Shown here: positions 1 through 64,000 of the stretch, one piece after another | How positions within the stretch are numbered: position 1 is the first letter of the stretch | Layout of the letters: each line of letters starts with the position of its first letter | NCBI GenBank assembly: GCA_018457135.1 | Contig: JAGGDU010000241.1 | Location: 1 to 64,000, forward strand | Direction of reading: 5' to 3' | Length of the DNA: 64,000 bases | From: Trichodesmium erythraeum GBRTRLIN201 | GTDB lineage: Bacteria > Cyanobacteriota > Cyanobacteriia > Cyanobacteriales > Microcoleaceae | The notes under the pieces: generated by a model | What the model was told of the DNA's origin: nothing | What the model saw: only the letters and a program-made list of their open reading frames with translations | Database searches by the model: none | Position numbers and translations under genes: made by a program

Positions 1-1
1 T

Positions 2-745
2 AAATTAACAAGTCTGCCGGAATCAATTGGCAAACTCTCCAATTTAACTTCGCTTGATTTAGGTGGTAATCAATTAACAAGTCTGCCGGAATCAATCACC
101 AAACTCTCCAATTTAACTGAGCTTTATTTAGGTCACAATCAATTAACAAGTCTGCCGGAATCAATCACCAAATTATCCAATTTAACTGAGCTTTATTTAG
201 GTCACAATCAATTAACAAGTCTGCCGGAATCAATCACCAAATTATCCAATTTAACTTCGCTTGATTTAAGCTGGAATAAATTAACAAGTCTGCCGGAATC
301 AATCACCAAACTATCCAATTTAACTTCGCTTTATTTAGGTAGTAATCAATTAACAAGTCTGCCGGAATCAATCACCACACTCTCCAATTTAACTGTGCTT
401 GATTTAGGTAGTAATCAATTAACAAGTATGCCGGAATCAATCACCAAACTCTCCAATTTAACTGAGCTTTATTTAGATGGCAATCAATTAACAAGACTGC
501 CGGAATCAATCACCAAACTCTCCAATTTAACTAAGCTTGATTTAAGGAATAATCAATTAACAAGACTGCCGGAATCAATCACCAAACTCTCCAATTTAAC
601 TAAGCTTAATTTAAGCTGGAATAAATTAACAAGTCTGCCGGAATCAATTGGCAAACTCTCCAATTTAACTTCGCTTTATTTAAGGGATAATCAATTAACA
701 ATTCTGCCGGAATCAATCACCACACTCTCCAATTTAGGATGGCTT
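2..745 (+). repeat. 69-bp tandem repeats encoding the LRR array
   Basis: Eleven copies of a 69-bp unit are visible, each holding a near-invariant CTGCCGGAATCAAT core at 69-base spacing (14, 83, 152 and so on to about 704). Copies are nearly identical in DNA, varying mainly in the codons for solvent-exposed LRR positions. This points to recent expansion by unequal recombination or slippage, and the array continues past the left edge. Confidence 0.95.
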
Positions 746-2743
746 TATTTAAACAATAACCCCCTCGAAAACCCACCAATAGAAATTGCTACAAAAGGAA
801 TACAAGAAATTAGAGACTATTTCCAGCAAGAACGAGAAAAAGGAATAGATTATATCTATGAAGCAAAGTTACTAATTGTTGGAGAAGGTGGAGCCGGCAA
901 AACAACTTTAGCAAATAAAATTCTCGACCAAAACTATCAACTCAAAGATGAAGATACAACCAAAGGAATTGAAGTTCATCAGTACAAATTTCAGACAAAA
1001 AACCAAAATGACTTTCAAATAAATATTTGGGATTTTGGCGGACAAGAAATTTATCACGCTACCCACCAATTTTTCCTGACCAAACGCTCCCTATATACCC
1101 TTGTCGCTGATACCCGCAAAGAAGATACAGACTTTTATTATTGGCTCAATGTAGTAGAATTATTAAGCGGTAATAGCCCCTTATTAATAGTTAAAAATGA
1201 GAAACAAGAACGGAAACGAGAAATTAATCAACGGGCATTACAAGGGCAATTTACTAATATTAAAGAAGTCTTAGCTACCAACCTTAAAACTAATCGTGGC
1301 TTAGAAGAAATTATCAGAGAAATCGAACATCATATTAGTAAGTTACCCCATGTTGGCAGTCGTTTACCTAAAACTTGGAAACAAGTCCGGGAAATATTAG
1401 AATTAGATTCCCGTAACTATATTAGTCTAGAAGAATATTTATCTATTTGTGAACAAAATGGCTTTGAAAAAAGGGAATATAAATTACAATTAAGTGGCTA
1501 TTTACACGACTTAGGAATTTGTCTTCATTTTCAGGATGACCCACTCTTAAATAAAACAGTTATTCTCAAACCAGAATGGGGAACAGCGGCAGTTTATAAA
1601 GCCTTAGATAATCAGACAGTTCGTAATAATTTCGGCGAATTCACCAAAGATGATTTAGCCAATATCTGGAATGAAGAAAAATATGTGAATATGCGGGATG
1701 AACTGCTGCAATTAATGATTAGATTTAAACTTTGTTATAAAATTTATGGCAATTCTCAGACCTATATTGCTCCTCAACTCTTAACAGAAAATCAACCAGA
1801 ATATGACTGGGATGAAAGTAATAATTTGATTTTACGTTACACCTACGAATTTCTGCCCAAAGGAATTATTACTCAGTTTATTGTAGCTATGCATAAAGAT
1901 ATTGAAGAACAGAAATATGTCTGGAAAAGCGGAGTTATTCTCAAGAAAAATGAAACAAGAGCAGAAGTAATTGAATATTACAACATAAGAGAAATAAAAA
2001 TCAGAGTTTCTGGGCGGGAAAAACAGTATTTAATGACTATCGTAACTTACGAATTCGATAAAATTCACAGTTCCTATAATAATCGACTAAAATATAATCA
2101 GTTAATTCCTTGTAATTGTAATGTTTGTCAAAATAATCAGAACCCAACATCATACAAATTTGAAATTTTAAAGAACCGAATAAATAATGGTAAGGAAACA
2201 ATTGAATGTGATTATCCTCCCTTCTATGAAGTTAATATAAAAAGCTTAATTGATGATGTAATAAATATAAGTGAGTATGATAAACTCTCACAGTCTAACT
2301 CTCATCCAAATAATGTATATAATAAATATTATAGTTATACTAATTATGGCGGAGACTGGAATATAGACGCCAAAGACACTAATAGTCAAATTATGGGAAA
2401 TAAAACCATGAATAAAAACATTGACAAAAGCCGAAAAATCGAAAATAAAGACGGAAATATTACAGGTAATGTACTGGGTGACGAAAGTAATATCGAAGGA
2501 AATATAACCACACATTCTCCGGCGCCAAAAACCGAAAAACCCGATAAATTTGGATGGCTAGATTTTTTGACTTGGGCGCAGAATGGGCAAATGATTTTCT
2601 ATTTAGCTTCTGCCACTATCGGCATTTTTGTACTTATTATTTATCCGAAACTATTTCCATCTGGTTTCCCTAAATTAATAGAGAAAGTTCAAGAGATATT
2701 TCCAGCTCCGCAAGAAGAAATTGAGTCCGAACAAAATCAATAA
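2..2743 (+). CDS. Roco-family LRR-GTPase (LRR-Roc-COR), 5' end outside window
   Basis: The reading frame is open from the first bases of the window, so the gene starts upstream and the first internal ATG (395) is not its start. The N-terminal part is a run of at least eleven leucine-rich repeats of 23 residues (LPESITKLSNLTxLxLxxNQLT type). Then follows a Ras-like Roc GTPase with P-loop GEGGAGKTT (from about base 881) and switch motif DFGGQE (from base 1031). The next 300 residues fit a COR dimerisation domain. After it come a low-complexity Asn/Gly/Asp stretch (about 2340-2510), one membrane helix (about 2590-2650) and an acidic tail. Roco proteins are GTP-regulated dimers common in filamentous cyanobacteria; substrates and partners are mostly unknown. 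The C-terminal membrane anchor suggests signalling at a membrane. Family assignment is firm; the role is not. Confidence 0.93.
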   Translation, partial: KLTSLPESIGKLSNLTSLDLGGNQLTSLPESITKLSNLTELYLGHNQLTSLPESITKLSNLTELYLGHNQLTSLPESITKLSNLTSLDLSWNKLTSLPESITKLSNLTSLYLGSNQLTSLPESITTLSNLTVLDLGSNQLTSMPESITKLSNLTELYLDGNQLTRLPESITKLSNLTKLDLRNNQLTRLPESITKLSNLTKLNLSWNKLTSLPESIGKLSNLTSLYLRDNQLTILPESITTLSNLGWLYLNNNPLENPPIEIATKGIQEIRDYFQQEREKGIDYIYEAKLLIVGEGGAGKTTLANKILDQNYQLKDEDTTKGIEVHQYKFQTKNQNDFQINIWDFGGQEIYHATHQFFLTKRSLYTLVADTRKEDTDFYYWLNVVELLSGNSPLLIVKNEKQERKREINQRALQGQFTNIKEVLATNLKTNRGLEEIIREIEHHISKLPHVGSRLPKTWKQVREILELDSRNYISLEEYLSICEQNGFEKREYKLQLSGYLHDLGICLHFQDDPLLNKTVILKPEWGTAAVYKALDNQTVRNNFGEFTKDDLANIWNEEKYVNMRDELLQLMIRFKLCYKIYGNSQTYIAPQLLTENQPEYDWDESNNLILRYTYEFLPKGIITQFIVAMHKDIEEQKYVWKSGVILKKNETRAEVIEYYNIREIKIRVSGREKQYLMTIVTYEFDKIHSSYNNRLKYNQLIPCNCNVCQNNQNPTSYKFEILKNRINNGKETIECDYPPFYEVNIKSLIDDVINISEYDKLSQSNSHPNNVYNKYYSYTNYGGDWNIDAKDTNSQIMGNKTMNKNIDKSRKIENKDGNITGNVLGDESNIEGNITTHSPAPKTEKPDKFGWLDFLTWAQNGQMIFYLASATIGIFVLIIYPKLFPSGFPKLIEKVQEIFPAPQEEIESEQNQ

Positions 2744-2914
2744 TATCTAAGAGATTAAACCCTATTTCTCACTAACTAACTTGACAAACTTTGAAAACTA
2801 AATTGGAAGTCAAAAATTGAGCTTTAGCAAAAATTAGAAAAACCTTAGCTCAGTATATTCTCTTTTTCTGAAAGTTCCCTATAAAATTATCTGAAACTAA
2901 CAGAAAAATCCTAT

Positions 2915-3985
2915 TCAAGACTTGGGCTGATAAATATTTTCCCAAGAATGATCCGAATTAATTTCTATCACTAAATCTACCAACTCTTGATTATTGATAA
3001 GTGGCTTAATAAACAACTCTGGATGTAATGCTTGCCAAAAATAATCCACAAACCTTTCAATTTCATCATCGCTCATTCCAGATTTTCCTAAAGCAATCAT
3101 TTGTTTTTCTGCTTCCTTTCGCCATTTTTTAGAAAAACGATAATCAGTAGGATATAAAATAATTAAACTATCTAACCTTTCCCAAAGAGGTAAATATTGC
3201 ATCAAATTTTTATTCATATCACGGGCAAACTTTCGGTCTGCCTCTGTAATAATTGGTAGTAGTTTTGCCATATCAAAAACTTTATCCTCAACGGGTCGAA
3301 CTCCCACAAACCAACCCTCAAATAAAATAATATCAACCTTACTTACTATTTCCGGTTCAACTCGATCTCCAGCACCATTAAAAAGAGACTTATTAAATCT
3401 AGGAATAGCAATTAAACCATCAGAATTTTCACTTTTAGATTGACGTAACTTATCCAAAACTTCAATTCCTAAACTAACATCATGGGTGCCAGGAGGACCG
3501 CGCCAAATTAATCTCGAATCTTGCCTTTGTAAAAGTTGACGTTCAGCGTAAGTTTTATAAATATCATCAATAGAAAAGCTAATAGTTTTATATCCAAGCT
3601 TATCTAAAACTAACACTAAAATTTTTGCCAGAGTAGTCTTACCAGTTCCTTGCCCCCCTAAAATTCCTTGAATGAATGGGCGACTTAAACCTTGACATTT
3701 ACTAGCTAACTTTATTCCTAAAGGTAACCATAATTTCCATAAAATTGCTAAAGTATTATAGTCTCTGAGAGGAAACTTATCATAGTCAGAAATTACAGAC
3801 TGAAATAGAAGCGATCGCTCCATAATTACTTCCCTCACATTAGCCGAAGTAATATTAAAAACATGAGCACGTTTTTTATCTATTAATTCCTGACTTGCTA
3901 AAATTTCTAATTCTTTTTTCTCCAGAGAATTACCCTGCTGTAAAAACTGTAAAATTTGCCCTACTTCAAAATCAAAAAAACCCAT
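2915..3985 (-). CDS. D-glycerate 3-kinase (GLYK-like P-loop kinase)
   Basis: 356 residues with P-loop GGQGTGKTT near residue 110, followed by SFSIDDIYKTYAERQ and RGPPGTHD, which are typical of plant/cyanobacterial glycerate kinase in the phosphoribulokinase-like kinase superfamily. The enzyme would phosphorylate D-glycerate to 3-phosphoglycerate, the last step of photorespiratory 2-phosphoglycolate salvage, in the cytoplasm. Near-full length for the family. ATG start; no other upstream start is plausible. It converges on the Roco gene and stands alone. A HIP1 octamer lies inside the gene. An uncharacterised P-loop kinase is the only alternative. Confidence 0.88.
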   Translation of the reverse strand: MGFFDFEVGQILQFLQQGNSLEKKELEILASQELIDKKRAHVFNITSANVREVIMERSLLFQSVISDYDKFPLRDYNTLAILWKLWLPLGIKLASKCQGLSRPFIQGILGGQGTGKTTLAKILVLVLDKLGYKTISFSIDDIYKTYAERQLLQRQDSRLIWRGPPGTHDVSLGIEVLDKLRQSKSENSDGLIAIPRFNKSLFNGAGDRVEPEIVSKVDIILFEGWFVGVRPVEDKVFDMAKLLPIITEADRKFARDMNKNLMQYLPLWERLDSLIILYPTDYRFSKKWRKEAEKQMIALGKSGMSDDEIERFVDYFWQALHPELFIKPLINNQELVDLVIEINSDHSWENIYQPKS

Positions 3986-4345
3986 AAAAATTATAGATAC
4001 TATCTAAGAATTAAGCTAAATACTTATAACATCATATCCTTTTTCAAATTAATAAAGTAGCTACTTAATAAGAGGCAAAAACCTATTTTTTTTTTCAGAT
4101 ACTTAGCTAAGTGTAAAAATCGTCAAAATTTTCAGACAAAAAATTCTGTAAAACTCATATTAAAATTCAAAATATGAGAAAAAAATCTAGATAAACTAGG
4201 TAAACAGCTAGCCATTGAAAACTTACTAGCAAATCAAAAAAGAAACTGTGCTATTATAGTCAATAATAATTATAAAAATAGCACCACAGAAAAGAAACCC
4301 AAACAAACTAATAACCCATAACTGATACCTAATAACTAATAACCC
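3986..4345. other. Intergenic, AT-rich, no gene seen
   Basis: Spacer between two minus-strand genes. It carries simple repeats at about 4300-4350 (variants of AACTAATAACC and AACTGATACC) beyond the end of the next gene. No coding potential or clear RNA structure was seen. Confidence 0.6.
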
Positions 4346-4678
4346 TTAAGAACCTAACTTAAAAGCCTCCAAAAATAGACCATAAATAAAACCTATTTTC
4401 AAACTATTTAAAATATCTATTATCAAAAAACGTGCTACTTTCCCTCTGCGACCATAAACCAACCAGTTTAATGCCTCAGTAATGAACAAACAAGCTAAAG
4501 TATATAAAACATCTAAATATCCTTCTTGCCCAGCAATAGTAGAAACGGCACTTGCTGCAAAATTACCAAACAACAAACTAATAAGTAATATAGAAATTCG
4601 ACGCCAAGGATTAACCAACCATTGTTCAAACCTCTTAAGAATAACATTAAATAATCTATTAAGACGGGTACTTTGCAT
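4346..4678 (-). CDS. Ycf20-like / DUF565 membrane protein
   Basis: 110-residue protein beginning MQSTRLNRLFN, with the family signature WLVNPWRRISILLISLLFG and an AxSTIAGQ segment. Two hydrophobic stretches (about residues 25-50 and 55-75) suggest a small integral membrane protein. DUF565 proteins are conserved in cyanobacteria and plastids (ycf20). A related algal protein has been linked to non-photochemical quenching, but no molecular role is established. Length and start match the family. A 94-residue frame on the opposite strand overlaps it but resembles nothing. Confidence 0.85.
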   Translation of the reverse strand: MQSTRLNRLFNVILKRFEQWLVNPWRRISILLISLLFGNFAASAVSTIAGQEGYLDVLYTLACLFITEALNWLVYGRRGKVARFLIIDILNSLKIGFIYGLFLEAFKLGS

Positions 4679-5193
4679 AAATGATATTAAATATATTTTT
4701 AATTTCTATAAATCTCAAATTAAAGATACTAATATTAGTTTAATACAAGTAGGTGCACAAAGTTAATTACACTTATATGTGAGACCGAACATCTTATATT
4801 ATATACCTCACGTCAAACTAGAATAAGTCAATAATTTTGTCTAGGTCTTCAGCAAAACCACAACCTATAATATTTCCGGTCAAAAAAATCAGGATACTTA
4901 ATTATCCTATAAAAGTTTTCTACATTTTCTTTAGCTGGAAAATAGGGGGGGATACTCATTAAAAATTATTATTTCTTAGCCCAAGTAAGTACAAAAAAAT
5001 AATTACATATTTTTCAGACCAAATCCCTTATACAAAAAGCACCATATCAAATTACTCTAGGTAAACAATGAGTGTAATAGTACCAATTCTTTTTCTAAAG
5101 TTAATTTAAAGACCATAAAAACAATAGCTACTTGACAAAAATCCAGCTAAATTAGAACTTAAGCATTAAAACTTATAAGAGTAAATTATCTAA
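4679..5193. other. Intergenic, no gene seen
   Basis: Divergent promoter region between the Ycf20-like gene and the glycosyltransferase gene. It is AT-rich with poly-purine runs (e.g. a G7 run near 4945). I see no convincing operator, RNA or small gene. Confidence 0.5.
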
Positions 5194-7194
5194 ATGAAAC
5201 TAATACAACAGTTAGAAAATTTCAAAAAAATTAAAGCCAAACAAAAAAAATATCTTTTAATATTAACACTTTCTATTTTATACCTCTGTTTACTTGCTTC
5301 CTTAGCCTTCTTCTATAACCTTGGTAATATTGGTTTAATTGATGAAACAGAACCAATTTTTGCCGAAACTGCTCGTCAAATGGTAAAAACTGGAGATTGG
5401 ATTACACCTTATTTTAATGGAGAAACTCGCTTTGATAAACCACCTTTAATTTATTGGTTAATAGCAATTTCTTATCATCTTTTTGGTATTAATGAATGGT
5501 CTGTCCGTCTCCCATCAGCAATATCTGGAACCGGCTTAATGTGCCTTGGTTTTTATACCCTCTACAGATATGGTTATTATCACCTGAATCCTCAAATATA
5601 TACCCCTAAAAATAAACTTTTAATAGTGAAATTATTAATAGGATATATTGGGGCAGCGATGATAGCCATAAATCCAGAAACTATTGTTTGGGGACGTATA
5701 GGAGTTTCTGATATGTTATTAACAAGCTGTATGTGTTCAGCACTACTAGCCTTTTTTATAGGATATGCTTCACAAACAGAAAATGCTCTTATACATCAGC
5801 AAAAAAACAGCAAAATCATCATACAGAAAACCTCTTATTTACCAAATCAAAATCAATCCTCAAAACCTAGAAAATCTCCCCTATTCAACAAGTGGTATTT
5901 AGCCTTTTATATACTAATATCTTTAGCAGTTCTCACCAAAGGTCCCATTGGAATTGTTTTACCAGGAATAATTATTGGTTCCTTTTTATTATATGTAGGT
6001 AGACTTTTTAAAGTCTTGCAAGAAATCAAAATTTGGTATGGAATTTTAATTTTTTTTACCATTACATTCCCTTGGTATTATCTAGTTACCTTGGTAAATG
6101 GAAAAGAATACATTGATAGTTTTTTTGGGTATCACAATTTTGAACGTTTTACCAGAGTTGTGAATCACCATCAAGGACCGTGGTATTTTTACTTTTTAGT
6201 CGTACTAATTGGTTTCGCTCCCTGGTCTATTTATTTACCAGTAGCCATAGCTAAAACTAAGTTTTGGCAACCCTATTATTGGCGTCATAAACCGAGAAAT
6301 AAACAGTTAGGTTTATTTGCCTTTTTCTGGTTTATTTGTATCTTTGCTTTCTTCTCCATCTCTGCTACTAAACTACCTAGCTATGTCTTACCAATAATGC
6401 CCGCCGCAGCAATATTATTAGCACTATTTTGGAGTAATATTATTCTTCACAGATATTCTCTATCTAGTCAGACTAATAAACCTGAAAATAACTCCACTCA
6501 ATCATCATTTAAAGCCACAAATAACCCTACTCAACCTATTTCCAGATTAACGAGAAATACTTCTAAATCAAAAAGTAAATTTTTATCTTTCTCAGTTGTC
6601 GCCAACATTATTTTTTTGTTGATTTTAGCCTTAGCAATTATCTACAGTTTTAACTGGTTAGATAGAGACCCAGCCATGCCATATTTCTCAGAAATAATTA
6701 GAAAATCTGGCTTATTAATTCGTGGTGGCTTAATTTTAATAACCACAGCAATAGTCATTGGATTTTTTGTCATAAAAAAACAAAATTCTTGGGTTTGGAG
6801 TGCTAATTTTATTGGGTTAGTAGCTTGTTTAATTTTTACTATTAACCCGATCATGTTTTTAGTAGATCAAGAACGTCAATTACCTTTACGTCAGCTAGCT
6901 CAAACTATTATTCAAGCCAGACAACCAGGAGAAGAAATAATTATGGTTAGCTTTGAAAAACCTAGTTTAGTTTTTTATACTAGGCAACAAGTAAAATTTT
7001 TTCGACGTGCTACAGATGCCAGAGAATATCTAGGGAAAAATCTCTCAAAAAACTCTTCTGATAATGTATTGATAATTGGCTACCCAAAAAAGTTTATTCA
7101 TATAGGATTAAAACCAGGGCAATATCAATATTTAGACAGTCGTGGTGCTTATCAATTAGGTAAAGCTCCTAAAAATATCTTTTTACCAAAATAA
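5194..7194 (+). CDS. GT-C glycosyltransferase, family 39 / ArnT-like
   Basis: 666 residues, multi-pass membrane protein. After the first helix comes the GT39 catalytic loop with DETEPIFAETARQM and the FDKPPLIYW motif, as in ArnT and protein O-mannosyltransferases, which move sugars from polyprenyl phosphates to lipid or protein acceptors on the outer face of the membrane. About ten hydrophobic segments follow, with a soluble C-terminal domain. Two hydrophilic Ser/Asn/Lys-rich insertions (about residues 195-230 and 430-470) are unusual in length. Donor and acceptor cannot be predicted. It is transcribed alone. A second GT39-like gene lies at 19210. Confidence 0.88.
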   Translation: MKLIQQLENFKKIKAKQKKYLLILTLSILYLCLLASLAFFYNLGNIGLIDETEPIFAETARQMVKTGDWITPYFNGETRFDKPPLIYWLIAISYHLFGINEWSVRLPSAISGTGLMCLGFYTLYRYGYYHLNPQIYTPKNKLLIVKLLIGYIGAAMIAINPETIVWGRIGVSDMLLTSCMCSALLAFFIGYASQTENALIHQQKNSKIIIQKTSYLPNQNQSSKPRKSPLFNKWYLAFYILISLAVLTKGPIGIVLPGIIIGSFLLYVGRLFKVLQEIKIWYGILIFFTITFPWYYLVTLVNGKEYIDSFFGYHNFERFTRVVNHHQGPWYFYFLVVLIGFAPWSIYLPVAIAKTKFWQPYYWRHKPRNKQLGLFAFFWFICIFAFFSISATKLPSYVLPIMPAAAILLALFWSNIILHRYSLSSQTNKPENNSTQSSFKATNNPTQPISRLTRNTSKSKSKFLSFSVVANIIFLLILALAIIYSFNWLDRDPAMPYFSEIIRKSGLLIRGGLILITTAIVIGFFVIKKQNSWVWSANFIGLVACLIFTINPIMFLVDQERQLPLRQLAQTIIQARQPGEEIIMVSFEKPSLVFYTRQQVKFFRRATDAREYLGKNLSKNSSDNVLIIGYPKKFIHIGLKPGQYQYLDSRGAYQLGKAPKNIFLPK

Positions 7195-7508
7195 GCCAGT
7201 AGAACTGACACCTTCCTTGCTTATTGCTTGCTGATAGTGTAGCGGAAATACCCCACGCGTTTACCCTGGGAAATATGGCAATAGGGTTAGCCAAATTATT
7301 TTGGATCCACTGATAATGTATATTTTTCCGCTACTCCCGACTCTCTAATTTTTGCTCTCTAATCTCTGAAAAACATTAAATTAATTTAACATAAATACTT
7401 GTACTTACTCAACAACTTTCAAGAACTATTTACCAACAGAAAATTAACAGATACTTATCTCTCAGGCTACAAAAATTACAGCAAAAATATTGAAGACTTT
7501 CCTCTTTT
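7195..7508. repeat. Spacer with a 10-bp inverted repeat
   Basis: Convergent spacer. GTAGCGGAAA at 7239-7248 pairs exactly with TTTCCGCTAC at 7325-7334, enclosing about 76 bases with higher GC than the surroundings. This may be a small decayed non-autonomous element or a bidirectional terminator-like structure. No gene is visible. Confidence 0.4.
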
Positions 7509-10500
7509 CTATTCCCTTATTAAATGACCCTTAATTTCCTCCAATAAATCAGCTATTGATAAATCAAAAGGTAAAATTTTTCTCGCAATCTTACTTAAGG
7601 CTAAATTGAGATTTTCTAGTGTCATATTTTTGGGTAATTGATAATTAGGATACTTTAACACTAATATAGGAGGTTTTGTAACTATTTTGTCTAAATCAAA
7701 CAATGCTTTATCTAAAGCAGACGGTAAATTTCCCCGTAAACAAATTAATAATAAATCTACACTCTGATTTTGTAATTGTGACAAAACTTCAACCCAAGAT
7801 TTAGCAATTAAACCTTTAAATCCATAAGTTTGAATATACTGAACTAATACCTGTGTACTTTCAATTGGTAATTTTGTTTGTTGAAAATTATTTATATTTT
7901 GATTAGCCACCTCTAAATCAGAAATAAAATTGGGAAAATTGGAATAATTCAAACTATCTTTTAAGTTTATATTCTTTTGTTCTGAGGTAAAATCTGATAA
8001 ATCAACAACACTTTCCTCAGAAAAAACCTCTGTCAAAGGTACTATAAAATCTTTGATATTTGCTACATCCATAACCAATATAGTAGGTAGCCAACTCATG
8101 CCTGCAGCAATAGAAATCACTTGACATAATCGCGAATTAAAATATTCATAATTAAGCTTCCTTTCGGTTAAATAATTATCATTTTTATCAAAAGCCAAAT
8201 AAGGAAACACAGACAATTTTTTGACTTGATTAGCAGCTTGAGTAATTTCGGAATCCATAGTTACCAAAGGAATAGCCGCCAAAGCAGAATATTGACTTAA
8301 CTTGTTAATAAATTCAACCGGAGTCATTGAATTATATCTTCTTTCTATAAGGATAACATTAGGCTGCCAAATCTTAGCAAGTAAATTAGCTTGAGCTAAA
8401 TCATCTGCCTCTATTATTCTGTATTCAGTAGGAAGCGAAAAAAACTTATCCTCATAAATAGAATCTTCTGTCATAGGCTGCTTAAAATCATAACTACCAG
8501 GAATTAAACGGAGAATTACTAACTTTTGATAATCCTGTTTCTTTGATGGTAAATCAGTAAATTCTGTTAATACTTCTTCTAACGCTGATAGTTCTACAGG
8601 TAAACTTAAAAATTGATTCGCTCCATTAACTATCCCTCGTTCCTTCTCTCCTATTGTAGAAGTTATTACCACAGGAATATGACAAGTATCAGTATCCTTT
8701 TTCAGAAGAGTTAACACATCCCAACCTGATAACAGTGGCAATAATGGATTGAGAAATATTAACTTTGGTTGTAACTTTCGCGCCTTTTCAACTGCTTCTG
8801 TACCAGAACGTGCAATAACAACTCGATAACCATTACCTGTTAATTTATTTTTTAAATCTTCAATAAACCCCGGAACCGCTTCAACAATTAGAACTAAACG
8901 AGATGAATAATTAACGACAGGTAAATGGTAATTATTAACAGGTAACTTACTATCTTTTTTCCTACGAACTTCATTTTCTTTAGTAGGAATTAATCCCTGT
9001 TCTTTGAGATAATCATTTGTTTCCCATCCTTCAATTCTTAAATCCTTTGGAGGTGGAATAGGTGGTAATATTAATGTAAACTCACTTCCTTTACCTTCCT
9101 GAGAAATGAAAGTAACATCCCCACCATGTAAACGAGCTAAACGTTGAGTTAATACTAAACCTAAACCAGTTCCTTCAAACTCACGAATCAAAGGATTTTC
9201 TAATTGTTGAAACTTTTGAAAAATCAAATGTTGCTTGTTTGCTGGTATACCAATACCAAAATCCCAAACAGTAAAAGTTATCCACTTTTCCCATCTAGCT
9301 ACTTTCAATCCCATCTTGCCATCTATTGGAGTAAACTTCAAAGCATTAGATAATAAATTTACCAACATCTGACGCAAACGCAACTCATCTGCAATTATAA
9401 TATCTAGATCCTTCTCTATTTCTAAAGTATACTTAGCTCGGATAGAATCACTAAATATAGCAGAAGATTGACCTTGAGGACGCTTATGCTGAAGTTGTAA
9501 AGCCTCCTGAAAAGCGCGATCGCAAACTTTCCGAATTTCAACTGGTTCTGGGATCAACTCCATTTGACCAGTTTCCATGCGAGTTAAATCTAGAATATCA
9601 TTAATCACAGCCATTAAATGACGGCCACTCTGATGGATAAGTGTAGCATAATGAGTTTGACGTTTATTGAGAGCTCCCAGAGTCTGATCTTTCAATAAAC
9701 TAGATAAACCCAGTACAGCAGTTAACGGTGTTTTTAATTCATGGCTAATACAAGCCAAGAACTCGTCCTTAAGTCGGTTAAGCCGAATCAAATCAGTATT
9801 TTTATCCTGTAATTCCTTTGCCACCAAGTGTTGTTTTGTGACATCCTGAGCTAAAACTAACGTCAGGTCAAACAATTGCTGACTACTAAAGTGCCATACT
9901 CGTTCTTGACCATTTTTTTGAGGACAAGTACAAACATAAGTACCTGGATGAGTATAATAACACCAACTAGAAGCAGAATTTGACTGTGGAACCTGAGCTC
10001 GTTTTTGTAAAAGTTTAGCAGGGGAAACCCTCCCATTAGTTTTTATTGGACACGAAAATGCAACACCATCTTCCAAGATAGCTATAGAGTCTGGTATTTT
10101 GGCTTGTGTCGGCTGTTGTTGAGTATTTTTAGTATTTTTAGCCAATAAACCCATAACTGCATCTACAATTTCTATTAAATCCGGTTCTTTTCCGATATGA
10201 GAACGCCATGCTAAATTCTGATTTATTACTTTGCCATCATTGCTCTGTAACATCAGAGGTAGAGGTAATTTTTCTAAAAGCTCTATTAATGAATAGATAT
10301 AGGAAGAAGTCTCTACTTTTTCTTGCTTTTCTTGTTCTTGATCAAGCAAATCTTTTGTAACTATTTGCTCCACTTCTGGCGAATTTTCTAATTCAGAGAT
10401 ATTTAGCTTCAGGTTCTCAGTTGTGGAAATAAACTCTAATAGACGCCAACTATCTAACAACCCTAAAAATTTACCTTCTCCATCTACAACAGCAATAGGC

Positions 10501-10874
10501 AACCTCAAAGACTCTTGCTCTATCTCGTTTTCCGATTCTGGTTGGATATATGGCCATAATTTGTCAACAGTTAAATCTGCTGGTAATATTCTTAAACTAC
10601 TCAATGCCAAAGAACTTACTTCAGATAGAGGTTGTTGCCAATTTCCTACAGAAGTATCAGTTTTAAGTATTTTGGTTTCTGAGTTTGATGTTAGATAAGG
10701 AATTAAACTATGTAAGTAAATTAATCCTAGTGGTTGGTGTTGAAGATTTACTATTACTAACTCGTTACATTTTTCTCTAGAGAAAATTGACCATACTACT
10801 TGCAAATTTTCTGTATCTAAGCAAACTGGTATAGGAGATATAATTTTTTTTAAAGTCGTGTAGGGCATTAACAT
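7509..10874 (-). CDS. Multidomain sensor histidine kinase with degenerate receivers, divergent from kaiA
   Basis: 1121 residues, with no clear membrane helix. An N-terminal pair of CBS-like halves (about 10-150) is followed by a PAS-like region (about 190-350). The HisKA box ISHELKTPL has phospho-acceptor His378. The HATPase domain shows LLSNALKFTP, DFGIGIP and GTGLGL, so the kinase core looks active. The first receiver-like domain (about 655-775) is degenerate: the phospho-acceptor position is Asn709 in FLNPLLPLLSGWDV, the N-terminal acidic pair is reduced (IVEAVP) and the conserved Lys is missing. Two further receiver-like folds (about 785-900 and 1015-1110) also lack the Asp motif. It lies head-to-head with kaiA across 402 bases, so a clock-input or clock-output role is plausible but inferred. 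It is not the usual SasA or CikA architecture. Confidence 0.87.
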   Translation of the reverse strand: MLMPYTTLKKIISPIPVCLDTENLQVVWSIFSREKCNELVIVNLQHQPLGLIYLHSLIPYLTSNSETKILKTDTSVGNWQQPLSEVSSLALSSLRILPADLTVDKLWPYIQPESENEIEQESLRLPIAVVDGEGKFLGLLDSWRLLEFISTTENLKLNISELENSPEVEQIVTKDLLDQEQEKQEKVETSSYIYSLIELLEKLPLPLMLQSNDGKVINQNLAWRSHIGKEPDLIEIVDAVMGLLAKNTKNTQQQPTQAKIPDSIAILEDGVAFSCPIKTNGRVSPAKLLQKRAQVPQSNSASSWCYYTHPGTYVCTCPQKNGQERVWHFSSQQLFDLTLVLAQDVTKQHLVAKELQDKNTDLIRLNRLKDEFLACISHELKTPLTAVLGLSSLLKDQTLGALNKRQTHYATLIHQSGRHLMAVINDILDLTRMETGQMELIPEPVEIRKVCDRAFQEALQLQHKRPQGQSSAIFSDSIRAKYTLEIEKDLDIIIADELRLRQMLVNLLSNALKFTPIDGKMGLKVARWEKWITFTVWDFGIGIPANKQHLIFQKFQQLENPLIREFEGTGLGLVLTQRLARLHGGDVTFISQEGKGSEFTLILPPIPPPKDLRIEGWETNDYLKEQGLIPTKENEVRRKKDSKLPVNNYHLPVVNYSSRLVLIVEAVPGFIEDLKNKLTGNGYRVVIARSGTEAVEKARKLQPKLIFLNPLLPLLSGWDVLTLLKKDTDTCHIPVVITSTIGEKERGIVNGANQFLSLPVELSALEEVLTEFTDLPSKKQDYQKLVILRLIPGSYDFKQPMTEDSIYEDKFFSLPTEYRIIEADDLAQANLLAKIWQPNVILIERRYNSMTPVEFINKLSQYSALAAIPLVTMDSEITQAANQVKKLSVFPYLAFDKNDNYLTERKLNYEYFNSRLCQVISIAAGMSWLPTILVMDVANIKDFIVPLTEVFSEESVVDLSDFTSEQKNINLKDSLNYSNFPNFISDLEVANQNINNFQQTKLPIESTQVLVQYIQTYGFKGLIAKSWVEVLSQLQNQSVDLLLICLRGNLPSALDKALFDLDKIVTKPPILVLKYPNYQLPKNMTLENLNLALSKIARKILPFDLSIADLLEEIKGHLIRE

Positions 10875-11276
10875 GACAGTTCAGATATATAAGCTGAAAT
10901 ATATTCATTAAGGGTATGTTGACTAATCGGACTACAATCTAGGCCATTTTGAATGGAAACCCTTATCCCTACATCTGTCCACAAATAATTAAGTAAACAT
11001 CTCACAGGAAAATCCTATTACGTTTATAGCTAGCTTAAATTTTGACTTTAGTGGTAATGATATTTAGTACACAGATATAGGATTAATGTTCCTACTTTAA
11101 TTTACTGCTATTTATGAGGTATTTTGAGAGAATTTAAAGATAACCTTGCTCAACTATTATTTATATTTAGACAAGCTATTCATGAATTCCTCTTAACCCA
11201 AAAAATATAAAAGTTATATATGTTAATATTATTACAGTATATGTTTAAATCTTTGATGTAATAAAATTCTTTTGTA
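10875..11276. promoter_or_regulatory. Divergent promoter region, sensor kinase / kaiA
   Basis: 402-base spacer that must hold the promoters of both the sensor kinase gene and kaiA. It is AT-rich. I could not identify a specific operator with confidence. Confidence 0.5.
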
Positions 11277-12254
11277 ATGAAGATTTCTCGGATTACAGAT
11301 TCTCAAATCAACCCAGACTTACCTACTGTACCTAAAACTTTGTCTACTAAACTATTTATTTGTATATATTTACATGATGATAAATTTGCCACTTCAGTAA
11401 CCAAGTTACTGAGTCAAGATCGCTACCTTGTGGCATTGACCAAATCTGATCGAGAATTTGTCCAGCTTATTGAGGAGAATACTAATATAGATTGTCTCCT
11501 CTTCCAAGAGGATCCTGAACTAACTTCTTTGATACATAAGTTACACCATAGATCTATTTTATTACCTGCTGTTATTATTAAAAAATCTGAATCAGAAAAT
11601 TCTCTGGAAAATCAGCAGTTAACTGACACTGATAATAATTTTACTGAATATACTACACAGCATAATTATCAACCCTTTATTTACCATCAAGCAGAAGCTT
11701 CATTATTAATCAATCAACTAGGCAAAATAGATTTTTATGTTGAGCAAGCAATTCAAAAATTTCTCAAACTTTCTCCTGCTAGTTCCTCAAAAGATAAATC
11801 TCAAATATCTAGTCAAGCCACTGATGATTATACTAAAAATATACTTCATCAACAGCAACACAGATTATATGCAAAATTAAGGGAAAGATTAGGATACCTA
11901 GGTGTGTATTACAAAAGGAATCCCACAAATTTTATTAGGAATATGGCTCCAGGGGAGCGTGATAAGTTTGTAGACCAACTTAAGCTAGAATATCGTCATA
12001 TTGTTCTCAAATATTTTTCTCAGGATAATTCTCTAAACAATAATATAGATGACTTTGTTAACCTATGTTTTTTCTCAGATATTCCTGTAACACAAGTTGT
12101 GGAAATTCACATGGATTTAATGGATGAATTTGCTATACAACTAAGGTTGGAAGGACGTAGTGAGGAAATGTTATTGGACTATAGATTAACTCTTATAGAT
12201 ACAATAGCACACTTATGTGAAATGTATCGACGTTCTATTCCTAGAGAATCTTGA
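11277..12254 (+). CDS. kaiA: Circadian clock protein KaiA
   Basis: 325 residues, full-length type. The N-terminal half is a receiver-like fold without a phospho-acceptor Asp (LFICIYLHDDKFATSVTKLL onward). The C-terminal half is the KaiA four-helix dimer domain, with YAKLRERLGYLGVYYKRNP and the NMAPGERDKFV segment. KaiA stimulates KaiC autophosphorylation by binding the KaiC C-terminal tail. The N-terminus is about 20-25 residues longer than I recall for unicellular strains; no internal Met offers a shorter start. A hydrophilic linker (about residues 100-130, Ser/Glu/Asn-rich) is also present. The gene is followed by kaiB after 373 bases, so it may be transcribed separately from kaiBC. Confidence 0.95.
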   Translation: MKISRITDSQINPDLPTVPKTLSTKLFICIYLHDDKFATSVTKLLSQDRYLVALTKSDREFVQLIEENTNIDCLLFQEDPELTSLIHKLHHRSILLPAVIIKKSESENSLENQQLTDTDNNFTEYTTQHNYQPFIYHQAEASLLINQLGKIDFYVEQAIQKFLKLSPASSSKDKSQISSQATDDYTKNILHQQQHRLYAKLRERLGYLGVYYKRNPTNFIRNMAPGERDKFVDQLKLEYRHIVLKYFSQDNSLNNNIDDFVNLCFFSDIPVTQVVEIHMDLMDEFAIQLRLEGRSEEMLLDYRLTLIDTIAHLCEMYRRSIPRES

Positions 12255-12627
12255 AAACTAGATTATTAAATAAAAATTAACTAGGAAAAGATTACATTAA
12301 GCTAATGTTAACATCAGAAAATGTGTTAGGAATTAAATAAGTTTAATAATTTCAAAGTATCTAATAAGAAAAACCGATCAATAACTTTTATTTTATTTGA
12401 AATTTAGCACCCAAAGTACGATGGTTTTGCTCAACTTGAATATTTCCAACTTGGAAAAGCTAAATGCTAACTGTAAAAATGGTTACGTCAATATATTTAA
12501 TCAATAATTTAATTAATCCCTAAACAAAAAAAACTCTGTTTGAATTGAGGTTAAAATATTATTAAATCGGTTTTTAATCTAGGAAAAACTATTCAAAAAA
12601 TCTGAAAAAAACTACTTGATAATAATT
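12255..12627. promoter_or_regulatory. kaiA-kaiB spacer, likely kaiBC promoter
   Basis: 373 bases between kaiA and kaiB. In other cyanobacteria kaiBC has its own rhythmic promoter between these genes. The spacing fits that arrangement, but no -10/-35 pair or RpaA-type site can be named with confidence. Confidence 0.45.
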
Positions 12628-12942
12628 ATGAGTCCTCTAAAGAAAACCTATGTTTTGAAGTTATACGTTGCTGGAAATACTCCTAATTCTGTGCGGGCAT
12701 TAAAAACACTCAAAGAAATTCTGGAACAAGAATTTCAAGGGGTTTATGCCTTAAAAGTAATAGACGTATTGAAAAATCCTCAACTAGCAGAAGAAGATAA
12801 AATATTGGCAACACCAACTTTGTCCAAAATATTACCTCCACCCGTTAGAAAAATCATTGGTGATCTCTCAGATCGAGAAAAGGTCTTAATTGGGTTGGAT
12901 CTACTTTATGAAGAACTCAACGAAGACGAATACAATCTTTAA
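12628..12942 (+). CDS. kaiB: Circadian clock protein KaiB
   Basis: 104 residues from the ATG at 12628 ([20 protein letters not shown]), the start that matches the family. An in-frame TTG 12 bases upstream would add only MIII and is unlikely. It has the thioredoxin-like, fold-switching KaiB sequence, including [32 protein letters not shown] and [19 protein letters not shown], all highly conserved. KaiB binds the KaiC CI ring in the fold-switched state and sequesters KaiA. It is 141 bases upstream of kaiC. Confidence 0.97.
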
Positions 12943-13083
12943 ACAAACTTCTAGATCCGATTGATATTAACTTTAGTATTTTGTGATATAAATATCTCGC
13001 ACCCATAATATCTTGAGGTAGCAACACAGGAATAAATATATTCGCAGATAGTCAAATTTTTCATTCCAAGAGATTTTAAAGAT

Positions 13084-14643
13084 ATGAATCAAAATAGTGA
13101 GTCTGTTAAAAAGGACAGAATAGCAACTGTAGGAGTTGAAAAAATTAAGACCATGATTGAGGGTTTTGACGACATAAGTCATGGAGGTATGCCAGTTGGC
13201 AGAACAACATTAGTAAGTGGTACATCTGGAACTGGTAAAACATTGTTTGCTATTCAATTTCTTTATAATGGAATTACTTATTTTGATGAACCAGGAGTAT
13301 TCGTAACTTTTGAAGAATCTCCCCAAGATATCATTAAAAATGCTTATAGTTTTGGTTGGAATTTACAGCAATTAGTTGATCATGGGAAATTATTTATATT
13401 GGATGCTTCCCCAGATCCAGAGGGACAAGATATAGTTGGCAATTTTGACTTATCTGCCTTAATAGAAAGAATTCAATATGCTATTCTTAAATACAAAGCT
13501 AGAAGAGTTTCTATAGATTCAGTAACTGCTGTATTTCAACAATATGATGCGGCTTCGGTAGTTAGAAGAGAAATATTTCGTTTAGTCGCACGACTCAAAC
13601 AAGTTGGGGCAACAACTATTATGACTACAGAAAGAGTAGAAGAATATGGCCCTGTAGCTAGATTTGGAGTAGAAGAATTTGTCTCGGATAATGTTGTTAT
13701 TGTGCGTAATGCTCTTGAAGGTGAACGTAGACGTAGGACAATAGAAATACTAAAACTTCGGGGTACAACCCACATGAAGGGAGAATATCCATTTACCATT
13801 ACCAATGATGGTGTAAATATATTTCCACTTGGAGCCATGAGATTAACTCAACGTTCTTCTAATGTTAGGGTTTCCTCTGGGGATGAAATTCTTGATAAAA
13901 TGTGTGGTGGGGGTTTCTTTAAAGATTCAATTATATTAGCAACTGGAGCTACAGGTACAGGTAAAACCCTTTTAGTAAGTAAATTTATTGAAGATGGTTG
14001 TATGAATAATGAACCTGCTATGCTTTTTGCTTATGAAGAGTCCCGGGCTCAATTATTTCGTAATGCTTTTTCTTGGGGCATAGATTTTGAAGAACTAGAA
14101 AAAAAAGGATTATTAAGAATTCTGTGTAGCTACCCAGAATCAGCAGGTTTAGAAGATCACCTACAAATTATTAAATCAGAAATTGCCGAATTTAAACCAT
14201 CAAGAATAGCTATTGACTCTTTATCTGCTTTGGCAAGAGGGGTAAGTAATAATGCCTTTAGACAATTTGTAATTGGAGTCACTGGTTTCGCTAAACAAGA
14301 AGAAATAACAGGCTTTTTTACTAACACCACAGATCAGTTTATGGGATCTAATTCTATTACAGACTCCCATATTTCTACTATTACTGATACTATCCTGATG
14401 CTCCAGTATGTAGAGATTCGTGGTGAAATGTCCCGTGCTATCAATGTCTTCAAAATGCGTGGTTCATGGCATGATAAGGGAATTAGAGAATATACAATTA
14501 CATCTCAGGGTCCTGATATAAGAGACTCTTTCCGCAGCTATGAAGGAATTATTAGCGGTTCTCCAACTCGAACTACTGTTAATGAGAAGAGTGAATTATC
14601 TAGAATTATTCAAGGAGTCCAAGAAAAGACAACAGATGACTAG
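13084..14643 (+). CDS. kaiC: Circadian clock ATPase/kinase KaiC
   Basis: 519 residues with two RecA-like domains. CI has Walker A GTSGTGKT and catalytic glutamates E77/E78 (FEES). CII has Walker A GATGTGKT and the autophosphorylation pair Ser431/Thr432 in HISTITDT, at exactly the reference numbering. The C-terminal tail contains the KaiA-binding segment. It should form the hexameric oscillator core with KaiA and KaiB from the adjacent genes. No key residue appears altered. The start is the ATG at 13084, after a weak purine-rich leader. Confidence 0.98.
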   Translation: MNQNSESVKKDRIATVGVEKIKTMIEGFDDISHGGMPVGRTTLVSGTSGTGKTLFAIQFLYNGITYFDEPGVFVTFEESPQDIIKNAYSFGWNLQQLVDHGKLFILDASPDPEGQDIVGNFDLSALIERIQYAILKYKARRVSIDSVTAVFQQYDAASVVRREIFRLVARLKQVGATTIMTTERVEEYGPVARFGVEEFVSDNVVIVRNALEGERRRRTIEILKLRGTTHMKGEYPFTITNDGVNIFPLGAMRLTQRSSNVRVSSGDEILDKMCGGGFFKDSIILATGATGTGKTLLVSKFIEDGCMNNEPAMLFAYEESRAQLFRNAFSWGIDFEELEKKGLLRILCSYPESAGLEDHLQIIKSEIAEFKPSRIAIDSLSALARGVSNNAFRQFVIGVTGFAKQEEITGFFTNTTDQFMGSNSITDSHISTITDTILMLQYVEIRGEMSRAINVFKMRGSWHDKGIREYTITSQGPDIRDSFRSYEGIISGSPTRTTVNEKSELSRIIQGVQEKTTDD

Positions 14644-15443
14644 ATGTTTGGTTGCAAAAATTAGTAATATGAAATATGATACTATTCTAAACTACCTTTG
14701 ATTCAAAGCTTTTTGATCGGCTCAATAAATATATTAATTTATGGAATTATATACATTTGAGGAAAGTTTACCAAATAATTAGTTGGGCTTAAAGCATCAC
14801 CCAAATTTTCAGTTATTTTTTAAATACAATTAAGATTCTCGTTCCTAACTTCCAAATAATATCTAAGTATAATCGAATTAAACATCCCTGATATGCACAT
14901 CTAAGTCAAGTTTCTCAGAGAGTAATTTTTCAATACTTATGGAGATTGTGTAAGAATAAATGACAAAAAAGATTACCCAGAGAAGTTTTAAAATGTTGGT
15001 AACAGTTTTAGATAAACCGTATAAAGCTAGTAGAAAAATAGCAAAAGAATTTCAATAAACTATAAGGAGCATATTTTATCAAAACTTACCTTAAAGGAAT
15101 TAAAAACTTGCTTGAGTACAAATATCTCTAATTTCAGTTATTGTTTAATTTCCTTTTTTAAAGGACATCAAACAGTAAGAAAAGAAATAGAAAAAATTAT
15201 GATATGGAATGATTCAGTAGTACTAGTAATTAAAAACAAAGAAAATTGATGGAAAGGAAAAACAAGTCCATCTATATAATATATTTTATTTATTAAAAAT
15301 AATCAAAATAATCATATCACTAGTATCATTTCGCACTTTGTTCATTCTTACAATCAATAATTACTTATTTAGCAAATCAGAACAATTATAAAGTAATACA
15401 TCTACATATAAATAATATATAGATTAGATAGATTAGATAATCA
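14644..15443. other. Intergenic with possible gene debris
   Basis: 800 bases after kaiC. A 32-codon frame at 14960-15058 (MTKKITQRSFKMLV..., ending YKASRKIAKEFQ) resembles the start of a helix-turn-helix or transposase protein that breaks off. The rest is AT-rich without support for a gene. The downstream end holds short GATTAGATA repeats (about 15422-15440) beside the tRNA 3' end. Confidence 0.35.
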
Positions 15444-15515
<72 letters not shown>

Positions 15516-15628
15516 AACCTTTTATTACTATAACACATCTTATTAAATGTGCAAGTAAAAAAATCACATTTTATCTGGTAAGTTTGATAAATATAAATTA
15601 TATATTTTTGGCCTAGATTAAATCTGTT

Positions 15629-16246
15629 ATGCCTAGTGGTCCTACCCATGACCGAATAACCTTGTGGAGTTTGCCCATTGTAATCATCTTAAGCTATGTG
15701 TTAGTTCGTAGTACCCACTTAACGTTATTTGTTTCTGGAGGGTTTTTATTTAGTGGCCTAATGTTTGGCCCAGACCTTGATATTAATTCTCGGCAATTCC
15801 AACGTTGGGGTTGGTTTAGGTGGCTTTGGCGACCATACCAAACCAGTCTTAATCATCGCTCCTTTTTATCTCATGGACCAATAATTGGTACTGCATTACG
15901 GTTACTATACTTGTTAAACTGGTCAGCAGTTTTGGCTATGTTAGGTTTAATTGTAGATAAATTATTGGGCTTAGATTTAAGTGTTTTAGGGTTGGTTATA
16001 AGTTTGTGGCGATCGCTTTCCCAGCATTATCAAGAAGTAGTTGCCTTGTTAGTTGGTCTAGAACTTGGTGCCATGAGCCATTCTTTAAGTGACTGGAGTT
16101 GTTCTGCTTATAAACGCTTTAAAACTAAAGGTTTATCTAGTTTACTCCCCAAAATAAAACTTAAAAAACGAGTGGTTAAGAACTCTCGCAGGTCTACCTG
16201 CTCAAAGGTTGGTTCTAATACTAGTCGTCATCGTACTAAAAAATAA
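15629..16246 (+). CDS. DUF2227-type putative metal-binding membrane protein
   Basis: 205 residues. It begins MPSGPTHDRITLWSLP and carries the family pattern GPDLDINSRQFQRWGWFRWLW and NHRSFLSHGPIIGT, whose His/Asp residues suggest a metal site. Several hydrophobic segments (about 13-35, 38-50, 85-110, 120-150) indicate a membrane protein. The C-terminus is basic (KKRVVKNSRRSTCSK). DUF2227 proteins are widespread in cyanobacteria, but their function is not known to me. It is transcribed alone, divergent from the tRNA. Confidence 0.8.
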   Translation: MPSGPTHDRITLWSLPIVIILSYVLVRSTHLTLFVSGGFLFSGLMFGPDLDINSRQFQRWGWFRWLWRPYQTSLNHRSFLSHGPIIGTALRLLYLLNWSAVLAMLGLIVDKLLGLDLSVLGLVISLWRSLSQHYQEVVALLVGLELGAMSHSLSDWSCSAYKRFKTKGLSSLLPKIKLKKRVVKNSRRSTCSKVGSNTSRHRTKK

Positions 16247-17139
16247 AATATCAACACCTTATACATTGTTAATTCAGTAGATCTGAAAAATGACCTCAAG
16301 GTATGAATAAGCTCCTATAGAACCTATTTTAGCTTTTCTTGCATAAGAATTTACGCTGACAGTTGATTGGTGTCAACTATTATTTTAGTATAAATCGTTG
16401 TATAAATAGTTTAAAATCGGCCATTATCAGTTCTGAAGTTGGTTGATATAATAAATATTTCAAATTAAACTTATCTATGATAGTGTATTGTGGACAAATT
16501 TCGTTATTCTATGAAAAAATAGTATTGTTGAATTATTTTACTGGTCTTTCCATGAATAAGAGTTTCGTAAGAACTACACACACACAGAGGAGCTTGTATG
16601 ATCATTGAAAGTTCTTAGGGATCATAATCTTATCATCATTCCCAAATTTTCTCAATGCACTACCAAAACTTTCATCAAACTTAACTGTAGAAAAAGATCG
16701 GCAAATTAATGAATTTATAATTCTGTGAAGTCTCAGATAAAATTGATATAAAGTGTGCAACTTAAGTAGATAGTTAGCGAATAATCTTGATCATCTAAAT
16801 AATTATAAATTTGATATCTTCCCCGGCTATTAGGTGGGAGGAAATTCTACCGAGGGTAAACTTTCTCTATGGGTTGATTTTTTTTCTGATACAGCGACTT
16901 TTCTTGTGGCGAGAGGGAAACTTGACCCTAGTCAAACTCTTTGCCTGGTCTGTCTGTTTTTTGTCTGGTAACTGCCCGCCTGCGACCAATTAATTAATAT
17001 TAATTTAAGTTAACATAATGTTCAAAAAAACAACTAAAAAGTTACTTAATGGGCGGGGAAAGCTTTAACCCCAATTTTTCGGTAAGTAACATCAAAAAAA
17101 AATCAAGTTATTAAGTAGATTTTAAAGATAACATCAATA
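16247..17139. other. 893-base intergenic region with a GC-richer block
   Basis: Mostly AT-rich. A distinct, more GC-rich block lies at about 16818-17080. It contains ACTGCCCGCCTGCGACC, a GGGG...AAGCTT...CCCC hairpin (about 17054-17073) and a 60-codon TTG-started frame (16811-16993) without recognisable homology. It looks like a relic of a mobile element or an unknown structured RNA rather than a gene. A CACACACA run sits near 16578. Confidence 0.35.
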
Positions 17140-18228
17140 ATGATAAATCAGTTGAATAGTTCTTTCACCCTCTTTCTCAGCTTATTAGTAGAAGCAATGC
17201 CATTTTTGCTGTTAGGGGTTATTTTTTCTGGAATATTACAGTGGTTCATTGACGAACGAAAATTAATTACATATCTGCCTAAAAATCCACTTTTAGGAGC
17301 ATTTGTAGGGAGTTTAATTGGTTTTTTGTTCCCAGTGTGTGAATGTGGCAATGTTCCAGTTGCACGACGTTTATTGATACAAGGTATCCCCATCTCAGTG
17401 GCAATTGGATTTTTATTGGCAGCTCCAACAATTAATCCCATAGTTATCTGGGCAACTTGGACTGCCTTTAGAGACCAACCAGAAATTGTGGTGTTGCGAG
17501 TATTATTTTCTCTAACTATCGCAACAATTGTTGGTTGGGTATTTAGTTTTCAGAAGGATATACGACCAATTTTACAGCCTACAACTGCTCGTTTATTGCC
17601 TAGAGCGAAACCTTTAGTTTCTCAAAAGTTGGATGCTTCTCCCCTTCTACAGTCAGGAACATTTTTTTTAGGTCGATCTAGTACATCTTTACCCCTAGAG
17701 TCTATGGGGCTTTTGCAAGGATCAATGACGACACCTGTTGAGAGTCAGTTTATAGGAGTTAGTGATCAAATAACTATTAATAAAAATATAAATTTGAAAT
17801 CTCTTTTCCTTGCCCCTAATAGACAAAGACTTTTATCTTTGTTAGATAGTATAGTGCAGGAATTACGAGAGTTGGGAGGAGTATTAGTAGTTGGGAGTGC
17901 GATCGCTGCCATCATTCAAGTTGCTGCTCCTAGAGAGTTAATTCTTAATCTTGGTCAAGGCTCAATTAGTTCAATTATTGCTATGCTAACTTTGGCAGCA
18001 GTAGTTTCCATTTGTTCTACTGTAGATGCTTTTTTTGCTTTGTCATTTGCTGCAACTTTTACTAGTGGTTCGTTGTTAGCTTTTCTGGTTTTTGGACCGA
18101 TGATTGATATTAAAGCTGTTGGTTTGTTATTATCATTTTTTCGCTCGCGAGCTGTAGTTTATTTGATAATATTGGCAGCACAGTTAACATTTATTATGGC
18201 TGTGGGAGTCAACTTATACTTGAGTTAA
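17140..18228 (+). CDS. UPF0718 / YraQ-type permease
   Basis: 362 residues with about eight hydrophobic segments. It carries the family signature FPVCECGNVPVARRLL near residue 65, with a Cys pair, and a second hydrophobic half ending in SICSTVDAFFALSFA. A hydrophilic linker (about 145-225) separates the halves. Such permeases are usually paired with a DUF1980/TIGR03943 protein, as here, with a gap of 34 bases. In several bacteria this pair is connected with metal (zinc) homeostasis, but the transported substrate is unproven. I looked for a Zur-type palindrome upstream and found none convincing. Confidence 0.85.
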   Translation: MINQLNSSFTLFLSLLVEAMPFLLLGVIFSGILQWFIDERKLITYLPKNPLLGAFVGSLIGFLFPVCECGNVPVARRLLIQGIPISVAIGFLLAAPTINPIVIWATWTAFRDQPEIVVLRVLFSLTIATIVGWVFSFQKDIRPILQPTTARLLPRAKPLVSQKLDASPLLQSGTFFLGRSSTSLPLESMGLLQGSMTTPVESQFIGVSDQITINKNINLKSLFLAPNRQRLLSLLDSIVQELRELGGVLVVGSAIAAIIQVAAPRELILNLGQGSISSIIAMLTLAAVVSICSTVDAFFALSFAATFTSGSLLAFLVFGPMIDIKAVGLLLSFFRSRAVVYLIILAAQLTFIMAVGVNLYLS

Positions 18229-18262
18229 ATTAGCTTTTTGTTGATCGAAATAAGTTTTTTAT

Positions 18263-19069
18263 ATGAAAGTAGCAAAATCATTATTTTATATACTCAAAAA
18301 ATATGAATCTTGGTTGGATGCTGGAGCAATTTTTACTTGGGGCTTTTTATTAATAAATTATTGGTTGACAGGAAAGTTATATATATTGATTCATCCCCGT
18401 TATTTTGGTTTAACTATTGCTGCTGGCATTGGGTTATTAATATTAGGTGGATGGAAATTATTGCAGTTATGGAATATCAATAAAAACCACCAAATATCTA
18501 GGCAATCAAAAGAAAAAGTTAGTCTAATTAAAAATGAACATATTAACTTTTTTGCTCCTGGTTGGAGTAGTTTTTTACTGTTAGTATCTGCTCTACTAGC
18601 TTTAACAATTACCCCTCAAGTCTTTGGGAGTCAAACTGCTTTGCAAAGAGGGTTAACAGAATCTTTGCCAGTAACTAGAACTCAACCTCAAAAATTTCGT
18701 AGTACGATTAAACCAGAAGAGCGATCTCTAATTGAATGGATTAGGACTTTAAATGTTTATCCAGAACCAGATGCTTATAATGGTCAAAAAGTTGAAGTAA
18801 GTGGTTTTGTAATTTATCCTAGGGGATTATCTGAGCAATATATGTGGATATCTAGATTTATTCTAACTTGCTGTGCTGCTGATGCTTATCCAGTGGGATT
18901 ACCAGTTAAATTACCAGCAAGCAAAAGTCGGAGTGAATATCCTCAAGATGGTTGGTTTAAAGTAGAAGGAATAATGATTACTGATGAGTTTAACGGTAAA
19001 CGTAAATTAACAATTTTGCCAACAGAAATAGAATCAATTCCTAAGCCTAAAAATCCTTATGATTATTAG
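18263..19069 (+). CDS. TIGR03943/DUF1980 protein, partner of the permease
   Basis: 268 residues. The N-terminal half has three membrane segments (about 20-38, 45-68 and 105-120). The C-terminal soluble half contains the conserved VEVSGFVIYPRGL and SRFILTCCAADAYPVGLPV, where the Cys pair may bind metal or form a disulfide. It lies 34 bases behind the permease in the same direction, almost certainly in one operon. It probably forms a two-component transporter or its accessory subunit. ATG start. Confidence 0.85.
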   Translation: MKVAKSLFYILKKYESWLDAGAIFTWGFLLINYWLTGKLYILIHPRYFGLTIAAGIGLLILGGWKLLQLWNINKNHQISRQSKEKVSLIKNEHINFFAPGWSSFLLLVSALLALTITPQVFGSQTALQRGLTESLPVTRTQPQKFRSTIKPEERSLIEWIRTLNVYPEPDAYNGQKVEVSGFVIYPRGLSEQYMWISRFILTCCAADAYPVGLPVKLPASKSRSEYPQDGWFKVEGIMITDEFNGKRKLTILPTEIESIPKPKNPYDY

Positions 19070-19209
19070 ATAAAATAGAATGATAAACTTCATAAGTATG
19101 AAAAGTAAATAAATTTTTTTTTCCTTAAATAAAGATTTTCAGATTGTACAATTGAGGATAAAATTTTAGAAGTTGCCCATACCTACTATAGTCTATAATT
19201 TTTATCAAT

Positions 19210-20856
19210 ATGCTCAAAAATATAAACCAAAAACTAATAATTTTTATTGGGTTTCTTCTATTATCATTCTTTCTCAGATTTTGGACTTTATTTGTATCTG
19301 TGTTAGACAAAGATGAAAGTATTTATATATTAGGAGCAGATAGTTTATTAAATGGTAATCTCCCCTATACAGAAATTTGGGATAATAAACCTCCTGGTAT
19401 TTTTATATTGTTTTCCCTAGCAATGCTAATTTTTGATAGGTCTATAGTATCAATCAGAATTATATCTATTCTGGCTACAACTTTTACCAGCTATTTTTTA
19501 TATAGAATTGGGGCAACGATTGATCAAAAGCAAGGAGAAAAGATAGGATTATTAGCAGGTGTTTTATATGCTATTTTTTCTTTACATAATGATGGTGCTG
19601 CTGCCAATGCAGAAATTTTCTTTGCTCCTTTTGTTACAGTAGGATTTTTATTGTTATTTCGGAATAGACAATTATCAAATATTAAAGTATTTATGATAGG
19701 TCTAATTTTTGGGATAGGGATGCAAATTAAATATTTGGTGATTATGGATACCTTGGCATTGGTTTTATTAGGGACTTGGTTTAGGAAAGAAAGAAAAATA
19801 AAAGAAAAGGAAAAAGAAGGGCTTATAAAAAAATTGAATTCCACATTAAAGTTTTATCTAATTTTCGGTATAGGCTTAATTTTACCTGCAATTTTTATTG
19901 CATTTATTTATCAATTTTATGGGTATTTTGATGAATATATCTATGCAACTATAAGTGCTAATAGTAAGTATGTAGCGATGTTAGATTTTTCTTTTTCAGA
20001 CCTTTTAAGTAGACTCAGAAAACAGGTATTAGGAAATATTTTGTTATGGTTATGTTTGTTCTGGAGTCCGATTTATTTTTTTGTATTTGCTAGGGGTAAG
20101 TTTAAACAAGAGCGCAATTTAATCTATTTATTTTTGTGGTTTAGCTGTGCTTTTTTGGCAGTTTTGTTATCTAAGCGATTTTATAATCATTACTTTTTAC
20201 AATTATTACCTCCATTATGTTTAATTAGTGGATATATCATTATTAAATCTGTTTTTTTACCTCAAAATCTGGTAAATGAACATCATTATGGAGAAGCAAT
20301 AAAAATGAAAAAAAATAGTACTCAAGCTCAAATAAATGCTTTGATTAATTACCAATTAAATGTAATTATCCGCCCTTATTTAGCTAATATATTTTTGTTC
20401 TTTATTTTGATATATCCTTTTGCTCAAGCTGGTTACAATAAGTTAAGTAAGAATTGGGAATTTATCTATTATCGATACATTCAAAAAATAGATACGTGGG
20501 ATGACAGAGAAGCTTTGATTGCTAAATATTTGAGACAAAGAATAAAATCAAATGATTATATATATGTAGTTAATTATGAACCCATAATTTATTATTTAGT
20601 GCCCACAAAAGTTCCGACAAAATATGCTTTTCCTAGTCATTTAACAGCTATGCATCAGATTTTGCCTACTAATTATCTACAAGAATTAGATAACATTATG
20701 GCGAAAAATCCTAGTTATATTTTACTTGCGGAAAAAGATAATATTAGCCCTGAATATAGAAATGCTCTCAATCAATATTTAGAGGCAAGTTTTTTTCTGG
20801 AAACTACAATTAAAAATGTAAAATTATATCGGATAAATGTAAGTAGCAGTGATTAA
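19210..20856 (+). CDS. GT-C glycosyltransferase, family 39-like
   Basis: 548 residues, with about ten hydrophobic segments. An early luminal/periplasmic loop carries DKDESIYILGADSLL and WDNKPPGIFILF, the GT39-like catalytic acidic pair and KPPG motif. The enzyme would use a polyprenyl-phosphate sugar and act at the plasma membrane. A Lys/Glu-rich cytoplasmic loop (about residues 195-212) is present. It is not closely similar to the GT39 gene at 5194. ATG start; transcribed alone. Confidence 0.85.
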   Translation: MLKNINQKLIIFIGFLLLSFFLRFWTLFVSVLDKDESIYILGADSLLNGNLPYTEIWDNKPPGIFILFSLAMLIFDRSIVSIRIISILATTFTSYFLYRIGATIDQKQGEKIGLLAGVLYAIFSLHNDGAAANAEIFFAPFVTVGFLLLFRNRQLSNIKVFMIGLIFGIGMQIKYLVIMDTLALVLLGTWFRKERKIKEKEKEGLIKKLNSTLKFYLIFGIGLILPAIFIAFIYQFYGYFDEYIYATISANSKYVAMLDFSFSDLLSRLRKQVLGNILLWLCLFWSPIYFFVFARGKFKQERNLIYLFLWFSCAFLAVLLSKRFYNHYFLQLLPPLCLISGYIIIKSVFLPQNLVNEHHYGEAIKMKKNSTQAQINALINYQLNVIIRPYLANIFLFFILIYPFAQAGYNKLSKNWEFIYYRYIQKIDTWDDREALIAKYLRQRIKSNDYIYVVNYEPIIYYLVPTKVPTKYAFPSHLTAMHQILPTNYLQELDNIMAKNPSYILLAEKDNISPEYRNALNQYLEASFFLETTIKNVKLYRINVSSSD

Positions 20857-21676
20857 ATAATAGGGAGTATAGTAATAGAAAATAATGGTATTCTCTAAGT
20901 ACAAAAATCAAGTTAATGTAGCAATATTTTTGCAAATGCAACAATCTTAATTGTCAGATTACAGAAGAGTTGGAATAATATACCCCAATTTATAATTTAT
21001 ATTAATAGATAGCAATCTATTATGATATTAGAGAAAGTATCATCTGTCGTCAAATTAGGTACTCTAAATAGTAGAATTGTATTTTTCCATAAAACCTCAT
21101 TTCTATTCAAAATTATTTAGAATTAGTCTAGAAATCTGCCTATGGATTGTAATATTTTATCTAAAGTTTTTTGACAAATCATTAACATTGCTATAGTTCT
21201 ATAATTGCTAAACTTATACGGTTTTGAAAAAACTTTTATAAACGGGCTACACGGGTTATTTAGCAGGAGTAAGAATTTTGTATTTAATATCCGTACAATA
21301 CCACCTAAAATTAAGATTAACTTAGCTGGCTTTGAGAAAAAAAGTTATCCCCTTTGTGTGAAGTAAATAGAAATGAAAAAGCTTAATTATCTTAAGATTT
21401 ATATAGTAACTCAAAGATATTCCAAATAGTTGATTTAAGAGTTTATTGGCATTTTATTACACAGGGCAAATACACCAACTTACTCAATTACATAATAACT
21501 GAAGTGCTACCTAGATATAGAATTAGTGGATGACAATTAATATTATAAGAAAAGAAAGAGGTAAAGCGATCGCTTCAAGCAAATAATAAGAAAAGTTGAT
21601 TTTTTTGTATTTTCACTAAAAATTATGGTAAATAAAAAAACCTAATTGGCTATTACTATTAAAAAAATCATTTCTT
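20857..21676. other. 820-base intergenic region, no gene seen
   Basis: AT-rich spacer ending at glpK, with a HIP1 octamer at 21566. No open frame of note, tRNA or clear riboswitch was seen. The last 100 bases presumably hold the glpK promoter. Confidence 0.5.
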
Positions 21677-23191
21677 ATGACCACAAACACAGAAAAATAT
21701 ATTCTTGCTCTTGACCTCGGTACCACTGGTAACCGAGCAATATTATTCAATTCTCAAGGTGCTAGTGTCGCTCAAGCATATAAAGAACTCTCCCAATATT
21801 ATCCACACCCAGGCTGGTTAGAGCATAATGCCGAAGAAATATGGGAAGACACTTATGCAATGATCAAGGATGTTTTCCGAGATACTGGTGTTTCCAGCTC
21901 TAATGTGGAAGCGATCGGTTTAACAGTACAACGAGAAACCTGTCTCCTCTGGGATAAAACTACAGGCAAACCCCTTCACAAAGCCATTGTTTGGCAAGAC
22001 CGTCGCACCGCATCTTTATGTCAAGAGTTAGCAGCAAAAGGTGAAGCAGAAAAAATCAAAACGCGCACCGGATTAGTTTTAGATGCTTACTTTTCAGCTA
22101 CTAAACTATCATGGTTGCTAGACTGGGTCAAGGAAGAAAAACCTAATCTTGACCTCAAAAATGTTTTAGCAGGTACCATTGATACTTGGGTTTTGTGGAA
22201 ACTAACTGGTGGAAAAGTTCATGCTACTGACCACAGTAACGCCAGTCGTACAATGTTAATGAATATCGAATCTCTAAATTGGGACCAGGAATTATTAGAC
22301 CTGTTTCAAATTCCTAGAGAAATGATGCCACAAATTCAACCTAGTTTCAGTATATTTGGCAAGAGTGAACCAGATTTATTAGGTGGATCAATTCCCATTG
22401 CTGCAGTCTTAGGAGACCAACAAGCTGCTTTATTTGCTCATGGTTGCAATTTCCCAGGAATGTCAAAATGCACCTATGGTACAGGTAGCTTCTTAATTGC
22501 AAATACTGGAAATCATGTCACCAAATCGCAAAATCAATTATTATCAACTATAGCTTGGACTCAGTTAGTCAAAGGGAAACTGCAAGCAACTTATGCTTTA
22601 GAAGGAGCAATGTTTACTACGGGAGCTTGTATTCAGTGGTTGCGCGACGGGATAAAATTAATTGACTCTGTGGCAGAAACAGAAAATTTAGCTTTACAAG
22701 TGGAAGACACTAATGGTGTTTATTTTGTACCTGCTTTAAGTGGTCTTGGCGCGCCCCACTGGGATATGGATGCTCGTGGTGCAATTTTGGGAATTACTGG
22801 GGGAGTGCAGCGAGAAAATATTATCAGAGCAGTTTTGGAGTCAATTGCTTTTCAAGTAAAAGAGGTTGTGGATGCAGTGAATAAGGATAGCGGAATTCCT
22901 ATGAGTCATTTGAAAGTTGATGGTGGAGTTTCGCAGAATAATTTTTTAATGCAATATCAGGCGAATTTGTTGGGTATTCCAGTTGAACGCCCTGCTTTTA
23001 TTGATGCGACTGCTCAAGGCGCTGCTTTTGCTGCTGGTCTCACAATAGGTTTATGGAATAATTATCAGAAATTGCTGAGTAATAATAAAGTAGGACAGGT
23101 GTTTGAACCTAATAAAAATGCGACCAAAGTACAAGAAAGTTTTGTGGTTTGGCAAAAAGCAGTTAGTAGAGCCAAAAATTGGATTAATTAA
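21677..23191 (+). CDS. glpK: Glycerol kinase
   Basis: 504 residues, the normal length for the FGGY kinase family. The N-terminal phosphate-binding loop LALDLGTTGNRAILF is followed by VQRETCLLWD, the substrate segment SATKLSWLLD, DTWVLWKLTGG, GDQQAALFAHG, TYGTGSFLIANTG and the C-terminal DGGVSQNNFLMQ. It converts glycerol and ATP to glycerol 3-phosphate in the cytoplasm for lipid synthesis. No glpF or glpD lies nearby, so it is not in a glp operon here. ATG start. Confidence 0.95.
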   Translation: MTTNTEKYILALDLGTTGNRAILFNSQGASVAQAYKELSQYYPHPGWLEHNAEEIWEDTYAMIKDVFRDTGVSSSNVEAIGLTVQRETCLLWDKTTGKPLHKAIVWQDRRTASLCQELAAKGEAEKIKTRTGLVLDAYFSATKLSWLLDWVKEEKPNLDLKNVLAGTIDTWVLWKLTGGKVHATDHSNASRTMLMNIESLNWDQELLDLFQIPREMMPQIQPSFSIFGKSEPDLLGGSIPIAAVLGDQQAALFAHGCNFPGMSKCTYGTGSFLIANTGNHVTKSQNQLLSTIAWTQLVKGKLQATYALEGAMFTTGACIQWLRDGIKLIDSVAETENLALQVEDTNGVYFVPALSGLGAPHWDMDARGAILGITGGVQRENIIRAVLESIAFQVKEVVDAVNKDSGIPMSHLKVDGGVSQNNFLMQYQANLLGIPVERPAFIDATAQGAAFAAGLTIGLWNNYQKLLSNNKVGQVFEPNKNATKVQESFVVWQKAVSRAKNWIN

Positions 23192-23875
23192 AGTCAGTTA
23201 TCAGTATCAGTTTGCTTTGGAGTGTGATCAGAAATAGGGTTGACAGGAGGTAGGTGTTAGTATGGTGGGAGATTTATATGCAAATACGTTAAGACAATTT
23301 TTAAATGCTGGATCTATTTTGATATCACTGTTTCAAACTCGGAAAATTTTGGTTGCATCTATGTTTTTTATGGCAGCTCACCAATTTTCTATTTTATTTA
23401 AATTAGGTGAATAGGGAGGTCAATAATATATAGAATATCTCTTTTTAATTAGTCATAATTATATGTCTTAAAAAATTAACCTCATATATAGCAGTGAAAG
23501 AAAAGGAGGCAGACATTTATAAATTCTCAAACTTGGTCATATATTACTTTTGAATTTTAAATTTTGACTTTTAAATTTTGACTTTTGACTTGGTTCAGGA
23601 CTGACCCATAACCACCATTATTTAGTAGGGGAGGAACAGTCTTAAAACCTATATATTGTGTATAAATATGGGTGGATAAGTTCTTTTTGTTGACAATTTT
23701 CCTAATAATATGATAGTATATAGTTTAAATTAAATCGACCGCAAATGCCTGTGAAAGAGTTGTGGCCGGAAATAAAAGCCATTAGATTGGTGACGTATAA
23801 ACTTTAGCAGGAAGTAAACATCAAATTGTCACTTATTGTGACCCTTTGTATTCAGTTTTATGAATCAGCAGTAGC
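23192..23875. other. Intergenic with a possible 49-codon gene and simple repeats
   Basis: A 49-residue frame at 23262-23411 begins MVGDLYANTLRQFLNAGS, follows an AGGAGG-like site about 11 bases upstream and is amphipathic/hydrophobic, but resembles nothing I know. A short AATTTTGACTTTTA-type tandem repeat occupies about 23549-23592. The remainder is featureless. Confidence 0.35.
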
Positions 23876-24226
23876 ATGAGTCTTGGAATATCTATTATAG
23901 GAATTATAGAAAATATAGCAGTTAGAGGAGGGGCTAGTTCCCCTACAACTCTTGCTCCTAAAAAGGATAGTCAAGTTGTTAACAAGCCATATCCCAACTA
24001 TAAAGTAATTGTTTTAAATGATGATGTAAATACATTTAAGCACGTTGCTGAATGTCTACAAAAATATATTCCCGGCATGACCAGTGATCGTGCTTGGGAA
24101 CTAACTTATCAAGTGCATAACGAAGGTCAGGCGATCGTCTGGGTCGGGCCTCTAGAACAGGCAGAATTGTACCATCAACAGTTGAGTCGGGCTGGTTTAA
24201 CAATGGCCCCCTTAGAAAAAGCGTGA
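23876..24226 (+). CDS. clpS2: ClpS2, cyanobacterial Clp protease adaptor paralogue
   Basis: 116 residues. The core NYKVIVLNDDVNTFKHVAECL, MTSDRAWELTYQVHNEGQAIVWVGP and AELYHQQLSRAGLTMAPLE follows the cyanobacterial ClpS2 pattern rather than the classical ClpS1. ClpS2 delivers N-degron substrates to the ClpC-ClpP protease in the cytoplasm. The N-terminal leader (about 40 residues, first 20 hydrophobic) is longer than I recall for ClpS2. An upstream ATG is cut by a stop codon, so this start is the only ATG available. Confidence 0.9.
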   Translation: MSLGISIIGIIENIAVRGGASSPTTLAPKKDSQVVNKPYPNYKVIVLNDDVNTFKHVAECLQKYIPGMTSDRAWELTYQVHNEGQAIVWVGPLEQAELYHQQLSRAGLTMAPLEKA

Positions 24227-24748
24227 ACGAAGATTGTCGCTTTTAGGTTCAATAATATACATTAACAGGATCATTAGTCTCTATGCTTATCTAATCTATC
24301 TAGTAACTTTTTGAGTTACTAAAGTTGATCAGTTTACATCCCCCATTCGGTTGCTGTATCCCCCTTCCGGAAATAATATTTGTTTAATGGCACTTGAACT
24401 TCCGACTCAGGGACAAGCTTCCAATAGGTTATGATTTCTTTTAAAATTAGCTTCAAATTTCTCCAAAAGATTTTGATTGGCTAGGTCTACGATAGTTTAG
24501 GCTGCTAAATAAAAAAAACTGTATCGGCTTTATATTTTTGTATTCAATGATCGCCCTTTCAAAATTGTCTAAATCGTCAATATAGCCATAGACGATATTA
24601 ATTTTATCCACTTCCCCTTTCTAATTAGACTTTTGGCTGATATGATTGCCCATACTTAGTACAGTCAAATTTTAATCTTGATTCTCGATCCGAGATTGTT
24701 TGAGCATAGAAGGTGGGTTTTTCCCACCCTAAAACTAACAAAAATTAA
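24227..24748. other. Convergent intergenic region with a hairpin
   Basis: 522 bases between the 3' ends of clpS2 and chlB. Apart from the hairpin described separately, and the imperfect inverted repeat GATTCTCGATCCGAGATT (about 24680-24697), nothing coding is seen. Confidence 0.5.
24712..24728 (-). terminator. Hairpin downstream of chlB
   Basis: GGTGGG-TTTTT-CCCACC forms a 6-bp GC-rich stem shortly after the chlB stop codon. The U-tract on the chlB strand is poor, so termination strength is uncertain. Confidence 0.5.
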
Positions 24749-26275
24749 CTAGGCACCAACAGCTTCTTTTGCCGCATACATAACTTCCAAAGAAATATCC
24801 AGAATACCACGTTCTCTAGCAAACTTTTCTGTATTTCGCTTCACTTTACCCCTTACAAAACCAGGGACTTTATTCAACTCTGCCTTTGCTTCCTTCATCC
24901 AATTCAAATCAGAATCAGCAGAAATTCCTTTATGAATAACCTCCTTAGTATCGTGTCCGCCAAATATTTCTAATAGATGATCTTCCATTCCCAAAGTAAA
25001 GGAATTATAAACCAAGTCAGCAATTTGATTAGTACCTTCATAACCCATAAACGGTTTATAACCAATGGGGAAATTCTGAATATGAATAGGTGCAGCAATA
25101 ACACCACAAGGAATATCTAAACGTTTACCAACATGACGCTCCATTTGGGTACCAAAAATTGCCGAAGGTTCCACACGAGCGATCGCATCTCCAATCTCCC
25201 CATTATCCTCACTAATGATAACCTGATCACAATATTCACTCACCTGTTCCCGAAACCAGTCAGCATCATACTTACAATAAGTACCTGCCCAAACTACATG
25301 AATACCCATTTCCCGCGCCAAAATCTTCGTCATAGCAGCAGCATGAGTATTATCACCAAATACCACCGCTTTTTTACCTGTTAAATTTTGACAGTCAATG
25401 GAACGAGAAAACCAAGCTGCTTGAGAAACATGCAAAGTTTGATTATCAATAAACTCCTCATAGTCAACATTAGCACCTTGAGCATTAACCACCTGCTGAA
25501 TTTTCCGAATACAACGAGCAGTTTCCACCACACCCATAGGTGTTATATCAATATAAGGTGTGCCAAACTCAGACTCTAAATATTCAGCTGCCATTAACCC
25601 TATTTCTCGATAAGGTATAAGGTTAAACCAAGCACGAGGCAGATTTTTTAAATTGTGAACCGAAGCACTTTCAGGAATGACTTCATTAACTTCAATACCT
25701 AAGTCTGCCATCAATCGTTTTAACTCAGTGCAGTCATGTTGGTTATGGAAACCAAGGGTAGAAATACCAATAATATTTACAGAAGGTTTCTCAGTTTTTC
25801 CTTCTGGAAGGTCCCCTTTCTTTTTCGCTTTTTTAATATAAAATTTAACAATTTGCTCCAAAGTACGGTCTGCTGCTTGTAACTCATTGACACGATAATG
25901 ATTAACATCTGCCAACATTACATCACCTTTAGTATCCTGTGAAGCACGTTCAACAAAATTTTCTAAGTCTTCTTGCAAAATGCTAGAAGTGCAGGTGGGA
26001 GTAAGAACAACTAAATCTGGAGTTTCTTCTCTATCTTTGCGGATGATGTTATCTACTACTTTTTCCTGGGAACCCCGCGCCAATACATTCCGGTCAACTA
26101 CACTGGCAGTCACAGGGGTATAATTTCTTTCTCTTTCTAACATGGAACGCATGACATTAAAGTAGTCATCTCCAAGGGGAGCGTGCATAATGGCGTGAAC
26201 GTTTTTAAAAGAACTGGCAACACGCAATGTACCAATGTGAGCCGGGCCTGCATACATCCAGTAAGCTAATTTCAT
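24749..26275 (-). CDS. chlB: Light-independent protochlorophyllide reductase subunit B
   Basis: 508 residues. It starts [20 protein letters not shown] and contains [31 protein letters not shown] and the C-terminal small-helix region ([17 protein letters not shown]), all typical of ChlB. With ChlN it forms the nitrogenase-like NB component that reduces protochlorophyllide in the dark, accepting electrons from ChlL. chlL and chlN are not within the window, so chlB is unlinked here. Full length, ATG start. Confidence 0.97.
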
Positions 26276-26790
26276 ATAATTTTCTCCATTTTTTCATTAA
26301 CAATTATGAATTTGTTTCTTTGATTGTCTCAAGTTTTGATATTAATTTAACGGGACTTTTTGAACAATCTTTTTTTAGGTTATTTTATTAACTAGAAACT
26401 TAAGTTTCTCAGTAAAATAATAAAATTTTGTTTTCTTTAAGTATTTTTAACTTTTAAGTTAAATTGTGTTAATTGAGGACAGAAAAGCTTGACATTTTTT
26501 AGGTTTAGATATAGAAAATTGAGTCTTTTTATAAAATATATGTAAAGTTCTGATATTTAATTATAGGGGATAGTTTTTTAACTTAATTATTGTTGATTTT
26601 TTTTTAGTTTGGATATATTTAAGCATTGAGCTATTGAATGTTTACCTAAAACTATTACCTCGCTATTCCCAAATAAGTATTTAGGGAAAAGTCTAATAGG
26701 CAAGAGGAGAAATATACTTACTAAAAGTAAACTATATTTTTGACTTTATTCGGGTAAAATTAAGGATAAAAAATTAGGTTAGGAAATATA
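26276..26790. promoter_or_regulatory. Divergent promoter region, chlB / methyltransferase
   Basis: 515 bases, strongly AT-rich with long T runs. It must carry the promoters of both flanking genes. No specific operator or riboswitch could be recognised. Confidence 0.45.
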
Positions 26791-27471
26791 ATGATTGAAC
26801 AACAACCAGAAGATATTCAAGAAAAAGTAAAGAAGTTGGCAACTGAATCACAAAAAACAAATCCCACTGGATGGTTTGATGTTTTATATTCTGAAGCTGA
26901 AGGTAATGCTGGAAAAATACCTTGGGCGCGTTTAACTACACATCCCTATCTACAAAAGTGGTTAGATATTTCTAAACTACAAGGAAAAGGACGCACTGCT
27001 TTAGTGATCGGATGTGGTCTGGGGGATGATGCAGAAGCTTTGGCAAAGTTGGATTTTCAGGTGACGGCTTTTGATATTTCAACTAAGGCGATCGCTTGGT
27101 GCCAGGAAAGATTTCCTAATTCTTCAGTTAACTATTTAGTTGCTGATCTGTTGGCTTTAGATGCTCAATGGCATCGTAAATTTGATCTAGTATTGGAGTC
27201 GCGGACTATTCAGGCTTTGCCAATAGAAATGCGATCGCAAGTTATTAAATCTATTGTTCCTTTAGTGGCAAGTGGGGGTACACTTTTGGTAATTACTCGC
27301 ATACGGGAGTATGATGCTATGCTTGATGGTCCTCCTTGGGCTTTATCAGAGAAAGAACTTGGCGAATTTATTAACTTAGGGTTAAAAGAAGTTCAGCGGG
27401 ATGTATTCTTATCGGAAGTGGGGGAAAAGAAGATTAAACAAGTTTGCATTGAATATTGTTTGAAGACTTAA
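26791..27471 (+). CDS. Class I SAM-dependent methyltransferase (TPMT-like)
   Basis: 226 residues. Motif I is ALVIGCGLGDDAEALA, followed by FDISTKAIAWCQERFP and a FDLVLESRTIQAL post-motif, indicating a Rossmann-fold methyltransferase of the thiopurine/methyltransferase-11 type. It begins MIEQQPEDIQEKVKKLA and is cytoplasmic. Substrate unknown. Two HIP1 sites lie within it. It is transcribed alone and sits just left of a decayed IS element, so nothing ties it to the polyketide island. Confidence 0.85.
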   Translation: MIEQQPEDIQEKVKKLATESQKTNPTGWFDVLYSEAEGNAGKIPWARLTTHPYLQKWLDISKLQGKGRTALVIGCGLGDDAEALAKLDFQVTAFDISTKAIAWCQERFPNSSVNYLVADLLALDAQWHRKFDLVLESRTIQALPIEMRSQVIKSIVPLVASGGTLLVITRIREYDAMLDGPPWALSEKELGEFINLGLKEVQRDVFLSEVGEKKIKQVCIEYCLKT

Positions 27472-27672
27472 AAAAAAATTGACGTTTTTGAGATAGGAGT
27501 TAGAAGTTGAGGATACTTTGGTTTAGCAAAAAGGATTTGATCCCTACACCTGACTCCCTGTTGCCTTTTTTACTATAACTATTTTAAATGTTTGATTATT
27601 GGAGATGAACTAGAAGCCATAGAATAAAAAGCAAAGAAAAATTTGCTACTCATTTATAGTCTTTTATACTCA

Positions 27673-28540
27673 GGACTTATGCAAAGACAATGTATATAGT
27701 TCATGATAATTATTGAATTTATGGTGACTCTACAATTATTGTCTAGTCTTTCCGGAAAACAAAGCAAAAGTTTTGTAGAGTATAGATTTGACTAGATGGA
27801 ATTGGATTTACCGGTACCTGGCTATGGCACTGTAATATCCGATCGCTTGGCAAAACTGAATGTTCAAGTGCAATTTTACAAAATTAATGAACCCCTTCAT
27901 TTAGTAGTAAATTATACAAGAGTGAAAGTTTATGGGGGAAGACCAAGGAAGACAAGAGTTCATGGTGTCAGTAAACGGCGTACATGGCGTAAATTACATC
28001 TGGGAGGGTAGGAAACCATGTGGGAGCGAGGTAGTGGGGTCGTGAATACTAATGATATAAGTGATGACCAAGTATTTTCTGAGCTGTTAGGTGGACTAGA
28101 TGGATAAATAGCCTAAGTATTAGGAGACGGTCCATAAGAAAAGTATAAGTGTTAGGAAAAAGCTAGGTGACCAGGAGCAAAAGCAACAGTTCCACCAAAT
28201 ACAAATGAGGTAATAAGTCAACTAGGTAATTAAAGCCTACCTGATCCCAGAGATGAAAGCCTACCTCAGCAGAATCAGAAAAGTAGGACCCCGGAAATGG
28301 AAACGTAAAGCTACCATCGACCTTCCCTATATGAAACTAATTATGTTTAGGCTCAAAGTGATATTTGGAGAGAAGTTACGAAGACTCAAATTTGATGCTC
28401 AGGCAGTGGAGTTATCCATACAATGTGCCATGATAAACCTTATGATTCGAATAGGTAAACCTAAAAGCTATATGGGTTGAAATCTAGCTAATTTCGAGTC
28501 AAGGGGTTGGCTGAAAACCCAAATTTCATGCAACAAGGCC
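27673..28540 (+). mobile_element. Decayed IS5-like insertion sequence
   Basis: Transposase remnants are bracketed by imperfect inverted ends: GGACTTATGCA at 27673 and the reverse complement of TGCAACAAGGCC at 28529-28540 (reads GGCCTTGTTGCA). The ends and internal protein fragments fit the IS5-like elements common in filamentous cyanobacteria. The element cannot be autonomous. Confidence 0.65.
27721..28480 (+). pseudogene. Broken IS5-family transposase
   Basis: An N-terminal piece (from ATG 27721) runs into an in-frame TAG at 27793. The frame resumes as MELDLPVPGYGTV and continues through HLVVNYTRVKVYGG to HGVSKRRTWRKLHLGG. The usual catalytic segment in this family reads DSTGVKVYG; here the Asp is Asn. 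After a stop and frameshifts, a C-terminal piece (28253-28480) shows FRLKVIFGEKLRRL and FDAQAVELSIQCAMINLMIRIGKP, the end of the same transposase. Stops, frameshifts and the lost acidic residue show long inactivity. Confidence 0.82.
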
Positions 28541-28744
28541 TAACAAAATCAATGAAATGAAATCAATGAAATGGACCAGTGATAATACACTTGACATAAG
28601 GATTCAAATGCTTTAACATCATTTTATAGTACAGAAAAATTTGTATTGCTTCTAAGTCAATAATTTTTTGTACAAAACATGATCACAAAACAGTAACTTA
28701 GTGTATAGTGTAAAATAATTCTGTATACAAGGAGAATTATAAAT

Positions 28745-29035
28745 ATGGCCAGTGACAAGAAGAAAGCAAAGTCAGTGACTGTCTTGCGTAGTGATAGTGA
28801 CTTTGGTGGTAGTCCAGATAAAATATCTGGTGGAAAGAGCAAGAAGAAAAAGAAAAAACAGTCTCTAGGAATGGTAGAGAAGCCGATCTTTAATCTTGCT
28901 AAGCAATTTGATAAAGTAACTACTACATACCGGGACTCTCACGAAAATTCTAATTCCAAGAAAAGGGATGGTTGGATTAAAGATTTGCCTAAAAATACTA
29001 CAAAGGCTCTAGGTAAATTTAAAATTCCATTCTAA
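28745..29035 (+). CDS. Small basic protein, DUF6312-like
   Basis: 96 residues, strongly basic, with a KSKKKKKK run at about residues 31-38 and a conserved-looking C-terminal half containing YRDSHENSNSKKRDGWIKDL and KNTTKALGKFKIPF. A good AAGGAG site at 28729 precedes the ATG, so this is very likely a real gene. From memory the C-terminal half resembles small uncharacterised proteins classed as DUF6312; I cannot confirm this without a profile search. No signal peptide or membrane segment. It lies just right of the IS relic and left of the two small ANTI...AQP proteins, so it may belong to the same system. Confidence 0.7.
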   Translation: MASDKKKAKSVTVLRSDSDFGGSPDKISGGKSKKKKKKQSLGMVEKPIFNLAKQFDKVTTTYRDSHENSNSKKRDGWIKDLPKNTTKALGKFKIPF

Positions 29036-29138
29036 GTTCCATTCTCCTTAATAAGGTTAAAAGAAAACCTACTCTATTATGAGTAAGTATGAGAGAGTAA
29101 TACTATCAGCCCTAATCTAAAAAAACAGCACCAGCTAA

Positions 29139-29441
29139 GATAAATAACTATACTGCTCGAGTAGTATTAGTAAAATAAAAACTTGAAATAATAAGAACTG
29201 TATATCTTATTTTATTATCTCCTATACACTATATTTATGTATGGAGTGCTTGATATAAATAAGATATTTTTACTGAAATCAGTGACTTTGATAAATAACT
29301 ATGCTGCTCGAGTAGTATTAGTAAAGTAAAAACTTGAAATAACAAGAACTGTATATCTTATTGTATTAGCTCCTGTACACTATATTTATGTATGGAGTGC
29401 TTCATATAAGTAAGATATTTGTACTAAAATCAGTGACTTTG
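29139..29441. repeat. Tandem 151-bp direct repeat, two copies
   Basis: Copy 1 runs 29139-29290 and copy 2 runs 29290-29441. By eye they differ at about ten positions (roughly 93% identical) with no length change. Each contains a near-palindrome ACTGCTCGAGTAGT-like core and a TATACACTATATTTATG-type stretch. Non-coding; could carry duplicated promoters or operators. Confidence 0.9.
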
Positions 29442-29766
29442 CTTAAGTCATGTTATGGTCTTAATCTTAGGTTGGTATAATTTCAAGTGTTTTAAAAGCT
29501 TTATTTATAAGTTGCATAAGAAATTGTGATTGATATTATCTTGCGTGTTAGTTATTTTATCCCTTGATAATGTTACACTCAGTATAGCAATCAGAGAAGA
29601 AAGAAAAAACCTATAAGTCTAAGTACTACAATTTAAGTAAATTGTTTATTTATCTTGTAGTTAACTGCTAAAGTATTAAGTAAAAAAATACTAAAATCGA
29701 AATCAAGAATTTAGTATAAAAATTCAACTGCAATCTCTAAAAATATTTTAAAAATATTTTGATATA

Positions 29767-29915
29767 GGGCAAACGCATCTGATAGGTCTACTGTAGTTAA
29801 TTATCAATAGACTACTGTTAACTGTACTAACTGTACTAGTTGACTATATCCCAATATATATGTATATAGTGTTTAGCATTATGTGACAAACACTCTATGT
29901 TGGATGCGTTTGCTC
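29767..29915. repeat. Inverted-repeat element of about 150 bases
   Basis: GCAAACGCATC at 29769-29779 pairs exactly with GATGCGTTTGC at 29903-29913, with extended imperfect pairing on both sides. The interior contains further short inverted and direct repeats (CTACTGT, AACTGTACT). It looks like a MITE-like element or long hairpin just upstream of a small gene. Confidence 0.6.
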
Positions 29916-29994
29916 TTTCCTGTTATGCTACTTCCAGAGTAGATTTTGGAATAGGTAGTATTTAACTAAAAAATTTGATGAGGAGAAATCAAAA

Positions 29995-30207
29995 ATGGTA
30001 ATGTCAGGAGAAAGAATAGGTATGGATCAAAACGCAAATACTATTATTATGACAATGTCAGCAGACAGCGACGATATTAAGGATCTGCGTCGTGGTGAAG
30101 GTAAGTTATTCAAGAAAATAAAGTATCAAATAGAAGAAATCAAAAATGATTCTTCTGAAGTGGATGAAAAAATACAACCTATAATTGTCATTTTCAAACA
30201 GAAATAG
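29995..30207 (+). CDS. Small ANTI...AQP-module protein A, DUF6200-like
   Basis: 70 residues. The pattern is NANTIIMTMSADSDDIKDLRRGEGKLFKKI...IQPIIVIFKQK: an ANTI strand, a charged RxGEGK segment, a helix and a closing QPxxVxx strand. The same module forms the protein at 30573 and the last 60 residues of the lipase at 57054. GAGGAG lies nine bases before the ATG. An in-frame ATG at codon 3 or 10 could be the true start, but the Shine-Dalgarno spacing favours the first. It resembles, from memory, the uncharacterised DUF6200 proteins. Function unknown; mixed charge and no secretion signal suggest a soluble protein. Confidence 0.78.
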   Translation: MVMSGERIGMDQNANTIIMTMSADSDDIKDLRRGEGKLFKKIKYQIEEIKNDSSEVDEKIQPIIVIFKQK

Positions 30208-30572
30208 AGAAGGAGGATTATTAGGTTAAGAAATTAAGATTCAGAGTAGTTGTTAACCAAGAGTAATTCGGAAAATCTACTAAAAAAAAAAGACTCCTTT
30301 TAATCTTGCTTCAAGTTTTGGAGAGTTCATTCCTTGATTCAGTAACGCCAAAGAATCAACAAAAAGTCAAATCTTCTATAGGTGAGGACTACAAAAAATG
30401 TGCCTAGTTACTAAAAAAATTAGTTGAAAGCATTGCCTAAGAATGGTCGCTTTGAATTAACTATTTTAGTAAATATGTTAGTCCGCGGAGGGCATTCATA
30501 TCCGAAATTAGAGTTTCGATTGTGAATCAGTGATAGCATTCAATTAAAAATTTTGATGAGGAGAAAGAAAAC
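30208..30572. other. Spacer between the tandem small genes
   Basis: 365 bases. Its first 100 bases match the trailer of the next small gene (AGTAGTTGTTAAC...AGTAA.TCGGAA pattern), and its last 30 match the leader of the previous gene (AATTTTGATGAGGAGAAA). The two genes were therefore duplicated together with their flanks. No separate gene is seen. Confidence 0.6.
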
Positions 30573-30779
30573 ATGGTAAAATCTCAAGAAACTGCAGTCC
30601 AAGAAGCGAACACCATTATTCTTGAACTTTCAGGAGATAAGGACGACTATAGTGAATTGATTAAAGGAAAAGGCAAGGTATTTGACAAACTGAGGCGAAC
30701 AATTACCAAACTTAAAGATCAAGGTGAAATTTTAGAAGATGCACAACCTATATGTGTGGTAGTTAAAAAGAAAAGATAA
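30573..30779 (+). CDS. Small ANTI...AQP-module protein B, DUF6200-like
   Basis: 68 residues. It shows QEANTIILELSGDKDDYSEL, KGKGKVFDKLRRTI and ILEDAQPICVVVKKKR, the same module as the protein at 29995 and the lipase tail. It is closer to the lipase tail in EANTI and AQP. The leader TTGATGAGGAGAAA, nine bases before the ATG, is nearly identical to that of protein A. It is the last gene before the glycosyltransferase/PKS run, separated by a possible terminator hairpin. Confidence 0.8.
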   Translation: MVKSQETAVQEANTIILELSGDKDDYSELIKGKGKVFDKLRRTITKLKDQGEILEDAQPICVVVKKKR

Positions 30780-30862
30780 AGATGATTAGGTTGATTAATA
30801 GATTGAGATTTACAGTAGTTGTTAACTCATAGTAACTCGGAACAGCTACTTAGAAAGAAAGA

Positions 30863-30884
30863 ATACCCTTTTTTTTAAGGGTAT
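30863..30884 (+). terminator. Hairpin after small protein B
   Basis: ATACCCTT-TTTTTT-AAGGGTAT is a perfect 8-bp stem with a T-rich loop. No U-tract follows on the + strand, so it may act as an attenuator or a weak terminator ahead of the biosynthetic genes. Confidence 0.5.
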
Positions 30885-30949
30885 CTAAAATAACTCAAAC
30901 AAAAAATAAATCAAGCACCTCAGATAAACAAGGAATTGAAATATACCAA

Positions 30950-32143
30950 GTGAAGATACTATTAGTCTGTACAGAAAAATTACCAGTACCTTGTATACGA
31001 GGTGGAGCTATTCAAACATATATAGATGGTATTTTACCTTACCTAAAACGAGAGCATGAAATTACAGTGTTCTCAGTGGCAGATCCAGAACTACCAGATA
31101 GGGAAACTAGAGAAAATATTCGCTATGAACGTGCCGGTAGAGAAAGTTCTGAGGAATACTATCAAGCTGTAGCAAATTTTGTAGCAAATAGACAATTTGA
31201 TTGGATAGTAATATATAATCGCCCTAAATATTTACCTATAGTGGCTAAGGCTGCCCCAAGTAGTCGCTTTCTACTGAGTATGCACAACGAAATGTTCCAT
31301 GATAAAAAGATTGAACCTGAAGTTGCAACTGTATGTTTGGAGCGAGTAGAAAAAGTAGTCACAGTGAGTAAATTTATTGCTAATGGTATTTGCGAGTTAT
31401 TTCCAGAATATAAACATAAGCTACAACCTGTATATGCGGGAGTAGACCTGAAACGCTTTCAGCCTAAGTGGACAAAATTAGGAGAAGAAAAACGAAAAGA
31501 AATTTTGGCAGCTCATGGTTTAGAAGGTAAACAAGTAATCCTTTGTGTGGGTAGGTTAACAAATAAAAAAGGACCACATCTGTTAATACCTGCGATCACT
31601 AAAGTAATCAAAAAACACCCATCTGCTGTATTATTGTTAGTAGGTAGTAAATGGTATGGTAACAATAATGAAAATGATTATGTCCGTGAAATTAAAACGG
31701 AGGCAGAAAAGTTGGGAGCAGCAGTTCAGATGACAGGTTTTATTTCACCATCTGAAATTGCGGATTACTTTCTGTTAGGTGATATATTTATATGTGCATC
31801 TCAGTGGGAAGAACCTCTAGCTAGGGTACATTACGAGGCTATGGCAACTGGACTATGTACGATTACTACTGCCAGGGGGGGAAACCCTGAAGTAATTGTT
31901 CCAGGTAAAAATGGTATTGTAATTACAGACTACGAAAACCCTGATGCCTTTGCTACTCAGATAGACTACTTATTGTCGAGACCAGAGGAGAGTGAAGAGA
32001 TGGGAAGAACAGGACGCGAGCTAGCTGAATTACATTACAGTTGGTCAAGGGTAGCTTGGGATATTTTGAGTATTATTAATGACTCAAAATCAACGTCTTT
32101 AGAGAAAATGGGGTTAATAGAGCAAGCTCAGGAAGCTGGATAA
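30950..32143 (+). CDS. GT4-family glycosyltransferase
   Basis: 397 residues, GT-B fold. The N-terminal domain starts MKILLVCTEKLPVPCIRGGAIQTYIDG from a GTG codon. The C-terminal donor domain shows ILCVGRLTNKKGPHLLIPAI and the GT4 acidic motif EEPLARVHYEAMATGL. It retains the donor sugar configuration and most likely uses a nucleotide sugar in the cytoplasm. It lies 95 bases upstream of the first PKS gene in the same direction, so it may glycosylate the polyketide or a lipid carrier. Donor and acceptor cannot be predicted. Confidence 0.9.
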   Translation: MKILLVCTEKLPVPCIRGGAIQTYIDGILPYLKREHEITVFSVADPELPDRETRENIRYERAGRESSEEYYQAVANFVANRQFDWIVIYNRPKYLPIVAKAAPSSRFLLSMHNEMFHDKKIEPEVATVCLERVEKVVTVSKFIANGICELFPEYKHKLQPVYAGVDLKRFQPKWTKLGEEKRKEILAAHGLEGKQVILCVGRLTNKKGPHLLIPAITKVIKKHPSAVLLLVGSKWYGNNNENDYVREIKTEAEKLGAAVQMTGFISPSEIADYFLLGDIFICASQWEEPLARVHYEAMATGLCTITTARGGNPEVIVPGKNGIVITDYENPDAFATQIDYLLSRPEESEEMGRTGRELAELHYSWSRVAWDILSIINDSKSTSLEKMGLIEQAQEAG

Positions 32144-32238
32144 ATTGAAGCTGATTTTTTCCAGACTAAGGCTCAGATCAGTAAAGATTATAAATCAAGA
32201 CCTAAAACGTAGGAAAATGAAATATTTGAGTTGATTCT

Positions 32239-35200
32239 ATGAAACAACAACAAAAGAGGGAATTAGTAGCTATTATTGGCATGGCATGTCGATTTCCAGG
32301 AGCAAATGACTATGGTCAGTTCTGGAAAAATATGGAAGCTGGAGTAAATAGTATAAGTGAAATACCCTCCCAAAGGTGGGAAGCAGAAAAGTATTATGCT
32401 CCTATTCCTAATCAACAAAATAAGACGATAAGTAAATGGGCAGGGTTGATAGAAGGAATAGATGAGTTTGATGCCGAGTTTTTTAGTATCTCTCCTAGAG
32501 AAGCAAGAAAGGTAGATCCACAACAGAGAGTTATATTGGAATTGAGTTGGTCTTGTATAGAAGACGCGGGTTATTCACCATCTCAGCTTTCAGGAAAAGA
32601 TGTAGGTGTTTTTATGGGTGCTTGTAATTATGACTCTATTCTCTTGATGAACCGAAATCAAGAAAATATAGAAGGTCATAGTGGAACAGGAACCTGGACT
32701 TGTATGATTCCCAACCGTATCTCTTCATTTTTTAACTGGCACGGTCCAAGTATTCCTATAGATACAGCTTGTTCAAGCTCACTGGTAGCTATTCATTATG
32801 CACTTAAATCTCTCAAAGAATCAGAGTGTGAAATGGCATTGGTAGGTGGTATAAGTGTGTTATTCACCTCAACAACATACATCCAGATGAGTCAACTAGG
32901 GATGTTGTCGCCAACAGGACAATGTAGAACATTTAGCAGCGATGCCAATGGTTATGTGAGGGGAGAAGGAGCTGGAGTAGTTTTATTAAAACCTCTAACA
33001 AAAGCTATAGTAGATGGCGATCATATTTATGGTGTAATTCAAGGGAGTGCAATTAATCACGGAGGAAAAGCTAGAACTATAACATCTCCTAATGTCTACG
33101 CCCAAGCTAAAGTAATTCGTTCAGCCTACATTAACGCTAATATTTCTCCGGATACAGTATCTTATATAGAATCTCATGGAACAGGCACACCATTAGGAGA
33201 CCCAATAGAAATTAATGCTTTGAAAAGAGCCTACAAGCAACTTGCTCAGCAGTATGGAGTCGAAAAAACAGAGAAACCCTACTGTGGTATAGGAGCAGTT
33301 AAAAGTAATATAGGACATTTAGAAGGAGCTGCTGGAATTGCTGGATTAATCAAAGTATTATTAGCAATGAAGTATAAAAAGCTCCCCAAAATTCTCAACT
33401 TCAAGGAATTGAATCCACGCATTAAGATTAAAGATACTCCTTTCTATATCATAGAGGAAAATCAAGAGTGGAAACGATTAAAAAATGAGTTAGGAGAAGA
33501 GATTCCCAGACGTGCAGGTTTAAGTTCTTTTGGTATTGGGGGCGTTAATGCTCATATTGTATTGGAAGAACCTCTAGAAGAAGTAAAAATTAATTTAAGT
33601 GATACTTTAGAGCGTCCACAAGAGATTTTAACTCTCTCAGCGAAGACAGAGAAAGCACTGAGAGAATTAGCCACAAAATATCAAACTTATTTACAATTAG
33701 ACAGTGAAGCATCGCTATCAGATATATGCTTCAGCGCTAATAAAGGTCAGACACATTTTACAAAAAGATTAGCAATAGTAGCAGAGTCAAAGAGGGATTT
33801 ACAGCAAAAATTAGCAGGTTTTCTCCAGGATAATGCGACTCAGGGAGTATTTACAGGAAATTCAGACACTCAGACGATAGCTTTTCTCTTTACTGGTCAA
33901 GGTTCCCAATATGCTGAAATGGGAAGGCAGTTATACGATACTCAACCTACTTTTAAGAAAATTATTGACCAGTGCAGTAAAATTCTGGAAAAATATCTAG
34001 AAGTTTCTTTACTAGATGTACTTTATCCTAATCTCACTATAAAAAAGGAAGAGGTTTCATCTTTAATAGACCAAACAGCTTATACCCAACCTGCTATATT
34101 TGTAATAGAATACGCTCTAGCTAAATTATGGGAATCTTGGGGAATTAAACCAGATGTAGTTATGGGTCACAGTGTTGGTGAATATGTAGCAGCAACAGTA
34201 GCAGGTATTTTTAGTTTAGAAGATGGTCTCAAACTGATTGCAGCAAGGGGACGGTTAATGCAACAGTTACCCGCAGGTGGAGAAATGGTAGCTGTGATGG
34301 CATCAGAAGCAAAAGTGAAAAAGCTCCTCAGACCTTATGCAGAAAAAGTAGCTATCGCAGCAATAAACGGACCAAAAAGTGTAGTTATTTCTGGTGAGGC
34401 GACAGCAGTCAGGGAAATTGTCAGCAGTTTAGAATCAGAAAAAATTAAAACCAAACAATTACAGGTATCTCACGCCTTCCATTCACCATTGATGGAACCA
34501 ATGTTGGCAGAATGGGAAGCAGTAGCTAAGGAACTAACTTATCATCAACCAGAGATTCCAGTCATATCTAATGTCACGGGAACAATAGCAGATAAAAGCA
34601 TCACAACAGCCAAATATTGGGTAGATCATGTACGTCTACCAGTCAGGTTTACTGAAGGTATGGATGCTTTACAGAAACAGGGCGTTGAAATTTTCTTAGA
34701 AGTCGGACCGAAACCAATATTGTTGGGTATGGGTCGCCGATGTCTGCCTAAAGATGTAGGTGTTTGGTTACCATCATTGCGTCTGGGAGTAGATGAGTGG
34801 CAACAGATGTTATCAAGTTTAGGGGAGTTGTATGTACAAGGAGCGAAAGTAGATTGGTCAGGGTTTGACTCCGACTATAGTCGTCAGAAAGTAGCATTAC
34901 CCACATATCCATTCCAACGAGAACGTTATTGGGTAGAAGAAAATGGATATGGGAAAAAGTTATTAAGTAAACAGCAAACAGTAAAGGAACTTCATCCATT
35001 ATTAGGTTACAAAATAAATATTGCAGGTCAACAGCAGATATTTGAATCATTCTTGGGAGCAGAAAAACCAGAATATCTGAAAGACCACAGGGTATTTGAC
35101 GAACCTCTATTCCCGACAACAGGATACCTAGAAATAGCCCTAGCAGCCGGGCAAAACCAGTATAAAACCTCTTGGATAGAAGTAGAAGACCTGAGGATAG

Positions 35201-38200
35201 AAAAAGGCTTAGTATTACTAGAGGGAGAGGTAGAAACAGTTCAGACTATACTAACTCCCCAAGAAAATCAAACCTATCAATTCCAAATATTTTCTCAAGA
35301 GCAACAGGGAGGAACTCAACAATGGGTACTCCATGTAGCCGGAAAAATACAGCAGGCAGCACAACAAGTAGAAGAAGAAAAATTAGATATAGAGAAATAT
35401 TTAGGAGAGTGTGATCGCTCCATAGAAATCAAACAACACTATCAACGTTGTCAGTCCATGGGAATTAGCTATGGTTCAAGCTTCCAAGGGATAAAACAAC
35501 TGTGGAAAGGAGAAAATCAGGCATTAGCCAAACTCGCTATCCCAGAAGCACTAGCAGGAGAAATGGGGGAATATAACATACATCCAGTTATATTAGATGC
35601 AGCACTGCAAGTAATATTCAATGCACTGCCAGAAGCAGAAAACGAAAATCAAACCACATATCTGCCAGTAGGTGTAGAAAAATTAACAACCTACAGCAGC
35701 CCAGAGGAGTCAATGTATGCTTACGGAGTGGTAGATGGAACAGGTGGAGGAAATTGGAAAGCAAACGTCATCCTCAGCACCGAAACAGGAAAGATAGTTG
35801 GGAAAATATCAGGGTTACGAGTAAAAGCAGCAAGTAAAGAAGCCTTACTAGGAAGCAAACAAGAAACAATTAAAGACTTGCTGTATGAAATAGAATGGAG
35901 AAGCAAAGGTCGCTTGGGAAGACTACTACCACCAGATTATTTGCTGGCACCAACAAAAATAGAACAGCAACTACAACCAACCATAAGAGAATTAATAGCT
36001 CAGGCGAATCTAGAAAGCTATCAAGAAATACCAGGAAAATTAGAAGAGTTAAGCCTGGAGTATGTACTCCAAGCAATTAAGGAACTGGGGTGGTATTACA
36101 AAGTAGGAGATAAGTTGAACAGTGAACAGGAAATAGAACGGCTAAGTATAGTACCAAGTCAAAAACAACTATTCAAGCGAATGCTACAAATGTTAGGAGA
36201 AGCAGGAATAATTGAGCCAGTTGTTGGTACAGATGAGTGGAATGTAGTGCAAACATTAGACAACAGTGAAGAACAAGGGCCGAAAAAAGGTGAAAAATTC
36301 CTGAGTGAGTATCCCCAAGCAGCAGCAGAGCTAACACTATTAAACCGTTGTGGCACGGAACTAAGTGGAGTATTGCAAGGAGCAACAGACCCAGTAGAGT
36401 TAGTGTTTCCATCAGGAGATTTGACTGCGGCTACCAGGGTATATCAAGACTCCACCCTCGCTAAATTTATGAACTCCTTAGTAGAAAAAACTATTGCTAC
36501 AGCAATTGAGAAGTTACCAAAGGATCAAGGGATAAGGTTATTAGAAATAGGAGCAGGAACAGGAGGAACGACCAGTTATATTTTACCGACTCTACCAGAA
36601 ACTAATACAGAGTATGTATTTACAGACTTGGGAGTCTTATTTACTACAAAAGCCAAAGAAAGATTCCAGGATTATCCTTATGTAGAATATCGGACATTAG
36701 ATATAGAAGTAGACCCGACAACTCAAGGCTATAATGCTCATCAATATGATGTGATTATTGCAGCTAACGTCCTTCATGCAACAACTAATATCAAGGAAAT
36801 ACTGTCTAATGTGCGAAAACTCCTAGCACCAGGTGGGATATTAGTATTATTTGAAATTACAAGCCGTCAACGATGGCTAGATTTAGTATTCGGACTATTG
36901 GAAGGATGGTGGAGATTTGAAGATCTAGACATACGACCAGACTATCCATTACTGAGTCGCTCTCAGTGGCAAGAGGTATTGATGGGAACAGGGTTTACAG
37001 AAGTAGCCACCTTGCCAGAAGTAGAAGGAATGCCACAGGTATTATCTCAGCAATCTGTTATTATTGCTCAAGCAGACTCAACGGCCTCAGTACCAGATGC
37101 AAAGGGTTGGTTGATCCTAGCAGATAAACAAGGAATTGGCCAACACTTAGCAAGACAACTGGAGTCTTTTGGAGGTGTTTGTACTGTAGTATTTGCTGGT
37201 GAGAAATATCAACAAATCACTCCAGAAGAGTTTACTATTAATCCTGATCGCCCAGAAGACTACGAGCAACTGATGACAGCAGTGGTAGATAAGTCACCGG
37301 CATTGTCTGGAGTTGTGCAATGCTGGACAACAGAATTTGCAGCCACAAAAGAAATAAAAGATTTATCTCGATGGGGATGCGGAACAACATTATTTTTAGT
37401 GCAAGCCTTACTTAAAAGTCGATTACAGCGATTGCCACAGTTATGGTTAGTTACTTCAGGATCTCAACCAGTACCGTTAAATAGTCCTTTGATTCCTGGA
37501 GTCAGTCATTCTTCCCTATGGGGAATGGGGAAAGTTATTAACTTAGAACATCCAGAACTCAATTGTGTTCGTATAGATTTAGACCCAGAAGCAACTGTCG
37601 AGAGTAATGCCAACCTACTATTTAATGAAATCTGGTCAGAGGATAAAGAAGACCAAGTAGCATTACGGGAGAATTCACGCTATGTAGCTCGATTAGTAGC
37701 CAGTCATCATCAGCGAGTAGCAACAGGGGGACTGACAATACCATCACAACCATATAAACTCGGCATATCAGAAAAAAGCAGTTTAGACAAGCTTATTTTA
37801 GAGCCGATTAACAGAAATGCTCCAGCAGCAGGGGAAGTAGAAATTCAAGTCATGGCAACAGGACTGAATTTCCTAGATTTGGTAGCAACATTAGGATTAG
37901 TACCAGATGAAGTAGACGGCGTGTCTCAAAAACACCTGGTAGATATCAATAGATTTGGGGTAGAATGTAGTGGTTATGTAGTTGCAGTGGGAGAAGGAGT
38001 CAAAGGATTAGAAGTAGGAGATATGGCGATCGCTATGGCTCAGGGTAGCTTCAGCCAATATGTCACAGTCAATGCTAGTTATGTAGTGCCGAAGCCAGAA
38101 AATATAACTTTTGAAGAAGCAGCATCAATACCAGCTAACTTCTTAACTGCTTATTATGCCTTACATCACATTGCCAAGATTACTAAAGGCCAACGTATCC

Positions 38201-39894
38201 TGATTCATGCAGCAGCCGGGGGTACAGGTATGGCAGCCGTGCAAATAGCTCAAAAAGCAGGTGCAGAAGTTTTTGCGACAGCAAGTCCTCCTAAATGGGA
38301 AACTCTACGGAAAATGGGAGTCAAATATATTATGAACTCCCGGACTGTGGAGTTTGCCGACCAGGTAATGGAATTTACCGAAGGGCAAGGGGTGGATATA
38401 GTGCTGAACTCCCTAACTTCAGGAGATTTTGTCAGGAAAGGTTTATCAGTAGTCAGTCCTCAAGGTAGGTTTATAGAAATAGCCAAGCGGGGGGTATGGA
38501 AATCTAGCCAAGTAGCAGAAGTAAGGCCAGATATATCCTATTCTATAGTAGATTTGCTGCGAAAGTCTCAGGAAGAACCAGAATTAATCAATTCCATGTT
38601 GCAGGAGTTAACAGCAGATTTCTCCAATAGCTTACTCAAACCAACACCATTAAAAGTATTCCCCATAGAGGAAGTCATCAGTGCCTTCCGTTATATGCAG
38701 CAAGCTAAACATATAGGAAAAATTGTCGTTACTCAGCCAAAACAACCAGACAAACCAGTAAGTTTCCGTGGTGATGCTGCATACTTAATTACAGGAGGTA
38801 TGGGCGGTTTAGGCTTACTAATATCTCGTTGGATGGTGTCCAAAGGAGCTAAACACTTAGTTTTACTGGGGCGTCGGGCACCGAATGAGGTAGTCAAAGA
38901 AAAACTGGTCGAATTGGAAGCAGCAGGGGCATCAGTGACAGTAGAAACATTAGATGTGTCAGACTGGGAAGGGATGAAAGGAGTGATAGAGAGGATTAAT
39001 AACTCAGGCACACCATTAGCAGGGGTAATGCACTCAGTGGGTGTATTATCAGATGGGGTGCTAGAAAATCAAACCTGGTCAAGTTTTGAGCAAGTCATGG
39101 CTCCCAAAGTTCAGGGTAGTTGGTATCTACACCAGTTGACTCAAAATCAATCCTTAGACTTTTTCCTTGTGTTCTCTTCAGTAGCATCTTTATTTGGTTC
39201 CTCTGCTCAGGCAAATCATTCAGCAGCTAACGCTTTTCTGGATGGTTTAGCTCACTATCGTCGCTCTCTAGGATTACCAGGATTAAGTATTCATTGGAGT
39301 ACTATTTCCCAAGTGGGAGAGGCAGCAGAAAGAGGTGCTGATGTGAGGTTGCAAAAACAGGGTATAGCTGCTTTGACTCCCACTGAGGTATTAGAATCTC
39401 TAGAAGTGTTAATGAGTAGTAACGCTAACACTGAGGTAGCAGTAGTAGATATTGATTGGTCAAAGTGGCAAGAAAGAGCATCCCAATGGAGGTTTTTAGC
39501 AGATTGGGAGGGAGTTGTTGCGGGAGTTATAGGCACAGAAACTAGGCTTTTAGAACAACTAAAAGAATCCTCATCAGAGGAGCAAGAAAAAATGTTAGTG
39601 GATTACCTCAAAGGTAAAGTAGCTAATATTTTTGGCACAACAACTGGCAAAATCATGGATATAGAGCAACCATTAACTACTATGGGACTTGACTCTTTGA
39701 TGGCAGTTGAGCTACGGAATCTCATCCAAAGGGAATTGGGATTTGATATACCTATGCAAACAATAATTGAAGGTATTAGTATTTCGGAAATAGTCGATCT
39801 AGTATCTGAGCAGCTATTGTTAGAACAAGTTAGTTACTCAAATACTTCACCAACTGAAGAAATCGATGAAGATATGGAGGAAATTACTCTATGA
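32239..39894 (+). CDS. Fully reducing type I PKS: KS-AT-DH-cMT-ER-KR-ACP
   Basis: 2551 residues. KS: Cys178 (DTACSSS), His313 (SHGTGT), His360 (GHLEG). AT: FTGQGSQ, Ser645 in GHSVGEY, and HAFHS at 745-749, which predicts malonyl-CoA. DH: His950 in HRVFDEPLFP (Gly of HxxxGxxxxP replaced by Asp) and Asp1120 in DAALQ. cMT: LEIGAGTGG at about 1435-1443. ER: LIHAAAGGTGM near 1990. KR: TGGMGGLG near 2186, but the catalytic Tyr position is His2327 (QANHSAAN). ACP: Ser2486 in GLDSLM. The acidic C-terminal tail (EEIDEDMEEITL) suits docking to the TubC-type domain of the next protein. No loading domain is present, so the starter is supplied in trans or the module acts iteratively. Its stop overlaps the next start (ATGA). 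Confidence 0.95.
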   Translation: MKQQQKRELVAIIGMACRFPGANDYGQFWKNMEAGVNSISEIPSQRWEAEKYYAPIPNQQNKTISKWAGLIEGIDEFDAEFFSISPREARKVDPQQRVILELSWSCIEDAGYSPSQLSGKDVGVFMGACNYDSILLMNRNQENIEGHSGTGTWTCMIPNRISSFFNWHGPSIPIDTACSSSLVAIHYALKSLKESECEMALVGGISVLFTSTTYIQMSQLGMLSPTGQCRTFSSDANGYVRGEGAGVVLLKPLTKAIVDGDHIYGVIQGSAINHGGKARTITSPNVYAQAKVIRSAYINANISPDTVSYIESHGTGTPLGDPIEINALKRAYKQLAQQYGVEKTEKPYCGIGAVKSNIGHLEGAAGIAGLIKVLLAMKYKKLPKILNFKELNPRIKIKDTPFYIIEENQEWKRLKNELGEEIPRRAGLSSFGIGGVNAHIVLEEPLEEVKINLSDTLERPQEILTLSAKTEKALRELATKYQTYLQLDSEASLSDICFSANKGQTHFTKRLAIVAESKRDLQQKLAGFLQDNATQGVFTGNSDTQTIAFLFTGQGSQYAEMGRQLYDTQPTFKKIIDQCSKILEKYLEVSLLDVLYPNLTIKKEEVSSLIDQTAYTQPAIFVIEYALAKLWESWGIKPDVVMGHSVGEYVAATVAGIFSLEDGLKLIAARGRLMQQLPAGGEMVAVMASEAKVKKLLRPYAEKVAIAAINGPKSVVISGEATAVREIVSSLESEKIKTKQLQVSHAFHSPLMEPMLAEWEAVAKELTYHQPEIPVISNVTGTIADKSITTAKYWVDHVRLPVRFTEGMDALQKQGVEIFLEVGPKPILLGMGRRCLPKDVGVWLPSLRLGVDEWQQMLSSLGELYVQGAKVDWSGFDSDYSRQKVALPTYPFQRERYWVEENGYGKKLLSKQQTVKELHPLLGYKINIAGQQQIFESFLGAEKPEYLKDHRVFDEPLFPTTGYLEIALAAGQNQYKTSWIEVEDLRIEKGLVLLEGEVETVQTILTPQENQTYQFQIFSQEQQGGTQQWVLHVAGKIQQAAQQVEEEKLDIEKYLGECDRSIEIKQHYQRCQSMGISYGSSFQGIKQLWKGENQALAKLAIPEALAGEMGEYNIHPVILDAALQVIFNALPEAENENQTTYLPVGVEKLTTYSSPEESMYAYGVVDGTGGGNWKANVILSTETGKIVGKISGLRVKAASKEALLGSKQETIKDLLYEIEWRSKGRLGRLLPPDYLLAPTKIEQQLQPTIRELIAQANLESYQEIPGKLEELSLEYVLQAIKELGWYYKVGDKLNSEQEIERLSIVPSQKQLFKRMLQMLGEAGIIEPVVGTDEWNVVQTLDNSEEQGPKKGEKFLSEYPQAAAELTLLNRCGTELSGVLQGATDPVELVFPSGDLTAATRVYQDSTLAKFMNSLVEKTIATAIEKLPKDQGIRLLEIGAGTGGTTSYILPTLPETNTEYVFTDLGVLFTTKAKERFQDYPYVEYRTLDIEVDPTTQGYNAHQYDVIIAANVLHATTNIKEILSNVRKLLAPGGILVLFEITSRQRWLDLVFGLLEGWWRFEDLDIRPDYPLLSRSQWQEVLMGTGFTEVATLPEVEGMPQVLSQQSVIIAQADSTASVPDAKGWLILADKQGIGQHLARQLESFGGVCTVVFAGEKYQQITPEEFTINPDRPEDYEQLMTAVVDKSPALSGVVQCWTTEFAATKEIKDLSRWGCGTTLFLVQALLKSRLQRLPQLWLVTSGSQPVPLNSPLIPGVSHSSLWGMGKVINLEHPELNCVRIDLDPEATVESNANLLFNEIWSEDKEDQVALRENSRYVARLVASHHQRVATGGLTIPSQPYKLGISEKSSLDKLILEPINRNAPAAGEVEIQVMATGLNFLDLVATLGLVPDEVDGVSQKHLVDINRFGVECSGYVVAVGEGVKGLEVGDMAIAMAQGSFSQYVTVNASYVVPKPENITFEEAASIPANFLTAYYALHHIAKITKGQRILIHAAAGGTGMAAVQIAQKAGAEVFATASPPKWETLRKMGVKYIMNSRTVEFADQVMEFTEGQGVDIVLNSLTSGDFVRKGLSVVSPQGRFIEIAKRGVWKSSQVAEVRPDISYSIVDLLRKSQEEPELINSMLQELTADFSNSLLKPTPLKVFPIEEVISAFRYMQQAKHIGKIVVTQPKQPDKPVSFRGDAAYLITGGMGGLGLLISRWMVSKGAKHLVLLGRRAPNEVVKEKLVELEAAGASVTVETLDVSDWEGMKGVIERINNSGTPLAGVMHSVGVLSDGVLENQTWSSFEQVMAPKVQGSWYLHQLTQNQSLDFFLVFSSVASLFGSSAQANHSAANAFLDGLAHYRRSLGLPGLSIHWSTISQVGEAAERGADVRLQKQGIAALTPTEVLESLEVLMSSNANTEVAVVDIDWSKWQERASQWRFLADWEGVVAGVIGTETRLLEQLKESSSEEQEKMLVDYLKGKVANIFGTTTGKIMDIEQPLTTMGLDSLMAVELRNLIQRELGFDIPMQTIIEGISISEIVDLVSEQLLLEQVSYSNTSPTEEIDEDMEEITL
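34237..34769. repeat. 533-bp AT segment identical to 46340-46872 (copy 1)
   Basis: Read base by base, this part of the first PKS AT domain is identical to the AT of the third megasynthase gene (constant offset 12103), while the flanking sequence diverges. The segment covers the AT from just after the active site through the HAFHS specificity region. Confidence 0.9.
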
Positions 39895-42800
39895 AACTGA
39901 CCCAAATTCTGTCTCAAATCTCTAGCCAAGGCATTAAATTATGGGCTGAAGGTGATGAGTTAAAAATCCGCGCTCCCAAGGGGACACTAACAGCAGAAAT
40001 TCGTGATTTATTATCCCAAAATAAACTCGAATTACTCCAGTTACTTCAGCAAAAGAGTAGTAATATTAGTGCCACATCTGTGCCTTTAGTTCCTGTTGGT
40101 AGGGATAAAGATTTGCCAGTTACTTATCAACAGGAGCGTCTCTGGACTATAGATCAGTTAATGGGAAATAAGCTGAATCTCAATGTTTCTACAGCCCTAA
40201 GAATTGAAGGTTTAATAGATGTCCAACTACTACAAAAAAGTTGGAATGAAATGATGAGTCGTCATGAAACTTTGAGGACTACTTTTAGTTTTGCTGAAGG
40301 GTCATTAATTCAAGTGGTTCTTCCTAGTTTAGATTCTGAGATTTCAGTAGTAGATTATCAAGGTTTAAGTAAGACTGAGCAAGCAAGTGTAATTCAAGAG
40401 GCTATTGAACAGGAAGCCCAACAATATTTTGATTTATCTGAAGGCCCACTGTTAAACGTAAAACTTTTCAGATGTAGCGAGCGAGAAGGAGTATTGCTAT
40501 TAGTATCTCATCATATTATTAGTGATGGTTTATCTCACAATTTTTTATTTCGCGAACATATACTTTTGTATGATTCTTATCTGAGTAAAAAACCATCTCC
40601 TTTAGAAGAATTAGATATTCAATATGGAGATTATTCTGTTTGGCAGCGACAGTGGCTACAAGGAGAGGTGTTACAAAAGGGAATAGATTTTTGGAAAAAA
40701 GAACTGGCAGATATTTCTACTTTATATCCAGTACCATCTGATATTTTTCAAGTATCTCCAGGCTTTAAAGCTATTAAGAAGACTTTTTCAATACCCAATA
40801 ATATATTGTCTTTAGTGCAAAAGGTAAGTAATCAATATAGTGTTACTCCTGTAGTTATTTTCCTTTCAGTGTTTTATGTATTGATATTTCAATACTCTCT
40901 AAAACAGGATATTGTTGTTGGTCTCCCAGTTTCGGGAAGGTTACATCATAAACTACAATCTGCCGTTGGTTACTTTACTGATACTATCCTATTACGAGCC
41001 AAAATATCTGATAATTTTATTACATTTAAAGAATTACTTAACAAAGTTAAAGAAATTACCATTAAAGCTTATGCCAACCAACATATTCCTCTCAACTTTG
41101 TAGCAGAATTCCTGAATCAGCAAAACAATCAACAATATAGAAATTTATTTCAGATTTTCTTTGACTATATTGACTTTGGAGGAGAAGATAAGATCGAATA
41201 TCCTAATTTGACAGGAACTTCAATAGAGGAAAAGTTCCCTTCAGATATAGATTTGTTCTTTCTTTTATTAAAATTTGAACAGGAGCTAAAAGGGTCTTTT
41301 AGTTACAATCCTGAATTATTTGAAGAAGAAACAATTACAGCTTTAATAGATTCCTATTTGTTGCTTCTAGAAAAAGCAATTAATGCTCCAGAGACACAAA
41401 TAAATGATTTAGAAATATCAGAAAATCTGGCAAAACGTAAGACTGAGATTCACAGTCAATCAAGAAAAATAAATCTGATAGAAACTGGTTTAAAATCTAT
41501 TTCTGAAGTTAAAGAGTCTGCTGTTTTGACTAGGGATAATCAACTGGTTGCTTATGTGGTTATTACCGATGATTATTCTGTAGAGAAAGTACAATCTTTC
41601 CTAGAATCTCATCTATCTTCCGAGTTTCTCACTGATGCTTATATACCTGTTTCTACTCTACCAAAAACAGAATCTGGAGAAATAGATGAAACTGCTTTAA
41701 CAAGTTTAGAAGTTATTGACTCAGAATTAATTAATCGTTGGGAAGAAAAACTGCGATCGCATCCCGAAATAGAAGAAGTGGCGGTAGTTGTGCAGCGCAA
41801 ACAAGCTTACCCAGTTATACCAGTAATTCAGGAAACAACAGTAGAAAAGAATGGTAAGGATAACACAAAAGACTTAAAAATTGCCGAAGAAAATATTGCA
41901 GATACTACCCCTGCTGAGGTAGACGAGGTTGCTGCATCTGTAGAATTTGAAACTTGGGCAGATTTATTACCAGGTACAAATGAACCAGCGATATATAGCA
42001 CTGACGGTCGTAAACCTCTTACTCATGCACAACTAAAAGATTTTGTACAGTCACCGCCAGACAAGGCCAGTCTCAGCTATTTGGGGATTAAAATAACTGA
42101 CCGTGTATGTGCTGCTACTCCCAATGGACCAGAAGCAGCAATAGCATTTTTGTCCTTAGCACAACAGTGTGTGTTTGCACCTATTAGCACTTCTCTGACG
42201 GAAAAGCAAGTTCAGTTTGAGTTGGAAGACCTGGGTGCAGTAGCTTTGTTATTGCAAAAGGGAGAAGCTAACAGTAGTGATAATGCAAAGTTAAAAGCTT
42301 GTGCGGAAAGTTTAGGGGTGCGGGTTATTGAGCTAATACCTGATGCTTCAGTATGTGGCTTATTTAGCTTGGAAGAAATTACTACAAATAAGGAAGAGCA
42401 TCAACCAATAACAGAAGGTAATAATAAACCTACTCGTGACCATATAGCTTTAGTGCTGCATACTAGCGGTACAACAAGAAAACCCAAGACAGTACCTTTG
42501 ACTCATGGGAATTTAACAGCAGGTTCTTTAACTATTAGTCAGACTATACAACTAACTCCAGAAGATACCTGTATCAATATCATGCCTTTGTTCCACATTC
42601 ACGGTCTTTCTGTTAATATTCTGGCCTCACTGTTAGCTGGTGCTAGTGTACTTTGCATGCCAGGGTTATACGCAACAGAAAAAGGAGTAAGTGATTTCTT
42701 TGAGTGGTTGAAACCGGACGAGGGAAGCGATAGAAAGAAAGTAACTTGGTATTCTGCTGTACCAACCATGCACCAAGCAATTTTGGAATATGCAGAACAA

Positions 42801-44252
42801 GCATTAGCGGAAACAGGTAAAGCTCCTGAACACTCTCTGCGTTTAATTCGTAACTGTTCCGCAGCACTGCTACCAGCTATTGCCGACCGGATGGCAAAAG
42901 CATTTAAATGTGAAGTATTGCCTACCTATGCAATGACAGAATCTATGCCTATTTGTAGTCCAGAAGTAGGTAAGGGGTTACTCAAGCGTGGCTCTGTAGG
43001 TCGCGCTGCTGGTCCGAAAGTAATTATTGGAGATGTCAAACTAGATGGAAAAGGCAAATCAGTTCTAAGTGTGCTAGAACCTTATGCTGAGGGGGAGGTA
43101 ATGGTTCAAGGTGCCTGTGTGACTGCTGGATATGAGTTAAGGGAATGGATGGATTATAATCCTAATAAGGAAGCCTTTATTGACGGTTGGTTAAGGACTG
43201 GGGATAAGGGTTATAAAGATAAAGATGGTTATGTTTATCTGGTAGGTCGGTTCAAAGAAATTATTAACCGAGCAGGGGAAAAAATTAGTCCGATGACAGT
43301 GGAAGATGTATTGCAGCGTCATCCAGCAGTAGGTCAGGTGGTTGTATTTGCTGCCCCCCATGAACTTTTTGGTGAAGTAGTGGGAGCAGCAATAGTACCA
43401 GTTCCCAACCAGACACGACCAACTCTAGCAGCATTACGTCAGTTTGCTATGAAGCAAAAAGAACTGGAAACCCAGTATTTGCCAGAATGCTTAGTTTGGA
43501 TGAATGCTATTCCTAAAGGTCTGACAGGGAAACCTGCGCGAATAGGTTTAGCCAAAAGGTTAGGAATACCTATTCTGACGACTGATGTGACAGCATCACC
43601 TCGAACTTTTGTGGCCACAAAAGGAGGGGATGGTAAGTATGTTTTAGAAATATTGGAGAGTCAAATTGAGAATGGAAAAGGAAGTTGTCAGAGCTTACAA
43701 CAGTTGACTGTTTATTTTACTTCTAAGACAACAGAGTTTTCTTTAAGTCAGTTGTCAGAGTTTGAAGTACGCGATCGCTTTGGTACTCTCAGTCAAATCA
43801 TGCCTTATGCTTTCGTCCAGTTAGACACATTACCATTAACATCTGATGGAAAAATAGACCGGAAACGGTTACAAAACCCTGAGAAAGATGGTGGTTCTCA
43901 AATTGTACAACAAGGAAATGAGACTGAGCAAAAGATTGCTGCTATTTGGAAAGAGGTACTGCAAATAGAAGAAGTTGGGATTTATGATAACTTCTTTGAA
44001 TTAGGAGGTAAGTCTGTACTACTAATTCAGGTGTATGCCAAGTTACAAGAAATATTTGATATGAATAACTTGAAGGTTGTTGACTTGCTAGCTAACCCTA
44101 CAGTTTATTCATTAAGTCAGTTTATTATCAATGGCGGTACAGCAGAATCAAACAAACAGAGCCAAGTTAGTTATCAGAAGCGTTTAACTAAACGTCTCTC
44201 TAAGAAAAGTGAAAGGGGTAATATGCGGAAAAAACTCCGTTCTCAAAAATAG
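39891..44252 (+). CDS. NRPS-like protein: TubC docking-C-acyl/AMP ligase-PCP
   Basis: 1453 residues, translationally coupled by a 4-base overlap. Residues 1-52 match the TubC N-terminal docking fold. A condensation domain (about 75-500) has an intact HHIISDG (His207-Gly213). A piece resembling an adenylation C-terminal subdomain (about 505-620) has lost its lysine (SGEIDE, Glu597). A complete AMP-forming ligase (about 680-1225) has SGTTRKPK (859-866), a TAMTES-like YAMTES motif, GWLRTGDKGY and catalytic K1214. It resembles short-chain acyl/oxalyl-CoA synthetases (AAE3/Pcs60) more than amino-acid A domains. A second A-tail-like piece with LPLTSDGKIDRK (K1321) precedes a PCP with Ser1375 (GGKSVL). 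A basic C-terminal tail (KRLSKKSERGNMRKKLRSQK) follows. It probably inserts a carboxylic acid or hydroxy/amino acid unit; the substrate is unknown. Confidence 0.88.
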   Translation: MKLTQILSQISSQGIKLWAEGDELKIRAPKGTLTAEIRDLLSQNKLELLQLLQQKSSNISATSVPLVPVGRDKDLPVTYQQERLWTIDQLMGNKLNLNVSTALRIEGLIDVQLLQKSWNEMMSRHETLRTTFSFAEGSLIQVVLPSLDSEISVVDYQGLSKTEQASVIQEAIEQEAQQYFDLSEGPLLNVKLFRCSEREGVLLLVSHHIISDGLSHNFLFREHILLYDSYLSKKPSPLEELDIQYGDYSVWQRQWLQGEVLQKGIDFWKKELADISTLYPVPSDIFQVSPGFKAIKKTFSIPNNILSLVQKVSNQYSVTPVVIFLSVFYVLIFQYSLKQDIVVGLPVSGRLHHKLQSAVGYFTDTILLRAKISDNFITFKELLNKVKEITIKAYANQHIPLNFVAEFLNQQNNQQYRNLFQIFFDYIDFGGEDKIEYPNLTGTSIEEKFPSDIDLFFLLLKFEQELKGSFSYNPELFEEETITALIDSYLLLLEKAINAPETQINDLEISENLAKRKTEIHSQSRKINLIETGLKSISEVKESAVLTRDNQLVAYVVITDDYSVEKVQSFLESHLSSEFLTDAYIPVSTLPKTESGEIDETALTSLEVIDSELINRWEEKLRSHPEIEEVAVVVQRKQAYPVIPVIQETTVEKNGKDNTKDLKIAEENIADTTPAEVDEVAASVEFETWADLLPGTNEPAIYSTDGRKPLTHAQLKDFVQSPPDKASLSYLGIKITDRVCAATPNGPEAAIAFLSLAQQCVFAPISTSLTEKQVQFELEDLGAVALLLQKGEANSSDNAKLKACAESLGVRVIELIPDASVCGLFSLEEITTNKEEHQPITEGNNKPTRDHIALVLHTSGTTRKPKTVPLTHGNLTAGSLTISQTIQLTPEDTCINIMPLFHIHGLSVNILASLLAGASVLCMPGLYATEKGVSDFFEWLKPDEGSDRKKVTWYSAVPTMHQAILEYAEQALAETGKAPEHSLRLIRNCSAALLPAIADRMAKAFKCEVLPTYAMTESMPICSPEVGKGLLKRGSVGRAAGPKVIIGDVKLDGKGKSVLSVLEPYAEGEVMVQGACVTAGYELREWMDYNPNKEAFIDGWLRTGDKGYKDKDGYVYLVGRFKEIINRAGEKISPMTVEDVLQRHPAVGQVVVFAAPHELFGEVVGAAIVPVPNQTRPTLAALRQFAMKQKELETQYLPECLVWMNAIPKGLTGKPARIGLAKRLGIPILTTDVTASPRTFVATKGGDGKYVLEILESQIENGKGSCQSLQQLTVYFTSKTTEFSLSQLSEFEVRDRFGTLSQIMPYAFVQLDTLPLTSDGKIDRKRLQNPEKDGGSQIVQQGNETEQKIAAIWKEVLQIEEVGIYDNFFELGGKSVLLIQVYAKLQEIFDMNNLKVVDLLANPTVYSLSQFIINGGTAESNKQSQVSYQKRLTKRLSKKSERGNMRKKLRSQK

Positions 44253-44365
44253 ATAATAGGGAGTAAGGAAAAAACACAAAATTTATTTTGCTTGAATTTA
44301 CCTGAAATTTAATACCTCTAAAACCTAAAAGTTAAAATCTAAAACCTAAATATATAATAAAAATT

Positions 44366-47300
44366 ATGAATCAGCCAGAAGAACCACAACAATATAATGA
44401 TAATGAAATTGCTATCATAGGAATGTCTGGACGGTTTCCAGGGGCAAAAAACGTGGAGGATTTTTGGGATAATCTCAAGAATGGTGTTGAATCTATCTCA
44501 TTATTATCAGATAAACAGTTGAGCAAGTCTGGTGTTGCACCCGAAATACTTAATAATCCCAACTATGTTAAAGTTAATTCTATGGTCTCAGACATCGATA
44601 TGTTTGATGCTAATTTTTTTAACTACAGTCCTAGAGAAGCAGAAGAAATAGACCCGCAACAACGACTTTTTTTAGAGTGCGCCTGGGAAGCAATAGAAAG
44701 TAGTGGTTATAACCCAGAAAACTATGAAGGTTCAATCGGGGTATATGCTGGAGGTGGACTGCCTACCTATTTAATGTATAACCTGGAAGACCAAGATTTT
44801 ATTCTACTGGGTAATCGCTACTTTACCCAAATGGTAGGTAATGACAAAGATTACTTAGCAACCCGCACCGCTTACAAACTAAATCTTACTGGACCAGCGC
44901 TCAATATTCAAACAGCTTGCTCCACTTCATTAGTTGCAGTACATTTAGCATGTCAAAGTTTGCTCAATGGAGAATGTGACATGGCTCTGGCAGGTGGTGT
45001 TTCGATCCAAATCCCTCAAAATGTGGGATACTTACATCAGGAAGGATTGATCGGCTCTCACGATGGTCATTGTCGAGCCTTTGATGCCAGAAGTTCGGGA
45101 ACAGTTTTTGGTAATGGTGTAGGAGTTGTGTTACTTAAACCACTGCAAGATGCTATAGCAGATGGAGATTGTATTCATGCTGTAATTAAGGGTTCGGCGA
45201 TTAATAATGATGGTTCTTTGAAACTGGGTTATACTGCTCCCAGTGTTGATGGTCAAGCTGCAGTTATTTCTGAAGCTCAAGCTGTTGCTAGTGTAACTCC
45301 AGAAACAATTACATATATAGAAGCTCATGGCACGGGTACGGAACTAGGAGATCCGATTGAGATTGAAGCTTTAACAAAAGCCTTTTCAGAGCATACTGAT
45401 AAAAAACAATTTTGCGCCATAGGTTCCCTAAAAACAAATGTGGGACACATGAATACGGCGGCAGGGATAGGAGCATTGATTAAAACTGTTTTGACTCTCA
45501 AACATAATTTAATACCTCCCAGTCTACACTACGAAAAACCTAATCCCCAGATTAATTTTAGCGATAGTCCGTTTTACGTCAACAGTACTTTATCTGAATG
45601 GAAACGCAACGGCACTCCTCTACGAGCAGGAGTTAGTTCTTTTGGTATAGGTGGAACTAACTCTCACGTTGTATTGGAAGAAGCTCCCAGTCAGGTTAAA
45701 GAAGAAGATGATTTGCAACGTCCCGTTCATATATTAACTTTGTCAGCTAAGACTCCAACAGCTTTAGCAGATTTAGTAGATAGTTATCATCATTATCTAG
45801 AAACTAATCTAGATTTGGATCTAGGAGATGTTTGTTACACTGCAAATACAGGAAGAGTTCATTTTAACCACAGATTAGCAGTTGTTGCTGAGAAACAAAC
45901 AGAATTAACTGAAAAACTGCGACAGTTTAAATTAGAAGATAAAGTAGAGGGTATCTGTTCTGGGAAACTGTTAATCAACGCTACTGCTCCTAAAGTCGCC
46001 TTCCTATTCACAGGTCAAGGTTCCCAATATGTTAATATGGGCAAGGAGTTATACGAACAAGCACCAGTATTCAGAGCGGCACTTGATGAATGTGAGGAAA
46101 TATTAGAGGAACTGGGTGTAAATTCTATATTAGAAATTATTTATCCTGAAGGTGGAGAGACATCACCCCTAGACCAAACAGCTTATACCCAACCTGCTAT
46201 ATTTGCCATAGAATACGCCCTAGCTAAATTATGGGAATCTTGGGGAATTAAACCAGATGTAGTGATGGGTCATAGTGTAGGTGAATATATAGCAGCAACA
46301 GTAGCTGGAATATTTAGTTTAGAAGATGGTCTGAAACTCATTGCAGCAAGGGGACGGTTAATGCAACAGTTACCCGCAGGTGGAGAAATGGTAGCTGTGA
46401 TGGCATCAGAAGCAAAAGTGAAAAAGCTCCTCAGACCTTATGCAGAAAAAGTAGCTATCGCAGCAATAAACGGACCAAAAAGTGTAGTTATTTCTGGTGA
46501 GGCGACAGCAGTCAGGGAAATTGTCAGCAGTTTAGAATCAGAAAAAATTAAAACCAAACAATTACAGGTATCTCACGCCTTCCATTCACCATTGATGGAA
46601 CCAATGTTGGCAGAATGGGAAGCAGTAGCTAAGGAACTAACTTATCATCAACCAGAGATTCCAGTCATATCTAATGTCACGGGAACAATAGCAGATAAAA
46701 GCATCACAACAGCCAAATATTGGGTAGATCATGTACGTCTACCAGTCAGGTTTACTGAAGGTATGGATGCTTTACAGAAACAGGGCGTTGAAATTTTCTT
46801 AGAAGTCGGACCGAAACCAATATTGTTGGGTATGGGTCGCCGATGTCTGCCTAAAGATGTAGGTGTTTGGTTGCCATCATTACGTCCTGAGCACATCCCT
46901 CTCCAGTCCTCCTTAGAAAGCGCGAGGTCAGAGGATTTTTCACAGATGCTTTCTTCTCTGGGAGAGTTATATGTGCGGGGAGTAAAGGTAGACTGGGTAG
47001 AATATGATGGAGAGTATAGTCGTCAGAAAGTAATATTACCTACTTACCCATTCCAACGACAAAGATACTGGATAGATAACTATTCGCGGGGGAGAAATTC
47101 TGTTTCAGTCAGTAGCAATAATGGTTTTGTCACTGAGGAGGGAACATCAAATCCTTTATTAGGTCGTAAATTACTTTTACCCTTTGCACAACAATTCCGC
47201 TTTCAGACTAAATTAACTCCTGAGTTTCCTTCTTATGTGAAAGACCACAGATATTACGGCAAAATAGTTGTAGCTGGTGCGTCTCACATTGTTCTTGGTC

Positions 47301-50095
47301 TCCTTGCTGGTAAAGAAGCACTAAACAGTGATTCTTGCGTTGTCGAAAATATTGAATTTTTGCAGATATTGGGAGCAGATGAAACTTCTAGTCGTACAGT
47401 GCAAATACTTCTGGATCAAGAAAAAGAAACAGAATATACTTATCAATTGATAAGTTGTGAAGCAGGAACAGAATACGACCCATCAACAGTTTGGACGGTT
47501 CACGCTAAGGCAAAAGTTCGCTCTGTTAATAACTCAGAGTTACCGAAAGAAAATATTGATATTGCAGCAGTAAAAAACCGATGTATTCAGTCTCTTTCCA
47601 GTGATGAATATTACTCAACTGCACTGGAACCCATGAAAGGAGACTTTCACCTAGGACCGACATTTCAATGGACAGAACAAGCTTGGATAAGTAGTACAGA
47701 AGGCTTAGTCAAAGTAAAAGCAGGTGAAAACAATGAAGAGATGCAGGAATATTGGCCTCATCCGGGTATGGTTGATTCTGGAATTGTGCCAGTAGCTCTG
47801 TTGTCAATACTTAGGGAGTTGTCTCAGAATACTGAGAATAATGGTAATGGCAAAAAAAATGCCATTGATAGTGAAATGGAAATTCCTACCTACGCATTTG
47901 CTGGAGCTAAGAGCTTTAAGTTTTTTGATAATTTTGACATTGATGATGATTTGTGGTATTACACCAAAATTGACGAGTCAAGTTCTTATGATCGAGGAGA
48001 ACTTCTAGGTGAGACTTACTTGCTCAATGGAGATGGCAAAGTATTAGCAGAATATAGTGGTATAGACTTCCGTCAATTAAGTCGCAAGTTATTGTTGAGG
48101 AGCTTTGGACTAGATTTCAGTCAGTGGTACTATCAAACAGAATGGCAACCTGCTGCTTTGATGCCTGGTGAGACACAGGAAACAGGAACTTATCTGCTAT
48201 TTTGCCCTACAGGAGAATCAAATAGTAAGTTAAAAGAATGGAGCGATAGCCTGAACTCCCAATTATTAGACCAAGGTCATCAATGTATTGTTGTTTATCC
48301 AGCAGATAGTTACAAAAAGTTATCCTCTGAAGGCAAAAAACAGATAATTCAATTATCTCCAACACAACCAGAACATTTCCAAAAGTTACTTGATGAGGTA
48401 AATGAATTAACAGAAGAGTTACCTTTGAAGGGTGTTATTCACCTGTGGAGTTTAGATACAGATGTTGAGGAGTTGACAAAAACAGAAGAGATAATTTGTG
48501 GTAGTATCATTAACTTCTTGCAAGGGATGCGATCGCTAGAAAAATTACCTCCTCTTTTGTTAGTGACTCAAGGAGCTTCATTAGAAGTCAGAAGCAAGGA
48601 GTCAGGAGTCAGTATTAACGCTCAACCGCAACAAGCTCTTTTATGGGGGGTAGGCAAAGTCATAACTATGGAGTATCCGCAGTTAGACTGTCGTTGTTTA
48701 GACCTAGACCCTAATGCTGATGAACAAGAAACTTTAAAAGTTTTACTTGATGAGGTCGCTAACCATCAGACATCAACCAGTGTGGAAAATCAAATCCGCT
48801 ATTGTCAAGGAAAACGTCAAGTAGCAAGACTAACTCAACCCAGGTTAGATACTGATGCTAAGTTAGCTATTCAGACGGAAGCAAGTTATTTGATTACTGG
48901 TGGTTTAGGTGCTTTGGGGTTAGAAGTGGCTCAATTACTCGTACAGCAGGGCGTTAAGAGTATAGCCTTAGTAGGGCGCAACTCTCCCTCAGAAACCGCC
49001 CAGGAAAGTATCCAAGAATTAGAAGCAGCAGGAACTCAAGTTTCAGTATTCTTAGGGGATGTCTCTGTGGAAAAAGATATGGTTAATATTTTCCAAAAGA
49101 TACAGACATCCTTACCTCCCCTTAAAGGTGTAATTCATGCTGCCGGAGTTTTAGATGACGGTTTCATACAACAAATGACTTGGCAACAATTCACAAAAGT
49201 TACTGCTCCCAAAGTTACTGGAACTTGGAATCTACATAAATTAACAAAAGATATACCATTAGATTTCTTTGTTTGCTTCTCCTCCCTTGCATCAGTGTTA
49301 GGTTCCCCTGGTCAAAGTAACTATGCCGCAGCTAACGCCTTTATGGATGCAGTGGCCCAATATCGTCAGAATTTAGGATTACCAGGATTGAGTATTAACT
49401 GGGGACCTTGGGCAAATGTTGGCATCGCCGCTCGGATGGGGGCACAACAACAAGGTCGTCTACAAAGTCAAGGTTTGCAAGGGATTCAAACAGAGCAAGG
49501 GTTACAAGCTTTAGAAGAAGTATTGGCGACCGATGAAGCACAAATAGCAATATTTAATATTGACTGGCCACACTTGTTGAGTCAGTTTGGACAGATGACT
49601 CCAGCATTTCTATCGGAAATAGCAAGTCAGCATCCACTCCAAGGTAAAGCAAATCAGGGACCTAAACAACGGGAGTTGTTAGAACAAATGAAGGTGGCAA
49701 CAACTGACCAACGACAAAGGTTAATGGTTGATTACTTGATCGGTGTTGTGGCTAAAGTATTGAGGCGGGGTAAAAATGATTTACCAGACCCAGAGGAAGG
49801 ATTCTTTAATTTAGGAATGGATTCGCTGATGGCATTGGATTTTGGGCAAATGATTCAGGTTGATTTAGGTATTACTTTGTCCTCAACTTCTACTTTTGAG
49901 TATCCAAATATTCAGGCATTAGCTGAGTATCTAGAGGAAATAATTCCGAAAGTGGATGAAAAAGAGGCTGAGTATGAAACAGATGATACTGCTATTGATG
50001 CAGAAAGTCTAATTACAGAGATTAGTCAGCTTTCAGAAGACAAAATGGATGAAGCTATTGATGAAGCTCTGACTCAACTTTATCAGTTTATATAG
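44366..50095 (+). CDS. Type I PKS: KS-AT-DH-KR-ACP
   Basis: 1909 residues. KS: Cys185 (QTACSTS), EAHGTGTELGDP, KTNVGHMNTAAG. AT: Ser637 in GHSVGEY, HAFHS, so malonyl-CoA is predicted. The DH region keeps His961 and Gly965, but the Pro of HxxxGxxxxP is Ala970. The second motif has Asp1137 but Val where Gln/His is usual (DSGIV), so dehydration may be altered. KR: TGGLGALG, LDD-type motif (AAGVLDDG), Tyr1653 in GQSNYAAAN; active, B-type. ACP: Ser1820 (GMDSLM). The C-terminal helix LITEISQLSEDKMDEAIDEA is a docking segment for the next PKS. The short acidic N-terminus has no coiled coil and could pair with the basic tail of the preceding protein. Its AT shares 533 identical bases with the first PKS. 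Confidence 0.95.
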   Translation: MNQPEEPQQYNDNEIAIIGMSGRFPGAKNVEDFWDNLKNGVESISLLSDKQLSKSGVAPEILNNPNYVKVNSMVSDIDMFDANFFNYSPREAEEIDPQQRLFLECAWEAIESSGYNPENYEGSIGVYAGGGLPTYLMYNLEDQDFILLGNRYFTQMVGNDKDYLATRTAYKLNLTGPALNIQTACSTSLVAVHLACQSLLNGECDMALAGGVSIQIPQNVGYLHQEGLIGSHDGHCRAFDARSSGTVFGNGVGVVLLKPLQDAIADGDCIHAVIKGSAINNDGSLKLGYTAPSVDGQAAVISEAQAVASVTPETITYIEAHGTGTELGDPIEIEALTKAFSEHTDKKQFCAIGSLKTNVGHMNTAAGIGALIKTVLTLKHNLIPPSLHYEKPNPQINFSDSPFYVNSTLSEWKRNGTPLRAGVSSFGIGGTNSHVVLEEAPSQVKEEDDLQRPVHILTLSAKTPTALADLVDSYHHYLETNLDLDLGDVCYTANTGRVHFNHRLAVVAEKQTELTEKLRQFKLEDKVEGICSGKLLINATAPKVAFLFTGQGSQYVNMGKELYEQAPVFRAALDECEEILEELGVNSILEIIYPEGGETSPLDQTAYTQPAIFAIEYALAKLWESWGIKPDVVMGHSVGEYIAATVAGIFSLEDGLKLIAARGRLMQQLPAGGEMVAVMASEAKVKKLLRPYAEKVAIAAINGPKSVVISGEATAVREIVSSLESEKIKTKQLQVSHAFHSPLMEPMLAEWEAVAKELTYHQPEIPVISNVTGTIADKSITTAKYWVDHVRLPVRFTEGMDALQKQGVEIFLEVGPKPILLGMGRRCLPKDVGVWLPSLRPEHIPLQSSLESARSEDFSQMLSSLGELYVRGVKVDWVEYDGEYSRQKVILPTYPFQRQRYWIDNYSRGRNSVSVSSNNGFVTEEGTSNPLLGRKLLLPFAQQFRFQTKLTPEFPSYVKDHRYYGKIVVAGASHIVLGLLAGKEALNSDSCVVENIEFLQILGADETSSRTVQILLDQEKETEYTYQLISCEAGTEYDPSTVWTVHAKAKVRSVNNSELPKENIDIAAVKNRCIQSLSSDEYYSTALEPMKGDFHLGPTFQWTEQAWISSTEGLVKVKAGENNEEMQEYWPHPGMVDSGIVPVALLSILRELSQNTENNGNGKKNAIDSEMEIPTYAFAGAKSFKFFDNFDIDDDLWYYTKIDESSSYDRGELLGETYLLNGDGKVLAEYSGIDFRQLSRKLLLRSFGLDFSQWYYQTEWQPAALMPGETQETGTYLLFCPTGESNSKLKEWSDSLNSQLLDQGHQCIVVYPADSYKKLSSEGKKQIIQLSPTQPEHFQKLLDEVNELTEELPLKGVIHLWSLDTDVEELTKTEEIICGSIINFLQGMRSLEKLPPLLLVTQGASLEVRSKESGVSINAQPQQALLWGVGKVITMEYPQLDCRCLDLDPNADEQETLKVLLDEVANHQTSTSVENQIRYCQGKRQVARLTQPRLDTDAKLAIQTEASYLITGGLGALGLEVAQLLVQQGVKSIALVGRNSPSETAQESIQELEAAGTQVSVFLGDVSVEKDMVNIFQKIQTSLPPLKGVIHAAGVLDDGFIQQMTWQQFTKVTAPKVTGTWNLHKLTKDIPLDFFVCFSSLASVLGSPGQSNYAAANAFMDAVAQYRQNLGLPGLSINWGPWANVGIAARMGAQQQGRLQSQGLQGIQTEQGLQALEEVLATDEAQIAIFNIDWPHLLSQFGQMTPAFLSEIASQHPLQGKANQGPKQRELLEQMKVATTDQRQRLMVDYLIGVVAKVLRRGKNDLPDPEEGFFNLGMDSLMALDFGQMIQVDLGITLSSTSTFEYPNIQALAEYLEEIIPKVDEKEAEYETDDTAIDAESLITEISQLSEDKMDEAIDEALTQLYQFI
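46340..46872. repeat. 533-bp AT segment identical to 34237-34769 (copy 2)
   Basis: This is the partner of the identical segment in the first PKS gene. It implies recent gene conversion or segmental duplication between the two AT domains. The AT of the final PKS (50260 gene) is related but clearly diverged. Confidence 0.9.
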
Positions 50096-50165
50096 AATTG
50101 AGAATTTAGAATTGAGAATTCAGAATTGAGAATTAAGGAGTTAGGAGTCAGTTATCAGCTCACAG
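50092..50165. repeat. GAATTGAGAATT short tandem repeats
   Basis: A degenerate run of AATTGAGAATT/TAGAATTGAGAATT units fills the spacer between the third and fourth synthase genes, followed by GGAGTTAGGAGTCAGTTATCAG. Such simple repeats are common in filamentous cyanobacterial spacers. An unusual poly-C run lies near 50207. Confidence 0.7.
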
Positions 50166-50259
50166 TTATTAGTCTTGCCTAAAGATACTGAACTCCTCCA
50201 CTCCCCCCCCCACTCCAATACTCCCTATTCCCTAATATTTACTAAAGAAGGAATTAAAC

Positions 50260-53200
50260 ATGGAACCTAGCTCCGAAACTATTCAACTCTCAAATCAGCA
50301 ACGTCTTTTATTAGCAGTTAAACAAGCAACTGCTAAATTAAATGAAATAGAAACAGCAACCACCGAACCAATAGCAATTATTGGTACTGCTTGTCGTTTT
50401 CCAGGGGGTGTTGATACTCCAGAGTCTTACTGGGAATTTCTCAGGGAATCAATAGATGGCAGAGTAGAGATTCCTAAAGAGCGATGGGATAATGACCTCT
50501 ACTACAACCCCGACCCAGAAGCACCAGGTCAAATATACGTTCGTCATGGTTATTTTCTCCAACAACCAGTAGACCAGTTTGACCCCGCTTTTTTCAGTAT
50601 TTCTGGGGTAGAAGCAAATAAGATGGACCCATCACAACGACTTTTGTTGGAGGTAACTTGGGAAGCATTAGAAAATGCAGGTATTTCACCCAGGAGTTTG
50701 AAAAATACTGATACTGGAGTATATATAGGTCAATGTTTTAATGATTATGCCTTGATTGGTATAAATGCTTTACCTAATAACTTTGGTGATTTTTATTTAG
50801 GTCTAGGTACAGCGATGAATACTTCATCGGGTCGGGTGGCTTATGCTTTTGGGTTACAAGGACCAACTTTTACTCTGGATACAACTTGCTCCTCGTCCTT
50901 AGTTACTTTGCACATAGCTTGTCAGAGTTTGCGGAGTGGAGAATCTAACCTTGCTCTGGTGGGTGGAGTAAATTTAATGCTTCATCCCAATGTTACTCAT
51001 GGATTCTGTAAAGGTCGAGCATTATCCCCTGATAGTCGTTGTAAGACTTTTGATGCTAGTGCTGATGGTTATGCTAGGGGAGAGGGTTGTGGTATTATTG
51101 TTGCCAAACGTCTTCGGGATGCTGTGGCAGATGGCGATCGCATTTTGGCTCTGGTGAAAGGTTCTGCTATTAACCATGATGGCCCTAGTAGTGGACTGAC
51201 AGTTCCTAATCAACAGGCACAAAAGAAGGTAATTCGGCAAGCTTTGGTAAATGCTAAGGTAGACCCGTTAGCAGTTGACTATGTTGAATGTCACGGTACG
51301 GGAACTTCTCTGGGAGATCCTCTGGAGGTCAAAGCTATTGATGAGGTTTATTGTCGAGAAAGAAGTAAGGATGACCCTCTGGTTTTGGGTGCGGTTAAAA
51401 GTAATGTGGGGCACTTAGAAGCTGCTGCCGGGGTTGCAGGTTTAATTAAAATTATTTTGGCTCTGCAAAACAAGGAAATTCCACCTAATCTTCATTTTAA
51501 TCAACCTAACCCTCAAATTGATTGGGATAAAATTCCGGTGCAGGTGGCAACAAGTGTTGTACCTTGGGAAAAACCAGGTAAACCTCTTTTGGCAGGAATT
51601 AGCGGATTTGGTATGAGTGGGACTAATGCTCATGTAATTTTACAGGAAGCACCAGAACAAGTTAAAAGTAAAAATGATACAGATAGATCCCTTCATTTAT
51701 TAACTCTGTCAGCTAAAACTAAAAAAGCTTTGGAGAAGTCGGTTGTTCGTTATCAAAATTATCTAGCACAAGAGAATAATGGGAATGAGTTAGCTGATAT
51801 TTGTTATACAGCTAACACAGGACGTACCCATTTCAATCATAGGTTAGCAGTTATCGCAGCTAATCAAGCAGAATTATTGGAGAAATTAAGCGCTGGTTTA
51901 ACTGGGGAGGAAATATTCTCTGGACAGGTATCTAGTAGCAGTTTACCAAAGGTGGCTTTCTTATTCACTGGTCAAGGTTCCCAATACGTTAATATGGGTC
52001 GGAGATTATATGAGCAAGCACCAGTTTTCCGACAGGCGATCGACCAATGTAATCAAATTTTCACTACAATTGTTGAGGAGCAAGCAGAATCAGAGGAAAT
52101 GTCTCTGTTAGATGTCATATATTCTGATACTACAGAAGATTCTGATTCATCTCCACTACACCAAACTGCTTATACTCAACCAGCACTATTTTCTATTGAA
52201 TATGCTTTGGCTAAATTATGGCAGTCTTGGGGAATTCAACCAGATGTAGTCATGGGCCATAGTGTGGGTGAATATGTTGCAGCAACAATAGCAGGAATTT
52301 TTAGTTTAGAAGACGGATTAAAGTTAATTACTGCTAGGGGACAATTAATGCAACAGTTACCTTCTGGTGGTGAAATGGTTTCTGTTATGGCCTCAGAGTC
52401 AAAAATACGCCCTCTCCTAAAAAATTACACAGATCAAGTGGCTATGGCAGCGATTAATGGGCCAGCAAGTGTGGTGATTTCTGGAGAGTCAGAAGGGGTA
52501 AGAGCGATCGCTACTAAGTTAAAGTCGGAAAGAATTAAAACGAAACAACTGCAAGTATCCCATGCTTTTCATTCACCTCTAATGGAACCAATGTTATCTG
52601 AGTTTGAAGCTATAGCTAATCAAATTGATTATAGTATACCCAGGATACCGATAATATCTAACGTCACTGGGGCAAAGGCAGATAGTAGTATTACTACTGC
52701 TAAATATTGGGTAAATCATGTCCGACAACCAGTTAAGTTTGCCCAAAGTATGAATGCTTTACACCAACAGGGAGTTGATATTTTCCTAGAAGTCGGAGCA
52801 AAACCAATATTATTAGGTATGGGCCGTCGGTGTTTACCAGAAGATGTAGGTGTGTGGTTACCATCATTACGCCCTAATGTGGATGAATGGCAGCAAATAC
52901 TTTCTAGTCTATCAGAATTATACGTTCGGGGAGCCAAAATAGATTGGTCAGGGTTTGATGGAGATTATCAGCGACAAAAAGTGACTTTACCTAATTATCC
53001 TTTCGAACGTCAACGGTATTGGATAGAAAGTGAGAAGTCAGGGTTATCAGGATCGACTGTTTCTCAAATAACAGAAACGGCAACAGAAACTTTAACTAAG
53101 CAACTGGCAGAAACTGGTAATCTTTCAGCAAGCGAACTGAAGTTAGTGCCAAAAATACTGGATTTGCTCAAACAACAACAGTTAAAATCTGTTACAGAGT

Positions 53201-54324
53201 CGGACCAAAAGTATACAGAATTAGAAGACTTAGTTTCCCCTTCGTCAATAATAGATATTGAGAAGTTTCAAGCTGCTTCGAGAAAAGAACAGAAGTTGAT
53301 GATAGTAGAGTATTTGCAAGAATTGGCAATGAAGGTACTGCAACTGAATACTTCTGAGGTTTTAGACCCCAATGAATCTGTTCTAGAACTAGGTTTTGAT
53401 TCTTTGAGCGTTGTAGAACTTCGGAGCAAAGTCGAAAAACAACTAGCAGTAACTATTCCTGCCAGCTTAATTTTGCAAGGTCCTAGCATTATGGAATTAG
53501 CAGAAGCATTGGTTGAACAATTAACTAATAGCGGCTCATCTGACCAAGGTCCCGTTAAGAGCAAAAAAGGAAGTGGTTGGATTGCATACCACAAACCTAA
53601 ACTTAATGCAAGTACCCGTTTATTCTGTTTTCACCCATGGGGTGCTAGTGCTTCTATGTATCAACAATGGTCTGATGCTTTGCCTCCAGAAATAGAAGTT
53701 TTACCCATTCAACTACCAGGTAGGCAAAGGCGTATTCAGGAAAAACCATTTACAGATTTTGCAAGTCTAATAGAGGTTTTAGCAGATTTCCTTTCTCCTT
53801 ATTTGGATAAACCTTTTGCTTTCTTTGGTCATAGCATGGGAGGGTTCATTGCTTTTGAGCTTGCCTATTTTCTGGAAAAACAATATAATTTGAAACCAAG
53901 ACACTTATTTTTGAGTGGTGTTGTTCCACCATCAGACAATACTTTCTTAGAAAAAATAGGATCTCTTTCAGAAACAGAACGACTTAATTATCTTCTAGAA
54001 ATTTCAGAAATTCCAGAAAGTATTACTGAAGATTCATCCCTTTTCCATGAGTTAATGAATATCTTTAAGGCAGATTTTCAACTGTTACAAAGTTATCGTT
54101 ATCTAGAGAAAAAGCCACTAGATTTCCCAATCTCCAGTTTTAGTGGAGTAGATGATTATACGATTAGCGATCGCCAACTTAATAATTGGTCTAAGTATAC
54201 TACCAGCAACCTAAAAATAGATAGGATACCTGGTAAACATATGTTTATGTTCTTGAAAGATAGCCAAAAATTACTTTTGGAGCTGATTTCTCAAGAACTT
54301 TTACCACAATTAATTGCTCAATAA
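50260..54324 (+). CDS. Terminal type I PKS: KS-AT-ACP-TE
   Basis: 1354 residues. An N-terminal docking helix ([25 protein letters not shown]) is followed by KS with Cys210 (DTTCSSS) and the [10 protein letters not shown] and [11 protein letters not shown] motifs. AT has Ser668 (GHSVGEY) and HAFHS, indicating malonyl-CoA. No reductive domain follows. ACP has Ser1048 (GFDSLS). The thioesterase has [11 protein letters not shown], Ser1192 in GHSMGG and His1327, and belongs to the type II/GrsT-like class. This is the last module: its extension unit should keep a beta-keto group unless modified in trans, and the TE releases the chain. A strong terminator follows within 10 bases. Confidence 0.95.
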
Positions 54325-54331
54325 ATTATTA

Positions 54332-54355
54332 GGGTGCAGATTTTGCACCCTTTTT
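54332..54355 (+). terminator. Strong rho-independent terminator of the PKS operon
   Basis: GGGTGCA-GATTT-TGCACCC forms a perfect 7-bp GC-rich stem followed at once by TTTTT, starting eight bases after the stop codon of the terminal PKS. It separates the synthase transcript from the downstream tailoring genes. Confidence 0.93.
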
Positions 54356-54690
54356 GAATAAAATTAGGGAGTATTGACTTAATCAAAGAATAACGATTTA
54401 ATTCTTCAAAAGTATACTTTTAGACAGGTTTATAGTATAAGCCAGTTTGTATAACCGTGTTATACCATTTCTCAAAAAAAATTCTACATTTTTTGCAGTA
54501 TGAGAGTAGGGAATTAGAGAAGTAAGGGAATAGTAAACATAAGAATAACTAACATTAACTTAGCTAAATAGAGTAGTAAAGTTATTAATTATTTAAGAAC
54601 TGAAGTTTTACTTAAGTTTAGTATTCATTTTGGTAATTTGTATAATGCTTGTATTTATAACAAAATACAACCAAACTAGGAGAAAAAAGA
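54356..54690. promoter_or_regulatory. Promoter region of the lipocalin-like gene
   Basis: 335-base AT-rich spacer after the terminator. It presumably contains the promoter for the downstream tailoring genes. An AGGAGAAAA Shine-Dalgarno sits just before the ATG at 54691. No defined operator was seen. Confidence 0.45.
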
Positions 54691-55179
54691 ATGAGTGATA
54701 ATTTAATCTCAAAAGATAATTTAGTTGGTACTTGGAAACTTGCTGATTTTTATACTATTGATTCAAAACAAAAAATTGCTTACCCCTTTGGTAAAAATCC
54801 TACAGGCTATCTTATATATACTGAAAATGGATATATGTCTGTGTTAATTATGACGACTAATCGCCCACTTCTTGGCCTATCAGTGGAAGAAATGCAAGAT
54901 TTGAAAAGTCCTAAGTTAGGAATAAAATTAATTGCTAATCTTGGTAAATATATTAAGGCTACTTTGAGATATTTTAGTGCTGGTAGAAATTGTCTTTCTT
55001 ACAGTGGTAGGTATGAAATACGAGACAGTACAGTTATTCACCATATTGAAGTTAGCCTAGTTCCTGATTGGGTTGGTTTAGACTTTGAACGTAATGTAGA
55101 ATTTTCAGAAGGCCAAATTATACTTACTAATATGTTAAGAGATACATCCTTTAACTTAACTTGGAAACTGGTTCCTTAA
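54691..55179 (+). CDS. Lipocalin-like domain protein
   Basis: 162 residues. NLVGTWKLADFYTID, YPFGKNPTGYLIYTENGYMSVLIM and the spaced beta-strand pattern fit the Lipocalin_5 (PF13924-like) family. No signal peptide; cytoplasmic. Relatives occur in several polyketide and terpenoid gene clusters, where some act as isomerases or cyclases, so a role in shaping or hydrating the product is possible but unproven. It is a good candidate tailoring enzyme because it lies directly after the PKS terminator and 143 bases before a monooxygenase. Confidence 0.8.
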   Translation: MSDNLISKDNLVGTWKLADFYTIDSKQKIAYPFGKNPTGYLIYTENGYMSVLIMTTNRPLLGLSVEEMQDLKSPKLGIKLIANLGKYIKATLRYFSAGRNCLSYSGRYEIRDSTVIHHIEVSLVPDWVGLDFERNVEFSEGQIILTNMLRDTSFNLTWKLVP

Positions 55180-55322
55180 GATCTTTGATTAAAAATAATT
55201 TGATGTTCCATAATTAGGCAAAGTTAGAATAGTTGTATAGCCTGTTTGTTATATTTTCTGATCTAAATGCTTACCTCAATAAATATACATACAATATATA
55301 AAAAATTGTTAGAGCAATTATA

Positions 55323-56804
55323 ATGAATAATCAAATTTCTAGTAACCCAGACCAAAACTTAGAAATTGCTATCATTGGTGCTGGAATATCTGGTCTGTGT
55401 ATGGCAATTAATCTCAGAAAAGCTGGCATTACAACTTTCAAAATTTTTGAAAAATCAGATAATGTAGGCGGTACATGGCACGATAATACATACCCTAGTT
55501 GTGGTTGTGATACACCATCTATTTTATATTCATTTTCCTTTGAACCTAAAAGTGACTGGACGCGACACTTTCCCAAACAACCAGAAATTCTAGAATATCT
55601 AGAACACTGTTCTAAGAAATATGATATCAGAAAACATATTACTTTTAATACAGAAATTAGTAGCGCTTTTTTTGACTCAGAAAAAAATATTTGGCGTATT
55701 TATAGTGCCTCTGGGGAAGAATTTTCTGCGAATATTTTAGTTAGTGGTTGCGGACAATTAAATAAACCCAAAATTCCTCATCTTGATGGTCTAGAAACAT
55801 TTTCGGGAACTCAATTTCATTGCGCTCGTTGGAATCACGAACACGATCTAAAAGATGAAACAGTAGCAGTAATTGGTACTGGTGCAAGTGCAATTCAGTT
55901 TATTCCTATTATTGCTGAACAGGTGAAAAAGTTAATTGTTTTTCAACGTAGCGCGCCATGGATCGCACCTAAACCAGATTTTAAATTTACAAATTTTATT
56001 CATTGGTTAGGCAAGAGTTTCCCATTTATTCTTAGATTTTACCGATGGTTATTGTATTTAGTCCTAGAATATTTTGTTGTTTATTTAACAATAAAACAAA
56101 ATACTATCGTTGGAAAACTTGTTAGTACTTTCCTCAACTTCCAAAGGGAGAAAATTATCAAAGATGAAAATCTTAAATCTATTCTAAAACCTAACTATGA
56201 AGTTGGTTGTAAGCGCATTTTAATTTCCAATGATTATTATCCAGCTCTACAACTTCCTAATGTAGAGGTAGTTGCTCAGGATATTAAAGGGATTAATCAG
56301 AATCAAATTATTACCAAAGAAGGGAGAGAATATCCCGTAGATACTTTGATATTTGCTACAGGATTTGATACCAAACTTTTGTCCTCAATTAAAATTGTTG
56401 GTTTAAACAATCAATTGCTACAGGACAAATGGCAAGATGGAGCAGAAGCCTATAAAGGCATTATGATTCCCGAATTTCCAAATTTGTTTATGTTGTATGG
56501 ACCTAATACAAATACAGGAACTCAGTCAATTATTTTCATGGTTGAATGTCAAGTTAATTACATTATTTCTTGTATCAAAATGATGCAGAATAAATCGCAG
56601 AAATATTTGGATGTGAAGCCTGATATTAATTCTGAGTATAACCAAAAATTACAAGTTGCAGCTAGTCAAACCGTGTGGAATAGTGGTTGTAGCAGTTGGT
56701 ACAAAACAAAAACAGGCAAAATCGTCAATAACTGGCCTTTTTCAACTGTACGTTATTGGCTCACAACTTCTCAAGCTGATCCCAAAGACTTTAATTTTTC
56801 TTAA
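55323..56804 (+). CDS. Baeyer-Villiger-type flavin monooxygenase
   Basis: 493 residues. The FAD Rossmann motif is IAIIGAGISGLCMAIN; GGTWHDNTYPSCGCDTP follows. The BVMO fingerprint FxGxxxHxxxW appears as FSGTQFHCARWN, with Asn in the last position. The NADPH Rossmann motif is VAVIGTGASAIQF, and the terminal part has FPNLFMLYGPNTNTG. It should insert oxygen next to a ketone (ester or lactone formation) or oxidise a heteroatom, using NADPH and O2. The beta-keto unit expected from the last PKS module would be a plausible target. ATG start. Confidence 0.9.
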   Translation: MNNQISSNPDQNLEIAIIGAGISGLCMAINLRKAGITTFKIFEKSDNVGGTWHDNTYPSCGCDTPSILYSFSFEPKSDWTRHFPKQPEILEYLEHCSKKYDIRKHITFNTEISSAFFDSEKNIWRIYSASGEEFSANILVSGCGQLNKPKIPHLDGLETFSGTQFHCARWNHEHDLKDETVAVIGTGASAIQFIPIIAEQVKKLIVFQRSAPWIAPKPDFKFTNFIHWLGKSFPFILRFYRWLLYLVLEYFVVYLTIKQNTIVGKLVSTFLNFQREKIIKDENLKSILKPNYEVGCKRILISNDYYPALQLPNVEVVAQDIKGINQNQIITKEGREYPVDTLIFATGFDTKLLSSIKIVGLNNQLLQDKWQDGAEAYKGIMIPEFPNLFMLYGPNTNTGTQSIIFMVECQVNYIISCIKMMQNKSQKYLDVKPDINSEYNQKLQVAASQTVWNSGCSSWYKTKTGKIVNNWPFSTVRYWLTTSQADPKDFNFS

Positions 56805-57053
56805 CCTGTTCTTAAAGGCGATAATTATTTTGTCAAAATACTTTTGCGTAGATCAAAAAAATCTTATATACTTAAAGAGAGTACAGTTTTTGTTTTTAAC
56901 AAAAAATAATAAGGACAAAATGAATTATTAATTAATTGGGTCTATATTTGATTTTACAGCCAGCTTGTATGTGTTCTCCTCAGGCCTTATCTTGTCAATG
57001 CTTTTTTCAAATTATCCAGTTTTGCACCACTAATTAATTAAGGAGAGATCATA
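56805..57053. other. Spacer before the lipase gene
   Basis: 249 bases, AT-rich, ending in AAGGAGAG seven bases before the GTG start of the lipase gene. No other feature is seen. Confidence 0.5.
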
Positions 57054-58739
57054 GTGGCAACAACATATCAAACTTTACAAAAAAAACCTAAAGCACCTAA
57101 AGCACCATCAACAGAATACACTTGGGAACAGATAGTTATATCCCATATATGGATAATATACTGCATTTCATTCCCTTATTCTTATGTAGGTTCAAAAGAA
57201 TATTTACAACAACTATCTACTGAATCAGTTCAGAGAATTTTAGCTAATCCAAGAGTTAAAAAGTTGATTGGAAAATGGGAACTTGTATGGGGTATGTCTA
57301 TTTATCAATTCCCAGGTTCTGGAGTGAATGACAATACACTCTACATTGCCAAGTACAATGATAACAATCCAGAAAAAGATACTTATGTTCTTTCTGTAGC
57401 TGGAACAAATATGAAGTCATTTTACAGTATTCTTTGTGAAGACGGCGGTGTGTTCTCAACTAAAGAATGGAACAATGGTCAACCCTGGAACAGCCCACCA
57501 AACTTTCAATCTACTACTGAACCATCAATATCTACAGGATTTACAAGGACCTTGGATAAGTTATTTAATAAGACTAAGGATAGTAATGGTACTCTTGTTA
57601 TGGAAGCTCTCCAAAAAATAACCAGCAGCTCTAGCAAGCCAGTAGATTTGATAGTAGTAGGTCACAGTTTAGCTGGTACTATGTCTCCACTTGTGGCTCT
57701 AGCATTATTTGAACGTCAGTCAGAGTGGGATAGCAAAGGTATCGCTACAATCAAAGAAGTTTGGGCTATAGCCGGACCAACTCCGGGAAATCCAGCTCTT
57801 CAGGAATATTATACATCAAAACTTGGTGACAAAACTCAAAGTTTATGGTCTGAGCTTGACATTGTTCCTAATTGTTTCGCTAGGGAAGGTATGACTGGAG
57901 TGGCTAGCTTATATGAGCCTGACATTCCCTCTAGTCCTTTGGTTGAGATTATTATGCAGGCATTTAATAAGTCAATTGAACGTCATAACTATCAACATAT
58001 CATCCCTCAGCCTGCTTATACTGGAAAGGTTAATAATGACTTCCGCATTGAAAATATTAACAAATATCCTGAAGTTAAAGAGTTTATTGCGGATCAGTGT
58101 GCTGCAATGCTACTCTACGCTTTTCTAAGTAGCTTAGAAGATATGTCTAATGTAATAGAAGACATTCCATTTGTCGGTAGAGCTTTTGAACCCCTTAAAG
58201 GTAAATTAGATTATCTCGTAAAATCATCCACTTTTATCGTCTCAAAGTTTTTTGCTCAAGTTATTGATGCAGGTGTAACAGTAGTCCTTATTGAGGATAA
58301 AATTGAGTCAGTTTTTGAGGAAGTACTCGATCACATTGGTCTTACAGTGCCTATCTCTGTTGTTATGTCTGTTCTTCCTGGTGATTTAATTCTTGGTCAT
58401 AACATTATTAATTTGATGGATTGGTATATGCAGTTCTATTTCCAGCACGTAGACCAATATGTTGGATATTATGGTGTTGATGAACTTTACGGTATCAAGG
58501 CAGATATTACAAGTGAAGTAGAGGCAAGACTTGGAAAGGAAGAGAACAAGAAGCAAGAAGCTAATACTATTCTTCTGAATTATGGTAAAGCCAAAAATGA
58601 CGATATTAAAGATTTGTATCGTGGGGAAGGTAAGCTACTTGATGGAATATCTGATGTTGTTGCGGAATTGAAGCAGTCAGGTGATGTAGAGAAGAATGCA
58701 CAACCTCTAGTTGTAATAGTTGAGAAAAAGAGAGACTAG
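57054..58739 (+). CDS. Class-3-like lipase with C-terminal ANTI...AQP module
   Basis: 561 residues from a GTG with a strong AAGGAGAG site. The core has DTYVLSVAGTNMKSFYSIL (oxyanion-side strand), VDLIVVGHSLAGTMSPLVALAL and EVWAIAGPTPGNPAL, matching the alpha/beta-hydrolase lipase-3 fold. The nucleophile elbow is GHSLA (Ser205), with Ala207 in place of the second Gly of GxSxG. The C-terminal 60 residues (QEANTILLNYGKAK...RGEGKLLDGI...AQPLVVIVEKKRD) repeat the fold of the small proteins at 29995 and 30573. Likely an esterase or acyl-transfer enzyme acting on the polyketide or a lipid; no signal peptide is evident. Degraded paralogues lie at 59265 and 62139. Confidence 0.88.
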   Translation: MATTYQTLQKKPKAPKAPSTEYTWEQIVISHIWIIYCISFPYSYVGSKEYLQQLSTESVQRILANPRVKKLIGKWELVWGMSIYQFPGSGVNDNTLYIAKYNDNNPEKDTYVLSVAGTNMKSFYSILCEDGGVFSTKEWNNGQPWNSPPNFQSTTEPSISTGFTRTLDKLFNKTKDSNGTLVMEALQKITSSSSKPVDLIVVGHSLAGTMSPLVALALFERQSEWDSKGIATIKEVWAIAGPTPGNPALQEYYTSKLGDKTQSLWSELDIVPNCFAREGMTGVASLYEPDIPSSPLVEIIMQAFNKSIERHNYQHIIPQPAYTGKVNNDFRIENINKYPEVKEFIADQCAAMLLYAFLSSLEDMSNVIEDIPFVGRAFEPLKGKLDYLVKSSTFIVSKFFAQVIDAGVTVVLIEDKIESVFEEVLDHIGLTVPISVVMSVLPGDLILGHNIINLMDWYMQFYFQHVDQYVGYYGVDELYGIKADITSEVEARLGKEENKKQEANTILLNYGKAKNDDIKDLYRGEGKLLDGISDVVAELKQSGDVEKNAQPLVVIVEKKRD

Positions 58740-60011
58740 TGAGTATTTAAGCTTGTCGCTATGACCTCTAGCTAGTACGGTAAAATTCCGGCGGACAGGA
58801 GGGGGGCAACCAATTTCCTAGGACGGCTGAAAGTAAACAAGTAGCTAAAGCAGCGATTTATTACTACAACATCTTGAGTAAAACCACTCTTTTAGCTAAC
58901 TAAAAAAAGTAACCTCACAGATTTTTGTCTATGCCGAGGAATTTAGAAGTCTGTTGACAGGCTTGAAGCAAATGTGGATTTATCCCATGTGCGGTAGATT
59001 AAGCAGGTAATCCAGAGTGTTTCAACCTCTATAAATGTCAAAATATTCTCAGTTGCAACTAACACATAAATATAATTTTGGGAACAGGGTTATACTTGTT
59101 CCTTGACTTTAAAATTATTTAATGTCCGGAGATTATACTTGGGGCTTGTAACTGTTATTTAGAAGTTATTTATCAGCAGGTATAATCTCTAATAATTTCC
59201 AATTATCTATTCATGTTACGAGGTTTAAAATCAGATATTCATAGATTTTCTTGATTTTTTGAGAGCTCTGGGAAAAGATGATATAACTTTCTTATTGTGT
59301 TTCATTTCCTACATTTTATAGAGATACTCTTGAATAAAACGATTGATGCAGTATAGTTCGTAGCGAAGATAAATTGGTTCAGTTTGAAAGGTTATAACTC
59401 AAGTTAATACTAAGCTTTAAAAAGAGGTATTACTGAAGGATAAGTATGATTTTATGGCTAAGGGAGTACTTCATTTCAATAGGTAAAAATAGTGTAGATA
59501 GTGAATATTTATAAATTACATATAGATTATGCAACAAAAAAAATAATAAAATTTGAGAAACCTAAGACTTTGATTGTAAATTATCCTAAGTTTAAAAATA
59601 ATAGAGTTAAAGCTTTATCTTGTAGAAAGGATAAGTTATATAGAATAATTGCTATATATATAGCAAAAAATCAATTATCAAAGCTGGTAAATCGCAATAA
59701 ATAATCTTTTTAGTTGTTGACAAAAAGAAAAAATATGGGAGATTTTTTTGGTTAATTTAGATAAGACTTTTAGGTTATAGTTATACGCTATAGTTATACG
59801 CTATAGATTATTCTGAATTATCAGTAAAAAATAGAAATGATTGAGGGAAAATTTGGTCATATTTCCTCCTGTTTTGCTTGCCATATTTTCTCATAAAGTC
59901 TATCGTAATATCCAAAAACAAGAGTATTGACAAATAAGAAATAATGAATCATCATTATATAATGGAAATTAAATAACTCTTAAACCAAAATTTGAAAAAA
60001 CTTTAACAGTG
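58740..60011. other. 1.27-kb spacer with gene debris
   Basis: Contains a lipase remnant (listed separately), a 13-bp tandem repeat (TTATACGCTATAG twice, 59781-59806) and a Lys-rich 67-codon GTG-started frame (59501-59704: MNIYKLHIDYATKK...) that resembles no family I know and is probably not expressed. A G-rich stretch, GGACAGGAGGGGGGCAACC, is near 58793. Confidence 0.5.
59265..59345 (+). pseudogene. Short remnant of a lipase paralogue
   Basis: AACTTTCTTATTGTGTTTCA and the next bases match the degraded lipase at 62270-62310 (LSYCVSFPKLYTG) and, in translation, the intact lipase segment IIYCISFPYSYVG. It reads LWEKM.*LSYCVSFPTFYRDT with a stop. Only about 75 bases are recognisable, so this is a fossil of a third lipase copy. 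Confidence 0.6.
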
Positions 60012-61928
60012 ATGATAGAAACAAAACGAGCTATAGTCGTAGGAGCTGGATCGTCTGGTCTAATAGCAGCTAAAGAACTTTTAGATACTGGCTTAGACTT
60101 GACTATCTTAGAAAAGGAAGCATCTTTGGGTGGTGTATGGCACAAATATTGCTGGAAGACTTCAACTCTCACTTCTTCCAAGTGGATGACAGAATATGGC
60201 TGTTACCCAGCACCAAAAGAATATGCTGACTTTATGAAGCCAGAAGAAATGATGGAATATCTCAGCTCATTTACGAAGCATTATGGGTTAGAAGATAAAG
60301 TTCACTTTGGTGTACAAGTAAAAGCGATCGCTCGTAGCACAGATGGCAAATATGATGTAATTACTGATGGAGAAACTTACAGTGGCTACGATTATGTAGT
60401 AATTAGCACTGGATTACATGGTGAACCAGTTATTAGGGACGTTCCAGGAATAGAGAAGTTTACTGGTACTATAATGCACGGATTCAAATACAAAGACCCA
60501 GAAGCATTTCGGGACAAAAAAGTAGTGTGCATGGGTCTTGGTGAAAGTGGCATTGGTATTAGTTCTGAAATTAGCAGTGTAGCAGCTAAAACTGTTGTAG
60601 CAGCAGGTAATTTTAATTTTGCTCCCCGGGTTTATCCTTACAGTAATAAGCCTTTTGATCAAATCCAGTTCTGGCCAATGGGTCAATACATTAAGGACTA
60701 CCAAGAATTATTAAGTGCCCAAATGAGTTGGATTACTCGCCTACCAGAACCATTACGAACTGCTTATGCAAATATGCATCCCTGGTTACGCGATCTTCCT
60801 AAAGAATGGCTACCAACGGCTTATGTTCCCCACTATTGGGCAGGTAAATACTGGCCTAAACCTAACAACAATTTTGGGGATATGAGTGGTAATTTGACCC
60901 GACCTAGTACTGCTCCTGATGATATTATATATTTGGTTCATAGTGGTAAGATTACAGCAAAGGGTAAGGTAGAGCGCTTTGATGAAACAGGAGTTTATTT
61001 CCCAGATGGCACCAGAGAAGAAGTTGATATGGTGGTAGCTAATACAGGGTTTAAGCCTGGAGCTGCTTTAATTGAGTTTCCTGATAACTGGCAATACCGA
61101 CACCAAGAATTGTATAAAGGTTGTTTGCATCCTGATATGCCTAATCTAGCATTTGTAGGGTTTGTTAGACCTACTATCGGTTCTATCCCTGCTATGGCAG
61201 AAATGCAGTCACGGTTTGTCGCTCAAGTTTTCTCTGGTGGGTATAAGTTGCCAGAAAAAGAAAAATTGAAAAAACTAATTAAAAAAGAAGCTGATGCTCA
61301 CGCTCGGAAAAATCCAAAGATGACAGAGCGTTGGCCTCATATCTACTTTTTTGATCAATGGATGGAAGAAATGGCAGAACTACTTGGTACTCAACCTAAA
61401 ATTTGGCAGCACCTAAGTTCTTGGAAGCAACTTCAGGGCTTTCTATTTGGGGCTCCGATGCCTATACGTTTTCGTCAATATGGCTCTGGAGTAGTTGCAG
61501 GTGCTAAGGAACGTTACGCTGATAGGATTAATCAACTATATGGAACTCGCCCTCAGTCCTATATAATACCTTACCTGACAATTAGTCTTTTCTTCCCTTA
61601 CATCTTATCTTTAATTATTTCTGCAGTTTGTTATTGGGGAGCTAACTTATCTCCATTAATTAGTATTGGTTCGGGTTTACTTTTCTATACTTTATATATG
61701 ACAGTGGATTTATTCCGCTTTGTGGTAGGATTTTTACCGATCACATTACCTAGTCTAATGGCTCTAGAGCAAAGTCTGCCTTGGCGTAATTGTGACAATG
61801 ATAGTATGATGTTTTTAATGTCTTTTCCTGAGAAAGATAGGATGAATTATGCTAATCCTAGAGTCTTTGAAAATGACGGGCTTCCTAAAAGTGAACTATT
61901 AGACCGTGAAATAGCTGTTAAAAATTAA
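60012..61928 (+). CDS. FMO-type flavin monooxygenase with C-terminal membrane anchor
   Basis: 638 residues from ATG 60012; a GTG one codon upstream is possible. FAD motif is AIVVGAGSSGLIAAKEL, followed by LGGVWHKYCWKTSTLTSSKWMTEYG. The FMO signature FxGxxxHxxxY is present as FTGTIMHGFKYK, and the NADPH motif appears as VVCMGLGESGIGIS. The last about 110 residues contain two to three hydrophobic helices (YLTISLFFPYILSLIISAV onward), so the enzyme is membrane anchored, which is unusual for this class in bacteria. It would oxygenate N, S or carbonyl positions using NADPH and O2. The position suggests polyketide tailoring, and it may work with the BVMO at 55323. Confidence 0.9.
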   Translation: MIETKRAIVVGAGSSGLIAAKELLDTGLDLTILEKEASLGGVWHKYCWKTSTLTSSKWMTEYGCYPAPKEYADFMKPEEMMEYLSSFTKHYGLEDKVHFGVQVKAIARSTDGKYDVITDGETYSGYDYVVISTGLHGEPVIRDVPGIEKFTGTIMHGFKYKDPEAFRDKKVVCMGLGESGIGISSEISSVAAKTVVAAGNFNFAPRVYPYSNKPFDQIQFWPMGQYIKDYQELLSAQMSWITRLPEPLRTAYANMHPWLRDLPKEWLPTAYVPHYWAGKYWPKPNNNFGDMSGNLTRPSTAPDDIIYLVHSGKITAKGKVERFDETGVYFPDGTREEVDMVVANTGFKPGAALIEFPDNWQYRHQELYKGCLHPDMPNLAFVGFVRPTIGSIPAMAEMQSRFVAQVFSGGYKLPEKEKLKKLIKKEADAHARKNPKMTERWPHIYFFDQWMEEMAELLGTQPKIWQHLSSWKQLQGFLFGAPMPIRFRQYGSGVVAGAKERYADRINQLYGTRPQSYIIPYLTISLFFPYILSLIISAVCYWGANLSPLISIGSGLLFYTLYMTVDLFRFVVGFLPITLPSLMALEQSLPWRNCDNDSMMFLMSFPEKDRMNYANPRVFENDGLPKSELLDREIAVKN

Positions 61929-62138
61929 TTATTGGGTTCGTCGATCTCATTCAATATTATTGGTTATGGCCTCATACATCGGTCTGCTAAGATAATGTAT
62001 AAATACCTGTTAGGATTATCAATAATCTTTACAGGTATTTATAATTAATGAGGCGATCGACTACTAGAGATTTCCTTATCCACTTTTTGGACATTATTTA
62101 AGTTTTTACAACACAAAAAATAGAAAGTAAGTATTATT
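61929..62138. other. Spacer with hairpin
   Basis: About 210 bases between the FMO stop and the lipase pseudogene, dominated by the terminator-like hairpin. Nothing else is seen. Confidence 0.5.
62001..62040 (+). terminator. Hairpin after the FMO gene
   Basis: AAATACCTGT at 62001 pairs with ACAGGTATTT at 62031-62040. An inner imperfect stem (GGATTAT/ATAATC) gives a long hairpin 73 bases after the stop codon. Likely a terminator of the FMO transcript, though the U-tract is weak. Confidence 0.7.
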
Positions 62139-62918
62139 ATGGCAAAACTACAGAAAGAAAAATTTAATCTAGATATAGATCAACCAGAAATATAAAATGA
62201 AGGCTATTTCAAAAATGATGATGATTCACCAACAAAGCATCTATGGGATAGGAAAATATTGTCTTTGATTTGACTTTCCTATTGTGTTTCTTTTCCTAAG
62301 CTTTATACGGGTAAAGAAATATATCTATCGAATTTAGCTACTAGAGCTGTTAAGAATACTTTCGAGAAGAAAAAAATTAAGAGGTTAACTGGAGAATGGG
62401 ATATTCTCTGGTTTGTTAGTGTTGAGCGAAGATCAGTTTCTAATGTGGCAGATGGTACGATGTTTGTTGCTAAGTATAAGCTCTATAAAAGCATTAAGAG
62501 TAATGTTAAAGATGGCTTTAATACTGATGATAGTGACAATAAAGATGATTATATTTTCAGATATGTCATTTCCATTGCTGGAACAAAGCCTTTCTCAATT
62601 TTTGCCGCTGTGTTTCAAGATTTAAGCATATTTAAAACTCGCCCTTAGAACAAACGTGAACCTTGGAGTAAGGCCATTAGAGATAAAACATTAAAAAACA
62701 ATAAACCTACTATATCTTCAGGAATTAGAAAAAGATTGAAACTTCTTTTAACAAATATTTAAGGTGCTTGTGGTACATTTGCCCAGTTTAATGCCAATTT
62801 ATTAGATAATAACAACGTAGTGGAAATGATGAATTGGTATGTACAATTTGTTGATCAACATGTTGCCCAATACGAAAAATATTTAGAGATAGAAGAGTTT
62901 ACCAAGGAGATGAGATAA
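62139..62918 (+). pseudogene. Degraded paralogue of the lipase
   Basis: Translated pieces follow the intact lipase in order: MAKLQKEKF (N-terminus, then stop), LWDRKILSLI.LSYCVSFPKLYTGKE, IKRLTGEWDILWFVSV, ADGTMFVAKYKLYKS...YIFRYVISIAGTKPFSIFAAVF, then a stop at 62646. After a large deletion of the catalytic-serine region it ends with MMNWYVQFVDQHVAQYEKYLEIEE, aligning with LMDWYMQFYFQHVDQYVGYYGVDE. Stops, frameshifts and loss of GHSLA show it is inactive; it also lacks the AQP tail. Confidence 0.85.
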
Positions 62919-63140
62919 ATTACTGATAAATTCTACAAAGGAATGAAGTATAGCTCGAAGAGGAGACTACAATAGGTACCTCTATCAATCACAAAAACTT
63001 TGTTTAAATTTGTTTTAGGGAAATTTTATGGAATTCCCCTAAATTATTTTTTAGAAATGTCTCCAGGTCAAGAGGGAAAAGCCAAAAAGGATAATAAGAG
63101 TAATATTAAACTGTACTTTAATATCTTCTTTTAGCTAACC

Positions 63141-64000
63141 TTAAATATTTAACTCTTTGCGTCCTAAGATTTTTGCACAAACTAATAAAACTTGGAAAAT
63201 CAATCCTACAACAATTAATATTCCCACCCACTCCAAGTATGGTATATATGGGAACTTACTAACTATTTCATCAATCATTTGAATATTAATTGGCCGAATA
63301 ATTTGAAAATAGTGTTGATAAAGGAATACATACAGTGCACCAAATTCAGCGACCAGCACTAGATAAGATGACCTCCTCAAAATCACTACCATTGAGAGAG
63401 CAAACTGATTAACTGTCAATTCATAAGCATTTGTTCGCTTTCTAACTTCTGGCAAGACTAAATAATTATACTGATTAACAATATCTGAAGCTTGGTTAAC
63501 CCATTTAAGAATATTCTCAGGACGTAGATTATTTACTAAAGCACGACGCCGTGCTTGTTTGTTATACTTATTAATAACTTCAAAGACATCTATATCTGGC
63601 CATAGATATTGCAGTGAACCATCTAATGCTAGAACAGACCTAGTAAGTTTTAAAAAATCCCAGTTAGTAGGGATTTTATAACCAAAAGCTACATCAGTTA
63701 CTCCTTTAATAGCTCCACCTAAAGATTTTTGCCGAAACGGTACTCCTTTAACTTGAGATCTGACATACCAGTTCTCAAACTGACGCCCCATCTCTACTCG
63801 CACTCTATCAATATCAACTTTAGGAATACCAACACCAAATCGAATATAGTAATCAGCTGCTTTGGTAAAATTTCCTTCCCCTAAACCATTAACATAATTC
63901 AAGTAAGTATTCCTTAATTCTGCTTCCAAAGAACCTGTACTACCATGATCAATGAGTACAAACTTGTTATTACGCAACAATATTATATTACCTGGATGTA
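63141..64000 (-). CDS. AarF/ABC1-type protein kinase-like, 5' end outside window
   Basis: The frame is open to the window edge, reading HPGNIILLRNNKFVLIDHGS, the C-terminal end of the ABC1 kinase-like core; the first in-window start is not the true start. The usual metal-binding DFG is DHG here. A helical C-terminal region (about 200 residues) ends with two membrane segments (VLVAEFGALYVFLYQHYF and GILIVVGLIFQVLLVCAKIL). ABC1 proteins support quinone/prenyl-lipid biology at membranes. It converges on the lipase pseudogene; whether it belongs to the island is unclear. Confidence 0.85.
   Translation of the reverse strand, partial: HPGNIILLRNNKFVLIDHGSTGSLEAELRNTYLNYVNGLGEGNFTKAADYYIRFGVGIPKVDIDRVRVEMGRQFENWYVRSQVKGVPFRQKSLGGAIKGVTDVAFGYKIPTNWDFLKLTRSVLALDGSLQYLWPDIDVFEVINKYNKQARRRALVNNLRPENILKWVNQASDIVNQYNYLVLPEVRKRTNAYELTVNQFALSMVVILRRSSYLVLVAEFGALYVFLYQHYFQIIRPINIQMIDEIVSKFPYIPYLEWVGILIVVGLIFQVLLVCAKILGRKELNI

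Follow-up and report, generated by a model that had tools for sequence, protein, structure and literature searches.

The UbiB/COQ8/ABC1 atypical kinases (PF03109), which include yeast Coq8, Cqd1 and Cqd2 and carry the family motifs KxGQ, AAAS and HxDxHPGN, are the closest described relatives of one component of the system considered here. To our knowledge, the exit of strongly hydrophobic polyketides from their synthase and their maturation at the membrane are poorly understood. In the actinomycete tiancimycin producer, the AarF/ABC1/UbiB family gene tnmR3 lies within an enediyne cluster, and its deletion impaired growth and lowered the titre about fivefold, with a growth effect that was tied to product formation and relieved without iodine; its authors read the effect as negative regulation (PMC9464397). 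Section 5 of that report mentions neither DUF6200 nor DUF6312 (PMC9464397). Pfam lists both of these families (PF19702 and PF19831, respectively) as being of unknown function, and a literature search for either by name found no paper.

We analysed a window of 64,000 nucleotides from Trichodesmium erythraeum GBRTRLIN201 (the whole stretch of DNA under study; coordinates are on its forward strand unless noted), in which an initial annotation had noticed one module shared by two small proteins and by the tail of a lipase, and had likened it to DUF6200. Profile searches bore out this identity and placed all three sequences in a single family, above the curated PF19702 cut-off of 26.9 bits: free protein a (29,995–30,207, 70 aa; E = 1.8e-15, 56.8 bits), free protein b (30,573–30,779, 68 aa; E = 7.9e-16, 57.9 bits) and residues 495–560 of the lipase (58,536–58,733; E = 1.5e-17, 63.4 bits, and 68.4 bits in the whole-genome search). 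The coordinates of the three open reading frames agreed with those annotated, the module exists in both free and fused form, and the annotated order of motifs was borne out; protein b and the lipase tail were 46% and 45% identical to protein a. By eye, each of the three start codons is preceded by a purine-rich stretch resembling a ribosome-binding site. Two neighbouring genes had escaped the initial annotation: a gene for an ABC1/UbiB-like kinase at the window's right end and, at 28,745–29,035, a free, lysine-rich DUF6312 protein (96 aa, pI 10.2), which scored 105.2 bits against a PF19831 cut-off of 27 bits (E = 2.2e-30).

Downstream of the free modules lie a GT4-type glycosyltransferase (30,950–32,143; PF00534, E = 2.3e-38), a frequent neighbour of the DUF6312-DUF6200 pair among the cyanobacterial loci, and an assembly line which according to Pfam consists of a KS-AT-DH-cMT-ER-KR-ACP module (32,239–39,894), an NRPS C-A-PCP module with a TubC docking domain (39,891–44,252), and two further PKS modules, KS-AT-DH-KR-ACP (44,366–50,095) and KS-AT-ACP-TE (50,260–54,324). 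These are followed by a lipocalin-like protein (54,691–55,179; PF13924, E = 7.9e-29), relatives of which occur near the lipase fusion in Roseofilum, and by two FMO-like flavin monooxygenases (55,323–56,804, PF00743, E = 9.4e-18; and 60,009–61,928, E = 5.9e-58). The annotated bracketing of the PKS genes, with free modules upstream of the glycosyltransferase and the fused tail downstream, stands for the window, but not for a second DUF6312-DUF6200-DUF6200-GT4 set of the same genome (contig C237), where we found no ketosynthase match.

The tailed protein of the window (57,054–58,739, 561 aa) is by sequence a class 3 lipase (PF01764, E = 1.2e-9, 38.7 bits against a cut-off of 22), with a putative GxSxG nucleophile motif (GHSLAG at residue 203) and DIVP at residue 269; in its predicted structure, the elements of the free module reappear after a weakly predicted linker. 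A decayed second lipase copy with several in-frame stop codons (approximate limits 62,130–62,950) showed 28% identity at 62,232–62,780 (95 bits). Consistently with the annotated association, a lipase-DUF6200 fusion, free DUF6200 and PKS genes recurred together in Roseofilum, which belongs to another cyanobacterial family. The lipase did not hold as a general partner, since a lipase query gave no match in the loci read from genomes G306 and G039, from Moorena, from three planctomycetes and from two plasmids, and since the tails also occur on other proteins. C-terminal DUF6200 was found on Lipase_3 proteins (G000, G001, G003, G219 and G394), on a protein with weak CBM-like matches (G306) and on a LamG protein (G039, with a relative in G051), and C-terminal DUF6312 on LamG proteins (G219, G394 and G395); free DUF6200 was also encoded in all eight genomes with a DUF6200 tail. 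The LamG gene adjoining ABC1 carries a DUF6312 tail in locus L031 and a DUF6200 tail in locus L034, as if one assembly were served by both.

DUF6312 and a distinct group of ABC1/UbiB-like proteins are more constant companions of DUF6200 than the lipase is. The group member of the window lies in part at the right end, on the reverse strand (63,141–64,000), and in full occupies positions 63,141–64,916 of the contig (591 aa); its PF03109 score (208.2 bits, cut-off 22.9) and its motifs KAGQ, AAASIAQ and HADLHPGN assign it by sequence to the UbiB/ABC1 family. Among 21 group members, KxGQ was present in 19, AAAS in 17 and HxDxHPGN in 17, in all of these last as HxDLHPGN, whereas six of seven other ABC1 proteins checked had HADPHPGN; an IPTPLI-like N-terminal motif occurred in 15 of the 21 and in none of the seven. 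In a tree with 17 other sequences, from which incomplete or merged ones (L098, L101, L107 and partial copies) were left out, the 21 members formed one side of a branch with 96/95 support. The group shares domain and motifs with the known kinases, but is separate from them and has PKS and DUF genes as neighbours. By eye, the ABC1 protein has hydrophobic stretches at its end; it is probably membrane-bound. Searches of PADLOC with this protein returned weak kinase-like matches only (best E = 9.6e-8) and PHROGs gave phrog_9248, while neither collection matched the DUF proteins or the lipase.

Across 386 cyanobacterial and 294 planctomycete genomes, on which the genome-wide counts rest and among which G000 and G392 were included because DUF6200 was known beforehand to be present, DUF6200 exceeded its cut-off in six of the cyanobacteria, and the ABC1 group, first delimited by score at E = 1e-80 or better (a limit that may hide remoter members), was found in the same six; DUF6200 and DUF6312 shared the same three planctomycetes. 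Matches below cut-off (DUF6200 in G152, DUF6312 in G343) were dropped before counting. Odds calculated for the co-occurrence take no account of kinship or ascertainment and were not treated as probabilities. The pair also lies near PKS genes on two alphaproteobacterial plasmids, from Methylosinus and Azospirillum, which were reached via DUF6312 and then identified by profile; one member is encoded by Methylosinus trichosporium OB3b, a model methanotroph. A ketosynthase lay within 20 kb of 14 of 25 DUF6200 loci, in a set where several loci are orthologous within one genus; five loci were on short contigs, and in six (Moorena G393 and G364 C270, G364 C90, C237 of the present genome, and planctomycetes G392 and G401) the stretch read held none. 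The association with PKS genes is recurrent, and a strict dependence on them was rejected given these six loci. The ABC1 gene was on a different contig from DUF6200 in 5 of 17 genomes and was not seen in the Azospirillum stretch, and a PF19831 search for DUF6312 in G039 and G051 gave no match, a candidate in G039 being marginal, at E = 5e-4 once its own row was excluded. In G456, a tandem ABC1 pair stands beside PKS genes with neither DUF within 38 kb, indicating that the DUF proteins are not always needed. Viral contigs scanned with one DUF6200 protein showed no relative, and tblastn of one such protein against plasmids and phages found none.

The predicted fold of protein b is strand-helix-helix-strand (pLDDT 80.3). 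Searching PDB sequences with DUF6200 revealed no convincing relative (best a designed protein, E = 0.0015, and 4l3u, E = 0.04), and Foldseek with the model gave nothing significant (best E = 2.7). The best VIA-align match was the 4-oxalocrotonate tautomerase fold (Z 3.4, rmsd 2.4 over 48 residues, a Z typical of common arrangements), likewise a small beta-alpha-beta protein. In that superfamily, the catalytic proline is N-terminal and immediately follows the initiator methionine; both free window proteins begin with MV, and in the 68-aa protein the predicted strands start from residue 15. The likeness was rejected as a sign of kinship. Charge pairing of an acidic DUF6200 with a basic DUF6312 was also dropped, since by eye both planctomycete partners look basic; in Azospirillum both charges look swapped.

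The reading that we prefer, still tentatively, is that DUF6200 is a small interaction module of a PKS-linked accessory system comprising the distinct COQ8-like ABC1/UbiB ATPase, the DUF6312-DUF6200 pair, and clients with a C-terminal DUF6200 or DUF6312 tail. Free DUF6312 and DUF6200 would build a scaffold on or around the ABC1 protein, which would use ATP to extract or hand over a hydrophobic polyketide (perhaps glycosylated in cyanobacteria) at the membrane, and through their tails the lipase, LamG and CBM-like proteins would attach to this scaffold, where all would work on one common substrate. The RND pumps of AcrB type present in all three planctomycete loci (G392, G401 and G466) would fit export of the product, but they would equally suit an unlikely alternative in which the tails are secretion signals that send the lipase, LamG and CBM-like proteins through a C-terminal-signal exporter, with the free modules serving as exported carriers or as chaperone-like subunits. 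In its favour, an extracellular location is common for LamG, CBM and lipase domains, the tailed proteins lack an evident N-terminal signal by eye, one Moorena DUF6200 has an apparent signal peptide by eye, and G392 and G401 encode an HlyD-like protein, the former also a cNMP-binding/C39 peptidase protein and a PPIC rotamase. Against this, no exporter is annotated in the two plasmid stretches, where Azospirillum shows sulfonate/taurine import genes, none was noticed among the cyanobacterial neighbours scanned, and C-terminal secretion signals are not typically folded domains that occur as free proteins too.

We regard it as distinctly unlikely that, instead of a transport scaffold, the kinase forms with the DUF pair a unit for regulation or self-protection that spares the producer harm from its polyketide. 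The growth and titre effects of tnmR3, an ABC1-family gene in a PKS-type cluster, speak for it, whereas tnmR2, another gene of that family in the tiancimycin producer, did not influence production (PMC9464397), and tails on lipases and lectins would be left unexplained. The annotated idea of an accessory subunit or dimer tag for a lipase that acylates or moves the polyketide appears highly doubtful: the fusion and free DUF6200 near PKS genes in two cyanobacterial families agree with it, but not the many loci lacking a lipase match, the LamG and CBM-like tails, or the more constant partner DUF6312, and an acylating role found no support. Chance carriage on mobile PKS islands, suggested by two plasmid loci and a patchy distribution, is very improbable given that unrelated families occupy identical genome sets, that three phyla are represented, and that the Moorena pair stays side by side even in a locus without PKS.

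Returning to the scaffold reading, a broader form of it is possible but on the unlikely side: DUF6312 and DUF6200 may be a bacterial address-tag system, in which a specialised UbiB-type ATPase for lipid extraction bears the free pair as its receptor scaffold. Any protein with one of the tails would be recruited to where a hydrophobic polyketide exits its synthase, and the system would have travelled with PKS clusters into three phyla or more. New for both families are the co-occurring pair, the C-terminal tails, and the linkage to PKS genes and the ABC1 group. In a UbiB-type ATPase that recurs with DUF6312 and DUF6200 near PKS genes, these observations offer a concrete and testable candidate for polyketide exit and maturation. 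Such a set would place two functionally uncharacterised Pfam families in a first context, carry UbiB biology beyond quinones, and provide a marker for locating such clusters. Its recurrence beside PKS genes in three phyla is a hint of an as yet unreported machine for organising the handling of such molecules.

Profile search and an ORF check bore out the initial annotation, which had placed a shared module in two small free proteins (29995-30207 and 30573-30779) and in the tail of a lipase (57054-58739) and likened it to DUF6200 proteins. All three sequences matched PF19702 (E 1.8e-15, 7.9e-16 and 1.5e-17; 56.8 to 63.4 bits) above its cut-off of 26.9 bits, so their kinship, judged from sequence profiles, is homology and not chance. 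Two neighbours had been overlooked: a small DUF6312 protein (PF19831 by Pfam profile, 28745-29035) and, on the minus strand, an ABC1/UbiB-like kinase gene (63141-64916 of the contig, partly beyond the window). In between, Pfam profiles identified a GT4 glycosyltransferase, a polyketide synthase (PKS) line in the order PKS-NRPS-PKS-PKS with a terminal thioesterase, a lipocalin-like protein, two FMO-like enzymes and the tailed lipase. All 13 ORFs of at least 120 aa left of 28 kb were scanned and lacked any link to PKS or DUF6200/DUF6312; those ORFs include Roc-COR, a histidine kinase, a permease, a sugar kinase and the clock proteins KaiA and KaiC (11277-14643). Between an FMO gene and the ABC1 gene, at 62130-62950, lie the decayed remains of another lipase gene, its frame interrupted by several stops; a longer relative (stretch L036, 1-1406) is truncated by the end of its contig.

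The free DUF6200 protein was modelled as strand-helix-helix-strand (residues 15-21, 23-30, 35-49 and 60-66; pLDDT 80.3, pTM 0.60), and the lipase model (pLDDT 72.4) has the same elements at 506-513, 515-522, 527-542 and 552-558, preceded by a low-confidence stretch (496-503). Foldseek gave no significant match for the module, and a resemblance to the 4-OT fold (Z 3.4) was discarded as too weak to use. The module was C-terminal in every clear fusion found: DUF6200 forms the tail of Lipase_3 proteins (in this genome, G000, and in G001, G003, G219 and G394), of a repeat protein in G306 whose CBM-like matches were weak and below cut-off, and of a LamG protein in G039, with a relative in G051, while DUF6312 is the tail of LamG proteins in G219, G394 and G395. 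Since the LamG gene adjoining ABC1 carries a DUF6312 tail in locus L031 and a DUF6200 tail in locus L034, this swap suggests that both tails address one assembly. Regular repeats resembling, by eye, a CRISPR array adjoin the latter locus (L034, 10387-11463).

The T. erythraeum genome has five DUF6200 and two DUF6312 matches. Its contig C237 bears a second DUF6312-DUF6200-DUF6200-GT4 set, in which the DUF6312 match covers only the first half of the PF19831 profile, and yielded no ketosynthase match over its whole 69 kb. The same contig (L008, 619-6054) has several variable ends of formylglycine-enzyme-like proteins by a reverse-transcriptase-like ORF, which by eye looks like a diversity-generating retroelement. 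DUF6200 occurred in five of seven genomes of the genus and, at E 0.001, in 7 of 386 cyanobacterial genomes (six over cut-off); DUF6312 occurred in five of the 386, and the four over cut-off all fell within those six. Both families were found in the same three of 294 Planctomycetota genomes; G000 and G392 had been placed in the samples as known positives, and 14 control genomes matched neither family. Named relatives comprised Okeania, Hydrocoleum, Moorena, Roseofilum, an unclassified cyanobacterium and a planctomycete. A Moorena DUF6200 protein (G364 C90; L033 8885-9151, identical to L026 1507-1773) has an apparent N-terminal signal peptide, and neither ABC1 nor DUF6312 was matched in the 10 kb read around it. 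The pair is also present, over cut-off, on plasmids of Methylosinus trichosporium OB3b (DUF6312 110.6 bits, DUF6200 98.7 bits) and Azospirillum argentinense (48.5 and 41.1 bits), on both near PKS genes with separately standing acyltransferase genes, a pattern that, from gene layout, we label trans-AT.

Merging duplicates between searches and leaving out the sub-cut-off G152 match gave 25 distinct DUF6200 loci. A ketosynthase lay within 20 kb in 14 (G000 C241, which is the window's contig, G001 C553, G002, G003 C1114, G219, G306, G039, G051, G466, G394, G396, Okeania L046, Methylosinus and Azospirillum), none was found in the stretch read at six (G000 C237, G364 C270 and C90, for which the reading covered just 18 kb and 10 kb, G392, G401 and Moorena G393), and five were on contigs shorter than 18 kb (G001 C181, G003 C1351, G006 C128, G395 C78 and L049); these loci are not independent, and by our grouping represent about seven lineages with PKS and about three without. 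Chance nearness in the T. erythraeum genome is unlikely, because three of its five ketosynthases at E 1e-20, among the matches listed, fall in the window cluster. L034 encodes a patatin-like protein and a condensation/PapA-like acyltransferase (5418-6314, 2612-3910), and L031 another such acyltransferase (12481-13782); these proteins would suit lipid-like polyketide products.

With the window ABC1 protein as query and a limit of E 1e-80 fixed ahead of the outcome, the matches at or better than that limit fell in six of the 386 cyanobacterial genomes, and these are precisely the ones whose DUF6200 passes its cut-off. A score gap (E 4e-76 or better versus 2e-49 or worse) delimited a group of 21 proteins, whose sources are cyanobacteria, planctomycetes and Methylosinus; a DUF6200 gene lies close to 15 of them. 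When the group was placed in a tree alongside 17 further ABC1 proteins, taken from five of the genomes, the 21 formed one side of a branch (support 96/95), and none of 500 shuffles did as well. A PF03109 search in 17 DUF6200 genomes placed such an ABC1 gene on a DUF6200 contig in 12; the ABC1 gene was on another contig in G002, G003, G006, G396 and G401, and both ABC1 matches of G392 genome-wide lay within its DUF6200 locus. Away from DUF6200, group genes stood near a ketosynthase-like ORF (G401 C50) and near a protein with AMP-binding, KR, carrier and thioesterase domains (G396 C36). Four of 199 planctomycete genomes matched at E 1e-60, the three DUF genomes and G456, whose tandem ABC1 pair adjoins PKS genes with neither DUF found in 38 kb; ABC1 and PKS can thus occur without the DUFs. 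DUF6208 (PF19713) lies beside the system in G306 (L030 9246-10238), and a relative with 35% identity beside the G456 genes (L141 2633-3730). KxGQ, AAAS and HxDxHPGN were all kept in 16 of the 21, the exceptions being Methylosinus and four planctomycete sequences. Tandem pairs were seen in G466, G392, G401 and G456 (L070 7469-11192, L102 5948-9655, L072 7241-10850); both G466 pairs have HANLHPDN in one member versus HGDLHPGN in the other, perhaps, by these motifs, an active and an inactive partner. The ABC1 protein (L085 3142-4917) had a match at E 3.1e-59 to phrog_9248, a phage protein family of unknown function.

No paper naming DUF6200 or DUF6312 was found, and little literature joined AarF/UbiB/ABC1 kinases with polyketides or enediynes, in searches with little reach into subscription papers and none into bioRxiv preprints. 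By analogy, the best clue to function is the UbiB proteins. The tiancimycin paper describes how loss of the ABC1-family gene tnmR3 of an enediyne cluster damaged growth, an effect eased when iodine, required for the product, was omitted, and how production was not affected in this way by loss or overexpression of tnmR2, of the same family (PMC9464397); these genes are likened to our group as members of the ABC1 family. Each of the three planctomycete DUF6200 loci contains an AcrB-type RND pump (L072 2974-7212, L069 4745-9040, L070 2-2944), those of G392 and G401 having a C-terminal TPR array and an HlyD-like protein nearby in the locus. Pumps and HlyD-like proteins would suit a system that exports its product and equally a rival reading in which the tails serve as secretion signals. 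Because of the UbiB clue, the kept ABC1 motifs and the tnmR3 case, we favour a system in which the ABC1 ATPase would mobilise a polyketide, its putative substrate, at a membrane, DUF6312 and DUF6200 would form a scaffold, and the tails would act as putative docking elements.
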